From NCBI GenBank assembly GCA_025054695.1, contig JANWZI010000002.1, positions 1 through 64,000 of the forward strand: a stretch of DNA of 64,000 nt, read 5' to 3'. The position numbers and the translations under genes were made by a program. This document shows, piece by piece, positions 1 to 64,000 of this stretch. This stretch comes from Myxococcota bacterium (GTDB taxonomy: Bacteria; Myxococcota_A; Polyangia; Polyangiales; JANWZI01). The notes beneath the pieces were generated by a model that saw nothing but the letters and a program-made list of their open reading frames with translations, ran no database searches and was not told the origin of the DNA. Within the stretch, counting starts at the first letter, position 1. Every line of letters starts with the position of its first letter.

Positions 1-27
1 CGCCACGGTGTCGTGCGCAAGGGGTGG

Positions 28-258
28 GAGTCGGCCTCGGGCTCCGACTCGGTCACGGCCTCGGGCTCGGGCTCGGACTCGGATTCTGACTCGGCCTCGG
101 TCTCGGTCTCGGGCACGGGCTCCGACTCGGTCACGGCCTCGGGCTCGGACTCGGCCTCGGACTCGGATTCTGACTCGGGCTCGGCTCGGGCTCCGGACTC
201 GGGCCCGGCCTCGGCCTCCGGCTCGGACACAGTCCCGGCGGCGGTCTCGGTCTCTGTC
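28..258 (-). repeat. Degenerate hexamer array (GNCTCS)n on + strand, GAGNCC-type on - strand (array A1)
   Basis: Near-continuous TCGGNC units (cctcgggctccgactcggtcacggcctcgggctcgg...); 3' of the minus-strand acyl-CoA dehydrogenase; internal in-register duplications. Confidence 0.93.
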
Positions 259-281
259 CACGACCTCGAGCGGTCGCGTCG

Positions 282-1424
282 TCAACGACGGAGCAGCGAG
301 CGGGCGATGACGAGGCGCTGGATCTGGCTCGTGCCTTCGCCGATCTCGCACAGCTTGGCGTCGCGCAGGTGCCGCTCGACGGGAAACTCGCGCGTGTATC
401 CGTAGCCGCCGTGGATTTGCAATGCGCGGTGGCAGGCGCGGCTTGCCGCCTCCGAGGCGTACAGCTTCGCCATGGAGGCCTCGCGCGAATAGCGCTCGCT
501 CCGGTCCGCGAGCCACGCGGCGCGCCAAAGAAGCATCCGCGCGGCGTCCAGCTCAACCCTGCAATCCGCGATCATCCACTGGATCGCTTGATGTTCGGCG
601 ATGGGTCGCCCGAACTGCACGCGCTGTTTGGCGTACGCGACGGCGGCGCCGAGCGCGCCTTCGCCGAGTCCGAGCGCCATCGCGCCGATGCTGATGCGCC
701 CGCGGTCGAGGATCCGCAGCGTGTCGATGAAACCGTGGTCGACCTCGCCCAGGCGCTGCGCGTCGGGGACGACGCAGTTCTCGAAGATCAGTTCACAGGT
801 GTCGCTCGCGCGGCAGCCGAGCTTCTCGAGCTTGCGCCCGACACGGAAGCCGGGCGTGCCGTGCTCGACCACGAAGGCCGTGATGCCGTGCTGGCGGCGC
901 TGGGGATCGGTGACCGCGAGCACCACGCACAGCCCCCCCACCGAGCCCTGCGTGATGAACGTCTTGGTCCCGTCGATGACCCACGCGTCGCCACGTCGCA
1001 CGGCGCGCGTCCGCATCGCGCTCGCGTCGCTGCCGGAGCCCGGCTCGGTCAGCGCCCAGGCGCCGAGCATCCGGCCGCTGGCGAGCTCGGGCAAATACCG
1101 CCGCCGTTGCGCGTCGCTGCCGAACTGCAGGATGTGGCTCGTCGCCAGTCCGTTGTGCGAGGCGATGGTCAATGCGAGCGAGCCGTCGACGCGCGCGATT
1201 TCCTCGACGATGATCGCGTAGGCGAGCGTGTCGAGCCCCGCGCCCCCGTACGTCTCCGGCACGCGGATGCCGAGGAAGCCGAGCTCGGCCAGCCGCGGCA
1301 CGATTTCGTGCGGGAAGCGCTCCTCCTCGTCCCATTGACGTGCGCGTGGAGCGACCTCGCGTTCGGCGAACGCGCGCGCCGTCTCCCGAATCGCCTGGTG
1401 TGTCTCGTCGAGCCGAAAATCCAT
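282..1424 (-). CDS. Acyl-CoA dehydrogenase
   Basis: 380 aa; [26 protein letters not shown]..., [45 protein letters not shown] signatures. Confidence 0.95.
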
Positions 1425-1433
1425 CGTTGCAGT

Positions 1434-2384
1434 TCAGCGCGGCGGGGCGGCGCGGAAACGTTGTTCCGGGCCGCCGGGGACGTAGAGCTGCCAGGCGCGC
1501 AACGGCTCCCGGCCCGCGCCGCGGAAGTCGTGTAGCACACCGGCCGGCACGTGGACGAACCGCACGGGGCGCACCTCGAGCTCCGCATCGCCCACGCGCA
1601 TCGAGCCCTCGCCGGCTTCGATCCACAGCAGTTCGGCCGACGCCTCGTGCAGGTGCTCGGGCACGCGCAGGTCGGCGCGACCCTCGAGCCGGGACAGTGC
1701 TCCGAGCCGCGCCCCTCGCGTCGGTCCGTCGACAACGATGCGCACCGAGAGCGCGCCCGCCGCGACGGAGAGCGCCTCGACGTCGTCGATCCGGCCCGCC
1801 CAGCCGGGCGGCGGATCCTGCGCCCGGTGGCCCTGCGGATGCGTGCATCCCGAGGGCGGCGCGTAGAGCGCGTCCTCGAGCGACGTGGACGGATCGAAGG
1901 GGGCCGACCGATGGCGTGCCACGGCGAGGAGCAGCTCCACGGTCTGCTCGAACGGGTTGCCGAGCGACAGGCCGGGCGGGGCTCCGGCGTAGAGCACCCA
2001 TCCGCCCTCGACGTCCACCGGTTCGGCCACTCCCGCTAACCGGACGCGCGCGCGTCCCGACTCGACGATCGCGAAGAGCTCCTGGCAGTCGTTCGCCGGC
2101 AGCACGACGGACCCGCCGGGCTCGATTCGTATCCTGGCATACAATCCAGCGAGCGCGGTGCCGCGCGGACCGTGCGGTTCGAGGAGGCGCAGCGTGGCGC
2201 CGGCCGTCGTCGGGCGGGACGCCGCGGTCTCGCCCCCGGCCGTGTGCGGGCGCGCCGCCGAGGCCGCGCCGCATCCGACCGAGAGCAGAGCGACCAGGCG
2301 CGCGGCGCTCCTCGTACCCGCGCCACGGGCGCGCCGGCGGGGCTGGAGCATCCACGCGCGGCCCGTCGCGTGCCGAAAGCCCAT
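1434..2384 (-). CDS. Cupin-like secreted lipoprotein
   Basis: [13 protein letters not shown]... then LVALLSVGCG lipobox-like motif and two cupin-like segments (VPEHLHEASAELLWIEAGEGSMRVGDAELEVRPVRFVHVPAGVLHDF); ATGA overlap with upstream gene. Confidence 0.75.
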   Translation of the reverse strand: MGFRHATGRAWMLQPRRRARGAGTRSAARLVALLSVGCGAASAARPHTAGGETAASRPTTAGATLRLLEPHGPRGTALAGLYARIRIEPGGSVVLPANDCQELFAIVESGRARVRLAGVAEPVDVEGGWVLYAGAPPGLSLGNPFEQTVELLLAVARHRSAPFDPSTSLEDALYAPPSGCTHPQGHRAQDPPPGWAGRIDDVEALSVAAGALSVRIVVDGPTRGARLGALSRLEGRADLRVPEHLHEASAELLWIEAGEGSMRVGDAELEVRPVRFVHVPAGVLHDFRGAGREPLRAWQLYVPGGPEQRFRAAPPR

Positions 2385-2791
2385 CAAGCGGCTCTCGGCG
2401 TCACGTTCTCTCGAACCCACTGGATGATCTCGGACAGCGGCGTACCGGGCGTGAAGATGGCGCGCACGCCGGCGGCGCGTAGCCGCGGGACGTCCTCGTC
2501 GGGAATGATGCCGCCGCCGAACACGACGACGTCGTCGGCTCCTTCGCGCCGCAGTGCCTCGATCACCGCGGGAAAGAGCGTGTTGTGCGCCCCGCTCATG
2601 ATGGACAGGCCCACCGCGTCGACGTCTTCCTGTACCGCTGCGGCCGCGATCATGTCCGGCGTCTGGTGCAGACCGGTGTAGATGACCTCGAACCCCGCGT
2701 CGCGCAGCGCGCGCGCCACGACCTTGGCGCCGCGGTCGTGCCCGTCGAGGCCCGGCTTGGCGACGAGGATCCGGACCTTGCGATCGCTCAT
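2384..2791 (-). CDS. Cobalamin B12-binding domain protein (methylmalonyl-CoA mutase small-subunit-like)
   Basis: [45 protein letters not shown]: DxHxxG B12-binding motif. Confidence 0.92.
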
Positions 2792-2848
2792 CGTCGCCGT
2801 CTTGTAACGAGCCGCGACCGCGCCGGTCAAGGCGAGGCCGCCAACGCG

Positions 2849-3409
2849 TCAGCCGGACGGGGACGCGACGAAGCGGGCGAAACCCCGCAGGTACTCGGCG
2901 AGCTGGGCGCGGGTCCGCTCGTCGACGAGCCCTCCTTCGCCGTCGAACAGACTCGCCGCTCCCGAAACGTGGAGCTGCTTGCCGAACCACGGGCGTGTAC
3001 CCAGCGCGCGCAGCACGGGCAGCCACGCGGCCTGGGCGAGCCGCGTGCCGCCGGGCCCCGGTGTTGCGCCGATCACTGCGACGGCCTTGCCGCCGAAGAC
3101 GCGCGGCACGTCCGCGGGAGGCCGAGACAGCCAGTCGATGGCGTTCTTCAGGACACCGGGAAACGACTGATTGTATTCGGGCGTCGCGAGCAGCAGCCCG
3201 TCCGCCGCGGCGATCTGGGCCTTCAGTTCGACCACCGCGGGCGGCAGCCCCTCGCGCGCCTCGAGGTCGCCGTCGTAGAGCGGGATGGCCGCGATGGAGC
3301 CCTCGACGAGCACGAGGTCGTCCGGCGCGAGCTCGGCCGCCGCGCGCAGCAGGGCGGAGTTGAACGACCCCTTGCGAAGGCTGCCCGAAATCGCGACGAC
3401 GGTGGCCAT
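2849..3409 (-). CDS. NADPH-dependent FMN reductase family protein
   Basis: MATVVAISGSLRKGSFNSALLRAA...LLLATPEYNQSFPGVLKNAIDWLSRP. Confidence 0.92.
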   Translation of the reverse strand: MATVVAISGSLRKGSFNSALLRAAAELAPDDLVLVEGSIAAIPLYDGDLEAREGLPPAVVELKAQIAAADGLLLATPEYNQSFPGVLKNAIDWLSRPPADVPRVFGGKAVAVIGATPGPGGTRLAQAAWLPVLRALGTRPWFGKQLHVSGAASLFDGEGGLVDERTRAQLAEYLRGFARFVASPSG

Positions 3410-3424
3410 GGAGCCTCCTCCCGC

Positions 3425-4147
3425 TCAGCGCAGATCGAACAGCAGCAGCTCGGCCGGCTCGTCGGCGACGACGTCGACGGCGTGCTCCGCCTCGATCGCG
3501 GCCCCGTCGCCCGCCTCGAGCGAGACGCCGCACACCGTCGCGCGCCCGCGCGCCAGTTGCACCCACGCGGCGCGTCCGGGCTCGAGCGCGTGTCGCACGC
3601 GCGTGCCCGCCGACAGCCGCCCGGCGTACAGCGCGACGTCCTGGTGAATCCGCACCGATCCGTCGCGGGCGTCGCGCGAGCCGACGAGGCGCAGTCGGTC
3701 GCGCAGTTCCTCCGGGTCGAAGGCGCGTTGCTCATAGCCCGGCGGCAGCCCGTTGCGCTCGGGCAGCAGCCAGATCTGCAACAGGTGCACGGACTCGGCG
3801 CGCGAGGCGTTCACCTCGCTGTGCACGATGCCCGTGCCGGCGCTCATCCGCTGCACTTCGCCGGGCCGGATGACGGCGCCGTGTCCCGCGCTGTCCTCGT
3901 GGCGCAACGCGCCTGCGAGCACGTACGTGACGATTTCCATGTCCCGGTGCGGATGCGGCGCGAACCCCGCGCCAGGCGCGATGCGGTCCTCGTTGAGCAC
4001 GCGCAGCGACCGGAACGCGACGTGCCTCGGGTCGTAGTAGTCGCCGAACGAAAACCCGTGCCAACTGTCGAGCCAGTCGAGCCGTGTGCGGCCGCGTTCT
4101 GCACCCTTGCGAATCCGGATCACGTCACGCTCCACGGCGCACCGCAT
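3425..4147 (-). CDS. Pirin family protein
   Basis: GAGFAPHPHRDMEIVTYVLAGALRHEDSAGHGAVIRPGEVQRMSAGTGIVHSE; start chosen at MRCAVERDV (ORF open to 4225). Confidence 0.9.
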   Translation of the reverse strand: MRCAVERDVIRIRKGAERGRTRLDWLDSWHGFSFGDYYDPRHVAFRSLRVLNEDRIAPGAGFAPHPHRDMEIVTYVLAGALRHEDSAGHGAVIRPGEVQRMSAGTGIVHSEVNASRAESVHLLQIWLLPERNGLPPGYEQRAFDPEELRDRLRLVGSRDARDGSVRIHQDVALYAGRLSAGTRVRHALEPGRAAWVQLARGRATVCGVSLEAGDGAAIEAEHAVDVVADEPAELLLFDLR

Positions 4148-4258
4148 ACTCGCTCCGTGCCCGCACGGCCGGAGCTCGGCGGTCGCCTCGTAGCCATCCA
4201 TGCGGCGGCCCCGTGGCACCGTCAACCCCTTGCGTGCACGGCGCGACGGCGTGGGGCG

Positions 4259-6886
4259 TCACGCGCCCGGCGGCGGCAGGTACTGGGGCGCGACGCCCAG
4301 GTCGAGGAAATCCTCTGGGTGGCAGGTGAACAGCAGGATCTGGTGGCGCTGCGCGGCGTCGACCAGGACGCGCTTGACCACGTCGAGACGCTCCCGATCC
4401 GTGTACGCGAGCACGTCGTCGAGGACCATGAGCGTCGGGAACCCCCGCTGGCCCAGCAGATCGGCATACGCGAGGCGGCAGAGCAGACCGATCTGCTCTT
4501 GCGTACCGAAACTCAGCTCGGACAGCGCGCCTGCACCCTCCGCACGCACCAACTGCGAGGGCACGAACGGATCGCCGAATTGGATCTCGGCTCGTGGAAA
4601 CAGTCGCGTCACGTAGTGCGCGACCCGGCTCTGTACGGGCCGCCGGAGCTCGGCGGTGCACTCTTGTCGACGCCGTTCGATGCGCTCGACGAGCCAACGG
4701 AGAGCCTGGGCGCGAAGGAAAAGTTGCCGCTCGCGGTCCCGCGCCGCTTCGAGACGTGCCTCGGCCTCCGCGAGTTGGTTTTCGAGACCGTCGGCTCCGA
4801 AGGCTCGAAGCTCGGCCCGCAGTTGGTGAATTTCTCCGGATCGCAGCCTGCGGTCGTTCTCCAGAGTCCTGCGTTTGACTTCGTAATCCCTGCGCTGCGC
4901 CTCGAACCGCGCGCCCTCGGTAGGATCGTGCCTAGCGCAGAGGGACTGCCTGTCGATCGTTCGAGTCTCGATGGCTTGCTCGAGCTCGCTCATCTGCGCG
5001 TCGAGTGGGTCGCGGGCATCTTCGCCGAGCGCCTGCGCGAGCTGTTGCTCGCCATAAGCGATGTGGGCCTCGAGATCGCCGATCTGCCGCCGAAGTCGCG
5101 CGAGCTCCGTCTCGACGCCACGAAGATCGCTCTCACCCGAACCGATGTCTTTGTGCAACTGGCTCAAGGCTGCGTCGAGCTGCTCGACGTCGTCGTCGGC
5201 GCCGTCCGCCGTGCCGAGCGCAGCGAGGCGAGTGTCGAGATCCTCGAGCGTCCGCCGCGTTTCTTCGAGCCGTCTCTCTAGCCCGTCGAGCCCCGTGGGA
5301 GCGAGCGTTCCGAGAGCCTGGCGCACCCCGGCGTGCTCTTCCCGAAGGCGTGCCGCTCGCTCTCGACGTCGCTCCGCTTCCTCGAGGCTGGTCATTCCGG
5401 CGCGAGCGAGTGCGTCGCGCAAGGCCGCTCGGGCCGTCTCGAGGGCGCGCCGGCGGGGCTCGAGCTCGCTGCCGCCGGGTTCGAGCTCGAGAATACCGAT
5501 ACCGGGAATCTTCAGCTCGGCGCGCCGATCGACGATTCGTTCTCCCTCGTCGTTCAGGCGAATGTCGTCCAGCTGAATCGTGACGCCCGGCTCGAGGCGG
5601 TAGCGAATACGGAGCGCGAGCGCGTCGAGTCGCGCCGCCGACGTCTCCACGTCGTTGTGAAGGGTACGAAGGTGGCGGACGGTTTCCTCGCCCGGGTCGG
5701 TCGCGCGGATATCGGCGTCGAGTCGACGCACGTGCGCGTCGAGATCGAGGGCCTTCCGGTAGCCGTTCTCGAGCGCAACGAAGGCCTCGTGCTGGCTCTG
5801 ACGCTCGGTCGCGAGTCGCTTGCGTTCTCGCATCCGAGAGGCCCGCTCGCGCCGGGCTTCCAAAACGGAGAGCTCCTGTCGAAGCTCGGCCATGCGGAGG
5901 AGCAGGCCGCGCCGACGCCCCTCGAGCTCTTCGAGCCGTCGCGTTGCGCCGTGGAGCTCGGCTTGGGCTTTGCGAAGTGCCTCTTCCCGCTCGTCGATTC
6001 GGCGACGTCGTTCCGACAGGGCTTCGCGCCGCGCTCGCAGCGCGTCGAGCTCTCTCTGGAGATCCTGGAGTCGCTGCCGGGCCGCGTTCCAGGAGTCCAG
6101 TCGCTGTTTGTTGCATCTCTCGTCTTCCGCGAGCCGCTGGTCTTCGACGTCCGCCTCGGCCTCGCGCTCGACGAGGCGGCGCAACGCGTCGAGCCGTGAG
6201 AGATGCTCGGTGCGCTTTTTGCGAAGTTCGTCGACCTTCGCTTCGGCAGCTTCGCGCTCCTTCTGCGCGGCCCTGAGCGCATCGACGGGCGCACCGGAGT
6301 TGCCGTAATACCGTTCGAGCTCTCGTTTGAGACTGCGCAGCAGCGGAAGTGCGCGGGCGCTCGCCAGCTCCTCGAGCGCGGCTTCGATGCAGCGCTCGAG
6401 CGGTTGCTCGGCGCGCTCCAGGGCGCCCTTGAGATCCTGCGCCGTGCCCTGCGTGATCCAGAGCAGGCCCGACACGCCGAAGGCCTGCGCTGCCTGTTTC
6501 GCGCTGGTCGATGGCGGGCTGAACGAGAGAAGGTCCGTGAGGAACCTTTCGGCTTCGGTTCCCCCAAGAGGGCGCGGCGGTCCGCCGAGGGTGCACGAGG
6601 GCTTGCGCAAGAACTGCTTGTCGAGGGTGTACGTCGTTCCCGCGTGCTCGAAGACGACGATCACGCGGGGGCTCGCGTTGGGGGCGTTCCACGGAAGCAG
6701 CTTTCGCACGCCCGTCGCTTCGGATTTCGAGCCATGCGGCACGAAGAACGCGGCGCGCAGCGCCTCGACGACGGTGCTCTTGCCGCTTTCATTGGGTCCC
6801 GCGATCAGGTTGAGGCCATCGCGGAACGTCAACGTGAGGGCATGGAAACGGCGGACCGCACTCAGTTCGAGCTTCGTGAGCTTCAC
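4259..6886 (-). CDS. SbcC/Rad50-like AAA ATPase
   Basis: N-terminal GPNESGKSTVVEALRAAFF Walker A, long coiled coil, C-terminal LSFGTQEQIGLLCRLAYADLL signature and LMVLDDVLAYTD Walker B; 4-bp overlap with SbcD-like gene. Confidence 0.88.
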   Translation of the reverse strand: MKLTKLELSAVRRFHALTLTFRDGLNLIAGPNESGKSTVVEALRAAFFVPHGSKSEATGVRKLLPWNAPNASPRVIVVFEHAGTTYTLDKQFLRKPSCTLGGPPRPLGGTEAERFLTDLLSFSPPSTSAKQAAQAFGVSGLLWITQGTAQDLKGALERAEQPLERCIEAALEELASARALPLLRSLKRELERYYGNSGAPVDALRAAQKEREAAEAKVDELRKKRTEHLSRLDALRRLVEREAEADVEDQRLAEDERCNKQRLDSWNAARQRLQDLQRELDALRARREALSERRRRIDEREEALRKAQAELHGATRRLEELEGRRRGLLLRMAELRQELSVLEARRERASRMRERKRLATERQSQHEAFVALENGYRKALDLDAHVRRLDADIRATDPGEETVRHLRTLHNDVETSAARLDALALRIRYRLEPGVTIQLDDIRLNDEGERIVDRRAELKIPGIGILELEPGGSELEPRRRALETARAALRDALARAGMTSLEEAERRRERAARLREEHAGVRQALGTLAPTGLDGLERRLEETRRTLEDLDTRLAALGTADGADDDVEQLDAALSQLHKDIGSGESDLRGVETELARLRRQIGDLEAHIAYGEQQLAQALGEDARDPLDAQMSELEQAIETRTIDRQSLCARHDPTEGARFEAQRRDYEVKRRTLENDRRLRSGEIHQLRAELRAFGADGLENQLAEAEARLEAARDRERQLFLRAQALRWLVERIERRRQECTAELRRPVQSRVAHYVTRLFPRAEIQFGDPFVPSQLVRAEGAGALSELSFGTQEQIGLLCRLAYADLLGQRGFPTLMVLDDVLAYTDRERLDVVKRVLVDAAQRHQILLFTCHPEDFLDLGVAPQYLPPPGA

Positions 6887-8049
6887 GACGACCTCGAGGG
6901 CCGGGAGGAGCCCGTCGTCGCGGGCAACTTCGCGTAGTGCTCGGCGAGAACCCAGAGGGCTTCGCGAGCCAGCGCGCGTTGCGCGTCGTCCCCTTGCACG
7001 GCCTCCTCGAGCTCGCGGACGACGTCGCCCAGATAGCCGTCACGGCGCAGCTCGTCGAGAAGCTCGGCGGTGGGCTCCGCGACGAGCCGGCTGCGATCGA
7101 CGCAAAGCGCGGTGAGTCGTCCGCGCGCTTCGGCCAGGGCATTGCCGAGTCGGACGTGCAGCGATTCGTCGAGGCGCCCCTGGAGCGAGAGTTTCAGGAC
7201 CGTCGTCGGCGGGAGGCTCTTGACGAAGGGAATCAAGGCCTCGATGTCGCTTGCGCCACGAATCGTCAGCTCGTGGGTGAGCCAGCGATACGTGGCGACG
7301 GAATGCGTCTTCACCGAGGGCATGGCGCCCGGGGCGGGAACGTCGACTTCGAGGACGTATCCGGGCTCGTTGTCGCGAAAACGATCGGGCTCGGGGGTGC
7401 CTGAGTACCACGTGCGCGCATCGATCTCTTTGCATCCGTGCCAGTCGCCGAGCGCGAGGTAGTCGAGGCGGGCACGCGCGGCCCTATCGCGCGCGATGGG
7501 GTTGCGGGCGTCCCAATCGTCGGGCAGTTCGCCCGTGACGCAGCCGTGCGCGAGGCCGACGCGCACGCATCGCGGCGGCGTGACCGCGTCGTCCATCCAG
7601 GCCGTCACGTCGTCGCGCGCACTTCGGTCGCGCAGCGGAGCGGGAAGGACCACGAGGTCACCGGGAAGCTCGATCGGCGTCGCGTCGACCGCGAGGCGGA
7701 CGTTGGATGGAACCGCTTTGAGCAGGGCCGCGTTGGCCCAGACACCATCCGGCGTGGCCGGGTCGTGGTTGCCCGGTAGCAAGACCCACGGTCCCGAGAA
7801 CGCTTCGAGCATGGAGAAAAGCTTGAATACGACTTCCGGGGGCGCGTTTTCCGAATCGAACACGTCGCCCGCAACGAGAACGGCATCGACTTCGAGCTCG
7901 TGTGCGAGTCGAGCGATCCGTTCGACGACGTCGAAGCGTGCCTGCATCAGCAAAGGGGCCGGAGCCACCTCGTGGCCCGTCGTCTCCGCATTCAGCGTCT
8001 CGAACCGCCTGCCGATCTGCCAGTCCGACGTGTGGAGGAATCGCGCCAT
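6883..8049 (-). CDS. SbcD-like DNA repair exonuclease/metallophosphoesterase
   Basis: MARFLHTSDWQIGRRFE...VLVAGDVFDSENAPP...LLPGNHDPATPDG metallophosphoesterase motifs. Confidence 0.9.
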   Translation of the reverse strand: MARFLHTSDWQIGRRFETLNAETTGHEVAPAPLLMQARFDVVERIARLAHELEVDAVLVAGDVFDSENAPPEVVFKLFSMLEAFSGPWVLLPGNHDPATPDGVWANAALLKAVPSNVRLAVDATPIELPGDLVVLPAPLRDRSARDDVTAWMDDAVTPPRCVRVGLAHGCVTGELPDDWDARNPIARDRAARARLDYLALGDWHGCKEIDARTWYSGTPEPDRFRDNEPGYVLEVDVPAPGAMPSVKTHSVATYRWLTHELTIRGASDIEALIPFVKSLPPTTVLKLSLQGRLDESLHVRLGNALAEARGRLTALCVDRSRLVAEPTAELLDELRRDGYLGDVVRELEEAVQGDDAQRALAREALWVLAEHYAKLPATTGSSRPSRSS

Positions 8050-8292
8050 CGTCACCCCTGTGCGGCCGAGCGTACGCCACGAGCGGCCGCGTGTTCGTCT
8101 CGATCGACGCCGCGTGCGCGCACGACTGACGGGCTGCGTGGACCAGACCTTCGGGCGGTCCGGTGGGGATCGCGCGTGAGACGTGACGTGGTACTGTGGT
8201 GGGCCCCGGTGAGGCGTCCGGCGCGGGGTCTTCGCCGAAACATCTCGTGATTGCAAGGACTTATCGAGATTCCGGCTTTCGGTACGTCGGCT

Positions 8293-8307
8293 TGCACGAA
8301 TCGTGCA
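8293..8307. promoter_or_regulatory. Palindrome TGCACGA-a-TCGTGCA upstream of tRNA/tuf promoter (candidate operator)
   Basis: Perfect 7-bp arms around one base, 9 bp upstream of the TTGACA box. Confidence 0.5.
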
Positions 8308-8316
8308 CGCAGCGAC

Positions 8317-8345
8317 TTGACATCCTGGTGGCGGTCGGCTAAGCA
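8317..8345 (+). promoter_or_regulatory. Sigma70-type promoter for tRNA-tuf operon
   Basis: TTGACA, 17-bp spacer, TAAGCA; ~70 bp upstream of first tRNA. Confidence 0.6.
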
Positions 8346-8417
8346 ACCCGCCCCTCGCCGCCGGGGCGCCGGTGCGTCCACGGAGCGTCGGGGCGTCGCC
8401 CGCCGGGGGCGGCGCAA

Positions 8418-8489
8418 GCTGGCCTAGCTCAACGGTAGAGCACCTGCCTTGTAAGCAGGGGGTTGTGGGTTCGAATCCCGCGGTCAGCT
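8418..8489 (+). tRNA. tRNA-Thr(TGT)
   Basis: GCTGGCC...CCTGC-CTTGTAA-GCAGG...GGTTCGAATCC...GGTCAGC cloverleaf. Confidence 0.95.
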
Positions 8490-8514
8490 CGTGGACGTGA
8501 CACGTGACGAGCTC

Positions 8515-8597
<83 letters not shown>

Positions 8598-8626
8598 CCG
8601 GGCGAGCGAGGCGCAACGACCCTGTC

Positions 8627-8699
8627 GCGGGAGTAGCTCAGTCGGTAGAGCGTCAGCCTTCCAAGCTGAACGTCGTGGGTTCGAGTCCCATCTCCCGCT
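8627..8699 (+). tRNA. tRNA-Gly(TCC)
   Basis: GCGGGAG...CAGC-CTTCCAA-GCTG...GGTTCGAGTCC...CTCCCGC. Confidence 0.95.
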
Positions 8700-8747
8700 C
8701 CCGGTGTCTGTGGAGGACGTGACGACGCGAGGACGAGGCACGAGCAG

Positions 8748-8819
8748 GCCCAGGTAGCTCAGTGGTAGAGCACCTCCTTGGTAAGGAGGAGGTCGCGAGT
8801 TCGATCCTCGTCCTGGGCT
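8748..8819 (+). tRNA. tRNA-Thr(GGT)
   Basis: GCCCAGG...CCTCC-TTGGTAA-GGAGG...AGTTCGATCCT...CCTGGGC. Confidence 0.95.
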
Positions 8820-8889
8820 CCGGGCACGAGCAACACGGCGCGCCCCCCGCCGACCCCCCGGGGGCGAGACACTTCGGAGGAACGACGAG

Positions 8890-10080
<1,191 letters not shown>

Positions 10081-10090
10081 GAGGCACGAC

Positions 10091-10399
<309 letters not shown>

Positions 10400-10415
10400 A
10401 CGGGAGGAGCGCGCC

Positions 10416-11111
10416 ATGGCCAGGGTTCCCGTCTACGATCTGGGTCGTAAACCGGTCGGCGAGGTCGATCTGCCGGACGCGATCTTCGCGGCCGAGGTGC
10501 ACGAGGCCGTCCTCTACGATGTGGTCAAGGCACAGCTCGCGAGCCGTCGCCGCGGTACCGCCAGCACGAAAAGCCGTGCCGAGGTGTCGGGCAGCACCCG
10601 CAAGCTCGGACGCCAGAAGGGCATGGGGCGCGCGCGGCACGGCGCCATCCGGGCGCCCATTTTTGTCGGGGGCGCGAGCCAGCATGGTCCCAAGCCGCGA
10701 AGCTACGCGTACCGACCTCCCCGCAAGATGCGCGTGCGCGCGCTGTGCAGTGCACTGTCGGCCAAGCTTCGCGAGGGACGGCTGCTTGTCGTCGATCGGT
10801 TCGAGCTGGAGCAGGTCAAGACGCGGGTGCTTGCCGCTGCGCTGGAGCGGCTCCAGGTCGGTGACGGTTCGCTCATCGTGGACCGAAAGGACAACGAGGG
10901 GTTGCGGCGGTCCGCGCGGAATCTGGCCGGCCATCTCGTGCTTCCCCCCGAGGGAGTCAATCCGTACGACGTGCTGCGGCACGCACATCTGGTGCTCACG
11001 CGCGACGCCGTCGATGCCCTAACGGCGCGTCTGGGCGCGATCGCCGAGCGACTCGCACACTCGCGACGACTGCGCGCGAAGGCTGCCGCTGCCGCGTCCC
11101 TGGAGGCATGA
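10416..11111 (+). CDS. rplD: 50S ribosomal protein L4
   Basis: [10 protein letters not shown]...[48 protein letters not shown]. Confidence 0.98.
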
Positions 11112-11115
11112 AGCC

Positions 11116-11406
11116 ATGGTGCCCGAGCGCGTCATCAAGCGTCCGATCATTCTCAGCGAGAAGGCGACCCGATTGCGGACCCGGCACAACAAGTACGTGT
11201 TCGAGGTCGATCGGGAAGCGACGAAGGGCGACGTGCGTCGCGCGGTCGAGACGCTGTTCAAGGTCTCGGTGACCGCGGTCCACACGCTGAACGTGCGCGG
11301 TCGGATGCGGCGCATGGGCCGCGGACACGCCAAGACGCAGAACTGGAAGAAGGCTATCGTCACGCTCGCGCCCGGGGAGAAGATCTCCGTGTTCGAGGGG
11401 AGCTGA
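11116..11406 (+). CDS. rplW: 50S ribosomal protein L23
   Basis: [46 protein letters not shown]. Confidence 0.98.
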
Positions 11407-11409
11407 GCC

Positions 11410-12234
11410 ATGGCTCGACGCGCCAAGCCGACCTCGCCGGCCCGTCGATTCGTCGACTTCTACGACCGTTCGATGCTCGACAAGAAGCCGCCCGAGCGCG
11501 GCCTGCTCGAGCCGCAGCGCTCGACGGGCGGGCGCAACAATCAGGGCCGGATCACGACGCGCTTCCGTGGCGGAGGGCACAAACAGCGATACCGTGTGAT
11601 CGATTTCCGCCGCGACAAGATCGGGGTGCCGGCGCGCGTCGCGGCGGTCGAGTACGATCCGAACCGCACGGCGCGCATCGCGCTGCTGCACTACGCCGAC
11701 GGGGAGAAGCGCTACATCCTCGCACCGGACGGCCTCGTGCGCGGCGAGACGGTGATCAGCTCGCGGCACGCCGACGTGCGGCCCGGCAACGCCATGCCGC
11801 TGCGTTATCTGCCGCTCGGGACGTTCGTCCACGCGGTCGAGCTCAAGCAGGGCAAGGGGGCGCAACTGGCCCGTTCGGCCGGTGTCGCCGCGCAGCTCAT
11901 GGCCAAGGACGGCGACTACGCACATCTGCGGCTTCCCTCGGGAGAGGTGCGCCGGGTGCACCTGGACTGTCGCGCAACCGTCGGTCAGGTGAGCAACGTC
12001 GAGCACGCGCGCATCTCGCTCGGCAAGGCGGGCCGCAAGCGCTGGCTCGGGCGGCGGCCGCACAATCGCGGCGTTTCCATGAACCCGATCGATCACCCGA
12101 TGGGGGGCGGCGAGGGCAAGACGTCCGGCGGACGTCATCCCTGCTCGCCGTGGGGTCAGCTCGCCAAGGGTCTGAAGACGCGCCGCAACAAGGCGACCGA
12201 CCGGTTCATCGTCAAGCGACGTGGAGGCAAGTGA
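11410..12234 (+). CDS. rplB: 50S ribosomal protein L2
   Basis: [28 protein letters not shown]...[29 protein letters not shown]. Confidence 0.99.
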
Positions 12235-12539
12235 TGGGACGCTCGCTCGCCAAAGGGCCGTTCGTCGACGACCACCTGCTCGCGAAGGTACAGGCGGCGC
12301 AACAGTCCGGGGACCGTCGGCTCATCCGTACTTGGTCGCGGCGGTCGACGATCACGCCGGAGTTCGTCGGGCTGACGCTCGCCGTCCACAACGGGCGCAA
12401 GTTCGTCAGCGTCTACGTCACGGAGAACATGGTCGGGCACAAGCTCGGCGAGTTCGCGCCGACGCGGACCTTTCACGGGCACGCGGCGGACAAGAAGACC
12501 GCGGGCAAGAAGGTCAACCCGCGCACGGGCAAGGCGTGA
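12234..12539 (+). CDS. rpsS: 30S ribosomal protein S19
   Basis: [19 protein letters not shown]...[28 protein letters not shown] overlap with rplB. Confidence 0.98.
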
Positions 12540-12613
12540 GCGGCCATGTCGGGTTGTGAGCCGGCTCGGGTCGTGCTAGGCACCGCCCCCTTCCGCTCGA
12601 GGGTCTCGTCCCC

Positions 12614-12958
12614 ATGAAAGCCATCGCCAAAGGCCGATTTCAGCGCATCGCGACCCGCAAGGCGCGGGCCGTGCTCGGCATGGTCCGCGGGCGAAAGGCC
12701 GCCGAGGCCGTGGCGTTGCTGCGACACACGCCGCGTGCGGCTGCGCGCGTGATCGAGAAGGTGCTCGACAGCGCCATCAGCAACGCGCGGCAGGCGGACC
12801 CGTCGGTCGACCTCGACGCCCTCGTGATCACCGTGGCGACGGCCGACAAGGCCCCCGACCGGCACATGCGGCGCTGGAGACCGCGCGCGCACGGCCGTGC
12901 GTCGCGCATCGTCAAGGGCATGTCGCACATCACCATCGTGGTGTCGGACGAGGTCTGA
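12614..12958 (+). CDS. rplV: 50S ribosomal protein L22
   Basis: RKARAVLGMVRGRKAAEAVALLRHTPRAAARVIEKVLDSAISNA...RWRPRAHGRASRIVKGMSHITIVV. Confidence 0.97.
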   Translation: MKAIAKGRFQRIATRKARAVLGMVRGRKAAEAVALLRHTPRAAARVIEKVLDSAISNARQADPSVDLDALVITVATADKAPDRHMRRWRPRAHGRASRIVKGMSHITIVVSDEV

Positions 12959-12961
12959 GCG

Positions 12962-13630
12962 ATGGGACAGAAGACGCACCCGTACGGCTTCCGCCTCGGC
13001 GTCATCAAGACGTGGAAGTCGAAGTGGTACGAGGACAAGCAGTACGCGCGCTGGTTGCACGAGGATCTCGCGCTCAAGCGCGAGATCCGGCAAAAGTACG
13101 CCCACGCCGGGATCGCGGACGTCGAGATCGAGCGCGCCGCGAACAAGGCCAAGGTGATCGTGCACACCGCGCGCCCGGGGATCATCATTGGCAAGCGCGG
13201 CGCCGGCGTCGAACAGCTCAAGCAGGAGCTGCAGAAGCTGACCCAGAACGAGCTGTTCGTCGACATCGTCGAGGTGCGCAAGGCGGAGACGAATGCGAAG
13301 CTCGTCGCCGAGAACGTCGCGACGCAGATCGAGCGTCGCGTCGCGTTCCGCCGCGCGCTCAAGAAGGCGGTCTCCACCGCGATGAAGTTCGGCGTGCGCG
13401 GCATCAAGATCGTGGCTGGCGGCAGGCTCGGCGGCGCGGAGATCGCGCGCACCGAGAAGTATCGCGAGGGCCGCGTGCCGCTGCACACGCTGCGCGCGGA
13501 CATCGAGTTCGGGGAGGCGACGGCGCACACGACGGCCGGCACGATCGGGATCAAGTGCTGGATCTTCAAGGGCGAGATTCGGGAGGCGCGGCGGCGAAGG
13601 CCGGCGCAGCCGGTACCGGACCGCTTCTGA
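12962..13630 (+). CDS. rpsC: 30S ribosomal protein S3
   Basis: [36 protein letters not shown]. Confidence 0.98.
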
Positions 13631-13646
13631 GACGGGAGTCACGTCC

Positions 13647-14075
13647 ATGCTCGCGCCCAAGCGGACCAAGTACCGGAAGCAGATGCGGGGCAGGCTCAAG
13701 GGCTTCGCACGCTCGGACACGCGCAGCGGCGCGCGGATCGCGTTCGGCGACTTCGCGCTGCAGGCGACCGAGCGCGGGTGGGTGACGGCGCGCGAGATCG
13801 AGGCGGGCCGCATGGCGATTCAGCGGCACGTCAAGCGCGCGGGTCGGCTCTACATCCGGATCTTCCCGGACAAGCCGGTGACCAAGAAGCCGCTCGAGGT
13901 CCGCATGGGCACCGGCAAGGGCAACGTCGAGTATTGGGTTGCGGTGGTTCGGCCGGGGCGCATTCTGTTCGAGATGGAAGGGGTGCCCGAGCCGCTGGCC
14001 CGGGAAGCGCTGCGGCTTGCGTCGCACAAGCTGTCGGTGGCCACCCAGATCCGCATGCGGGGGGATGCGCCGTGA
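13647..14075 (+). CDS. rplP: 50S ribosomal protein L16
   Basis: [26 protein letters not shown]...[42 protein letters not shown]. Confidence 0.98.
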
Positions 14076-14281
14076 AGATCGCCGAGATCCGCGATAAGAG
14101 CACGGAGGAGCTGCGGAGCCTGGAGCGGGATCTGGTCCGGCAGCTCTGGCAGGCGCGATTCGACAACCACGCGAGTCAGCTCGACGACACGGCCCGGATC
14201 CGCCGCCTCCGGCGGGACGTGGCCCGGGTCAAGACGGTGCTGCGGGAGCGCGAGCTGCGCGCAGGCGAGGCGAAGCGATGA
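14072..14281 (+). CDS. rpmC: 50S ribosomal protein L29 (GTG start)
   Basis: [66 protein letters not shown] overlap with rplP. Confidence 0.95.
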
Positions 14282-14604
14282 GCGAGACGGATCGGCAATC
14301 GGCACAGCAGGCCTCCGCGCCGCGCACGACGGAGCGCGGACGCCGCCGGCGACTGATCGGGCGCGTGGTGAGCGACACCTCGTCGCCGGGTCGCATGCAG
14401 AAGACGGTCATCGTCGAGGTCGTCTCGCGTCATCGCGACCCGCTCTACGGCAAGTACGTCAAGCGGCGTCGCCGCTTCGCCGCGCACGACGAGCGCCACG
14501 CGTACCGCACGCGCGACCTGGTCGAGATCACCGAGAGTCGCCCGCTGTCCCGAACCAAGCGCTGGGTCGTCACGCGGCTCGTGGAGCGGCCACCGGAGGT
14601 CTGA
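14278..14604 (+). CDS. rpsQ: 30S ribosomal protein S17
   Basis: LIGRVVSDTSSPGRMQKTVIVEVVSRHRDPLYGKYVKRRRRFAAHDE. Confidence 0.95.
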   Translation: MSETDRQSAQQASAPRTTERGRRRRLIGRVVSDTSSPGRMQKTVIVEVVSRHRDPLYGKYVKRRRRFAAHDERHAYRTRDLVEITESRPLSRTKRWVVTRLVERPPEV

Positions 14605-14607
14605 GCC

Positions 14608-14976
14608 ATGGTCCAGCAGGAGAGTGTCCTCGAGGTCGCCGACAACTCCGGCGCCAAGCGCGTGCTTGTCATCCGCGTGCTGGGCGCCTCGCGGCGGCGG
14701 TACGCGAGCCTGGGCGACGTGGTCGTGTGCGCCGTCAAGGAGGCGATTCCGACCGCGAAGGTCAAGAAGGGCGAGGTCGCGCGTGCGGTGGTGGTGCGGA
14801 CCCGGCGGGAGGTGCAGCGCTGGGACGGCAGCTACATCAAGTTCGACTCGAACGCCGCCGTCCTGCTCAACAAGGACAACGAGCCCATCGGCACGCGCAT
14901 CTTCGGGCCGGTCGCGCGCGAGCTGCGCGCCAAGAAGTTCATGAAGATCATCTCGCTTGCGCCGGAGGTGGTCTGA
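14608..14976 (+). CDS. rplN: 50S ribosomal protein L14
   Basis: [26 protein letters not shown]...[29 protein letters not shown]. Confidence 0.98.
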
Positions 14977-15290
14977 TGCAGCGGATCCGCAAGGGGGACC
15001 TGGTGGTCGTGATCGCCGGCGAGGACCGCGGGACGCGGGGCCGGGTGCTGCGCGTCGACCGCGAGCGCGATCGCGTCGTCGTCGAGGGCGTCCGGCGCGT
15101 CAAGCGGCACGTCAAGGCGCGCCCCAATCAGCCCGGGGGCATCGTCGAGGTCGAGGCGCCGATCCACATCAGCAACGTGATGCCCGTCGATCCGAAGACG
15201 GATCGGCCGACGCGCGTACGCGCGGGGACGGATAAGGACGGGCGGAAGGTTCGCATCGCGGCGCGTTCGGGCGCGCTGCTCGATGGATGA
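14976..15290 (+). CDS. rplX: 50S ribosomal protein L24
   Basis: [47 protein letters not shown]. Confidence 0.97.
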
Positions 15291-15342
15291 GGGGGCCCGG
15301 ACGCACCCGAACGAGGCCGTCACGTCGAAGAGAGGCGGAGCG

Positions 15343-15897
15343 ATGAGTCAGCCGTACGTGCCGCGTCTGAAGCAGAGGTACCGCGAGCAGGTGGTGCCGG
15401 CCCTCATGAAGGAGCTGGGGCTGCGCAATCCCATGCAGGTGCCCCGGCTCGTCAAGATCGTCGTGAACATGGGGCTCGGCGAGGCGACCCAAAACGCCAA
15501 GATCGTGGAGAGCGCACAGGCCGATCTGGCGCGGATCACCGGACAGAAGGCCGTCGTGACGCGGGCGCGCAAGGCCATCAGCTCCTTCAAGCTGCGCGAG
15601 GGCGCCCCCATCGGCGTCATGGTCACGCTGCGGCGCGATCGGATGTGGGAATTCCTCGATCGCCTCGTCACGCTCGCGCTGCCGCGTGTGCGTGACTTCA
15701 AGGGTACGAGCCCGCGCGCGTTCGACGGGCGAGGCAACTACACGCTCGGGATCCGCGAGCAGATCATCTTCCCCGAAGTGGACATCGAGAAGGTGGAGCG
15801 CATCAAGGGCATGAACGTCACGTTCGTGACGACGGCGCGCACGGACGACCACGGCCGCGCGCTGCTGCGGATGCTCGGGATGCCCTTCCGGCAGTAG
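15343..15897 (+). CDS. rplE: 50S ribosomal protein L5
   Basis: [26 protein letters not shown]...[12 protein letters not shown]...IRDFKG-type region [30 protein letters not shown]. Confidence 0.98.
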
Positions 15898-15906
15898 GAG
15901 CGACCG

Positions 15907-16092
15907 ATGGCGAGTCAGCGCATGTTCGCGAAGCTGAAGCGGACGCCGAAGTTTCCCGTCCGCCACCGCAACCGGTGCAAGGAGTGCGGCCGTCCCCGGG
16001 GCTATTACCGCAAGTTCCAGCTCTGCCGCATCTGCCTGCGCAAGTACGCGCTCTCGGGCGACATTCCGGGAATGACCAAGTCGAGCTGGTGA
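15907..16092 (+). CDS. rpsN: 30S ribosomal protein S14, zinc (C+) type
   Basis: 61 aa; [46 protein letters not shown]. Confidence 0.98.
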
Positions 16093-16102
16093 GGCGGGCG
16101 CC

Positions 16103-16495
16103 ATGATGACCGATCCGATCGCCGACATGCTCACGAGGTTGCGCAACGCCACGCTCGCGCGGCACGAGCGCGTGCAGATGCCGCACAGCCGGCTGCGCGA
16201 GCAGATCGCGCGGATCCTCCGCGACGAGGGCTACGTCAGCGACGTGCACGTCGAGACGGGGCCGCGTCCGCGGCTGACCGTCGTTCTCAAGTACGGCCGG
16301 GATCGGCAGCCGGCCATCGCCGGTCTGCGGCGGCGCAGCCGTCCGGGGCGCCGGGTGTACGTGGGCTACGAGTCCATTCCGCGGGTGCTGGCCGGCATGG
16401 GCATCGCGATTCTCTCCACGTCGCGGGGCGTGATGACCGACCGTCAGGCCCGCGCCTCGCGGGTGGGCGGCGAGCTCTTGTGCGAGGTGTGGTGA
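16103..16495 (+). CDS. rpsH: 30S ribosomal protein S8
   Basis: [31 protein letters not shown]...[31 protein letters not shown]. Confidence 0.97.
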
Positions 16496-17100
16496 TGACT
16501 TCGGCCGCGCCGTCCCGGACCGTCAAGCCGTCGCGCATCGGCAAGCTCCCCGTGCCGCTGCCGGCCGGGGTGCGCGTCAGCGTCGCGGGAGACCGCGTCA
16601 GCGTCGAGGGTCCTCGCGGGCGCGTCACGCGCGAAGTGCCCGGCGCGGTGGCAGTCGAGGTGCGCGACGGTGCGCTGCACGTTACGCTGCGCCCGCAGGC
16701 CGGGCCCGATGGGACGCGGCTGCACGGCTTGACCCGTGCGCTGCTCGCCGCGGCGGTGCGCGGCGTCTCCGAGGGCTATCGCACCTCGCTCGACCTGCGA
16801 GGAGTCGGTTATCGAGCGGAGGTTCGCGGTCAGGAATTGACGCTGGCGCTCGGGTTCAGCCATCCGGTTCGCCATCGCATCGACGACGGAGTGCGGGCGA
16901 GCGTCGAGATCATCGACGAAGGAGGCACCAAGCGACCGCGGCTGCACCTCGAGTCGCACGACAAGGAACTTCTCGGACGCGTCGCGGCGCGCATCCGTGC
17001 CTACCGGCCGCCCGAGCCGTACAAGGGCAAGGGCGTCCGCTACGTCGACGAGAAGGTACGGCAGAAGGCCGCGAGCAAGACCGCGGGCAAGGGGAAGTGA
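16495..17100 (+). CDS. rplF: 50S ribosomal protein L6
   Basis: [32 protein letters not shown]...; TGATG overlap with rpsH. Confidence 0.96.
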
Positions 17101-17102
17101 AC

Positions 17103-17450
17103 ATGGGCGAGATCGAGGGACGACGCCGACGCAAGCGCCGCATTCGCCGCAAGGTGTCCGGCAGGCCGGAGCGGCCCCGGCTGACGGTCTTTCGCAGCGC
17201 GCGCCATACCTACGCGCAGGTCATCGACGACACGACCGGGCGGACGCTGGCGAGCGCGTGCACCGTGGGTCACCAGGGCCCCGGCGAGGGCAGCAAGACC
17301 GATCGGGCCCGCGCGGTCGGTGCAGCCGTCGCGCGCGCCTGTCTCGAGCGCGGCATCACGCGGGTCGTGTTCGACCGCAACGGGTATCTGTATCACGGGC
17401 GGGTGCGCGCGGTGGCCGACGCGGCACGCGAGGCGGGCCTCCAGTTCTGA
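17103..17450 (+). CDS. rplR: 50S ribosomal protein L18
   Basis: [39 protein letters not shown]...[29 protein letters not shown]. Confidence 0.96.
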
Positions 17451-17465
17451 CGGAGGGACGAGGCG

Positions 17466-18002
17466 ATGCTGCAGCAAATGATCGATTCGGAGACGCTCGA
17501 GGATCTCGTCGAGCGCGTCGTGCACGTCAACCGCGTCGCCAAGGTGGTCAAAGGCGGCCGGCGATTTGGCTTCAGCGCGCTCGTCGTTGTCGGGGACGGC
17601 AAGGGGCACGTGGGCGTGGGTCTCGGCAAGGCGAACGAGGTGCCCGACGCGATCCGCAAGGGCAACGAGCGCGCACGCAAGCGCATGTTCCGCGTGCCGC
17701 TCGTCGGGGGAACGATTCCGCACGCGGTCGAGGGGCACTTCGGCGCGGGCCGGGTCCTGCTGCGGCCGGCCGCGGCCGGCACGGGCGTCATCGCCGGCGG
17801 GGCGGTGCGAGCGGTCGTCGAGGCGGCGGGGATTCGCGACGTGCTGAGCAAGATCATCGGCACGAGCAACCCGCACAACGTGGTCCACGCGACGGTGCGC
17901 GCGCTTCAGGCGCTCGAGTCCGTCGAGGGTGTCGCGCGTCGCCGCGGGTTGCCGCTCGAGGAGCTCGCACCGTCCGCGACGTCCGGTGGAGGTGCGTCGT
18001 GA
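17466..18002 (+). CDS. rpsE: 30S ribosomal protein S5
   Basis: [55 protein letters not shown]. Confidence 0.98.
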
Positions 18003-18187
18003 AGCGCCGACTGAAGGTGACTCAGGTGCGTAGCGCGATCGGACGGCCCGGCGTGCAGGAGCGGATCCTGCGAGGCCTGGGGCTGCGCGGCATCCGCTCG
18101 ACCGTCGTCGTCGACGACACGCCCGCGTTCCGAGGCGCCATCAAGAAGGTGATCCACCTCGTGCGCGTGGAGCAGACCGATGGCTGA
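17999..18187 (+). CDS. rpmD: 50S ribosomal protein L30 (GTG start)
   Basis: [58 protein letters not shown]. Confidence 0.95.
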
Positions 18188-18692
18188 GCGCGAGCCGCCG
18201 TTGCTGTCCAGGTTGCGGCCCCCGCCCGGGGCGGTGCGCGAGCGCAAGCGCCTCGGTCGGGGCGTCGGATCCGGGCTCGGCAAGACCGCGGGCAAGGGCA
18301 CCAAGGGCCAGAAGGCCCGGCATCCGGGTAGGTTCAGCAAGATCGGCTTCGAGGGCGGCCAGACGCCGCTGCAACGCCGGCTTCCCAAGCGTGGGTTCGT
18401 GCCCCCTGCCTCCGTGCGCGTGGCCGAGATCAACGTGCGCGACCTCGTGCGGTTCGGCGCGGGCAGCACGGTGGACGAGGGGGCGCTGCGCGCAGCACGG
18501 CTCGTGCGCGGGGCCGTGGACCGGATCAAGCTGCTGGGCCAGGGCGAGGTTCGGGTGCCGCTCGTCGTGCGGGTCCACGCGGCCTCCGCGTCGGCGCGCG
18601 AGAAGATCGAACGGGCGGGAGGGCGACTCGAGCTCGTCGGCGAGGCGGGTTCGCCCGACGCGCCGTCGGAGAGACGACCGGACGGCGGATGA
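18180..18692 (+). CDS. rplO: 50S ribosomal protein L15
   Basis: [51 protein letters not shown]. Confidence 0.97.
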
Positions 18693-20002
18693 GCTGGATC
18701 GCTAACATCGCGCGCATCCCCGAGCTGCGGCGTCGGCTGCTGTTCACGCTCGGGATGCTGGCGGTCTACCGCATCGGCATCTTTGTGACGACGCCGGGCG
18801 TGGACCGCAACGTGATGCGGCAGATCGTCCAGTCGCAGTCGGGCAGCTTCCTCGGCCTCATCAACCTGTTCTCCGGCGGCGCGTTCGAGCAGCTCTCGAT
18901 CTTCGCGCTGGGCATCATGCCGTACGTCACCGCGAGCATCGTCTTCTCGCTGCTGACGGCCGTGGTCCGGCCCCTGGAGGAGCTGCGCAAGGAAGGCGAG
19001 GCCGGCATGCGCCGCATCAACCAGTACACGCGGTACGCGACCGTGGTGCTGGCGGCCGTGCAGGGGTTCGGCGTCGCCCTGTTCCTCGAAGGGCAGAACG
19101 ACGCCTCCCGCTTCGGCGACGTCGTGGCGGAGCCGGGATGGGCCTTCCGGTTGATGACGGTGCTGTCGCTGACCACCGGCACGGCCTTCATCATGTGGCT
19201 CGGCGAGCAGATCACCGAGCGCGGCGTCGGCAACGGCATCTCGCTCATCATCTTCGCCGGCATCATCGCGGACCTTCCGGGCGGGCTGTTCCAGCTCGGC
19301 TCACTCGTGCAGCTCGGGCAGGTGCAGCCCATCGGGCTGCTCGTGCTCGCCTTCGTGGGTCTGGGCGCCATCGCGGTCATCGTCTTCTTCGAGCGCGCGC
19401 AGCGTCGGCTGCCCATCCACTACAGCAAGCGGATGGTCGGGCGTCGGCTGTACGGGGGCACGAGCTCGCACTTGCCGCTCCGGGTGAACATGGCGGGCGT
19501 CATCCCGCCCATCTTCGCGTCGTCGCTGCTCATGTTCCCGACGACGCTGGCGAACCTCGGCGTGCCCGGCATGGACTGGTTGCAGAACCAGATGCAGCCC
19601 GATGGCTGGGTCTATCTGACCGTATTCGTCGCCCTCACGATCTTCTTCACCTACTTCTACACGTCGGTGCAGTTCCAGCCCGTCGACGTCGCCGAGAACC
19701 TCAAGAAACAGTCGGCGTTCATTCCGAGCATCCGGCCCGGGAAGGCGACGGCCGAGTACATCGACCGGGTGGTCACGCGCATCACGTTCGGTGGGGCGGT
19801 CTACATCGCCGCGGTCTGTACCCTGCCGTCGTTGCTGCAGACGAGCTACCACGTGCCGTTCTACTACGGCGGCACCTCGCTCATGATCGTCGTCGGCGTC
19901 GCGCTCGACACGGTGCAGCAGATCGAATCGCACCTCATCACGCGGCACTACGAGGGGCTCGCCGGGCCCTCGGGCCCACGGATCCGCGGGCGGCGCGGCT
20001 GA
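18689..20002 (+). CDS. secY: Preprotein translocase subunit SecY
   Basis: 437 aa; [23 protein letters not shown]...[15 protein letters not shown]...[20 protein letters not shown]. Confidence 0.99.
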
Positions 20003-20019
20003 CCCGTCGAGGACGACGC

Positions 20020-20682
20020 ATGGACGTGGTGCTGTTCGGACCGCCGGGGGCGGGCAAGGGGACGCAGGCGCGGCTGCTGGCCGCACGCCTCGGTGTCCCG
20101 CAGATTGCCACCGGCGACATGATGCGCGCCGAGCGTGCGTCGGGCTCGGAGCTCGGTCGCCGTTTCGACGCGTACATGGGACGGGGCTTGCTCGTTCCGG
20201 ACGAGCTGGTGCTCGAGCTGCTCGAGGAGCGGCTGCGTCGTCCGGATGCGCGGGCGGGGGCGATCTTCGACGGGTTTCCTCGGACCGTTGCTCAGGCCGA
20301 GGCGCTCGACGCGCTGCTCGCGAGGCTCGGGCGGCGACTCGCGGCGGTCGTGTCGCTGGACGTGGGGCTCGACGCCATCGTCGAGCGCGCCGCCGGGCGC
20401 CGGGTGTGCGAGGCGTGTGGACAGACCTACCACGTGCGCTATAACCCGCCCCCCTCGACGGGCCGTTGCGGCGCGTGCGGGGCGGACCGGCTCGTGCGGC
20501 GCGACGACGACGCCGAGCCGGTGGTTCGCAGGCGATATGAGGAATACGTGGCGAAAACGGAACCGGTGCTCGCGTACTACGAGGCGCGCGGCCTGCTGCG
20601 GCGCGTGGACGGGACGGGCTCGGTCGATGTCGTGACGCGGAGCATCGGGGAGGTCATCGACGCGGTGAGGTCGGCGAGATGA
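20020..20682 (+). CDS. adk: Adenylate kinase
   Basis: [36 protein letters not shown]...; Cys zinc-lid [32 protein letters not shown]. Confidence 0.97.
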
Positions 20683-20792
20683 AGGTGCAGCCGAGCGTCA
20701 AGAAGATCTGCGACAAGTGCAAGGTGATCCGGCGGCGCGGGGTCGTCCGGGTCATCTGCGTCAATCCCCGCCACAAGCAGCGGCAGGGATGA
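20679..20792 (+). CDS. rpmJ: 50S ribosomal protein L36 (37 aa)
   Basis: [41 protein letters not shown] overlap with adk; below the ORF-track length cutoff. Confidence 0.97.
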
Positions 20793-20804
20793 GAGGGGAG
20801 TGCC

Positions 20805-21182
20805 ATGGCACGCATCGCGGGCGTCGATCTTCCGGGTCGCAAGCACCTCGTCATCGCGCTTCAATACATCTTCGGCATCGGTCCGGCGCGGGCGCGGTTC
20901 ATCTGCGAGCAGACGGGAATCGCTCCGAACAAGCGAGCGGAGGAGCTCGACGAGAACGAGGCGCGCCGGATTCGCGAGGTGATCGAAGCGCATTTCAAGG
21001 TCGAGGGCGACCTGCGTCGGGACATTCAGCTCGACATCAAGCGCCTGATGGACCTGGGTTGTTACCGCGGGCTGCGGCACCGCAGGGGGTTGCCCGTGCG
21101 GGGGCAGCGCACGCACACCAACGCGCGCACGCGCAAGGGACCGCGGCGCATCCTGGGCGCGCGCGGCGGCAAGTCGCAGTGA
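20805..21182 (+). CDS. rpsM: 30S ribosomal protein S13
   Basis: [26 protein letters not shown]...[21 protein letters not shown]. Confidence 0.98.
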
Positions 21183-21190
21183 GGTGAGCG

Positions 21191-21601
21191 ATGTCCGAGA
21201 ACGACAACCGCGAGTCGGCGCCCGCGGCTCCCAAGAAGCGCAAGGGCCGGAAGAACGTGGGCACGGGCATCGCCCACATCGTCTCGACGTTCAACAACAC
21301 GCTCGTCACGATCACCGATTTGGCGGGCAACACGATCGCGTGGTCGACGGCCGGTTCCCGGGGCTTCAAGGGTTCGCGAAAGAGCACACCGTTCGCCGCG
21401 CAAGTGGCCGCCGAGGAGGCGTGCCGCAAGGCGGCCGAGCACGGTATGAGCTCGCTCGCCATTTTCGTGCGCGGGCCGGGCGCGGGCCGGGAGTCGGCGT
21501 TGCGCGCGTTCCAGACGCTGGGCATGCGCGTCACGCTCATCCGCGACGTCACGCCCATCCCGCACAATGGTTGCCGGCCGCCGAAGCGGCGGCGCGTCTG
21601 A
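21191..21601 (+). CDS. rpsK: 30S ribosomal protein S11
   Basis: [46 protein letters not shown]...[18 protein letters not shown]. Confidence 0.98.
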
Positions 21602-21614
21602 GGGAGTCGGGGCG

Positions 21615-22241
21615 ATGGCGCGTTACACGGGTCCGGTCTGCAAGCTGTGCCGTCGCGAGGGCGGCAAGCTCTTCCTCAAGGGCGAGCGGTGCTACACGGA
21701 CAAGTGCTCGTTCGACCGGCGGCCTTATCCGTCTGGTCAACACGGACAGCGCCGCGCCAAGGTGACCGAGTACGGCCTGCGGCTGCGCGAGAAGCAGAAG
21801 GTGCGTCGCATCTACGGGGTGATGGAGCGTCAGTTCCGTCGCACGTTCGCCGAGGCCGAGCGGATGCGCGGGGTGACGGGCGAAAACCTGCTGTCGTTGC
21901 TCGAGCGTCGGCTCGACAACGTGGTCTTCCGTCTCGGATTCGCCACGACGCGAGCGGAAGCGCGACAGACGGTTCGTCACGGTCACGTCGCGGTCAACGG
22001 CCGCAAGGTGAGCATCCCCAGCTTTCTCGTCGAACCGGGGGACGAGATTTCCATTCGCGAGCGCAGCCGCGGCATGGCGCGCGTGGCCGCCGCCATCGAG
22101 TTCGCGGAGCGGCGGGGCATTCCCGAGTGGCTGTCGCTCGACCGCGAGCGGCTCGTGGGCAAGGTGGCCTCGATGCCGAATCGGGAGGAAATCACGCTGC
22201 CCATCCGGGAGCAGCTCGTCGTCGAGTTCTACTCGCGCTGA
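21615..22241 (+). CDS. rpsD: 30S ribosomal protein S4
   Basis: [68 protein letters not shown]. Confidence 0.98.
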
Positions 22242-22262
22242 CGTCGAAGCAGGAGACAGGTC

Positions 22263-23285
22263 ATGGAACAGCTCGTGGCACGCAACTGGCGTGATCTGAT
22301 TCGGCCGAGGGCTCTGTCGGTCGACGAAGAGACGCTGACCCCGTACTTCGGCAAGTTCGTGGCCGAGCCGCTGGAGCCGGGATTCGGTCTGACGCTCGGT
22401 AACGCGTTGCGGCGGGTGCTGCTCTCCTCGTTGCAGGGGGCGGCGGTCACCGCGATCCGCATCGACGGCGCGCTGCACGAGTTCACCTCGGTGCCCGATG
22501 TCGTCGAGGACGTCACCGACATCGTGCTCAACCTCAAAGAGGTCGTCGTGCGCTCGCGGGTCGCCCGCCCGGTCGTCGTCCGCATCGAGCGCGAGGGGCC
22601 GTGCGAGGTGCGCGCGGGCGACATCCAGGTCACCGATCAGGTCGAGATTCTCAACCCCGACAAGGTGATTTGCACGGTCGCGCGCGGGGGTCGCTTCGCG
22701 GCCGAACTGACGATCCAGGTGGGGCGAGGCTACGTGCCCGCCGAACGCAACAAGACACCCGGAATGCCCATCGGCACGATTCCCATCGACGCGCTCTACT
22801 CGCCCATCCGCAAGGTCAATCCCATCGTGACCCACGCCCGCGTCGGGCAGATGACCGACTACGACAAGCTGACGCTCGAGGTGTGGACGAACGGCACGGT
22901 GCGGCCGCAGGACGCTGTGGCATACGCCGCGAAGATCCTCAAGGAACAGCTCAACGTCTTCATCAATTTCGAGGAGCGCGAGGAGCCCGTCGAGACGTCG
23001 AGCGACGAGGAACCGCTCAACGAGAACCTGTTCCGCACGGTCGACGAGCTCGGCGATCTGTCGTCGCGCGCGAATCACTGCCTGCGCAACGCGCACATCC
23101 ACTACATCGGCGAGCTCGTGCAGAAGACCGAGGCCGAGATGCTCAAGACGAAGAACTTCGGTCGCAAGTCGCTCAAGGAGATCAAGGAAATCCTCGCCGA
23201 CATGGGGCTGTCGCTCGGCATGCGGATCGACAACTGGCCGCAGATGCTCGAGCGCTGGAAGGCTCGACAGCAGTCGGGCAGCTGA
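22263..23285 (+). CDS. rpoA: DNA-directed RNA polymerase subunit alpha
   Basis: [37 protein letters not shown]...; alpha-[43 protein letters not shown]. Confidence 0.99.
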
Positions 23286-23304
23286 GCCTGGGGAGGGCGG
23301 CGTC

Positions 23305-23829
23305 ATGCGTCACCGCAAGGCCGGTCGCAAGTTCGGTCGCAACACGAGCCACCGGCGCGCGATGCTTCGCAACCTGACCGGTAATCTCGTGCTGCACGAG
23401 CGCATCGAGACGACGCACGCCAAGGCCATGGAGCTGCGCCGTCAGGTCGAGCGGCTCATCACGCGTGCGACACGACTGGGCGACGACCTGCTCGTCGACG
23501 TCGGCAAGCTCGACGACGAGCGGCGCGAGCGCGTCGTCGCGCGACGCACGCACGCCCAGCGCCTGGTCGCCGCGTTCCTTCCCAGGCGTCTGGCCCGGCG
23601 GCTGCCAGACGGGACGATCGAGCAGGTGGACCTCGTCCACAAGCTGTTCCACGAGATCGCGCCGCGGTACCTTGACCGGGTGCGTCAGGGGCGGGGTGGA
23701 GGCTATACGCGCGTGACGCGGCTGTTGAGGCGGCGGGGGGACGCGGCGCCGATGGCCGTCGTCGAACTGCTCGGGCGACCTGAAGCGGGCCAACCGGGCG
23801 AGGAGAAGAAGACGGCGAACGCCGACTGA
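23305..23829 (+). CDS. rplQ: 50S ribosomal protein L17
   Basis: MRHRKAGRKFGRNTSHRRAMLRNLTGNLVLHERIETTHAKAMELRRQVERLIT. Confidence 0.97.
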   Translation: MRHRKAGRKFGRNTSHRRAMLRNLTGNLVLHERIETTHAKAMELRRQVERLITRATRLGDDLLVDVGKLDDERRERVVARRTHAQRLVAAFLPRRLARRLPDGTIEQVDLVHKLFHEIAPRYLDRVRQGRGGGYTRVTRLLRRRGDAAPMAVVELLGRPEAGQPGEEKKTANAD

Positions 23830-23891
23830 CGGCGACGCCCTTCGCCCCGGCGCGTCGTTCGTGCGCGCGGGGGGCTCCCGAGGTGGGGGAG

Positions 23892-23929
23892 GTCAGCCCG
23901 GGGCGTCGTTCAGACGCCGCCGGGCTGAC
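23892..23929 (+). terminator. Intrinsic-terminator-like hairpin after rplQ
   Basis: GTCAGCCCGGGGCGTC-gttca-GACGCC-g-CCGGGCTGAC then gtttgtg; ends the ribosomal superoperon. Confidence 0.7.
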
Positions 23930-24020
23930 GTTTGTGTGGCGAACGACGCCGTCGGTACCGTTCTCGCCTGCAGAATGCGACGGTGGCGGTCCCAGGGTCG
24001 GCGGTGTCGAGGGGTGGTGT

Positions 24021-24275
24021 TGCGAGTCCGAGCCCAAGCCGGAGGGTCCGATTCGAGCCCGAGTCCCTCCCCGAGTCCGAGCCCGAGTCCGAGTCCGAGT
24101 TCGAGTTCGAGCCCAAGACCGAGCCCGAGTCCGAGTCCGAGACCGAGACCGAGTCCGAGTCCGCTTCGGAGTCGGACTCCAATCCTGACTCCGAGTCGGA
24201 GCCCGAGCCCGAGACGGCCCCCGAGTCCGCGTCGGAGTCCTACACCGAGACCGAGCTCGACGACGAGCCGCAATC
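24021..24275 (+). repeat. Degenerate hexamer array, GAGNCC orientation on + (A2)
   Basis: gagtccgagcccaagccg...gagtccgagcccgagtccgagtccgag...; between rplQ terminator and kinase gene. Confidence 0.93.
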
Positions 24276-24358
24276 GACCGACCTGGCTGCCGCTGCGAGC
24301 CTGGATGCGATCGTTCGACCCGCGGGTGCGACGCTGCGGATGATATCGTACGCCACGG

Positions 24359-25621
24359 ATGTCCGGCGGGGGTGTGGACTGGATCGGGCGGCGAGTGGGG
24401 GCGTACGTCATCGAGGCGCGCATCGGCGGGGGCGCGATGGGCACGGTCTTCCGTGCCTCGGCGCCGGGCCGGGCGACGCCGGTCGCCCTCAAGGTGCTGC
24501 ACGAGGCGATGGGGAGCGTTGCGGCACTGCGTCGTCGGTTCGAGCGGGAAGCACGCGCGCTCGCGCGCCTGGTGCATCCGCGCATCGTCGCGATCGAAGA
24601 TTTCGGGGTCGACGGGGACCTCGCGTTCCTCGCGATGGAGCTGCTGCAAGGCCGGACGCTCGAGGCGGAGCTGGCGCGCGGACCGGTGGCGCCGCAGCGC
24701 GCACTGAGCATCGCATGCGACGTGCTCGAGGGGCTCGCTTACGCGCACGCGTTGCAAATCGTTCACCGGGATCTGAAGCCGGCCAACGTGTTCCTCGAAC
24801 GGAGGCCGGATGGTGACTTCGTGAAGCTGCTGGACTTCGGTCTGGTCAAGTTTCTCTCCATCGAGGAAGTGTCCGAGGAGGGGACCTTGACGCGCAAGGG
24901 ACGCATCGTCGGGACGCCGGCCTACATGTCCCCGGAGCAGATCACCGGTGTCTCCCTCGACGTGCGTGCCGACTTGTACGCCGTCGGTGTCATCCTTTAC
25001 GAGATGCTCGCGGATCGGCGCCCATTCGACTACGAGCGGCGAAGCGAGCTGCTGCGGGCGCACCTGTGCGAGCCGGTGCCCCCACTGCACGTCGTGCGGC
25101 CCTCGCTGCGCGTGGTGCCCGAGCTCGTCGACGTGCTCGACCGGGCCCTGCGCAAGGATCCCGCCGATCGTTGGCCGAGCGCCGCCAGCATGTGCGAGGC
25201 CTTGCGCGCGCTGCCGTCGCCGGCGGCGTGGGTGGAAGGCGAGCCCGCGCCCCGGCATCGAGTCCGGTCGGCGGCTCGCTCGAGCGTCCTGTCGGCCGAG
25301 GAGTTGCGGGAGGCGGCCGCCCTCGCCAGCCGCGGAGGAGGCGGCGCGGGGGCGGTCGGAGCTGCCGTGGCGCCCGGATCGTCGCCCGGCTCGATGCTCG
25401 CCGAGCGACCCGCGCTCGCGCCGACCGTCGTGGGTGCCGACGACTCGAGCGCGGAATCGGTTCCGATGGGGACGATTCCGAGCGCGCTGCGCGCGCAACG
25501 GGTCTGGCCGCATTCGCCGGGGTCGAGGAGGTTCCTATCACGCGCTCGCGGCTGGCTCTGGACCGCCGCCCTCTCGTTGTGGCTCGTCGCCGCCGTCCTG
25601 TGGCTGCTCTGGCGCGGATGA
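24359..25621 (+). CDS. Serine/threonine protein kinase with C-terminal TM segment
   Basis: IEARIGGGAMGTVFRA, VHRDLKPANV, LDFGLVKF, GTPAYMSPEQ; C-terminal LWTAALSLWLVAAVLWLLW. Confidence 0.95.
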   Translation: MSGGGVDWIGRRVGAYVIEARIGGGAMGTVFRASAPGRATPVALKVLHEAMGSVAALRRRFEREARALARLVHPRIVAIEDFGVDGDLAFLAMELLQGRTLEAELARGPVAPQRALSIACDVLEGLAYAHALQIVHRDLKPANVFLERRPDGDFVKLLDFGLVKFLSIEEVSEEGTLTRKGRIVGTPAYMSPEQITGVSLDVRADLYAVGVILYEMLADRRPFDYERRSELLRAHLCEPVPPLHVVRPSLRVVPELVDVLDRALRKDPADRWPSAASMCEALRALPSPAAWVEGEPAPRHRVRSAARSSVLSAEELREAAALASRGGGGAGAVGAAVAPGSSPGSMLAERPALAPTVVGADDSSAESVPMGTIPSALRAQRVWPHSPGSRRFLSRARGWLWTAALSLWLVAAVLWLLWRG

Positions 25622-25766
25622 CGGTCCCGATGGGGTATCCGATGGCGACGCACCGAGGCTCGAGCGGACATCGGTCGCAGCGTTCGGGCGCAAGGTCGGG
25701 CTCTGTGCCGGCCATCGATCCGTCGCCGTGCCGACTGTACGCGGATCTGCTCGGTGCGCCGTGGAC

Positions 25767-26828
25767 GTGCTAGCCTCCGTTCGGGTCGTGCGGCGAGCCG
25801 TTGCGCCTCTCGCCACCTTGCTTTTGCCAGCACTCGTCGCCTGTGGGGGCGAGGGGGAGCCCGACCCGGCGAGCGAGCGCCGGACGTGGATCCACGCCTT
25901 CGAACCGTTCGACGCGGCGACCGGGACGGAGATCGTCGACGTCTGTCAGAGCTGGACGCTGCACAACGACGAGCCGCTGTGGGTCACGGCCGTGCGCATG
26001 GAGAACGACGGCGCTTGGCACCACAGCAACTGGTTCTTCGTGCCCGAAAGCGTCTACCGCGGGCCGGACGGCGGCGATGGCGACGGAACGTGGCCTTGCG
26101 CGGAACGGGGTTTCGATCAGGTCGGAGCGGCCAGCGCGGGAGGCGTCCTGTTCGCGCAGTCGACGCAGGCGCGTGCCGAGGAACAGCGATTCGCCGCGGG
26201 TGCGGCGATCCGCCTTCCGGCGCGCGTGCGAATCGTGGGCAGCATCCACGTGCTCAACCTCGGCCCGCCGATTCGCACCGGGATCCGACTCACCCTGGAG
26301 ACGCTGCCCGAATCGGAAGTCCGCGTCCGGCTCGCGCCGCTCAACATGAGCTACTTCGCGCTGGACCTGCCGCCGCGCCGGCGCAGTGCCTTCGCCGTCA
26401 GCTGTGACTTCGAAACCCCCTATCGCCGGCTGTTGGGCCGGCCGCTCGATTTCGGCATTTACTACGTGCTTCCCCATTACCACACGCTCGCGGAAGGACT
26501 GCGCCTCGAGCTCGTCGGGGGACCGAACGACGGGCAGGTCGTTTTCTCGACCGACGCCGCGATCGGCGACCCGCTCGGTCGTGGGTACGATCCACCGTTC
26601 TCTCTGGTGGGCGCAACGGGCCTGCGGCTGACGTGCGCGTACGACAACCCACGCGACGAGCGCGTCGTTTACGACATCGGTGACCAGGAGATGTGCGACG
26701 TGCTCGTGTATACCGACAGCCCCCTCATCATTGGCGGCTGGGCACGCACGGGCATGCCCGTGGGGGACGACCCCGAGGGCGTCGCGTTGCACGAGGGACA
26801 CTGCGAGGTGCTCGCGCTTCGCGACTGA
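25767..26828 (+). CDS. Putative secreted lipoprotein, function unknown (GTG start)
   Basis: [16 protein letters not shown] lipobox; long conserved-looking extracellular domain with several Cys/His ([14 protein letters not shown]). Confidence 0.75.
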
Positions 26829-26866
26829 GGGCGCCGTTCGAGCCGCGCGACGGCTCCACGCGAACG

Positions 26867-27121
26867 TGCGAGTCGGAGACCGTCGGAGTCCGAGCCGGAG
26901 TCGGAGACCGAGCCCGAATCCGAGTCCGAGTCGGAGCCCGAGTCGGAGACCGAGCCCGAGTCGGAGACCGAGTCCGAGTCCGAGCCCGAGCCCGAGTCGG
27001 AGACCGAGTCCGAGTCCGAGACTGAGCCGGAGCCCGAGTCGGAGACCGAGCCCGATTCCGAGTCCGAGTCCGAGCCCGAGCCCGAGTCGGAGACCGAGCC
27101 CGAGCCCGAGTCCGACCCCGA
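26867..27121 (+). repeat. Degenerate hexamer array, GAGNCC orientation on + (A3)
   Basis: gagtcggagaccgagcccgagtcggagaccgag... ~40 units; internal 41-bp in-register duplication. Confidence 0.95.
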
Positions 27122-27271
27122 GATCTGCACTCCGTCCGAGGTTGCCGCGACCACCGAGGTGCAGCGTGGGCCTCGGGGCTCGAGGCTGCATGGCTGCGGG
27201 GACATCGGTTCGCGTGCCACGCCTTCGGGACTACATTGCATCCGGTTCGGAGCGAGTCGATGGAGGCCCCC

Positions 27272-27961
27272 ATGACGGATCGCATTCGCGTTCACGTCCG
27301 CTACCACGCAGCCGCACGCGAGCTCGCCGGCTGCAGCGAGGAGAGCGTCGACCTCGACGAGGGGACCCGCGCCGCCCTGCGACGCGCCATCGGCGCGCGG
27401 CATCCGGCCCTCGCGCCGCGAATGGATCGCATGCGGCTCGCGCGCAACGGCGAGCTCGTCGACGACCGCGCGCACGAGGATCGGCTCGAGCCCGACGACG
27501 AGCTCGACGTGCTTCCGCCGGTCGCCGGCGGCGCGAGCGGCGTGCTTCTCGCCGAGGTGCGCGAGACCCCGCCGTCGGTCGACGAGGTGCTCGCGGCGGT
27601 CGCATGGCCCGGTGCCGGCGCTCTGTGTCTGTTCGTCGGCGTCGTGCGCGACGAAGCCGGGGGCAAACCCGTCAGCCGTCTCGACTACGAGGCGCACCCG
27701 ACTCTCGCTCCGCTGCAGCTTCGCCGCGAGCTCGACGAGGTCGCACGACGGTGGCCATCGGTGCGACTCGCCGCCGTCCATCGCGTCGGCAGTCTGTCCG
27801 TCGGCGATCTGGCGGTCGTCATCGCCGTCGCGGCGCCCCATCGTGCCGAGGCGTTCGACGCGTGCCGCGAGGCCATCGAACGCATCAAGCAGACGGTTCC
27901 GATCTGGAAAAAGGAGTGGGGGCCGGACGGCAGCGCGCACTGGGTCAACCTCGATGGCTGA
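27272..27961 (+). CDS. MoaD-MoaE fusion (molybdopterin synthase)
   Basis: N-terminal MoaD-like domain ending [10 protein letters not shown], then MoaE-like domain ([17 protein letters not shown]...[10 protein letters not shown]...[46 protein letters not shown]). Confidence 0.9.
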
Positions 27962-27990
27962 TCACCGCGCTCAGGTTGCCTGATCGATCT

Positions 27991-28089
27991 TCGGACTCCA
28001 GGTCCACGTCGGCCTCGGCCTCGGGCTCGGACTCGGTCTCGGACTCGGATGCCGTCTCGGACTCGGACTCGGGCTCGGAGTCGGACTGG
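27991..28089 (-). repeat. Degenerate hexamer array, TCGGNC orientation on + (A4)
   Basis: tcggcctcggcctcgggctcggactcggtctcggactcgg... Confidence 0.9.
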
Positions 28090-28127
28090 CAACGTCGGTC
28101 CGTGCCATCCATCAACCCGATCGGCGC
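28081..28127 (-). repeat. 47-bp array leader, left inverted copy
   Basis: Reverse complement gcgccgatcgggttgatggatggcacggaccgacgttgccagtccga matches 29179-29225 at 40/47 positions. Confidence 0.85.
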
Positions 28128-28253
28128 TGTGAGAACCTGGAGACGCGGCCGGACCGAGAACGCGTGCGCGCCGCGCGTCAAGGGGCCGCGAAGCGCGTGC
28201 GAGCGGACGCGCTTGACCGGGATCGCACGCCCTCCTAGCGTCGTCGGCTGCGC

Positions 28254-29198
28254 GTGTCCCCCGTTCAGCTCACGATCGCGTGGCCGTCCGAGGCACTCGA
28301 CGAGGAGGGACGACGTCGTGCCGTCGAAGCGCGGTTGCGTGCCTTGCTCGCCGAGCGCGTGACGGTCGTGCTGACCGACAATCGCCACATCATGCTCTCG
28401 TCGCGTCGCACCCCGACCGAGCTGCGCGTGCGCATGCACCGCATGTTCCTCGACGCGGGCGACGACGTGCTCGTCGCGGTGGCGCGGTACCTGCGCCGCG
28501 GCGATCGGCGGGCTGCGGCGCGTCTGGACGCATTCATCGCGGCGCACACCCACCGCATCCGCCGCGAGCCGCGCCGCGCGACGGCCCTGCGGCCGGCGGG
28601 GCGCTGGCACGACCTGTGCGCCCTCTTCGACGAGCTCAACCGCCGCTGGTTCGACGGCGCGCTCGATCTGCGCGTCACCTGGGGTCGTGCGGGCCCCGTC
28701 CGCCGCCGTCGCCGCCGCTCCATCCGCCTCGGCGTCTACGTGCCGGACGAACGGCTCATTCGGATCCACCCCGCGCTCGATCAGCCGTGGGTCCCGCGCT
28801 TTTTCGTCGCCTACGTTCTGTTCCACGAGATGTTGCACCACGCGGTGCCGGCTCCGGTGCGAGGCGGGCGCCAGTGCTTCCACAGCGCCGAGTTCCGCGT
28901 GCGCGAGCGTGCCTATCCGGACTACGAACGCGCTCTGCGCTGGGAGCGCGAGCATCTGGGCCGGCTCATGCGCTCGGCCCACGCCGCGGTGCACGGGCTC
29001 GCGCCCTGGCAACTGACTCGCGAGCGGGGCCCCGACGCGGCCCGCCCCGCGGGCATGCGGCAGGTCGCCCGCCGGGGTCGCGTGCGTGCGGCGCAGACCG
29101 GATCGCACGCCGAGCGCCGTTCGCGCCGATCACGCCGCAGGAGGGCAACCGGGGGTGTTTCGGGGTCCGCGTCCGGCGGCGCCCATCGGATTGCTTGA
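28254..29198 (+). CDS. SprT/M48-like zinc metallopeptidase-fold protein (GTG start)
   Basis: FVAYVLFHEMLHHAVPAPVRGGRQCFHSAEFRVRERAYPDYERA: HEXXH plus downstream acidic residues. Confidence 0.75.
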   Translation: MSPVQLTIAWPSEALDEEGRRRAVEARLRALLAERVTVVLTDNRHIMLSSRRTPTELRVRMHRMFLDAGDDVLVAVARYLRRGDRRAAARLDAFIAAHTHRIRREPRRATALRPAGRWHDLCALFDELNRRWFDGALDLRVTWGRAGPVRRRRRRSIRLGVYVPDERLIRIHPALDQPWVPRFFVAYVLFHEMLHHAVPAPVRGGRQCFHSAEFRVRERAYPDYERALRWEREHLGRLMRSAHAAVHGLAPWQLTRERGPDAARPAGMRQVARRGRVRAAQTGSHAERRSRRSRRRRATGGVSGSASGGAHRIA

Positions 29199-30739
29199 TG
29201 GTGCGGACCGACGTTGCGAGTCCGAGCCCGAGCCCGAGACGGCGTCCGAGCTAGAGCCGGAGCTCGAGCCCGAGTCCGAGGCCGAATCGGCGCAGCACCG
29301 CGATGCGAGGCGTCCCGCGCGAAGGGCCGCCGTCGCCGACGTGCGCGATGCATGCACCGCTGCGCGCATTGGCGGGGCAGTCCACTCTGAAACGGTCGCG
29401 CGCGGGGGAGCCAGCGCGCCGCGAACGGCCAGCGTTCCACGTCGCACAGGTCGTCGAGGCGGAACGGCTCGCCGCGCCATCGCCCACGCACCGCAATGGG
29501 GCCCGCGCCGCGCGCGCAGACGTGTCGTACGTGCGCGGCGAGCACCCGGCGGTCGTGCAGTCCGTCCAGGAGCCAGCGACGCGTACGCTCCGCGCCGTCG
29601 AAGCGCCCGCCGACGCGGACCTCGTCGAATCGCACGTACGGGTCGACGAGGCGCATCGACTCGGGGAAGACCAGGCTGTTCCAGCATCCTTCGTCGATGC
29701 GGAGGTTGCTGAGCATCGCTCCGGTGCCGTGGAAGCGTAGACCCAGGTACGGGGTGAGCCCGTGGGCCACGCACAAGAGTGCCAGCGCGACCGCAGCGAA
29801 CAGGCCACGACTCCCCACCGGCTCGCGCCAGGCGCCCCAGCGGCGCAACACGCTTCGCGGCCGCGTCGCCAGGGCCGTCAGCGCCCAGGCGGACAGCATC
29901 CACAGCGCCGCTTCCTTCAGATGCCAGAACGGATACAGGATGTGGTGATCGCGCAGGTACAGGGCGAAGGTGAACGACCCCGCGCCCACGCCGAAGCCCA
30001 CGAAGAAAGGCCAGCGCCGCCTCCACAGACGGCGCAGCCAGACCAGGTCGCGCGTACCGAGAAAAGCCACCCAGCCGGACACCATCGGTGCGGCGAACGC
30101 GGGTGCGAAGACCACCGTGAGCGGGATGTGCATGAGCGCCGCGAGCGCGATCCCCGCGGCGGGCCAGAGCACCAGCAACACCGAGACGCCGATCTCGGCG
30201 AGCAGGAAGGCGTGCGGCAGCAGCGGCGCGTCGGCGAGCGTCGCGAGCCAGGGAAGGCTCCAGTTCTCCGCGAGGATGCGGAGCCCCTCGGCCGCGCAAC
30301 CCCGTTGCACGTCGAAAAATCCGCGATTGAGCTTGTGCAACGCCGCGAGCGCGTACAGGGCCACGGTCGGAACACGCACCAGCAGAGCGAGGGGTCGGTC
30401 GGTGCGCCAGGCGAGCCCCGAGGCCGACCCGAGCGTGCAGGCCGTCGCCGCGGCCGCGACGGCGGTCAGATAGAAGCTCTGCGTGAGCACGTCGCCGATG
30501 GCGAGCGCCCACAGCTTGCTCGCGAGCACGAGGGGCCAGCCCACGGGCCAGCCGTCGATCGCGAGCGCGAGCGCGCCGAGCATGCCGAGGGCCGTCGCGC
30601 CGAGACGGTCGATCGCGAGGTTCTCCGGAAGTGTGAGATGGATCACCATCGCGAGCGCGAACAGGCGTGCGTGCACCAGGTACCGGGGCGCATCGGTCGG
30701 TCGCCGCATCCACCGGCTGCCGCCCCGCAACTCGCGCAT
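28922..30739 (-). CDS. HTTM-like (vitamin-K-dependent carboxylase-like) membrane protein; 3' end uncertain
   Basis: RLFALAMVIHLTLPENLAIDR...FFDVQRGCAAEGLRILAENWSLPWLATLADAPLLPHAFLLAEIGVSVLLVLWP; frame stays open through array A5 into the antisense of the 28254-29198 gene, so the true C-terminus is unclear. Confidence 0.65.
   Translation of the reverse strand: MRELRGGSRWMRRPTDAPRYLVHARLFALAMVIHLTLPENLAIDRLGATALGMLGALALAIDGWPVGWPLVLASKLWALAIGDVLTQSFYLTAVAAAATACTLGSASGLAWRTDRPLALLVRVPTVALYALAALHKLNRGFFDVQRGCAAEGLRILAENWSLPWLATLADAPLLPHAFLLAEIGVSVLLVLWPAAGIALAALMHIPLTVVFAPAFAAPMVSGWVAFLGTRDLVWLRRLWRRRWPFFVGFGVGAGSFTFALYLRDHHILYPFWHLKEAALWMLSAWALTALATRPRSVLRRWGAWREPVGSRGLFAAVALALLCVAHGLTPYLGLRFHGTGAMLSNLRIDEGCWNSLVFPESMRLVDPYVRFDEVRVGGRFDGAERTRRWLLDGLHDRRVLAAHVRHVCARGAGPIAVRGRWRGEPFRLDDLCDVERWPFAARWLPRARPFQSGLPRQCAQRCMHRARRRRRPFARDASHRGAAPIRPRTRARAPALARTPSRARARTRNVGPHHQAIRWAPPDADPETPPVALLRRDRRERRSACDPVCAARTRPRRATCRMPAGRAASGPRSRVSCQGASPCTAAWAERMSRPRCSRSQRRARS
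29179..29225 (+). repeat. 47-bp array leader, right inverted copy
   Basis: gcgcccatcggattgcttgatggtgcggaccgacgttgcgagtccga. Confidence 0.85.
29217..29297 (+). repeat. Degenerate hexamer array, GAGNCC orientation on + (A5)
   Basis: gcgagtccgagcccgagcccgagacggcgtccgagctagagccggagctcgagcccgagtccgaggccgaatcgg. Confidence 0.85.
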
Positions 30740-30761
30740 GCCGGTCGTGTAGCATCGCGCC

Positions 30762-32039
30762 GTGTCGCGTGCGTCGCGCTGCGCGATCGCCCTCGCGGCG
30801 CTCGCCTTGCCGGTCGCGATCGGTGCGCGCGCGGTGGCTCGGCTCGAGCGGGACGAGATCGACGTCCGCTCGCCACCCCTCGTGCTCGAATCGAGCGCGG
30901 CGGCCGAGGGCGCAAACGAGCTCGTCCGCGCCGACCTCCGCGAGGGGCAGTCGGTCGCTTTCGAGGTCTGCGCCCGCGACCCGATGCACCCGGAGCGATG
31001 GAGTGGCGTCCTCGATGTCGTCATCGAGGTGCCGCGGGAAGGCGTCGTGGCCCGACGTGCTCCGCTCGATGCCCGCCTGCTCGGCGGCGCCCGCCGCGCG
31101 CACGGCGTCGCCTGCGTGCCGGTGGGCCGCCAGCGCTCGCTCGGGGCGACGGCCACCTACGCGCTCGCGCTCGCATGGTCCGCGCCGCTGCCTCCGGACA
31201 TCGCGCGGACGCCGCTCTATGGGCGCATCGTCGCGCACCGGCCGCTCGACGACGGCTCGCTCGGGTTGATCGCGTTCGCGCTCGCCGGCTCGATCCTGCT
31301 CACGCTCGCCGCGACGCGGTGGAAGACCGCATCCGGCGACGAGGCGGTCCGCGTCGATGCCGCGCGATCCGGGCTGCTCCGCGCGCTCGTGGGAATCGTC
31401 GCGCTCGCCGCGAGCATGGCGGCGCTCGCCATCGTGCCGATCGCGGGTGCGCTGGCGGGCCTCGTGCGCGGCGCGTTGCTCGCGGTGGTCCAGGCCGCCT
31501 CCGCGGTGCTTCTCGCCGGGGGACTCGGGTGCGCCGTCACCGACGTCCTCGGCCTGAAGCCGCCGCGGGTGCGAGGGCTCGAAGCGACGGTGTGGGGCCT
31601 CGTGCTCGCGCTCGGCATGGCGCCCGTGCTCGGTGCCGGTCTGTGGGCGCTCGGTGGGCTGGTTGCACGGCTCGTACCCTCCACCGGGACAGCGCCGGTC
31701 GAAGCGCTCGTCGTCTGGCCGAGCGGTGGCCTCGCCGTCGCCCTGGTGGCCGTCAGCGTCCCGTTTGCCGAGGAGTTGTTCTTCCGCGGAATGCTGCAGG
31801 GCGCGCTCGAGCCCGTGTGGGGCCACGCGTGGGCGGCGGTCGCGAGCACCGTACTGTTCGCCGCCGCGCACCTGCCGCAAACGTGGGGCGCGTGGGGCTC
31901 GCTGGCCTCGATCGGCCTCGTCGGCGCTGCGCTCGGAGCCCTGCGCGCGCTGACGGGCTCGATCGTGCCGGGCACGCTCGCGCACCTCGCGCACAACGCG
32001 CTGCTCGCCCTCGGATCGATCGCCGCGACGTCCACGTGA
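30762..32039 (+). CDS. CPBP-family intramembrane protease (GTG start)
   Basis: VPFAEELFFRGMLQGALEPVWGHAWAAVASTVLFAAAHLPQ...GSIVPGTLAHLAHNALLAL: EExxxR / FxxxH / HxxxN. Confidence 0.92.
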   Translation: MSRASRCAIALAALALPVAIGARAVARLERDEIDVRSPPLVLESSAAAEGANELVRADLREGQSVAFEVCARDPMHPERWSGVLDVVIEVPREGVVARRAPLDARLLGGARRAHGVACVPVGRQRSLGATATYALALAWSAPLPPDIARTPLYGRIVAHRPLDDGSLGLIAFALAGSILLTLAATRWKTASGDEAVRVDAARSGLLRALVGIVALAASMAALAIVPIAGALAGLVRGALLAVVQAASAVLLAGGLGCAVTDVLGLKPPRVRGLEATVWGLVLALGMAPVLGAGLWALGGLVARLVPSTGTAPVEALVVWPSGGLAVALVAVSVPFAEELFFRGMLQGALEPVWGHAWAAVASTVLFAAAHLPQTWGAWGSLASIGLVGAALGALRALTGSIVPGTLAHLAHNALLALGSIAATST

Positions 32040-32173
32040 TCACGCCGGTGCCGATCCCCAAGCCGTGCTCGGCGAACGGCGTCCAATTCGGCGCGCCGGC
32101 CCCATCCGGCTCCGACGTGCTATTTTTGCGGCCCCGCTTCGCTTACCGAAGCAGGACGAACGAGAGGCTCGAC

Positions 32174-33448
32174 GTGTCGGACCAATCGCAACGAGACGAC
32201 TTCGACCCGAGCGCGCTCGCCGGCCTCGCCAAGCCGTCGACCATACCGCCACCGAGCGACCTCGGGGACGATGCCGTCGTGGATCTTCGCGCGCTTGCCG
32301 CGACGGCTGCCGCCGCTCCGGCCGTCGAGGCACCCGCCGGTGCGCGAGGGGACGGATCCGAGCCGCGCCTGCCCTCGCCGCCCGAGGCCGTACCGGCTGC
32401 GACGAGCCCGTCCCCGCGATCGTCCTCGCCGGCGACGAGCTCGGTCGCCAGTGGTGCCGCCCCCGTCGCACCCGCGGGTTCGGGCCGCGGCGGTCTCTTC
32501 GTCGGTTTGGTGCTCGGTGCGGCCGCGGTTGCGGGTGCGTATTGGGCATTCGGGCGCAGCGGGGCGGGGCCTTCGCAGACGACCTCGACCGATTCGCCCC
32601 TGGCGGCGCTCGCACCTGCGTCGTCGTCGGTCGGATCGGGTGCGAGCGTGCCGGGTGCATCGACGTCGAGTGAGTCGAGGCCCTCTGGTGAAGCGGATAC
32701 ATCGGGCGTCGGGGACGCGCCTCCGGTGGACGATCGCGACACCCCGGGCAGCTCCACGGAGCCGTCAGCCGGAGTCGGTGTCGCGATTCCGTCCACCGGA
32801 GGCGAGCCTGCGTCGCCTCCTCGAGACGAGGAGCGACGTCGAGGTGACGCGAGGCAGGAGCGCGCCGCGGTTCGGGAGCGCGGCTCCGAGGAGCGTAGGC
32901 GCGGTGCCGAGCCAGGGGCCACGACCGAGGCCCGCGCTTCGACCGACGAGCGGGCGACGCAGGCGGCGCAACCGGCGGCCAACCCCATCCGCGAGCGCGA
33001 TCCATCGGGCGGCACGAGCGGACCGGGCGCCGGGGGGGGGACGTCGAGCACGTCGATGGACGGGCTCGACAGCGTGCTCGACCGTGCGCTCGGCGGCCGG
33101 CCCGTCGCCGGGGGAACACGAACCGAGCCACTCGCGACGCCCGCCACGGCGGCCCAGCCGACGGGCGAGCTTCCGGCGACGCCCGACCCCGCGACCGTGC
33201 GTCGACTGCTCGCCGGCGCGCTGCCAGCGCTGCGTCAGTGCGCGGGCGATCAGGTCGGCATGGCGAACGCGGCCATCATTGTGCGAAACGATGGGACGGT
33301 GGCCAGCGTCTCGATCGCGGGCGCTCCGTTCGGGGGCACGCCACAGGGCGCCTGCATGGAGGGGATTCTGCAACGTCTCCAGTTTCCTCGGTTTCAGCAG
33401 AGCACGTTCCAGATCCGCTACCCGTTCGTGATTCGGCCGCAAACCTGA
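32174..33448 (+). CDS. TM-anchored low-complexity protein with AgmX/TonB-like C-terminal domain
   Basis: GLFVGLVLGAAAVAGAYWAFG TM helix; C-terminus LPALRQCAGDQVGMANAAIIVRNDGTVASVSIAGAPFGGTPQGACMEGILQRLQFPRF. Confidence 0.7.
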   Translation: MSDQSQRDDFDPSALAGLAKPSTIPPPSDLGDDAVVDLRALAATAAAAPAVEAPAGARGDGSEPRLPSPPEAVPAATSPSPRSSSPATSSVASGAAPVAPAGSGRGGLFVGLVLGAAAVAGAYWAFGRSGAGPSQTTSTDSPLAALAPASSSVGSGASVPGASTSSESRPSGEADTSGVGDAPPVDDRDTPGSSTEPSAGVGVAIPSTGGEPASPPRDEERRRGDARQERAAVRERGSEERRRGAEPGATTEARASTDERATQAAQPAANPIRERDPSGGTSGPGAGGGTSSTSMDGLDSVLDRALGGRPVAGGTRTEPLATPATAAQPTGELPATPDPATVRRLLAGALPALRQCAGDQVGMANAAIIVRNDGTVASVSIAGAPFGGTPQGACMEGILQRLQFPRFQQSTFQIRYPFVIRPQT

Positions 33449-33452
33449 GCAC

Positions 33453-34128
33453 GGTGCGCGCCGTCGCCCACAGCGACTCCGACGCGACGCGCGCGACGTA
33501 CGGCCGACCGTCGTGCGCGGTCCCTTCCGTCCCTCCGGAGTGCCGCCTCGGTCGGCGGCAAAGGGTGTTGCCGTTGCTCGTGCTCGCGTTCGTCGCCGGT
33601 TGTGGCAATGCGCCGCGCCCCCTGGAGCCGGTCGTGCCGCCCGCGGAGCTCGTCGAGCGGCGGGTGCTGGTCGAGCGCGCCGCGCACGACCTGTTCCGCG
33701 CCTTGGCGGACGGCGATCCTCGCCGCCTGCTCGCTGACGAGGTCCAACTGCGGGATCTGCTCGTCTCGCCGGCGGCGACGCGATGGGCGCAGGCGCGACG
33801 CGCGGCCGGCGGAAGCATCGCCCACGCCAGCCAGCTTGGTCCGTTCGCCTCGGCGCGCTTGGTGCGGCTGTGCATGCAGGGCGTGCGCGTCGAACAGCCC
33901 GGCGGCCCCGTCGGAGTCCGGCGCCCCGCGTGGGTCTTCGACCGTGCGCTCGTGGCGGCCGAGCAGCCCGGTCGCCGTCGCATTGCGAGCTGGGTCGAAG
34001 GCCTTTTCGTCTTCACCACGCACGGGCTGCGCGCGATCGACCTGGTGCTCGTCGAAGCGCCTCGATGGGAGCACGTCGATCTCGACCACGCGATCTGCGA
34101 AGTGGCGTTCGATGCGGCGAGCGGCTGA
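33453..34128 (+). CDS. Putative lipoprotein, unknown function
   Basis: VLPLLVLAFVAGCGNAPRPLEPVVPPAELVERR... lipobox; start uncertain. Confidence 0.65.
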
Positions 34129-34130
34129 CG

Positions 34131-34153
34131 CCGGCCCCATCGTGTGGGGTCGG
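34131..34153 (+). terminator. Terminator-like hairpin
   Basis: CCGGCCCC-atcgtgt-GGGGTCGG immediately after the lipoprotein stop. Confidence 0.5.
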
Positions 34154-34227
34154 GGCCTCGGCGAATCACTTCGAGCCTCCGCTCGCGTCCCCGTTCGCGA
34201 CCGACGACGCCGGCTGGTTGGTGCCAC

Positions 34228-34282
34228 AGCCCGGAGCCCGAGCCCCAGCCAGAGTCCGAGGCGGAGCCCGGATCCCGAGGCG
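34228..34282 (+). repeat. Short degraded hexamer array, GAGNCC orientation on + (A6)
   Basis: ggagcccgagccccagccagagtccgaggcggagcccggatcccgagg. Confidence 0.65.
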
Positions 34283-34427
34283 TGGCGTCCTGGCAGCCAG
34301 GGGACCCCAACCGATTGCGTGGGTCATGCGCTGAGCCCCACCGTGGCTCGCGCTCAACGTTGAATGCCCGCGAAAAGGGTGATACCGGTTGCGGACCCGA
34401 CCGACGGGTCGGCGTCCCGAGCGCGAC

Positions 34428-37400
34428 ATGAAGATCCGACGTCTCGAAATGCAGGGATTCAAATCGTTCGTCGACCGCGCGGTTCTGCACTTCGACCGCG
34501 ACGTCACGGGCATCGTCGGGCCCAACGGGTGCGGCAAGTCCAACATCGTCGATGCGATCCGCTGGGTCCTCGGCGAACAGAGCCCGCGCTCGCTTCGCGG
34601 CAAGGAGATGCAAGACGTCATCTTCAGCGGGTCGGAGGCCCGCGGTCCGGCGGCCTTCGCGGAGGTCTCGCTCACGTTCGACAACACCGATGGCCTGGGT
34701 CCGCCCGAGTACCGCGACTACGCCGAGGTGACGGTCACGCGCCGGCTCGAGCGGGACGGAACGAGCGGCTATTTCATCAACGGCACCGAAGTCCGGCTGA
34801 TGGACGTGACGAACCTGTTCCTCGGAACAGGAGTCGGGCGCCGTGCCTACAGCATCGTCGAGCAGGGTCGTATCGGATTTATCGTATCCAGTCGCCCCGA
34901 GGATCGACGACTGCTCATCGAGGAAGCCGCCGGTACGACGCGCTTCCGCAAGCGCCGGCGCGACGCGGAGCGTCGCCTGGAACAAACGCGCCAGAACCTG
35001 CTGCGCGTCGGCGACGTGTTGCGGGAGCTGGATGCCTCGCTCATCACGCTGCGGCGCCAGGCCCAGAAGGCCGAGCGCTACCGGCAGTACCGCGCCGAGC
35101 AACGCGATCTGGAGCTGTGGGTCGCCTCGCACCGCTGGCTCGAGCTGACGGCCACCCACCGAATCGCCGCGGCCGCGGCCGAGCGCGCGCGCGGCACGGT
35201 GGCCGGTTACCGGCTCGGAATGCGCGTGCGCGAGGCGGAGCTCGCCACGGAACGCGCCGCGCTCGAGACGCAGCAGGCGGCGCTCGACGAGGCCCAGCGC
35301 GAGCGCTTCGAGGCCGACAACGTCGTGCTCATGCTCGACGAACGTCTCCAGGCACATCGGAAGCGACAAGCCGAGCTCGCCGCCGACGAGCTTCGCCTTC
35401 GCGTGGACCAGGAGCGCCTCGAGGCGCGCACGGAGGCCTTGCGCGGCGAGGCCGAGAACCTGCGCCGAACCGTGCGAGAGCTCGATACGGCGGCGCAGTC
35501 GGCCGCCGAACGGTTGCAGCGCGAGCGCGCGGAGCTTCTCGAGGCCGAGCGCGCGGCCGAGCAAGCGGAGCGAGACCTCGCCGCGTGGCACGATCGCATG
35601 GCGGGATTGCAAGCGCGCCTCGCGCACGTCGAGGCCATGCGCGCAGCGACCGAACGGCGCGTGCGGGAAACGACGGAGCGCGCCGAGCGGTTGCGCGCCG
35701 AACGCGACGCGGCAAAGGAGACGGCCACGCTCGAGGAACAGCGCGGAAGCGGGTTCGCCGCCGATCGGTGGGCCCTCGAGCAGCGTCGCGCTCGGCTGGA
35801 GGAGCGGATCGAGATGCTGGACCGCGAGCTGTCGGAGCACGTCGAGAGGCTCGCGACGAGCGAACGGCTCGTCGCCGCGCTGCGTGAGGAGGCCTCGGAA
35901 GCGCGCAACCGTCTGCGTTCGCTCGAGCAGGTGCGCGATCGCTTCGAAGGCGTCGGTGCAGGGGTGCGCGCGCTGCTGACGGCATGCCGCGAGGGCACCG
36001 GGCCGGCGGGGTTGCTGGGGCTCGTGGCCGACCGGCTCGAGGTGGAAGCCGAATGGACCCATGCGGTGGCGGCTGCGCTCGGAGAGCGGCTCGAATGGAT
36101 CGTCGTCGAGTCGGCACGGCACGCGCGCGAGGCGGTCGCGTGGATGCACGCGCACGACGCCGGTCGGGCCACGTTCGTGCTCCGGCGTCCGGCCCGTGTG
36201 GTGCGAGCGGTGCGGGTACCGGAGGGGACGACGGCTCTGCTCGACCACGTCCGCGTCGCCTCCGAGGACCGCGATCTGCTCGCGCATCTGCTCGATCGCA
36301 TCGCGCTCGTCGACGATCTGGACGCCGCGATCGCGCTGCGGGAGCGGGGGATCGCCGGGTGGACGTTCGTGACGCCTCGCGGTGAGCGCGTGCAACCCGA
36401 TGGGACGGTCACCGGCGGCCGTCCCGACGACGCGGCCACCCATTTGCTCGAGCTGCACCGCGAGATCCGGGAGCTCGGCGCGAGGCTCCTGCACCTGGAG
36501 GCCCGCCTCGAGCTCGCGACGGGGGAGCAGCGCACGTGCGAGTCCCGGGTCGCGACCGCGCGCGCGACGCTCGAGGGATTGCGGGCCGAGCTGCAGCACG
36601 CACGAATCGATCTCGTGCGGGCAGAGGAGCAGCACGAGAGCGCCCGCGAGGCCGCCGAGCGCGCGCGCGAGCGCGTCGGGCAACTCGATGCGGAGCTCGC
36701 CGAACTCGAGGCCACCCTGAGCGCCGCGCGCGAGGAGGCCGGCGCGGCGAGCGAGCAAGCCACGCAGCTGGGTGCGCAGCTCGAACGGGCGCAGGCCGAA
36801 CGTGCCACCCTCGACGAAGGGCTCGCCGCACGGCGCGCGCAGCTCGAGGCGCTACGAGCCTCCGTCGCCACCTTGGAGGTCGAAGCCGCCACCGCACGGG
36901 AGCGCGCCGACGGCAAACGCAGTGCGCTGCAGCGTTCGGAGCGCGACCTCGCCGAGCACGACGAGGCGTTCCGCCGTCTCGAGCAGGAACGAACGGAAGT
37001 GGCACGACGCGCGGGGCAGGTGCGCGGACAGCGCCTGCACGACGCCGAGGCGCGGGAGCTGGCCGTGCTGCGAGCGCGCGCGGCGCACGAGCGTCTCGCC
37101 GAGTTGCAGGCACGCTTCGACGAGGCGCGCGCCGTGCTCGGTCGGCTCGAGGGCGAGGTGCGCGCGTTGCGGGAGCGGCTTGACGAGGCGCTCCGCCTGG
37201 AGAACGAAAGCGTGTTGCGGGAGCAGCAGCTCAGCCTCGACCTGCAGCATCTCGAGCAGGACGTTGTAGCGCGACACCGCGTGCGGCTCGGGCACGTCAT
37301 CGGCGACCACCATCTGCGCGAGAGGCCGGATGCGGCCGTGCACGAGCGCATCGCCGAGCTCGAGCGCCTCGTCGAGCGCATGGGCGAGGTCAACCTGACG

Positions 37401-38021
37401 GCGGTCGAGGAATACGAGGAGAAGAGCCGCCGCCACGCCGAGCTGCACGCGCGCAAGGAGGATCTCGAACGCGCCGTCGAGCAGCTCGAACGGGCCATTC
37501 GCGACATGAACCGGGAGAGCCGGCGCCTGTTCCGCGAGGCCTTCGAGGCGATCGCCCAGCGCTTCGCGCACGTCTTTCGCGTCCTGTTCGGCGGCGGTCG
37601 CGCCGAGCTTCGGCTGACGGGGGAGGACGACGTGCTCGAGGCCGGCGTGGACATCTGGGCGCAGCCACCCGGCAAGCGACTCGCGCACATGGATCTTCTG
37701 AGCGGTGGGGAGAAGGCGCTGACGGCCGTCTCGCTCATCTTCGCCATCTTCCAGTACCGACCGAGCCCGTTCTGCCTGCTCGACGAGGTCGACGCACCGC
37801 TCGACGAGGCCAACGTGGGACGCTTCGCCGACGCGGTGCGTCAGATGACCGACCGTTCCCAGTTCATCCTCGTCACGCACGCGCGTCGGACGATGGAGGC
37901 GGCCGACGTGCTCTACGGCGTTACGATGCAGACGCCGGGCATCAGTCAGATCGTCTCGGTCGAGCTCCGTCGACGCGCGGCGGCCGAGCAGCCGGCTGTG
38001 CCGCGGGCCGAGGTGGCCTGA
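34428..38021 (+). CDS. smc: Chromosome segregation protein SMC
   Basis: MKIRRLEMQGFKSFVDRAVLHFDRDVTGIVGPNGCGKSNIVDAIRWVLGEQSPRSLRG...LLSGGEKALTAVSLIFAIFQYRPSPFCLLDEVDAPLDEANVGRF. Confidence 0.99.
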   Translation: MKIRRLEMQGFKSFVDRAVLHFDRDVTGIVGPNGCGKSNIVDAIRWVLGEQSPRSLRGKEMQDVIFSGSEARGPAAFAEVSLTFDNTDGLGPPEYRDYAEVTVTRRLERDGTSGYFINGTEVRLMDVTNLFLGTGVGRRAYSIVEQGRIGFIVSSRPEDRRLLIEEAAGTTRFRKRRRDAERRLEQTRQNLLRVGDVLRELDASLITLRRQAQKAERYRQYRAEQRDLELWVASHRWLELTATHRIAAAAAERARGTVAGYRLGMRVREAELATERAALETQQAALDEAQRERFEADNVVLMLDERLQAHRKRQAELAADELRLRVDQERLEARTEALRGEAENLRRTVRELDTAAQSAAERLQRERAELLEAERAAEQAERDLAAWHDRMAGLQARLAHVEAMRAATERRVRETTERAERLRAERDAAKETATLEEQRGSGFAADRWALEQRRARLEERIEMLDRELSEHVERLATSERLVAALREEASEARNRLRSLEQVRDRFEGVGAGVRALLTACREGTGPAGLLGLVADRLEVEAEWTHAVAAALGERLEWIVVESARHAREAVAWMHAHDAGRATFVLRRPARVVRAVRVPEGTTALLDHVRVASEDRDLLAHLLDRIALVDDLDAAIALRERGIAGWTFVTPRGERVQPDGTVTGGRPDDAATHLLELHREIRELGARLLHLEARLELATGEQRTCESRVATARATLEGLRAELQHARIDLVRAEEQHESAREAAERARERVGQLDAELAELEATLSAAREEAGAASEQATQLGAQLERAQAERATLDEGLAARRAQLEALRASVATLEVEAATARERADGKRSALQRSERDLAEHDEAFRRLEQERTEVARRAGQVRGQRLHDAEARELAVLRARAAHERLAELQARFDEARAVLGRLEGEVRALRERLDEALRLENESVLREQQLSLDLQHLEQDVVARHRVRLGHVIGDHHLRERPDAAVHERIAELERLVERMGEVNLTAVEEYEEKSRRHAELHARKEDLERAVEQLERAIRDMNRESRRLFREAFEAIAQRFAHVFRVLFGGGRAELRLTGEDDVLEAGVDIWAQPPGKRLAHMDLLSGGEKALTAVSLIFAIFQYRPSPFCLLDEVDAPLDEANVGRFADAVRQMTDRSQFILVTHARRTMEAADVLYGVTMQTPGISQIVSVELRRRAAAEQPAVPRAEVA

Positions 38022-38148
38022 CGGGCTCGGGTCGCGTTCCAGCCCGAGCTGGAGCACGGGATCCGTTCCGGTAGGGCTACGAGGGAGGCGAGGAAACGAT
38101 TGCCCACGCAGCGCCGGGTCGTGCAACCCTGCGGCGCGGAGGGAGACC

Positions 38149-40335
38149 GTGTCCGACGACGTCCTGAGCCGCGAGCACAAGCTGGCCCTGCAGCGCCTGT
38201 TTCCCCTGGTCCTCGGCCTCGATGCGCGCGACCCGCAGGAGCGCAGGCGCATCGAGACCGCCGTCGAGCGTCTGGACGATTTCCTATGCGCGCTACCGGG
38301 ACCTCGCGACGGGCGCAGGGTCACGCAGATGCTCGTGGCGCTCGACGTGCTGAGCGCCGTGCTCTATCCGTTGCGCCGGGTCCACCAGCTCGACGACCGG
38401 CAGCTCCAGGACTTCTTCGCGCGACTCTTCGACACCGATCGGCGTTGGCGCGCCAACGTGCTCGACGCGCTCAACCGGCTGCTGCCCGATGCGCCGACCG
38501 TGCGGGACTTGGCGCGAGGGCTGCGCGAGATCGTCTGCCTCGCCTACTACAGCCAGCCCGCGGCGAACGCGCACACGCGCTACGTGCCGTTGTGGGATCG
38601 CGCGCCGCTGCGCGCCGTCGACCCCACGCTTGCGACCGATCCGGGCTTCACGCTCCTGCCCGAGCGGGAGCGGCTCGATCTGCAGGCCATCGCCGCCTGG
38701 CGTCGGCAGGGACGCGAGACGGCCTTGCGCGAGCTGTTCGCGAACGACGGCAGGCCGCGCGTCGCGATCGTCGGCTCGGGCCCCGGTGGCTCGACCGTCG
38801 CAGCGCGGCTGGCCGCGACGGGCCGCTACGACGTGGCGGTCTTCGAGCAGGGGCCGCGGTTCTGGGAGCCGCGGTTTCCCCTCGATCCGATGGCCGCCAT
38901 GGCCCTGCTGTACGACCACGGCTTGCTGACACCGACGCGCAACCTCGACGTGCGCCTGCTGCGCGCGCGCGTCGTCGGCGGCGGCAGCACCGTCAACATC
39001 GGGTTGTCGGTACCGATTCAAGACCGAACGCTCGACGCCTGGGTCCGCGGGGGCATCGGCTTTCGCGCCGACCAGCTGCGCGCCGCGTACGATTCGGTCG
39101 CGGACCGCCAGCGGTTCGTGGCGTTCTCGCCCACGCTCATGACGGACGCGGCCCGACTCTGGCGTCAGGGGCTCGAGGCGATGGGCGGATGGAACGTCCA
39201 CGAGGTCCTCAGCGACCTCGTCTCCGAGCCGCGACAACACGACCCGACGCGGCCCGATCCGTGGCGCAAGGGCGATCGATGCCTCGCGTGCGGTATGTGC
39301 AACTACGGCTGTCGCTTCGCGCAGCACCGCACCGTCGACCGCACGTTCCTGCGCGACGCGGAGGCGGCCGGCGCCCGCGTGCATCCCAACACGCGCGTCA
39401 AGGCGCTCGTCCCCGAATGGGATCCGCAGCGGCAACGGATCCGCGTCGGGCGCATCGTGATCCAGCGCGGTGGCGAGCCCGAGGTGCTGGCCGTCGACCA
39501 CGTCGTGCTCGCGGCCGGTGCCGTAGGCAGCCCCGCGCTGTTGCTCGAAAGCGGTAAGGCGCACGCGCTCTGGCACGCGCTGCCGGTCTGGGCGCGTGTC
39601 GGCCGCCATTTCGGACTGAATTACGGAACGCCGGTGTTGGCGCGCTTCGAGACGCCCATGCAGCGGCCGGCATGGAACGGAATCCAGGTCTCCTATCGCG
39701 TCGACCGACCGGGCAGCGGTCATCGATGGATGCTGGAGGCCGGGTTCTTGCCGCCGGGCGTGCTTGCCGCGGTGGTTCCGGGCGTCGGTCGCGATCACCG
39801 CGAGTGGATGGGCAGCTATGACCGGCTCGCCATGGCCGTCAACACCATCGGCACACCCCAGTCCGGACGGGTACGCGAGGACGGGGAGGTCGCCTTCACG
39901 GTCGACGGGGCGCAGATGGCGCTCATCCACGAGACCCTCGCATACCTGGTGGATTCGTACCTTCACGCCGGCGCGACGCAGGTCCGGCTTTCCGGCGTCC
40001 GCGGGCTCGACGACGCGACGCGCGGCTCGTTCGATGCTTCGTTCCGCGGGCAGCACGCGCGCATCCTCGAGCGCATCCGGCGCATCGCCTCGACGCCCGA
40101 CCGGCTCTCGCTCGCCTCCGGACACCCGCAGGGCGGCATGCGCATGAACGCGAGCGCGGACCGGGGCGTCGTCGGCGCCGACTTCCGCGTCCACGGGACC
40201 GCGAACCTGTGGGTCTCCGACGCCTCGCTCTTCCCCTCGACGATCACCGTGAACCTGCAGTGGACGGTGATGGCGCTCGGCTGGCTCGCCGGCGGCGTGA
40301 TGGACGCGACGATCCAGCGCGAACGTCGTCGTTGA
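38149..40335 (+). CDS. GMC-family oxidoreductase with Cys-rich motif
   Basis: VAIVGSGPGGSTVAARLAATGRYDVAVFEQG; RCLACGMCNYGC; C-terminal SGHPQGGMRMN...NLWVSDASLFPSTITVNLQWTVMALG. Confidence 0.92.
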   Translation: MSDDVLSREHKLALQRLFPLVLGLDARDPQERRRIETAVERLDDFLCALPGPRDGRRVTQMLVALDVLSAVLYPLRRVHQLDDRQLQDFFARLFDTDRRWRANVLDALNRLLPDAPTVRDLARGLREIVCLAYYSQPAANAHTRYVPLWDRAPLRAVDPTLATDPGFTLLPERERLDLQAIAAWRRQGRETALRELFANDGRPRVAIVGSGPGGSTVAARLAATGRYDVAVFEQGPRFWEPRFPLDPMAAMALLYDHGLLTPTRNLDVRLLRARVVGGGSTVNIGLSVPIQDRTLDAWVRGGIGFRADQLRAAYDSVADRQRFVAFSPTLMTDAARLWRQGLEAMGGWNVHEVLSDLVSEPRQHDPTRPDPWRKGDRCLACGMCNYGCRFAQHRTVDRTFLRDAEAAGARVHPNTRVKALVPEWDPQRQRIRVGRIVIQRGGEPEVLAVDHVVLAAGAVGSPALLLESGKAHALWHALPVWARVGRHFGLNYGTPVLARFETPMQRPAWNGIQVSYRVDRPGSGHRWMLEAGFLPPGVLAAVVPGVGRDHREWMGSYDRLAMAVNTIGTPQSGRVREDGEVAFTVDGAQMALIHETLAYLVDSYLHAGATQVRLSGVRGLDDATRGSFDASFRGQHARILERIRRIASTPDRLSLASGHPQGGMRMNASADRGVVGADFRVHGTANLWVSDASLFPSTITVNLQWTVMALGWLAGGVMDATIQRERRR

Positions 40336-40351
40336 CGAACGGGATCGTTCG
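40336..40351 (+). terminator. Short hairpin after GMC oxidoreductase stop
   Basis: CGAACG-ggat-CGTTCG. Confidence 0.4.
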
Positions 40352-40391
40352 GGACGCTCGCTGGATTCGGAGTCGGCCGACGACGCCTTCA

Positions 40392-40530
40392 CGGGCTCGG
40401 ACTTTGTCTCGGAGTCTGTCTCGGTCTCGGACTCGGACTCGGACTCGGACTCAGCCTCGGTTTCTGTCTCGCACTTTGTCTCGGGTCGGACTCTGGCTCG
40501 GACTCGGACTCCGAATCGGTCTCGGTCTCG
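40392..40530 (-). repeat. Degenerate hexamer array, TCGGNC orientation on + (A7)
   Basis: gggctcggactttgtctcggagtctgtctcggtctcggactcggactcggactcgg... between convergent genes. Confidence 0.88.
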
Positions 40531-40655
40531 CGCTCCCAATACTCCTCGGCCGAGTCGACCCACGTGATCCCCGCCGTCACGGGCACCGACCGGACTTGGG
40601 TTGCTGTCGCGGCGCGACGAGCCCTGCGCGCGCGTGTCGCTCTCCTCGTGCGCGC

Positions 40656-42392
40656 TCAGCGGAACAGATCGGGCACCTTGAGATCGTGAATGCTCGGGCC
40701 CTCGCCGCTCATTCGGGTCATCGACGCACTCTCGTCGCTGCCCGTCGCTTCTGGCGAATCCCGGTCGTCCCGCCCTCGCCGGGCGAGCACGAGCTCGACG
40801 GCCATTGCCTGGACAGGCTCGAGATCGCGCACCGCGCTGAGCCTCCCCTTGCGTGCGCGCAGCCGAATGCTCTGCCCGGCCGGCGTCTCGAAGCTGCACG
40901 GCGTCGTCGCACAGACCGTCCCGACGCCGTCCACCTCGATCCTCGCGCCGGACGGCGTCGTCGTCACCGACACGGTCACGGACGGCGGAGGCGACGGGCG
41001 AGCCGTTCCCGCGTCGAGCACGACGTTGACGACGTCGGCATCCACGCGTGCGCCCGTGGTCACCGCGTCTGCGCCCGGCCGATCCGACACGGGCGCCGGC
41101 TCGTCGCCCGCACCTGGCCGTGGCTGCGCCGGGTCGTCGCCGCGCGCGACGACGTCGTCGAAGCGCGTCGCCGCGGCCGATCCGTCGCCCCGACCGACCA
41201 GCCACCACGTGACGATCGCGCCGGCGGCGACGGCCGCGACACCCGCCACGGCGAACCGCCCGGTTCGCCCGCGACCCGGGCGGCGCGCTTGCGGCAGCTC
41301 GCCCACGCCCACCTCTTCGGGCACGACGAGGCGCGGGCCACGGACGGGGGGGCGGCCCGGGTCTCCGTGGCCGTGCAACGTGCCTTCGACGCGCACGAAG
41401 CCCGTCCCGTCCATCGCTGCGGAAAGCGCCCGCGCGAGGTCCTCCATCGTCGCGAAGCGCTCGTCCGGGTTCTTGGCGAGCGCGCGGTAGATGACCGCTT
41501 CGAGCTCGGGCGGGCAGTCGACGTTCGGATTGATCTGCCGGAGCGTCGGCGGAGTTTCGAACATGTGCTGCGTCAGGATTCCCATGAACGAGTCGCCGAC
41601 GAACGGCACGCGACCCGCGATCATCTCGAAGAGAATCACCCCGAGCGCATAGACGTCCACGCGGTGATCGAGGGGCTTCCCCGCCGCCTGCTCGGGCGAC
41701 ATGTACTCCGGCGTGCCGAAGATCATCCCCGTCTTGGTCAGCTTGCGGCCCGGCGCGCCCTCGGTCTCCAGGTCGCTCATCTTCGCGATGCCGAAGTCGA
41801 CGATCTTGACGAAGTCGGCTTCGTCGTCGCGATGCACGAGGAAAATGTTCTCGGGCTTCATATCGCGGTGGACGATGCCCTTCTGGTGCGCCGCGCCCAG
41901 CGCCCGCGCGCACTGGAGCGCGATCCGCACGGCCCGGCGTGCGGGGAGCGTGCCCTCGCGTGCGAGGACCGAAGCGAGATCCTCTCCCTCGAGGAACTCC
42001 ATCACGAAGAAGTGCTGGCCCGAGGGCGTCTGACCGAAGTCGCTGATGTCGACGATGTGCGCGTGTCCGATGCGCGAGGCGCTACGCGCCTCCTGGCGGA
42101 AGCGCTCGACGACTTCGGGACGACGCGAGTAATCGTCCCGGAGTACCTTGATCGCCACCCGTTTCTCGATGGCGACGTGCAGGGCCTCGTACACGATGCC
42201 CATGCCGCCCTCGCCGACGCGACGCACCACGCGATAGCGATCCGCGAGCACGGTCCCGACGAGCGGATCGTCGGGGGTCGCACGCTGCGCGTCGTCGACC
42301 TGCGAGGGTGTCGCAAGGCGGGTCGCATCGACGGGGCAGAAGACCTCGCCGCGCTCGTACTGGGCCTTGCAGACTGGGCAAACCTTGATCAC
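40656..42392 (-). CDS. Serine/threonine protein kinase (zinc-ribbon N-terminus, TM, PEGA-like tail)
   Basis: MIKVCPVCKAQYERGEVFCPVDAT; VRRVGEGGMGIVYEALH, VHRDMKPENIFLV, VDFGIAKM, GTPEYMSPEQA; C-terminal SVTTTPSGARIEVDGV. Confidence 0.95.
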   Translation of the reverse strand: MIKVCPVCKAQYERGEVFCPVDATRLATPSQVDDAQRATPDDPLVGTVLADRYRVVRRVGEGGMGIVYEALHVAIEKRVAIKVLRDDYSRRPEVVERFRQEARSASRIGHAHIVDISDFGQTPSGQHFFVMEFLEGEDLASVLAREGTLPARRAVRIALQCARALGAAHQKGIVHRDMKPENIFLVHRDDEADFVKIVDFGIAKMSDLETEGAPGRKLTKTGMIFGTPEYMSPEQAAGKPLDHRVDVYALGVILFEMIAGRVPFVGDSFMGILTQHMFETPPTLRQINPNVDCPPELEAVIYRALAKNPDERFATMEDLARALSAAMDGTGFVRVEGTLHGHGDPGRPPVRGPRLVVPEEVGVGELPQARRPGRGRTGRFAVAGVAAVAAGAIVTWWLVGRGDGSAAATRFDDVVARGDDPAQPRPGAGDEPAPVSDRPGADAVTTGARVDADVVNVVLDAGTARPSPPPSVTVSVTTTPSGARIEVDGVGTVCATTPCSFETPAGQSIRLRARKGRLSAVRDLEPVQAMAVELVLARRGRDDRDSPEATGSDESASMTRMSGEGPSIHDLKVPDLFR

Positions 42393-42577
42393 ACGGCAGC
42401 CCCCGGACCCGGGCGCCTGGCCGCCCGCGGGCTCGACTCGACCGATCGCACGCTAGCAGCGGCCGCCGCGGGGGTCAACGATGCGTTCGGGCGCAACGTG
42501 GCAATTTCCCTCGTCGAGGCGCTGGGTTGCGCCCCGCGCGTTGCCTCGTCGGCACCGAGCTGATAGGGGCCCCGGTC

Positions 42578-44488
42578 GTGGGTCGCATCCGGATCCTGGA
42601 CTCGACGCTCGTCGACCAGATCGCCGCCGGCGAGGTCGTCGAGCGGCCCGCGAGCGTCGTCAAGGAGCTCGTCGAGAACGCGCTGGATGCGGGGGCGGAC
42701 ACGGTCCACGTCGAGATCGAGGGCGGGGGTGTCACGCGCATCCGCGTCGTCGACGACGGCTCGGGCATGAGCCCGCAGGACGCCGCGATGAGCGTGCTGC
42801 GACACGCGACGAGCAAGATCGCCACGGTCGACGACCTGCGAGCGATTCACACGTACGGCTTTCGCGGTGAGGCGCTCGCGGCCATCGCCGCCGTCTCGCG
42901 GTTCGAGCTGCGCACGCGCGAGCGGGGCGCCGACGCCGCCACGCTCGTGCGCGTCGAGGGGGGCTCGCCCCCGCGCATCGTAGACGCGGCCGGTCCGCCG
43001 GGCACCGTCGTCGAGGTCCGGGATCTGTTCTTCAACGTTCCCGCACGCCGCAAGTTCCTGCGGAGCCCGTCGACGGAAGCCGCGCACGCGCACGGCGTCC
43101 TCGTCCGTGCGGCGCTCGCACGACCCGGGCTTCGGCTTCGGTGGATCCGGGACGGGCGGGTCGCGCTCGATCTGGAGCCGGCGGCCGACGAAGAGATGCG
43201 CGCGCGTGCACTGCTTCCGGGCGAATCGCTGCGCCGGATCGAGGGCCGCCGCGATGGGGTCGAGGTCGTCGCGATGCTCGGGCCGCCCGAGCGCTCGCGT
43301 CCCTCGAGCGCGGATCTGCATTTGCTGGTGAACGGCCGTCCCGTACGCGACCGCGCGCTGGCCCGGACCGTTGCGGCCAGCTACGGAAGCGTGATGCCGC
43401 CTGGGCGTTTTCCGGTCGGGGTCGTCCACCTGCGAGTGGCGCCCGAACGCGTCGACGTCAACGTCCACCCGCAAAAGGCCGAGGTCCGCTTCGCCGATCC
43501 GCGCACCGTCCTCGACGCCGTCGCCGGCGTGCTCGCCCCTGCGCTCGGTGGTCGGCCCGCGGGCGTTCCGAGCGCCGTCGATTCGTGGCGGCCGACGTGG
43601 TCGGCGGGATCGTGGCCGCGGCACGGCTCGTGGCGCGATGCAGGCGCGAGACACCAGACGACGGGCGCCGACGACCCACTGGGCCTGGCGGCCGCGCTGC
43701 GCGACGCAACCGGCTCGTACGGGAGCGGTTCCGAGCACGTGGCATCCGCTCACGTGGCCGAGGCGCCGACGGAGCTGCCCGCGGCGACGAGCTCGCCCGA
43801 GCCGGAGGCGAGGTCCGATCCGTCGCGTCGGAGCCCACCGACCGAACCGACCATGCCGCGGCGCGAACACGGTGCGCCGCACGAGACGGCGCTGCAGCCG
43901 CGAGCGGGCTTCGGCTCGTTGCGTCCGGTCGGCGTCGTGCGCGGGACGTTCCTGGTGTGCGAGGGCTCCAACGCCGTGCACTTCATCGACCAGCACGCGG
44001 CCGACGAGCGCGTTCGCTATCACCGACTGCGGACCGCGTACGCGCGCCGCGATCCGCAGACGCAGCGCCTGCTGCTGCCGGAACGCGTCGAACTGGCGCC
44101 GGTCGAAGCCGATGCGCTCGAGCGCCACGCGGAGGCCATCGCGGCCGTGGGCTTCGACGTGGTGCGCGTCGGTCCCACGACCGCGGCCGTTCACGCGGTT
44201 CCCGCTCTGCTCGCCCGTGCCGCGCCCGATCGATTGCTGCACGACCTGCTCGCCGAGCTCGAGCGCACCGGCGAGCGTGCCTTCGGCGATGCGCTCGACC
44301 GCGCTCTGGCCACGATGGCCTGTCACGCCGCGATCCGGGCCGGCGATCCGCTCTCGCTCGAGCAGGCGGCCGCGTTGCTTCGAGCGCTGGACGAAGTGCC
44401 CGATCACCCGGGCCACTGTCCCCACGGACGGCCCGTCCTGCTCGCGCTACCGTTCTCGGAGATCGAACGGCGGCTTGGCCGCGCCTGA
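42578..44488 (+). CDS. mutL: DNA mismatch repair protein MutL (GTG start)
   Basis: RIRILDSTLVDQIAAGEVVERPASVVKELVENALDAGA...GFRGEALAAIAAVSRFELRTR. Confidence 0.98.
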   Translation: MGRIRILDSTLVDQIAAGEVVERPASVVKELVENALDAGADTVHVEIEGGGVTRIRVVDDGSGMSPQDAAMSVLRHATSKIATVDDLRAIHTYGFRGEALAAIAAVSRFELRTRERGADAATLVRVEGGSPPRIVDAAGPPGTVVEVRDLFFNVPARRKFLRSPSTEAAHAHGVLVRAALARPGLRLRWIRDGRVALDLEPAADEEMRARALLPGESLRRIEGRRDGVEVVAMLGPPERSRPSSADLHLLVNGRPVRDRALARTVAASYGSVMPPGRFPVGVVHLRVAPERVDVNVHPQKAEVRFADPRTVLDAVAGVLAPALGGRPAGVPSAVDSWRPTWSAGSWPRHGSWRDAGARHQTTGADDPLGLAAALRDATGSYGSGSEHVASAHVAEAPTELPAATSSPEPEARSDPSRRSPPTEPTMPRREHGAPHETALQPRAGFGSLRPVGVVRGTFLVCEGSNAVHFIDQHAADERVRYHRLRTAYARRDPQTQRLLLPERVELAPVEADALERHAEAIAAVGFDVVRVGPTTAAVHAVPALLARAAPDRLLHDLLAELERTGERAFGDALDRALATMACHAAIRAGDPLSLEQAAALLRALDEVPDHPGHCPHGRPVLLALPFSEIERRLGRA

Positions 44489-44493
44489 GGATC

Positions 44494-45414
44494 GTGCACG
44501 CGCTGCTCACGCTCGCCGGGCCGACGGCCTCCGGCAAGACCGCGGCGGCCATCGCGCTCGCTCAGGCGCTCGACGGCGAGGTCGTCTGCGCCGACAGCGT
44601 GCAAGTGTATCGCGGGTTCGACATCGGCTCCGCCAAGCCGTCGGTCGAGGAACGCCGCGGCGTACCGCACCACCTGCTCGACGTCCTCGACGCGCATCAG
44701 ACGCTCGACGCGGTGCGCTGGGCGCGGATGGCGGACGACGCGATCGCGTCGGTGATGGCGCGGGGCCGGCTCCCCATCGTCGCTGGCGGCACGCCGCTGT
44801 GGCTCCGCGCCCTGTTGCGCGGACTGGTCGAGGCCCCCGCAGCGGATGCGGAGCTTCGGGCACGATTGGAGGCCGAGGCCGGACGGAACGGTCTGGCGGC
44901 ACTGCACGAACGGCTCCGCCAGCTCGACCCCCCCTCCGCCGCCCGCATCCACCCGCACGACCGCGTGCGCATCGTGCGCGCCCTCGAGATCACGCTGCGG
45001 ACGGGGCGGCCCGCGAGCGTTCTGCGTGCGGCGCACGCGCTGGGCGCGCGCCGCCACCCCGGCCTGCTGGTCGTGCTCGAGCCCGAGCGCGATGCGCACG
45101 AACGCGCCATCGAGGTGCGCGTCGACGCGATGCTACGAGCGGGGCTCCTCGAAGAGACGCGGGCGTTGCTCGCTCGGCACGGAGCCTCGGTACGTCCGCT
45201 TCGCGCGGTGGGATACGCGGAGATGGTCATGCACCTCAACGACGGGCTTCCCCTCGAGCAAGCGCGGGCACGCATGCTGCGGCGCACGCGACGCTACGCT
45301 CGGCAGCAGCGGCTTTGGTGGCGCAACGAGCCGGGCGTCGACCTACGAACCACGCTCGAGGCCCTGCTGTCGCCCGAGGGACTCGACCGGGTGCGTGCCG
45401 CGCTGGGCCGCTGA
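44494..45414 (+). CDS. miaA: tRNA dimethylallyltransferase (GTG start)
   Basis: LTLAGPTASGKTAAAIALAQALDGEVVCADSVQVYRGFDIGSAKPS...GVPHHLLDV. Confidence 0.97.
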   Translation: MHALLTLAGPTASGKTAAAIALAQALDGEVVCADSVQVYRGFDIGSAKPSVEERRGVPHHLLDVLDAHQTLDAVRWARMADDAIASVMARGRLPIVAGGTPLWLRALLRGLVEAPAADAELRARLEAEAGRNGLAALHERLRQLDPPSAARIHPHDRVRIVRALEITLRTGRPASVLRAAHALGARRHPGLLVVLEPERDAHERAIEVRVDAMLRAGLLEETRALLARHGASVRPLRAVGYAEMVMHLNDGLPLEQARARMLRRTRRYARQQRLWWRNEPGVDLRTTLEALLSPEGLDRVRAALGR

Positions 45415-45440
45415 GCGCACGGATCTGGCCACTTCACGGT

Positions 45441-45510
45441 GGAGTCGGAGCCAGGGTCCGCGCCCGAGACCGAGTCGGAGACCGAGTCCGAGCCCGAGTC
45501 GGAGCCCGAT
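45441..45510 (+). repeat. Degenerate hexamer array, GAGNCC orientation on + (A8)
   Basis: ggagtcggagccagggtccgcgcccgagaccgagtcggagaccgagtccgagcccgagtcggagcccg; between convergent genes. Confidence 0.88.
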
Positions 45511-45524
45511 GCTTCAGCCGTCGA

Positions 45525-47393
45525 TCAACGCTCCGATCCGTCGCGGTGGTTCGGGGCACCAGACGCATGCCCCGGGCCCTGGGCCGCGAGCCAGCCGCGC
45601 AGCGTGGGGTGCAGCGGCGGCCGGCCGAGCCGCTCGAGGAAGACGCGAGCCAGCCACGGTCGTCCCTCGCCCAGCGCCTCGACGGCCATCTCTTCCAGCC
45701 GCTCCGGCGGGCGTGGCTCGAGCGCGAGCCACAGGCCCAACGCGAGCGAAGCGGCGCGGCGATAGTCGGCGGCCACGAGCGCCGAGGCCAGACGGACGAG
45801 CACCTGGGGCCGCGTGAGATGTCCGTGGTAGCAGCGTGTCGCGAGCCACGCCGGACTCCGGTCGAGCTCGCCGCGCATGCGGGCCCCGACGTGATCCTTC
45901 CACGCGGTGGGGCCACGCACGCACCACGAGACGTCGAGCACGTCGGGTCGCGCGGGCGTCTCGGCGCGCCGCTCGTCGGCGAGGGCCGTCGCATAGAAGA
46001 GGGCCGCGTGGGCGATTCGCATCCCCGGAGCGAGGGTGATGGCGCGTTCGTAGGCGGCGATGGCTTCTTCGATCCGCCCCGCGTCGCGCAGCGATTCGCC
46101 GCGTTTGAGCCAGGCGTTGACGGCGTTCGGATACACGCTCACGGCATGGCCCCAGAGCCGGTCGTCGCTCGTATAGACCTCGACGTGGATGGCGGTCCGC
46201 ACGACGAGCGCGACCGCCGCGAGCGCTGCGCCGACGCGCGCGACCGAACGCAAGGCCGACGCCGAAGTCTCGATCCGGTCGAGCAGCCCCCCCGCCGCGA
46301 ATGCAAGACCGAGCAGCGGCAGGGACAGATAGCGATCGGTCCACAGCCAGTACATCGGAATCACGTTGAGTACGGGCAGCGCGAGCAGCACGAACGCGAG
46401 CAGGCCGAACAGGACGGGCCTGGCGCGGCGCCGGTACGCCCAGACGGCCGCGACGAGCATCCCGGCGAGCCCGCCCGCGATGCGCCACGGCCCCAGATCC
46501 GCCACATCGTCCGGCAGCGGATAAACCGGCGAGAGCCGCGCCGGCCAGACCGCGTGCGACAGGTGATGGGTGAGCGTCGCGAGCACGAGCGCGACACGCG
46601 CGGCGAGCCCACCACCGGCCGGCTCGGGCCGGATCATCTCGTTGACGCGCCAGATGACGACGACGACAACGGCGAGCGCGAGGCCCAGCGCGAGCGCGGG
46701 GAGCTGGCGGACGAACGCTCGCCGCCACGGTTCGTCGCGCATCAGGCGGTCGTGCAACAGCATCACCGCCGGTAGCGGCAGCACGGTGGTCTTGGTGAGC
46801 GCGCCAAGCAGATAGAACAGTCGCGCGAGCCACGAAGCCCGATCGAACGGAGCGTGGGAGCGCGCATGCGCGCGAAGCGCGAGCGCGACCAACAGCGCGG
46901 CGACGATTTCCTTGCGTCCCGTGGGCCATCCGACCGCTTCGACCTGCACTGGGTGCAACGCCCACAGGGCCGTCGCGAGCGTTGCTCCCGCCCATCCGAG
47001 CCCGAGCGCACGAACCGCGCCGAGCACGGCGCCGATCGAGACGAGCCACAGCACGAGATTGACCGCGCGCACGACGCGCGGGTCGGGGCCCGCCCACGGC
47101 ACGTCGAGCCAGTAGGCCATTAGGTGCAGCGGGTGGTAGGCCTGATAGTGGGGCTCGGCCCAGATCGCGACGAGGTTCTCGACGCTCACCTCGCGGATCG
47201 GCTCGAAACCGGCGATGAACCGGTCGTCGTCCCAGCTCATGAGCAGCCCGCCGTCGAGCCCGCGCGCGAAGGCCGCGATCGCGGCGAGCGCGACGAGCCC
47301 CCATGCCGTCCAGCCCGGATGGCGGTACGCCCACGCGAGCCACGTCGGGCCGGGTCGCGTCGACGGCCGCGCGCCACGCGCCGGCACGCTCAC
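45525..47393 (-). CDS. Multi-pass membrane protein with TPR-like C-terminus (glycosyltransferase-like)
   Basis: WLAWAYRHPGWTAWGLVALAAIAAFARGLDGGLLMSWDDDRFI...HPLHLMAYWLDVPWAG...ALHPVQVEAVGWPTGRKEIVAALL; SLRDAGRIEEAIAAYERAITLAPG. Confidence 0.8.
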   Translation of the reverse strand: MSVPARGARPSTRPGPTWLAWAYRHPGWTAWGLVALAAIAAFARGLDGGLLMSWDDDRFIAGFEPIREVSVENLVAIWAEPHYQAYHPLHLMAYWLDVPWAGPDPRVVRAVNLVLWLVSIGAVLGAVRALGLGWAGATLATALWALHPVQVEAVGWPTGRKEIVAALLVALALRAHARSHAPFDRASWLARLFYLLGALTKTTVLPLPAVMLLHDRLMRDEPWRRAFVRQLPALALGLALAVVVVVIWRVNEMIRPEPAGGGLAARVALVLATLTHHLSHAVWPARLSPVYPLPDDVADLGPWRIAGGLAGMLVAAVWAYRRRARPVLFGLLAFVLLALPVLNVIPMYWLWTDRYLSLPLLGLAFAAGGLLDRIETSASALRSVARVGAALAAVALVVRTAIHVEVYTSDDRLWGHAVSVYPNAVNAWLKRGESLRDAGRIEEAIAAYERAITLAPGMRIAHAALFYATALADERRAETPARPDVLDVSWCVRGPTAWKDHVGARMRGELDRSPAWLATRCYHGHLTRPQVLVRLASALVAADYRRAASLALGLWLALEPRPPERLEEMAVEALGEGRPWLARVFLERLGRPPLHPTLRGWLAAQGPGHASGAPNHRDGSER

Positions 47394-47406
47394 CGAGGTG
47401 CTCCGA

Positions 47407-47913
47407 TCATGGCGGCGGTGCCTCGAGCACGACGCGGCGCGCGTCGCAGGCCGTGCCGCCATCCGTGCGCGCCTCCAGCGTCAGCACCGCCGTCACTCCC
47501 GCGAAATCGGCGGACCGGTCCTCGTCCCAGTCGAGAACGAGCAGGTCCGGATTGCGGACGAGCGCGTCACCGTCCCGCGTGAACAGCCCAGGGGTCAGGC
47601 TCAACGCGGTGCGCGCCTCGCCCACCAACGCGCCATCGTCACCCCGAAGCTCGTAGACGACGTCCATGCGTGGGGGAAGCCCACGCGCGCGGAATCCGAC
47701 CAGCACGTGCACGCCGCCCTGCGAGCCTCGCACGATCCGCAGCGAGCCGCCCGCACGCGGCAGCGGGCTCCAGCTCGCACCCCCCTGACCCACTTCGACC
47801 TCCCCGCTCGCGCTCCCGCACGCGGCATCGCCCGGCGGCACCGGATCCGGCCCACAGCCCCACACCGGCGCGACGAGCCCCACGAGCGGACCTGTTCGCA
47901 TGAGGAACCGCAT
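47407..47913 (-). CDS. Putative lipoprotein, unknown function
   Basis: MRFLMRTGPLVGLVAPVWGCGPDPVPPGDAACG lipobox. Confidence 0.7.
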   Translation of the reverse strand: MRFLMRTGPLVGLVAPVWGCGPDPVPPGDAACGSASGEVEVGQGGASWSPLPRAGGSLRIVRGSQGGVHVLVGFRARGLPPRMDVVYELRGDDGALVGEARTALSLTPGLFTRDGDALVRNPDLLVLDWDEDRSADFAGVTAVLTLEARTDGGTACDARRVVLEAPPP

Positions 47914-48000
47914 CGCCGACACCGTTGTCGAGGCTGACGCGTTCCGAGCCGCGGAGCCAGCGGCCATGGCAATCGGTTGTGTCCGTGTGCGTCGAGGTTC

Positions 48001-48186
48001 GGGCTCTGTCTCGGACTCGGACTCGGACTCGGTCTCGGGCTCGGACTCCGACTCGGCCTCGGTCTCGGTCTCGGACTCTGACTCTGACGCGGCCTCGGTC
48101 TCGGATTCGGCCTCGGGCTTGGACTCGGCCTTGGTCTCGGATTCGGCTTCGGTCTCGGACTCGGTCTCGGTCTCGGACTCCGTCTC
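48001..48186 (-). repeat. Degenerate hexamer array, TCGGNC orientation on + (A9)
   Basis: gggctctgtctcggactcggactcggactcggtctcgggctcgg...; lies between divergent genes, open in frame with scpA. Confidence 0.93.
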
Positions 48187-48307
48187 CGGGGCCGTCCCCC
48201 ACTGTCCGAATCGTGCGGCGGATGGGCGCGGTCGATACGGAAATCGCTGCGAAGAGCGCCACCCGTCGTTGACAGGGTGCCTGCTCCGGGGTAACCGCCG
48301 CACTTCG

Positions 48308-49120
48308 ATGGAGGTGCCGGCCGGCTCCGATCCGACGTTCCGCGTCGCGGTTGGCTCGTTCGAGGGGCCACTCGACCTGCTGCTGCACCTGGTGCGCCGG
48401 CACGAGCTCGACATCCTCGATCTGCCCGTCGCGTTCATCACCGAGCGTTACCTCGAGTACCTCGCGACGATGCGTGAGCTCGATCTGGACGTCGCCTCCG
48501 AGTACCTGCTCATGGCCGCGACGCTCGTGCACATCAAGAGCCGTATGCTGCTGCCCGCGCCGCCGCCGGAGCCGAACGACGACGATTCGGCCGAGTCCGA
48601 CGTGGACCCGCGCGCCGAGCTCGTGCGCCGCCTGCTCGAATATCAGAAGTATCGCGACGCTGCGGCCCGTCTGGGCGATCGGCCCCTCCTCGGTCGCGAC
48701 GTCTTCCTGCGCGGCGTGCCCGCGGCGGACACGGAGGAGCCGGCACCCCTCGACCCGCCGACGCTGTTCGCGCTGGTCGAGGCCGTCTCGCGCGTGCTGC
48801 AGCGAGCGCGGCAGCGCGCCGCCTTCTCGGTCGAGGCGGAGACCGTCAGCCTCCAGCAGCGCATCGCGGACGTGATCGACGTTTTGCGCACGCGGCGGCG
48901 CGCCCTCTTCGAGGATCTCTTCGAGCCGGGCCACGGTGTGCGCGCCGTCGTAGTGACCTTTCTCGCCATCCTCGAGCTCGCGCGACGACGCCTCATCTCG
49001 ATCTATCAGGCAAGCGATGGCGGCTCCATTCACATCGAGGCGCGATTCGAGGCCCATCCGGACGAAGCGTGCTCGGTGCCGCCGACCTACCTCGCGAACG
49101 AGACGGGGCAGGCGCCGTGA
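48308..49120 (+). CDS. scpA: Segregation and condensation protein A
   Basis: [66 protein letters not shown]. Confidence 0.95.
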
Positions 49121-50148
49121 CGGACGTGTCCGAGCGCAAATCGCGACCCCGGCTGCGACGGGTGGACATGCCGCGGCAGTCCGAGCTCGTCTGCGGACCG
49201 ACGCATCCGCCGCCTGCATCGGCTTCACCGGGTGATGGCCTCCGCCCCTCGGATCGGTTCGAGACGGATTGCGCTCCGGCCGGCGCCGACCGCGACGGGG
49301 CGGCGGACGCCGACCCCCGCCGACTGCATCGCGCCATCGAGAGCCTCGTCTTCGTTTCCGACCGACCGCTGTCGAGCAAGGAGCTCGCCCGCCTGACGCG
49401 GAGCCGACGCGCGGACGTCGAGCGCGTGCTCGCCGAGCTGTGCGAGGAGACGCGTGAGCGAGGCGTGCAGCTCGTCGAGGTCGCAGGCGGGTGGCAGTTC
49501 CGCTCGGACCCGTCGTCCGCGCCCTACGTACGCGAGCTGCTCGCGCGCCCGCCGGTGCGGCTGACGCGTGCGCAACTGGAGACTCTGGCCATCGTCGCCT
49601 ATCGGCAGCCGATCACCCGGCCTGAGATCGAAGAGATCCGCGGCGTCGACTCCTCGAGCGCCATCGGCTTTTTGCTCGAGCGCGGACTGCTACGCGTGCT
49701 CGGGCGCAAGGAAGAGCCCGGCAGGCCGCTGCTCTACGGAACCACGCAGGCGTTCCTCGAGACGTTCGGTTTGAACGCGCTGTCCGACCTGCCCACCCTG
49801 CGCGAATTCGCCGAGCTCACCGAGGAGAACCGCGAGCTGTTCGCGCGACGTGCGACCGAGTCGCTCGACCTGCGCGCCGCAGCGGGCTCAGACTCGGACT
49901 CCGACTCGGGCTCGGACTCGGGCTCGGACTCGGACTCGGGCTCCGGCTCGGACGCGGTCGCCGGTTCGGACTCGGACTCCGACTCGGACTCGGACTCCGA
50001 CTCCCTCTCGGACTCGGGCTCGGGCTCGGACTCGGGCTCCGGCTCGGACGCGGTCGCCGGTTCGGACTCGGACTCCGACTCGGGCTCGGACTCGGACTCG
50101 GACTCCGACTCGGTCTCGGCCTCCGCCTCGGTTTCGGACTCGCGGTAG
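49117..50148 (+). CDS. scpB: Segregation and condensation protein B with SD-repeat tail encoded by the hexamer array
   Basis: ALTSxx-type winged helix [19 protein letters not shown]...[67 protein letters not shown], then [28 protein letters not shown]... Confidence 0.93.
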
Positions 50149-50205
50149 GCCTCGGCCTCGGTGTCGAACTCGCACTCGAGCTCGGGCTTCGAGTCCGCTT
50201 CGGGC
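49885..50205 (-). repeat. Degenerate hexamer array, TCGGNC orientation on + (A10)
   Basis: Longest array; contains a 59-bp in-register duplication (49929-49987 / 50025-50083); last ~50 bp degraded. Confidence 0.95.
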
Positions 50206-50298
50206 TACGGTGTCCCTGCGCAACCGCGCACGTCCGGCACGTAGCGGCTGAACGATTCGCGGTGACACCGCCGCGGCGCGGAGCTAGCGTGGCGCCCC

Positions 50299-51138
50299 GT
50301 GCCGCTCGAAGTTCAGTCGGTTGGCCGCACGGTCGGACCGAGGCCGTACGAGCCGCGCTGGCAGGACGTGGTGCTCTACGCCCTCGGCGTCGGTGCCCGG
50401 CGCGACGAGCTCGAGTTCCTCTACGAAAAGCACGGACCCAAGATCCTGCCGACGTTCGCGGTGGTACCCGCCTATCCCGTTGTCGAGGAGCTGTTCGGCC
50501 TCGTCGGTGGCAACCCGCTCGGGCTGGTGCACGGGGGCCAGAGCGTTCGCGTGCATCGCCTCGCACGCCCGCAAGGTCGTTGGCTGACGACCGGCCGGGT
50601 CGAGGGGGTCTACGACCTGCGGCGGCTCGCCACGGCGGTGCTGTCTACGCGCACGGAAGACGACACCGGCACGCTTCTGTTCGAGACGACCTGGACGCTC
50701 GTCTACCGTTTCGACGGCGGCTTCGGCGGCCCACCACCGCCCAGGCGCACGCGGCTGCTGCCCCCGGACCGTTCGCCCCGCTGGCGCCGCATCGAGCGTA
50801 CGGTCGAGGAGCAGGCCCTGCTGTACCGTCTCTCGGGCGATCTCAATCCGCTGCACGCCGATCCCGAAGTCGCGCGGGCAGCCGGATTCGAGGCCCCCAT
50901 CCTGCATGGGCTGTGCACGTTTGGATTCGTCGGGCGCGCCGTGCTGCGTGCCGCGTGCGACGGCGATCCCGAGCGGTTGGTCGCGCTGCACGCCGACTTC
51001 AGCCGGCCCGTGGTGCCGGGGCAGACGCTCGTCGTCGAAGGCTGGGATCCGGACGATGGCCGAATCGCGTTGCGCGTGAGCGTCGAGGAGCGCCCGCAAG
51101 AGCCCGTCCTCACGAACGTCTGGGCCGAGGTTCGCTGA
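50299..51138 (+). CDS. MaoC-like (hotdog) dehydratase / enoyl-CoA hydratase 2-like
   Basis: QALLYRLSGDLNPLHADPEVARAAGFEAPILHGLCTFGFVGRAVL hydratase-2 motif. Confidence 0.9.
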   Translation: MPLEVQSVGRTVGPRPYEPRWQDVVLYALGVGARRDELEFLYEKHGPKILPTFAVVPAYPVVEELFGLVGGNPLGLVHGGQSVRVHRLARPQGRWLTTGRVEGVYDLRRLATAVLSTRTEDDTGTLLFETTWTLVYRFDGGFGGPPPPRRTRLLPPDRSPRWRRIERTVEEQALLYRLSGDLNPLHADPEVARAAGFEAPILHGLCTFGFVGRAVLRAACDGDPERLVALHADFSRPVVPGQTLVVEGWDPDDGRIALRVSVEERPQEPVLTNVWAEVR

Positions 51139-51142
51139 CGAT

Positions 51143-51206
51143 TCGGCCTCGGACTCGAGCTCGGTCTCGGGCTCGGGCTCGGCGTCGGACACGGACTTGG
51201 CCTCGG
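51143..51206 (-). repeat. Degenerate hexamer array, TCGGNC orientation on + (A11)
   Basis: tcggcctcggactcgagctcggtctcgggctcgggctcggcgtcggacacgg. Confidence 0.85.
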
Positions 51207-51284
51207 GCCGAGATCGGTGGAGGATTCCGTGCCGCGGGCCGCTGGATGCCCATGACCGACCCGTCGTGATAGAGCGCGGCCGCG

Positions 51285-52454
51285 ATGACCACGACGCACC
51301 GTTTCGACACGCTGGCCGTGCACGCCGGCTACGAGCCCGATCCGGCGACCGGGGCCGTCATGCCTCCCATCCATCTGGCCACGACGTTCGCGCAGCAGGG
51401 ACCGGGCGTGCATCGCGGGTTCGAGTACGCGCGCACGGACAATCCGACGCGGAGGTTGCTCGAGCGCTGTCTCGCCGACCTGGAGGGAGCGCGGTTCGGT
51501 CTGTGTTTCTCCTCGGGATGCGCGGCCCTGGCCACGGTGCTGCACACGCTCGGTCCCGGCGACCACGTCGTCTGCGGCGACGACGTGTACGGCGGCACGC
51601 ACCGGCTGCTGCGGCGCGTGATGGAGCCCCTGGGCGTGGGTGCCGACTTCGTCGATCTGACCGAGCCGCGCCGGTTGCGGGAGGCGATGACGCCACGCAC
51701 GAAGATGGTCTGGATCGAGTCACCGACCAATCCGCTCCTCAAGGTGCTCGACATCGCCGCGCTGGCCGAGATCGCCCACGCCGCGGGCGCGCGCCTCGGC
51801 GTCGACAACACGTTCGCGACGCCCGCCCTTCAGCGCCCGCTCGAGCTCGGCGCCGATCTCGTGCTGCACTCGACCACCAAGTACCTCAACGGCCACTCGG
51901 ACGTCGTGGGGGGCTTCGTCGCGACGAACGACGAGGCGCTCGCCGAGCGGCTGCGCTTCCTTCAGAACGCGATCGGAGCCGTTCCCTCGCCCTTCGACTG
52001 CTTCCTCGTCCTGCGCGGCGTGCGCACCCTCCCCGTGCGCATGCGCCGGCACTGCGAGTCGGCGACCCAGCTTGCCCTGTGGCTCGCCGCGCATCCCGCG
52101 GTCGAACGAGTCCACTATCCCGGTCTGCCCTCGCATCCGGGCCACGCGCTCGCCTGCCGTCAGATGCGCGCTCCCGGGGGCATGATCTCGTTCGTGGTGC
52201 GCGGTGGACTGCCGGCGGCGCGCGCGCTGCTCGAATCGACACGTCTGTTCACGTGTGCCGAGAGCCTCGGCGGCGTCGAATCGCTGATCGAGTCACCGCC
52301 GCTGATGACCCACGGTTCGATCCCGGCCGCCGAGCGCGAGCGCGTGGGCATCGTCGACGGCCTGGTGCGCGTCTCGGTCGGCCTGGAGGACGTCGACGAC
52401 CTGCGCGACGATCTGGCGCACGCGCTCGAGGTGACTTCGCGCGGCGCGCGCTGA
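51285..52454 (+). CDS. Cystathionine gamma-synthase/lyase family PLP enzyme
   Basis: [36 protein letters not shown]...[22 protein letters not shown]. Confidence 0.95.
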
Positions 52455-52477
52455 CGTCACGAGCCGTTCCTGCCCCG

Positions 52478-54301
52478 TCACGGAGCGTCCGAGCGCAGCC
52501 GCCGGGCGAGTTCCTCCAGCCGCTCGTTGGCGTCCTCGTGGCGACCATCGAGGTGCGCCTCGAGCGCCGCCGTCGCCAGCGCGTCGAGGGACGCGGCGTC
52601 GGGCCGGCTCGCCCGCGCGCGATCGAGCAGCGCCCCGATGCGACGGAGCTTGCGCGAGACGAACGCGGCGTCGACGCGCAACCGTGCAACGCGCGCCTCG
52701 AGCTCCGCGAGCAGCCGCCCGGACCGTTCGACGTCGCCCTGGCCGATCGCGGCTTCGACGTCGTTCATGAGCCGGCGATCGCCGTCGTCGAGATCGAGCG
52801 GCTCGATGCGCCGCCGCCTCAGTCCTTCCCGCACCTCGTGCAGCCGTCGGCTCAGCTCGCGAACGTGCGGCTCGCGGTCCGCTCCTTCGGTTTCGGTGAC
52901 GGTGTCGGGTTCCGGAGCCGGTGCCGGCGTCTGCGTCGTCCGCCCGCTTCGCTCCTCGTCCCTCGCGCTCCCTCGCGTGCCTCGAGCGGGTTGGACGACC
53001 AGGCGAAGGCCCTTGCCCGGTCGAGCCGATGCCGCTCCCGCTTCGAGCCTCGGTCCATCGGATCGCTGCGTCGCTTCGGACGGTCTGGAGAGCTGGGTGG
53101 GCGCCGACGTCGCGTGCACCGCGGTGGGCCCCCGCCCTCTCTCCGTCGACGGCGCGGGGACGGGCGTGTTCGGTTCTTGCGTCGTCGAAGCGATCGGAGG
53201 CGACGCTTGCACCGATGGGGCCGCGTTGCCCACGGCGACGCGCCGCTGCAGCCACCATGCGACCGGCAGCAACACGCCGGCGAGCGCCACGCCCACGCTC
53301 AACCGCCACGTCCATCGCCGCCTCGCGGGACCGCTTCGGGCCTGCTCCACGTGCATCGGTGCCTTCCCGCTGCCCTCCGCGGGCAAGGGAAACGCCGCCG
53401 CGGCGAGTCGCGCGAGCGTTTCGCGTGCCGGTCCCAGTCGCTCCTGGAGCCGGTCGAGCGCCTCGCGCATCGCGCGCGCGGTCGGCCATCGCTCCTCGGG
53501 AAAGCGCCGCAGCGCGCGCTCGAGCACCGGATCGAGCACGGCCGCCTCGGGGACGAGCGCGCCCGCCGGACGCCACGGCGGATCCTCGGCCAGACGCAGC
53601 AGGGCCGGCTCGTCGTCGGCCTGCAGCCAGCGCGCGCCGGTCGCCAGCTCCCAGAGCACCGCGCCGAGCGCGTACAGATCGGTGCGCGCATCGAGCGCCG
53701 AGCCGGTGGCCTGTTCCGGAGAAATGTAAGCAAGCTTACCTTTCACGACGCCCGTTCGCGTGCGTCCCGGCCTGCGCGCCGATCGCGCGATGCCGAAGTC
53801 GCCGAGCACGATGCGCCCTTCCCGCGAGACGAGCACGTTGTCGGGCGAGACGTCGCGATGCACGACCTCGAGCCGCGTCCCGTCCGCGGCGCGTGCTTCG
53901 TGGACGTGCTCGAGCGCGCCGAGCAGCGCGCGGCCGATCTCGACCACCACGGGCACCGGCAGCCTTCCGCCTGCGTGGGCGCAGAGCGCGGCCAGCGTGC
54001 CCCCCTGCACCCGTTCGAGCGCCATCCAGGGCTGGCCCTGCTCCTCGCCGTGCTCGAGCACGCGCACGAGTCCCTCGCCCCGCAGCACGCTCCCGAGCTC
54101 GGCCTCGTGGCGCCAGGCGATCGCGACCTCGGGATCAGCACGCAGATGCGGCAGCAGCACCTTGACGACCGCCGGCGCGAGCCGGCCCTCCTCGTCGTCG
54201 GCCTCGAACACCTCGGCCATCCCGCCGACCGCGATGCGCCGTCCCAGTCGCCAGCGGCCGACCCGCGCCCCCTCGGCGAGCTCACGCCGGACCGAGTCCA
54301 T
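52478..54301 (-). CDS. Serine/threonine protein kinase
   Basis: [63 protein letters not shown] and coiled-coil C-terminus. Confidence 0.93.
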
Positions 54302-55634
54302 GCTTGTGCATCAGCCGGTAGCACGTCTGCCGGGACAGGCCCGCGACGCGTGCCGCTTCCGTGATGTTGCCGCCGTGGGCGTGGAGCAGCCGCTCCAGAT
54401 AGGCGCGCTCGAAGCGTTCGATCCAGCGCTCCTTGGCCTCGTGATACGGCAGCGAGACGTCCGGCATGGCCCCGGCGTCCGCAACGCCCGAGCGCGGCTG
54501 CCGATCACCCGCACGCAGTTCGGCTGTCGCTACCTCGGGCAGCACGAGCCAGCGCTCGACGAAGTTGCGCAGCTCACGGACGTTGCCCGGCCAATCGTGC
54601 GCCTCGAGCACGCGCAGCACATCGGGGGGCAGTTCCGGGGCCCGCTCCCCGGCGGCCCGCACCGCGAAGTGGCGTGCGAGGCGCGCGATCTCCTCGCGGC
54701 GCTCGCGCAGCGGCGGCAGACGCACCGTGACCACCGCGAGCCGGAAGTAGAGGTCCTGTCGGAACCGCCCCGCGCGCACTTCCTCTTCGAGGTTGCGGTT
54801 CGTGGACGCGACGACGCGCACGTCGACGGGCCGCTCGGCCACCTCCCCGAGCCGCACAACACAACGCTGCTCCAGGACGCGCAACAGCTTCGGCTGCAAT
54901 TCGATGGGCAACTCGCCGATCTCGTCGAGCACGAGCGTGCCGCCGTGCGCCGCCTCGAAGCATCCGGCGCGCGCCTCGGTGGCTCCCGTGAACGCGCCCC
55001 GCGCGTGCCCGAAGAGCTGACTTTCGACGAGCGTCGGGCTCGCGGCCCCCGCGTCGAAGACGACGAACGGCCCCTCGCGGCGCGCCGAACGCTCGTGCAA
55101 CGCGCGCGCGGCCAGTTCCTTGCCCGTGCCCGACTCGCCGAGCAGCAGCACCGTCGCATCCGAGCGCGCGGCCGCCTCGAGCATCGCGAACACGGCGCGC
55201 ATTGCGGGAGAGTGCCCGAGCAGCCCCCCGAAGTTGGTGGCCCGCGACAGCGCGAGCGTGCGCTCTTCGCCGGTCTGCTCGACGCGCAGCACGCTCTGCC
55301 CGACGCGAATCGAAGCGGGCTGACGCAGATGCACCACGCCGACGCGCAGCTCCTCGACGTACGTGCCGTTCGTGCTGCCCAGGTCGCGCACGCACAATCC
55401 CTGCTCGTCGACCACGAGCTGCACGTGTCGCGACGAGACCGCCGGGTCGGACAGGACGAGGTCGCAGCAAGCGTCCGCGCCCACCGTGAGCGGTACCGGC
55501 CCCACCTCCACCGCGCGGCCTGCATCGGGACCTTCGACGACCGTCAGCCGGGCCGGTCGCACGAGCCAGGACGACTGGCCTCGGACGTCGGTGAGGATGC
55601 GCGTCCCCGGCCCCGCGGTGCGCGGACCGCTCAT
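54282..55634 (-). CDS. FHA-domain sigma54-dependent transcriptional activator
   Basis: [51 protein letters not shown]+: [37 protein letters not shown]; Fis-type HTH. Confidence 0.95.
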
Positions 55635-55709
55635 GCGTACATCCTACCGCGCCGAGCCCGACGCGCATGAACGCCGCGTTCGCCGCGGGCAACGCACGAT
55701 ACGAAGCGC

Positions 55710-56231
55710 ATGCGCGCGCTCGCACGCCTCGTCGCAGTCGTCGTGGGTTGCACGGTCGCTTCGGCCATGCGCGTGCAGGCGCAACCCCCCACGCCCCCTC
55801 CGACGGTGGCGGACGACGCCCGGCAAGTTGCGTACTGGACGCGCCGTGCGGAAAGCGCCGCGCGCGCCGCGATGAGCCGTCTCGACGAGGCTCGGACCGC
55901 TCGCCGTCCGAGCGCCTCGCGATGCCTCGACGAGGCGATCAGCCGCCTGCACGCCCTGCTCCGCCGGCTCGAGGCACTGCGTGAGCGGCACGCGCAGGCC
56001 GTCGCCCAGGGCGACGAGGCGCAACGGCGTCGGCTCTTCGAGGCAATGCGGTTGGCGAGCCTCGATCTCGGACGCCTCGAGTGGCACGCGCACCGCTGCA
56101 CGGACAGCGTGCCCCGAGGCGCCGGCCCGACGCGGGTCGAGGTCGTGGTCGATGGGTACGCGCCCAACGCGGCAGCCGGCGAGGACACCGACCGATTCGG
56201 GGCGAGCGAATCTCCCGACGACCGCTTCTGA
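55710..56231 (+). CDS. Hypothetical secreted protein
   Basis: Signal-peptide-like N-terminus MRALARLVAVVVGCTVASAMRVQAQ; helical body. Confidence 0.6.
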   Translation: MRALARLVAVVVGCTVASAMRVQAQPPTPPPTVADDARQVAYWTRRAESAARAAMSRLDEARTARRPSASRCLDEAISRLHALLRRLEALRERHAQAVAQGDEAQRRRLFEAMRLASLDLGRLEWHAHRCTDSVPRGAGPTRVEVVVDGYAPNAAAGEDTDRFGASESPDDRF

Positions 56232-56390
56232 TCCGCGCCCGGTCGGTCGATCGACCGGCGTGATGGGCTCGCGCGACCGACCTCGAGCCGCCACGCGGTT
56301 TCGTCTCCGTTGCCGCCGCAACACCGTCGACGCAAGGGGCGAGAGCGAGGCTGCGCGGATCGCGAGGGGATCGAGGACGAAAAATGGACC

Positions 56391-58121
56391 GTGCACGCTG
56401 CGTGTGCGAGGCATCTCGGCGTGCTCCGACGCGCCGGTCGGGTTCTGGTCGCGTGCTGGCTCGCGGCGCCGGGGTGCGCGCCTGCGCCGACGGAGCGTTC
56501 GACCGGGGAGCTGGCGTTTCGGGGCCCGAACGCGGGCAGGGCCGCCGCGCCCGCGCGCGACCGAAGGGCGCCGACCGCGAATCGACCGGAACCTCCGCCG
56601 GGCGCGGCGCTGCCCACGAGCTCGGCCAGTACGGGGATCCCGAGCGCGGGCGAGGTCCCGGTGGCGGTCGACGGCGCGCGTGCATCCCAGCCAGCTGCCG
56701 TCCCCCCGCCCCCCTCGGAGACGGAACGGCGCGACGACGGCTTCGAGGCGGCGTTCCCGCTGCATGGCGTCGTGACGCATTTTCTCGCGCAGGTCTTCGG
56801 CGAGCCGGCCGCAGGCGCCCGCGTCGTCGGTTACATGCGGCGGGGCACGCAGTATCGCGCCAGTTTGCCGCGCGGTCGCAACGGATGCCCCGGAGGCTGG
56901 CACGAGGTGCCCGGGGGCGGCTTCGTCTGTCATGGATCGGGCCACCTCGTCGGCCCCGTTCCGCAGACGTTCGAGCCGTCTCCGGTTCCGCCCGCGCTCG
57001 ACGATGCGCTTCCCTACGCGTACGCGTACACGGCGCGTGACGGCGTGCCGCAATACTGGCAACTTCCCACGTCCGCGGACGAACACCAGGTGGCGGCGGT
57101 GCTCGCGAGCTGGCCGCAGGTCCCTTCGAGCTCGGGCGTCCCGCCCGACGCGGGCGCCCCCGCAGCCCCGACGAGCGAGAACGAGAGCACTTCACGCGCC
57201 GACGCCGTCGAGGCCCCGCTGCCCCCCGGCAGTCGTCCGGAACCCTCCCAGCCACACGTGCCTGCCGCGACGGACGCCGGCGTGCCTGCGCTTCCAGCCA
57301 TCCTGCGCACGCGGATGCTCCGGGGCTTCTACGTCAGCGTCGACGGCCTCGAGGAAACCGTCGAGGGCCGCCGCTTCGTGCGCACCGTGCGCGGGGCCTA
57401 CGTGCGCGAATCGGACCTGCTGCCGAACCGACCCCCCTCGAGTCGGGGCGTACGACTCGGCGGCAGCTGGCAACTGCCGATCGCGATCGTCTATCGCACC
57501 GGCGCGCGCCGCTACGCGCGCGATCCGGCCCACGGTCGCCTCATCGACCAGGGAACCATCGAGCGACACACCGCGCTGCGCGTCGCGGACGAGCGCCTCG
57601 TCGTCGGCGATCGCGTCTACGTCGCCTCGCCCGAGGGGATCCTGGTGCGCGATGGGGTCGTGCGCCTGATCCGACGCATCGGGCGACCGCCCGGTGTGCC
57701 TGCGACCGCTCGCTGGATCCACGTGGACCTCTCGGACCAGAGTCTCGTCGCCTACGAAGGCGACGAGCCCGTCTTCGCCACGCTCGTCTCCAGCGGCAAG
57801 GAGGGCTACGCGACCCCCGTCGGGCTGTTTCGAATCCAGTCGAAACACGTCTCGACGACGATGGACGACGAGGCCGCCCCCGACGGCGCCTATTCCATCG
57901 AGGACGTGCCCTGGACGATGTACTTCCACGGCAACTACGCGCTGCACGGCGCGTTCTGGCACTACACGTTCGGCCGCACCCGTAGCCACGGCTGCGTCAA
58001 CCTCTCGCCTGCCGACGCCCGCTGGCTGTTCGCCTGGTCCGAGCCCGCCCTGCCGCCTGGCTGGCACGGCGTGTTCGCCGACCGTCGACGCCCGGGCAGC
58101 TTCGTCTACGTGACCGAGTAG
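56391..58121 (+). CDS. L,D-transpeptidase (YkuD) lipoprotein
   Basis: VLVACWLAAPGCAPAP lipobox; C-terminal DEAAPDGAYSIEDVPWTMYFHGNYALHGAFWHYTFGRTRSHGCVNLSPADARWLF (SHGCVNL catalytic motif). Confidence 0.9.
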   Translation: MHAACARHLGVLRRAGRVLVACWLAAPGCAPAPTERSTGELAFRGPNAGRAAAPARDRRAPTANRPEPPPGAALPTSSASTGIPSAGEVPVAVDGARASQPAAVPPPPSETERRDDGFEAAFPLHGVVTHFLAQVFGEPAAGARVVGYMRRGTQYRASLPRGRNGCPGGWHEVPGGGFVCHGSGHLVGPVPQTFEPSPVPPALDDALPYAYAYTARDGVPQYWQLPTSADEHQVAAVLASWPQVPSSSGVPPDAGAPAAPTSENESTSRADAVEAPLPPGSRPEPSQPHVPAATDAGVPALPAILRTRMLRGFYVSVDGLEETVEGRRFVRTVRGAYVRESDLLPNRPPSSRGVRLGGSWQLPIAIVYRTGARRYARDPAHGRLIDQGTIERHTALRVADERLVVGDRVYVASPEGILVRDGVVRLIRRIGRPPGVPATARWIHVDLSDQSLVAYEGDEPVFATLVSSGKEGYATPVGLFRIQSKHVSTTMDDEAAPDGAYSIEDVPWTMYFHGNYALHGAFWHYTFGRTRSHGCVNLSPADARWLFAWSEPALPPGWHGVFADRRRPGSFVYVTE

Positions 58122-58183
58122 GGTGTCGCGCGCACGGGCGAGGTGTGCGCCGCGTCCTATTCCGAGCGGACGCCGGGACCGTG

Positions 58184-58236
58184 ACCGAGCCCGAGTTCGA
58201 GCTCCAGTCCGAGCGCGAGTCCCAGTTCGAGCCCGA
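58184..58236 (+). repeat. Degraded hexamer array, GAGNCC orientation on + (A12)
   Basis: accgagcccgagttcgagctccagtccgagcgcgagtcccagttcgagcccgaattc. Confidence 0.7.
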
Positions 58237-58244
58237 ATTCATCG

Positions 58245-60536
58245 ATGTCGGGCGATGTTCTGCGTTCCACGGAGCTACGGCAGCCACGTCGCCTTGACGC
58301 ATCGCGTCGGGCCGCCTACGAGCGGCGAAAAGTGGCCGTCGCGCGGCCCAGGCTCGCCACGCGCCCCTGCCCCGCGTGCGGCAGTGCCGTCGATCCCCTG
58401 CGGGCGCCCGTCGCGATCGCCCTTGCCGACGGCATCCGTCTGCTCTGCAGCGAGCGCTGTCGGCGCGACTTCATTCTCGGCGTCCGCGCTCACCGCGTGG
58501 AGCAGGCGGCGCCGATGCCCGCGACGACGTCCCCGGCGCCCGCGAGCCTGCTCGGGCCGCGTGCGCTGCTGCGACGACTGACGCCGCGCGCCTCGGCGGC
58601 GGTTCGCCAGCCCCAGGGGCTCGTCCGTGGACGTCCGTCCGAGCTCACTCCTTCGACGTTTCCCACGCCCCCGCTTGCGCTCGCTCTTTCCGGCCTCTTC
58701 GTGGGCTCGTTGCCTGGTCCCGGCGTGCTGGCCTGGCTCGCGTGGATCTGCGCGGTGACGACGGTGTTGCCCTCGTTGTTCGCCGCGGCGCGCTCGTCGC
58801 GTCGAGACGGTCGCAGCTCGCGTCTGGCCGCGCCGATCGGTGCCGCGCTCGTCTGTCTGGGGGCGATACCGGTCGACCCGAGCGCTCCGCGGGGGCTCGC
58901 GGCCCTCGCCGCGCTCGCCGCTGCGTCGGTTCCTCTGCGAGCGTGGCTGGAGACGCGCAGTCAGCTGCCGCTTCGCCTGGCACTCGGCCGGTTCGAGCAA
59001 GGGCTGCCCACGGTCGCACGTCGCGCAGCCGATGGAAACGAGGCCGTGCCGACGACCGAGGTCGGCCGGTTGCGCACAGGTGACGAGATCGTCGTGCGTG
59101 AAGGCGAGACGGTGCCCGCCGACGGGATTGTGCTGGACGGTGAGGCACGCGTCGTGCCGTGGCCGGACGCGAGTGGCTCGCTGAACCGACGCCCGGGCGA
59201 TCCGATGGTCGCGGGCGCTCGGCTCGTCGATGGATGGGTGCGACTGCTGGTCTCGCGCACGGCGGAGTCTCGCGCGCTCGCGCTGCGAACGCGCCTCGAG
59301 GCCGAGATGCGACGGGGAGAGCCTGGTGGCATGGGGCGCCTGTTGACGCGCGTGTCGGTCCTCTTCGGGGCGGTGGGGACGACCGTCTGCGCCATCGCCG
59401 CGTCCTGGCACGTCGGCCTGGACGGTGGCCTGCTGACCGCCGGAGCGCTCACGCTCTCGCTTCCCTGGCGCGCGCTACGTGCGGCGAGCGACGGTCCGCG
59501 CACCGCGGCCTTCGCCGGGGGCGCGCGTCGCGGGATCTTGTTCGGCACCGCGCAGGTTCTGGACCTCGCCGGCCGCACGGCAACCGTGGTCCTCTCGGCG
59601 CGTGGCGCCATCACCGACGGCGAACCGCACGTCGTGGACGTCGTTCCGGTGGGCGACGAAGACGCGGCTCGAATCGTGGCGATTGCGGCGGGGGCCGAGG
59701 CGGCTGCGGAAGCCCACCCCATCGGTCGAGCCATTCGCCGATACGCGAGCCGTCTGCGATGCACGCCCGTGGAAATGCGGCGATCGGTCGCGCTCCCCGG
59801 TCGCGGGGTGGTGGCGTGGACCGCCTCGGGAGAGCCCGTCCTCGTCGGCAATCGGCGCCTGCTCCTCGACGAGGGCGTCGCGGTCGCGCGTGCCGAAGAC
59901 GCGGCCACGCAGGCGGAACGACGGGGCCACCCCTACGTGTTCGTCGCGGTCGGCGGGCGCGTGCGGGCCGTCATCGTGCTCGAAGAGTCCACGCGCCCGG
60001 GGGGGCGTGCCGCGGTGCAACGTCTCAACGACATGCGCCTCGAGGTCGTGATGCTGTCAGGGGATCATCGAGCGACGGCCGAGTCGCTGGCACGCGCGCT
60101 CGACGTTTCTCATGTGCGCGCGGAGGTCGTGCCCGAGGAGCGTGCTGCCGAGATTCGGCGACTGCGGGAGGCCGGTGCCGTCGTGGCATGCATCGGTCGC
60201 CCCGGCTCGGACGACGCGATGCTCGACGCGGCCGACGTTCCGGTCGCGCTGGGCATGGCCGGGGCACAGGGAACCGAGCGTGCGATTGCGCTCGTCTCCG
60301 ACGACCTGCGGGATGCGGTCGCGGCCCTTTGGATCGCACGCGCGACGCGCCTCGAGGTGCTACGCGGGATCGGCGTGTCGTGCGGCGCGACCGCGCTCGC
60401 CTTCGCGCTCCTCGCCGCGGGGGCGTGGTCGGTGCCCCTGGCCGCCGTCGCCGGCCTGGCCGCCGACGGGTACGTTCTGCCGACCGGGGCGCGCTTGCTG
60501 GAGCGAATCGAGCGGCGCTGGCCGGCCAGGAGCTGA
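58245..60536 (+). CDS. Degenerate P1B-type ATPase homologue with N-terminal Cys-rich (TRASH/YHS-like) module
   Basis: Fold-level match (TGDEIVVREGETVPADGIVLDGEA; AEAHPIGRAI; VMLSGDHRATAESLARAL) but DKTGT replaced by SARGA; N-terminal CPACGSAVDPLR...LLCSERCRRDF. Confidence 0.88.
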   Translation: MSGDVLRSTELRQPRRLDASRRAAYERRKVAVARPRLATRPCPACGSAVDPLRAPVAIALADGIRLLCSERCRRDFILGVRAHRVEQAAPMPATTSPAPASLLGPRALLRRLTPRASAAVRQPQGLVRGRPSELTPSTFPTPPLALALSGLFVGSLPGPGVLAWLAWICAVTTVLPSLFAAARSSRRDGRSSRLAAPIGAALVCLGAIPVDPSAPRGLAALAALAAASVPLRAWLETRSQLPLRLALGRFEQGLPTVARRAADGNEAVPTTEVGRLRTGDEIVVREGETVPADGIVLDGEARVVPWPDASGSLNRRPGDPMVAGARLVDGWVRLLVSRTAESRALALRTRLEAEMRRGEPGGMGRLLTRVSVLFGAVGTTVCAIAASWHVGLDGGLLTAGALTLSLPWRALRAASDGPRTAAFAGGARRGILFGTAQVLDLAGRTATVVLSARGAITDGEPHVVDVVPVGDEDAARIVAIAAGAEAAAEAHPIGRAIRRYASRLRCTPVEMRRSVALPGRGVVAWTASGEPVLVGNRRLLLDEGVAVARAEDAATQAERRGHPYVFVAVGGRVRAVIVLEESTRPGGRAAVQRLNDMRLEVVMLSGDHRATAESLARALDVSHVRAEVVPEERAAEIRRLREAGAVVACIGRPGSDDAMLDAADVPVALGMAGAQGTERAIALVSDDLRDAVAALWIARATRLEVLRGIGVSCGATALAFALLAAGAWSVPLAAVAGLAADGYVLPTGARLLERIERRWPARS

Positions 60537-60541
60537 ACGCG

Positions 60542-61939
60542 ATGGGCGCACAACCGACGTGGGGAGGACGTTTCGCCGAGGAGCCGGACGCCCGGGCCGC
60601 GCGTTTCACCGCGAGCGTCGACGTCGACCGACGTCTCGGCCCGCAGGACGTCGCCGGCTCGATCGCGCACGTGCGCATGCTGGCGGCGCGCGGCATCCTG
60701 CCATCCGACGAGGCTTCCGTCCTGGTGGCGGCGCTCGAGCGAATTGCGCGAGAGATCGAGGAAGGCCGCTTTGCGTGGGATCCGTCGCGCGAGGACGTGC
60801 ACATGAACGTCGAGGCGCGTCTGGCGCAGCTCGTCGGTTCCGACCTCGCGGGCAAGCTGCACACCGCGCGCAGCCGCAACGATCAGGTGGCCACCGATCT
60901 GCGCCTGTGGACCCGCGAGGCGTGCGCGGGCACCGCGCGCCGCATCGACGCGCTGCTGTCCGTGCTGCACGCGCGGGCGACGGAAACGGTCGACATACTG
61001 CTGCCCGGGTACACGCATCTGCAGCGGGCGCAGCCCGTCCGCCTCGCCCACCATCTGCTGGCGTGGGCCGAGATGCTCGAGCGCGATCGGGGGCGCCTGC
61101 GCGACGCCGCACGGCGCATGAACGAGTGCCCGCTCGGCTCCGGCGCGCTCGCCGGTACCGGCTTTCCGCTCGACCGCGACGCGACGGCGCAAGCGCTCGG
61201 CTTCGACCGACCCACGGCCAACAGCCTGGACGCGGTGGCCGACCGCGATTTTGCCGTCGAGGCGGTCGCCGCGCTCGCCTGCCTCGCGGTGCACCTGTCA
61301 CGCGTCGCCGAGGAGCTCGTGCTGTGGAGCAGCCGCGAGTTCGGCTTCCTCCGCCTCGCGGACGCGTGGTGCACCGGCTCGTCGATGATGCCGCAGAAGC
61401 GCAACCCCGACGTGGCCGAGCTGGTGCGCGGCAAGTGCGGTCGCGTCGTGGGCGACCTCGTCGCGCTGCTCGTCCTGCTCAAGGGTCTGCCGCTCGCTTA
61501 CAACCGCGACCTGCAGGAGGACAAGCCGCCGCTGTTCGACGCCTTCGACACCGTCGATGCGTGCCTCGAGGTCCTCGCCGGCGCGATGGAGACCGCCCAC
61601 TTCGACGCCGAACGCATGCATGCCGCTCTGGCCGAGGGCCACCTCGAGGCGACCGATCTGGCCGACTGGCTCGCAGGTCGCGGCGTTCCCTTCCGACAGG
61701 CGCACCACGTGGTCGGACGCCTGGTCGCGCGCGCCGAGGCCGAGGGCCGCCGCCTGGCCGAGCTGCCACTCGAGACCCTGCGTGCCGAGCACCCTGCGTT
61801 CGACGCGACCGTGTACGACGCGCTTCGCCCCGAGGCGCTCGTCGAGCGTCGCGATGGCTTCGGTGGACCGTCGCGGCGCCGCGTGCTCGAGGCCCTGGAC
61901 GCCCTGGGCCGTCGCCTGGCGAGCCGCGATTGGCCATGA
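60542..61939 (+). CDS. argH: Argininosuccinate lyase
   Basis: WGGRFAEEPDARAARFTASVDVDRRL...HTARSRNDQVATDLRLW...GSSMMPQKRNPDVAELVRGK. Confidence 0.98.
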   Translation: MGAQPTWGGRFAEEPDARAARFTASVDVDRRLGPQDVAGSIAHVRMLAARGILPSDEASVLVAALERIAREIEEGRFAWDPSREDVHMNVEARLAQLVGSDLAGKLHTARSRNDQVATDLRLWTREACAGTARRIDALLSVLHARATETVDILLPGYTHLQRAQPVRLAHHLLAWAEMLERDRGRLRDAARRMNECPLGSGALAGTGFPLDRDATAQALGFDRPTANSLDAVADRDFAVEAVAALACLAVHLSRVAEELVLWSSREFGFLRLADAWCTGSSMMPQKRNPDVAELVRGKCGRVVGDLVALLVLLKGLPLAYNRDLQEDKPPLFDAFDTVDACLEVLAGAMETAHFDAERMHAALAEGHLEATDLADWLAGRGVPFRQAHHVVGRLVARAEAEGRRLAELPLETLRAEHPAFDATVYDALRPEALVERRDGFGGPSRRRVLEALDALGRRLASRDWP

Positions 61940-63219
61940 CCGCGGGGTTCGAGAACCGCGAGGGGCGGTGGTGGTGCGAGCGCGTCTCGCTCGTCGAGCT
62001 GGCCGCCGCGGTCGGGACCCCCGCGTACGTCTACTCGGCGGGCGCTCTGGATGCAGCGCTGCGGTCCGTACGCGAGGCGTTGGCGTGGACGCCGCACCTG
62101 GTCGCGTACGCCGTCAAGGCATCGAGCAATGCCGCGATCATCGCTCGGCTGGGCCGTGCCGGCGCCGGCGCGGACGTCGTCTCGGGTGGCGAGCTCGAAC
62201 GCGTCCTGCGCGCGGGCATCCCGCCCGAGCGCGTCGTCTTCAGCGGCGTCGGCAAGCGGGACGACGAGATCGAAGCGGCCCTGCGCGCGGGCATCCGGTC
62301 CCTTCACGTCGAGAGCCCCCCGGAGCTCGAGGTCGTCGAGGCCATCGCGCGGCGGCTCGGCGTGGCCGCCCGCATCGGCCTGCGCGTCAATCCGGACGTC
62401 GACCCCGGCACGCACCCCTACGTCGCGACGGGCGTGGGCGAGAGCAAGTTCGGCCTGTCGTTCGACGAGGCGCGAGCGCTGCTACCCCGGGTCATGGCGA
62501 GTCCGTGGCTGCGGCTGCACGTCGTCGCATGTCACGTCGGCTCGCAGATCCCGTCGGCGACGGTGCTCCGCGAATCGGTCGCCCGTACGGCCGCCTTCGG
62601 ACGGCAATGCCGCGAGGCAGGTGCGCCGCTGCGTTCGCTCGACGCAGGCGGTGGCTGGCCCGTGGACTATGGCGACGGGGGAGCGCGATGGCCCAATGCG
62701 CATGAGCTCGGCGAGGCCATCCGGCTGGGGCTGCAGGACGGGGGCCTCGATGCCTCGACGATCGACGTCATCGTCGAGCCGGGGCGTTATCTGGTGGGGC
62801 CCGCCGGCGCGCTGCTCACGCGCGTGCTCTACGTGCGTCGCCGGGCCGAGCGAACCTTCGTCGTCGTCGACGCGGCCATGAACGACCTGTTGCGGCCCGC
62901 GCTGTACGGCGCCCACCACCGGATCGTGCCGGTCGTGGAGAGGACCGGAGCGCCGCCGCTCCGTCTCGACGTGGTCGGCCCCGTGTGCGAGTCGGGGGAT
63001 TTCCTCGCGCGCGACCGCACGATGCCCCTGCCCGAACGCGGCGACTTGCTCCTCGTGCTGACGGCGGGGGCCTACGGGATGAGCATGGCCAGTCAGTACA
63101 ACAGCCGCCCTCGCGCTCCCGAAATCCTCGTCGAGGGCGACGCGTGGTGCGTCGTTCGCGACCGCGAGTCGCTCGAGGATCTGATCGCCGCAGAACGCAG
63201 AGCCGGAGCGATGGCTTGA
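61936..63219 (+). CDS. lysA: Diaminopimelate decarboxylase
   Basis: GTPAYVYSAGAL...LVAYAVKASSNAAIIARLGRAGAGADVVSGGELERVLRAGI...YVATGVGESKFGLS; ATGA overlap with argH. Confidence 0.97.
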   Translation: MTAGFENREGRWWCERVSLVELAAAVGTPAYVYSAGALDAALRSVREALAWTPHLVAYAVKASSNAAIIARLGRAGAGADVVSGGELERVLRAGIPPERVVFSGVGKRDDEIEAALRAGIRSLHVESPPELEVVEAIARRLGVAARIGLRVNPDVDPGTHPYVATGVGESKFGLSFDEARALLPRVMASPWLRLHVVACHVGSQIPSATVLRESVARTAAFGRQCREAGAPLRSLDAGGGWPVDYGDGGARWPNAHELGEAIRLGLQDGGLDASTIDVIVEPGRYLVGPAGALLTRVLYVRRRAERTFVVVDAAMNDLLRPALYGAHHRIVPVVERTGAPPLRLDVVGPVCESGDFLARDRTMPLPERGDLLLVLTAGAYGMSMASQYNSRPRAPEILVEGDAWCVVRDRESLEDLIAAERRAGAMA

Positions 63220-63266
63220 CGCCCTCGCCCCGGCTCCGACGAACGCGCCTCGACGTCTTGGCCGGC

Positions 63267-63758
63267 TCAGCCCACCGCTTCGTCGGGCAACTGCAAGAGG
63301 CGGTCATTGGCCCGCCGGCGCCAGTCGTGGAAGAGGACCGCGGTCAGCAACACGACCGCCACGCCGAAGAACGTTCCGAACGGCCCGATCGCCTCGAACG
63401 TCACGGCGATCAGGTTCTCGAGCAGCACCGAGCCGCCGAGGACTGCGAGCCAGCTCAGCACAGTGGTCGTGAGCGCGACGAAGAGGCCGACGCGGAAGAT
63501 GGCCAGCGCGCCGATTGCGGCGACGACGCTGGGGGCGATGAGCACCACGGCGGGAGACGCGTCGAGCACCCGCGTCACGAAAAGGCACGCGCTCACCGGA
63601 ATGGCGTGTCCGATGGCGCGCAGCCACGTCGCACGGCGCGGGTCGTCGGTGAACATATAGACGAAATGCCTTGCGACGGCGGCCTGCAGCAACGTGGAGA
63701 GGAGCAGGGCGACGACCAAGGCAATGGTGGCTTCTGCGAGCGAAACGACGGTGGACAT
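63267..63758 (-). CDS. Small integral membrane protein, unknown function
   Basis: MSTVVSLAEATIALVVALLLSTLLQAAVARHFVYMF... several TM helices. Confidence 0.7.
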   Translation of the reverse strand: MSTVVSLAEATIALVVALLLSTLLQAAVARHFVYMFTDDPRRATWLRAIGHAIPVSACLFVTRVLDASPAVVLIAPSVVAAIGALAIFRVGLFVALTTTVLSWLAVLGGSVLLENLIAVTFEAIGPFGTFFGVAVVLLTAVLFHDWRRRANDRLLQLPDEAVG

Positions 63759-63887
63759 GGTCACGACCTCCGGGTTGACGCACCGGGTATCGGGCGAACC
63801 CGCGGCCGATTGCGTACCCCGTGTGTCCCGAGACGCGCGCCGAACGGGCCGACGGCTCACGCGGCCGATGGCGCCGGGCGTCGTGCT

Positions 63888-63920
63888 CGATTCGGGGCAG
63901 TGGCTTGGGTACCCGAATCG
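63888..63920. terminator. Perfect 9-bp-arm hairpin next to final array
   Basis: CGATTCGGG-(15 nt)-CCCGAATCG. Confidence 0.5.
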
Positions 63921-63938
63921 GGGGCCGTGCCTAAGCCC

Positions 63939-64000
63939 GTGTCGGAGTCCGTGTCCGAGTCCGACTTCGAGCCCGAGTCTGAGCCCGAGCCCGAGTCTGA
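63939..64000 (+). repeat. Degenerate hexamer array, GAGNCC orientation on +, truncated by window end (A13)
   Basis: cccgtgtcggagtccgtgtccgagtccgacttcgagcccgagtctgagcccgagcccgagtctga. Confidence 0.88.

What the first reader, a model, noticed from the sequence alone, without database searches (positions are those of the whole stretch)
1..64000. Dispersed family of intergenic 'GNCTCS' hexamer arrays (13 loci) with one near-free position per unit
Sequence: 13 arrays (28-258, 24021-24275, 26867-27121, 27991-28089, 29217-29297, 34228-34282, 40392-40530, 45441-45510, 48001-48186, 49885-50205, 51143-51206, 58184-58236, 63939-64000) share a 6-bp unit GNC-TC(G/C) or its complement. GNC takes all four bases (GAC/GGC/GTC/GCC), while the other positions are nearly fixed apart from the G/C wobble. 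Simple slippage would give homogeneous units, so the persistent variability at one column suggests selection on the 5-base frame, ongoing mutation at N, or a dedicated generating mechanism. I know of no named bacterial repeat family with this structure, but I could not search.
Basis: seen in the sequence. Interest (0 to 1): 0.92.

Follow-up and report, generated by a model that had tools for sequence, protein, structure and literature searches.

The report
Jumping elements carrying variable hexamer arrays
The repeated six-letter DNA stretches scattered between the genes of this myxobacterium-like genome look like the cores of a family of very small mobile elements, about a thousand copies' worth, which often land exactly on a gene's stop codon and leave it intact.

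Summary
A hexamer HMM finds exactly the 13 arrays in the window. The unsorted 1.0 Mb sample of the same genome (4.27 Mb, Myxococcota, nearest named RpoA matches include Sandaracinaceae) has 231 arrays, so about 990 genome-wide, covering 2.8% of the DNA. Column 2 carries 1.79 bits of entropy against 0.41-0.94 for the others.

The missing piece is what the arrays are. Where ends are still readable they are the core of a MITE-like element: a conserved 43-bp head, (CGAGNC)n, and a ~35-bp tail. Head and tail end in ~25-bp imperfect terminal inverted repeats, bounded by a 3-bp target duplication T(G/C)A (16 of 17 readable pairs identical). 36% of readable target sites are a gene's stop codon (5% expected). 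One complete copy lies in the window at 27959-28132, its TGA being the MoaE-family gene's stop.

N is not randomised at insertion: array starts are inherited within subfamilies. N behaves as unconstrained, the other five columns as about half-constrained, and arrays reshuffle so fast that N-strings are not shared between copies.

The architecture is known (BrickBuilt, pneumococcal BOX). The sequence, copy number, stop-codon landing and mixed hexamer core are new. No mobilising transposase was found.

The parts
27..258 (-). array 1 (CGAGNC units read on - strand); contig edge on the left; no readable ends
   Evidence: HMM score 164; ends not found; contains a 13-unit block duplication
24023..24260 (+). 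array 2, downstream of the rpoA-rplQ end of the ribosomal operon
   Evidence: right TIR at 24274-24300 score 26.2 (background 99% = 5.7)
24274..24300 (+). right TIR of element 2
26826..26828 (+). TGA stop codon of the gene 25788-26828, which is also the left target site of element 3
   Evidence: left TIR 26826-26852 score 8.8, just above background 7.7, so weak on its own
26869..27123 (+). array 3
   Evidence: score 223
27959..28132 (-). complete element 4: TSD TGA - right TIR - array - head/left TIR - TSD TGA (subfamily II)
27959..27961 (+). TSD copy 1 = TGA stop codon of the MoaE-family gene (27260-27961)
27991..28087 (-). array 4 (core of element 4)
28088..28129 (-). head with left TIR of element 4 (subfamily II)
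   Evidence: TIR score 27.7
28130..28132 (+). TSD copy 2 (TGA)
29174..29216 (+). head with left TIR of element 5 (subfamily II); target site decayed (CGG)
   Evidence: score 21.7
29217..29290 (+). array 5
34234..34270 (+). array 6 (short), no readable ends
40363..40535 (-). array 7, between convergent genes
40536..40579 (-). head with left TIR and TGA target site of element 7
   Evidence: score 27.0
45442..45509 (+). array 8, between convergent miaA-like (IPPT) and TPR-protein genes; ends not readable
47999..48186 (-). array 9, between divergent genes upstream of scpA
49883..50206 (-). array 10; mostly read in frame as a Ser-Asp/Gly/Val/Ala C-terminal tail of ScpB; 96-bp block duplication
51140..51208 (-). 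array 11
58150..58236 (+). array 12 (degenerate)
   Evidence: score 46
63913..64000 (+). array 13, cut by the window end

Best explanation
The arrays are the cores of a high-copy family of MITE-like, non-autonomous transposable elements, built as target site / head with TIR / (CGAGNC)n / tail with TIR / target site. A transposase acting in trans, now lost or outside the assembly, inserted them with a 3-bp duplication of T(G/C)A (inferred). When the target is a TGA stop codon the duplication keeps a stop in place, so those insertions, and insertions downstream of genes generally, survive; this would produce the 3'-end and convergent-gene bias (inferred). After insertion the array is inherited, then loses and gains units and blocks and takes substitutions. 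Ends decay in most copies. Column N is essentially unconstrained, while the other five columns change at about half the rate of the ends. Shown: ends, inverted repeats, TSD, stop-codon coincidence, copying of an element between unrelated flanks, inheritance of the first unit. Inferred: the transposase, survival as the cause of the bias, and the nature of the constraint on the frame. For the arrays without readable ends, membership in the same family is inferred from identical composition.
For: Head and tail recur next to arrays: of 410 arrays, 113 have a readable head, 85 a tail and 51 both. TIR matrix: 264 hits against 5 in reversed sequence, 197 of them near arrays; the left and right matrices agree at most of the first 25 positions. 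TSD: where both target sites read TSA, 16 of 17 are identical and 1 is opposite; if TSA were part of the inverted repeat they would all be opposite. Stop codons: 39 of 109 TSA ends fall exactly on a called stop codon against 5.1% of genomic TSA, p ~1e-22. Mobility: L248:18299 and L231:4101 match from TGA to the tail's CTGT, with unrelated flanks. Inheritance: unit-1 N is C in 34/57 of subfamily I (p=2e-6) and T in 14/17 of subfamily II (p=0.008). Position: of all gene gaps, 64/109 convergent, 99/462 tandem and 22/104 divergent carry an array. An element appears to start inside another's array at L077:4906-5016.
Against: 263 of 410 arrays have no readable end, including 8 of 13 in the window, so for most copies the element is inferred. 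No transposase family searched is present: PF01609, PF13340, PF00665, PF01797, and no autonomous copy was found in the 1.7 Mb read. No array N-words are shared between copies beyond chance, which is odd for copied elements and needs very fast array turnover. Array purity is the same with and without readable ends, which simple decay after insertion would not predict.
Confidence: 0.82

Rival explanations
1. Ordinary microsatellites: local hexamer slippage at many independent loci, with chance conserved flanks.
For: Some arrays contain block duplications of 3-16 units. A same-order genome (G040) has plain hexamer microsatellites with the same frame.
Against: N autocorrelation is nearly absent at every lag, against 0.86 lag-1 identity in G040. 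Conserved heads, TIRs and TSDs are not produced by slippage.
Confidence: 0.05
2. Domesticated regulatory or structural DNA: the elements arrived by transposition, but the arrays are now kept by host-level selection, for example as protein-binding or transcription-blocking sites between converging genes. This adds to the best explanation.
For: 57 of 61 convergent gaps of at least 150 bp carry one. Fixed-column purity is the same whether or not ends are still readable. Fixed columns diverge about half as much as the heads.
Against: No orientation preference relative to genes (55 vs 40). Survival bias alone gives a convergent excess, as reported for pneumococcal repeats. Gaps holding arrays are longer because of the array, so the 57/61 figure is inflated; without a length cut it is 64/109. 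The HMM cannot see strongly decayed arrays, which flattens purity.
Confidence: 0.2
3. Directed mutagenesis of N, as in a diversity-generating retroelement or a template with one free position.
For: Variation is concentrated in one column; the commonest base there is the only A of the GACTCG unit.
Against: No reverse transcriptase (RVT_1) in the 92.6% complete assembly. First-unit N is inherited within subfamilies. Recent block duplicates keep N.
Confidence: 0.03
4. Remains of coding repeats (Glu-[Ser/Pro/Thr/Ala] or Ser-[Asp/Gly/Val/Ala] tails).
For: Both strands give open low-complexity frames; ScpB reads through array 10.
Against: Length shifts between units that are not multiples of 6 are mostly not multiples of 3 either. 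Third-codon columns are no more variable than first or second. Arrays lie between genes in both orientations.
Confidence: 0.03
5. Assembly or binning artefact.
For: Fragmented assembly (261 contigs); I could not see reads.
Against: Mixed units make each array unique and easy to assemble. Only 3 of 38 whole-contig ends lie within 150 bp of an array. Arrays sit between ordinary genes throughout the contigs read.
Confidence: 0.02

Closest known systems
BrickBuilt MITE of Porphyromonas gingivalis (PMC4596501)
   Same: Leader + tandem-repeat core + tail, small inverted-repeat ends, intergenic, variable unit number, some copies lacking leader or tail, restricted to one lineage.
   Different: 23-nt unit against 6-nt mixed unit; 19 copies against about 1000; TIR GAGACC... 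against ACGGCGGCGGTCA...; TSDs irregular there, a regular TSA here; no stop-codon landing in that paper's text (0 occurrences of the term).
BOX elements of Streptococcus pneumoniae (PMC3049150)
   Same: Modular end-(core)n-end repeat, core number variable, over-represented between convergent genes.
   Different: boxB is far longer than 6 bp (own knowledge: ~45 bp); stem-loop RNA structure is prominent there, while folding here is only slightly better than shuffled (mean z about -1.2).
Intergenic TAACTGA heptamer repeats (Beggiatoaceae, cyanobacteria; PMC4679880)
   Same: Short-unit tandem repeats at many intergenic loci of one genome.
   Different: Fixed unit, 2-6 copies per set in that genome, mostly just upstream of start codons; no dispersal mechanism evident to its author.
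Tandem repeats of Borg elements (PMC9879509)
   Same: Many intergenic and genic tandem repeats; genic ones add disordered stretches (cf. ScpB here).
   Different: Perfect units, different at each locus, formed locally; here one unit family genome-wide with transposon ends.
IS5-family insertion sequences of the ISL2/IS1031 type (own knowledge)
   Same: 3-bp TNA target duplications resemble the TSA seen here.
   Different: No such transposase found; no TIR comparison to ISfinder could be run.

Membership tests
MITE (miniature inverted-repeat transposable element) | Terminal inverted repeats | tested here: met
   ~25-bp imperfect TIR
MITE (miniature inverted-repeat transposable element) | Target site duplication | tested here: met
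   TSA, 16 of 17 readable pairs identical
MITE (miniature inverted-repeat transposable element) | Short, no transposase gene inside | tested here: met
   readable complete copies are mostly one to three hundred bp without genes
MITE (miniature inverted-repeat transposable element) | Multiple copies at unrelated sites | tested here: met
MITE (miniature inverted-repeat transposable element) | A transposase whose element shares the TIR | tested here: inconclusive
   four transposase families absent from the assembly; no autonomous copy in the 1.7 Mb read; the rest of the genome was not scanned for one, and the partner may be lost
MITE (miniature inverted-repeat transposable element) | Empty site in a relative | not testable with these tools
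   no genome of the same family among those held
BrickBuilt-type MITE with tandem core | Leader - tandem core - tail architecture | tested here: met
BrickBuilt-type MITE with tandem core | Same unit or TIR sequence | tested here: not met
   TIR and unit differ from those printed in PMC4596501
REP/BIME | RAYT (Y1) transposase | tested here: not met
   PF01797 absent
REP/BIME | Palindromic unit | tested here: not met
   GNCTCS is not palindromic; arrays are single-orientation
Diversity-generating retroelement | Reverse transcriptase | tested here: not met
   PF00078 absent
Simple microsatellite | Homogeneous neighbouring units | tested here: not met
   contrast G040

The most novel reading that the evidence does not exclude
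A transposon family has been turned into a genome-wide system of hexamer boundary marks.
Probability: 0.17. Interest if true: 0.85.

Novelty: new variant of a known kind. Interest (0 to 1): 0.6.

Why it matters
It turns a puzzling repeat into a defined element with ends and a target rule. The family is unusually dense, about one array per 4.3 kb, and lands on stop codons in a way that preserves them, a neat route by which a transposon can fill a compact genome without breaking genes. Because readable copies keep head, array and tail of different ages, the family allows a direct test of what holds a tandem repeat's frame constant: selection, homogenisation or transposition.

Tried and rejected
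Backwards-pattern control: poor, because a reversed array still partly matches; replaced by simulated DNA. Birth-time randomisation of N: suggested by pooled autocorrelation and first-unit data on a small head set, rejected after splitting heads into subfamilies. Test of N against fixed columns in duplicated blocks: inconclusive, since most detected blocks are chance (55 blocks against 43 in shuffles). Autonomous copy by facing TIRs 0.6-3.5 kb apart: most pairs are two neighbouring elements or chance, none convincing. Element against plasmids: no match. Head DNA in 145 relatives: own genome only. Strict mixed-N pattern in 290 genomes of the class: 55 matches in this genome, one each in three others. 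First TSD count on the larger set failed through a 2-base offset in the tail coordinates; corrected. G038 gave too little sequence with arrays to judge.

Full report
WHAT IS THERE. The window is 64 kb of a 4.27 Mb, 261-contig, 92.6% complete genome. The nearest named RpoA sequences are Sandaracinaceae and other Myxococcota MAGs at 71-78% identity, and the genome is alone in its family among those held. A period-6 HMM recovers exactly the 13 arrays reported. In 0.997 Mb read without regard to arrays there are 231 arrays (2.8% of bases), so about 990 genome-wide by extrapolation. Column entropies are 0.53, 1.79, 0.77, 0.69, 0.41 and 0.94 bits. N is purine-rich (69%). The base on either side of N (G-N-C) reads the same on both strands, so a purely neutral, context-symmetric process would give A=T and G=C at N. 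It does not, which is unexplained.

WHERE THEY SIT. 87% of arrays overlap called genes by less than 10%. Arrays occur in 64 of 109 convergent, 99 of 462 tandem and 22 of 104 divergent gene gaps, and lie closer to stop codons than to starts. In tandem gaps there is no clear strand preference (55 vs 40). Tight operons, such as the EF-Tu/S10-spc-alpha ribosomal operon at 8890-23829, hold none. Gene calls come from a codon-usage caller written here, so starts are approximate; stop positions are exact for correctly called frames.

THE ELEMENT. Distances from stop codon to array peak at exactly 40 bp, and those 40 bp are alike between loci. Iterated profile searches give a head, T(G/C)A-CRGCGGCGGTCACGTTGSTTGACGTGGCCGAGGGGTGTTG, followed by (CGAGNC)n, and a tail ending in GATCGACCAACCTGGCCGGCGCCG-T(G/C)A. 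The first ~25 bases of head and reversed tail match each other. Of 410 arrays, 113 have a head, 85 a tail and 51 both. The second half of that sample was partly chosen because it held heads, so densities are taken from the first half only. In 45 ungapped complete copies the three bases at each end are identical in 16 of the 17 cases where both are TGA or TCA, in direct and not inverted register, which makes them a target duplication. 39 of 109 such target sites coincide with a called stop codon, against 5.1% of all TGA/TCA; in the unbiased half it is 21 of 56. Two loci with unrelated flanks carry the same element from TGA to the tail, with a co-linear array that differs by one 6-bp unit and by substitutions. 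In the window, element 4 is complete (27959-28132, TGA...TGA), its first TGA being the stop codon of the MoaE-family gene. Elements 2, 3, 5 and 7 keep one readable end; eight arrays keep none.

WHY N VARIES. Pooled over arrays, N is almost memoryless, and N-strings are not shared between arrays more than shuffles allow. That looked like random generation. It is not: split by head subfamily, the first unit keeps an ancestral N (C in 34/57; T in 14/17), and the memory is lost over the next few units. Subfamily II even keeps a recognisable prefix CGAGTC CGACTC CGAGCC CGAGTC. Clear recent block duplications keep N. In subfamily II, N at unit 1 differs from the majority in 18% of copies, the head in 17% and the other columns in 0-18% (mean 7%). 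So N changes about as fast as the ends, and the frame about half as fast; this rests on 17 copies. The likeliest reading is that arrays were already mixed in the ancestor, are inherited, and turn over quickly by unit and block gain or loss, while the frame is mildly constrained. Whether the constraint is host selection, a requirement of transposition (units as transposase or host-factor sites), or homogenisation is not settled. Equal purity in arrays with and without readable ends favours something acting in place, with the caveat that strongly decayed arrays escape detection.

WHAT IT IS NOT. A same-order genome with many hits (G040) has plain homogeneous hexamers. A strict mixed-N pattern is essentially confined to this genome among 290 of the class, and the head to this genome among 145 relatives. 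No reverse transcriptase, Y1, DDE_1, DUF4096 or rve family is found in the assembly; multi-copy transposase genes are often missing from binned assemblies (own knowledge), so absence is not strong evidence. Folding of complete elements is only slightly better than shuffled (mean z -1.2 and -1.1).

KNOWN KIND. BrickBuilt in Porphyromonas gingivalis is a MITE with a tandem-repeat core between leader and tail, 19 copies in the strain studied, some lacking leader or tail. Pneumococcal BOX elements are modular with variable core number and are over-represented between convergent genes, which its authors read as tolerance of insertions downstream of genes. The present family works like these but shares no sequence with BrickBuilt as printed. 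New here are the copy number, the mixed hexamer core and the stop-codon target.

Noticed in passing
49117-50148: ScpB carries a ~90-residue Ser-Asp/Gly/Val/Ala tail because its frame runs through array 10: a repeat array has become part of a chromosome-segregation protein.
   Followed up: partly
8418-23829: Four tRNA genes, EF-Tu and an S10-spc-alpha type ribosomal operon through rpoA and rplQ, free of arrays; the next array follows directly after the operon.
   Followed up: partly
L077:4780-5020: One element appears to start inside the array of another (head of a second copy follows CGAGACG of the first): nested insertion.
   Followed up: no
whole genome G000: No matches to four common transposase families or to reverse transcriptases in a genome with about a thousand element copies.
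   Followed up: partly
G040 (L171-L190): A same-order 8.9 Mb genome rich in homogeneous (GNCTCG)n microsatellites, each array with its own fixed N: same frame, different behaviour; any connection to the element family is unknown.
   Followed up: partly
L212:15656-15753 and L223:15500-15605: Very short copies with only 3-4 units between both TIRs, possibly close to the minimal element.
   Followed up: no
all arrays: N shows a strong purine excess on the GNCTCS strand (69%) although its neighbours (G-N-C) are strand-symmetric; not explained by neutral mutation.
   Followed up: partly
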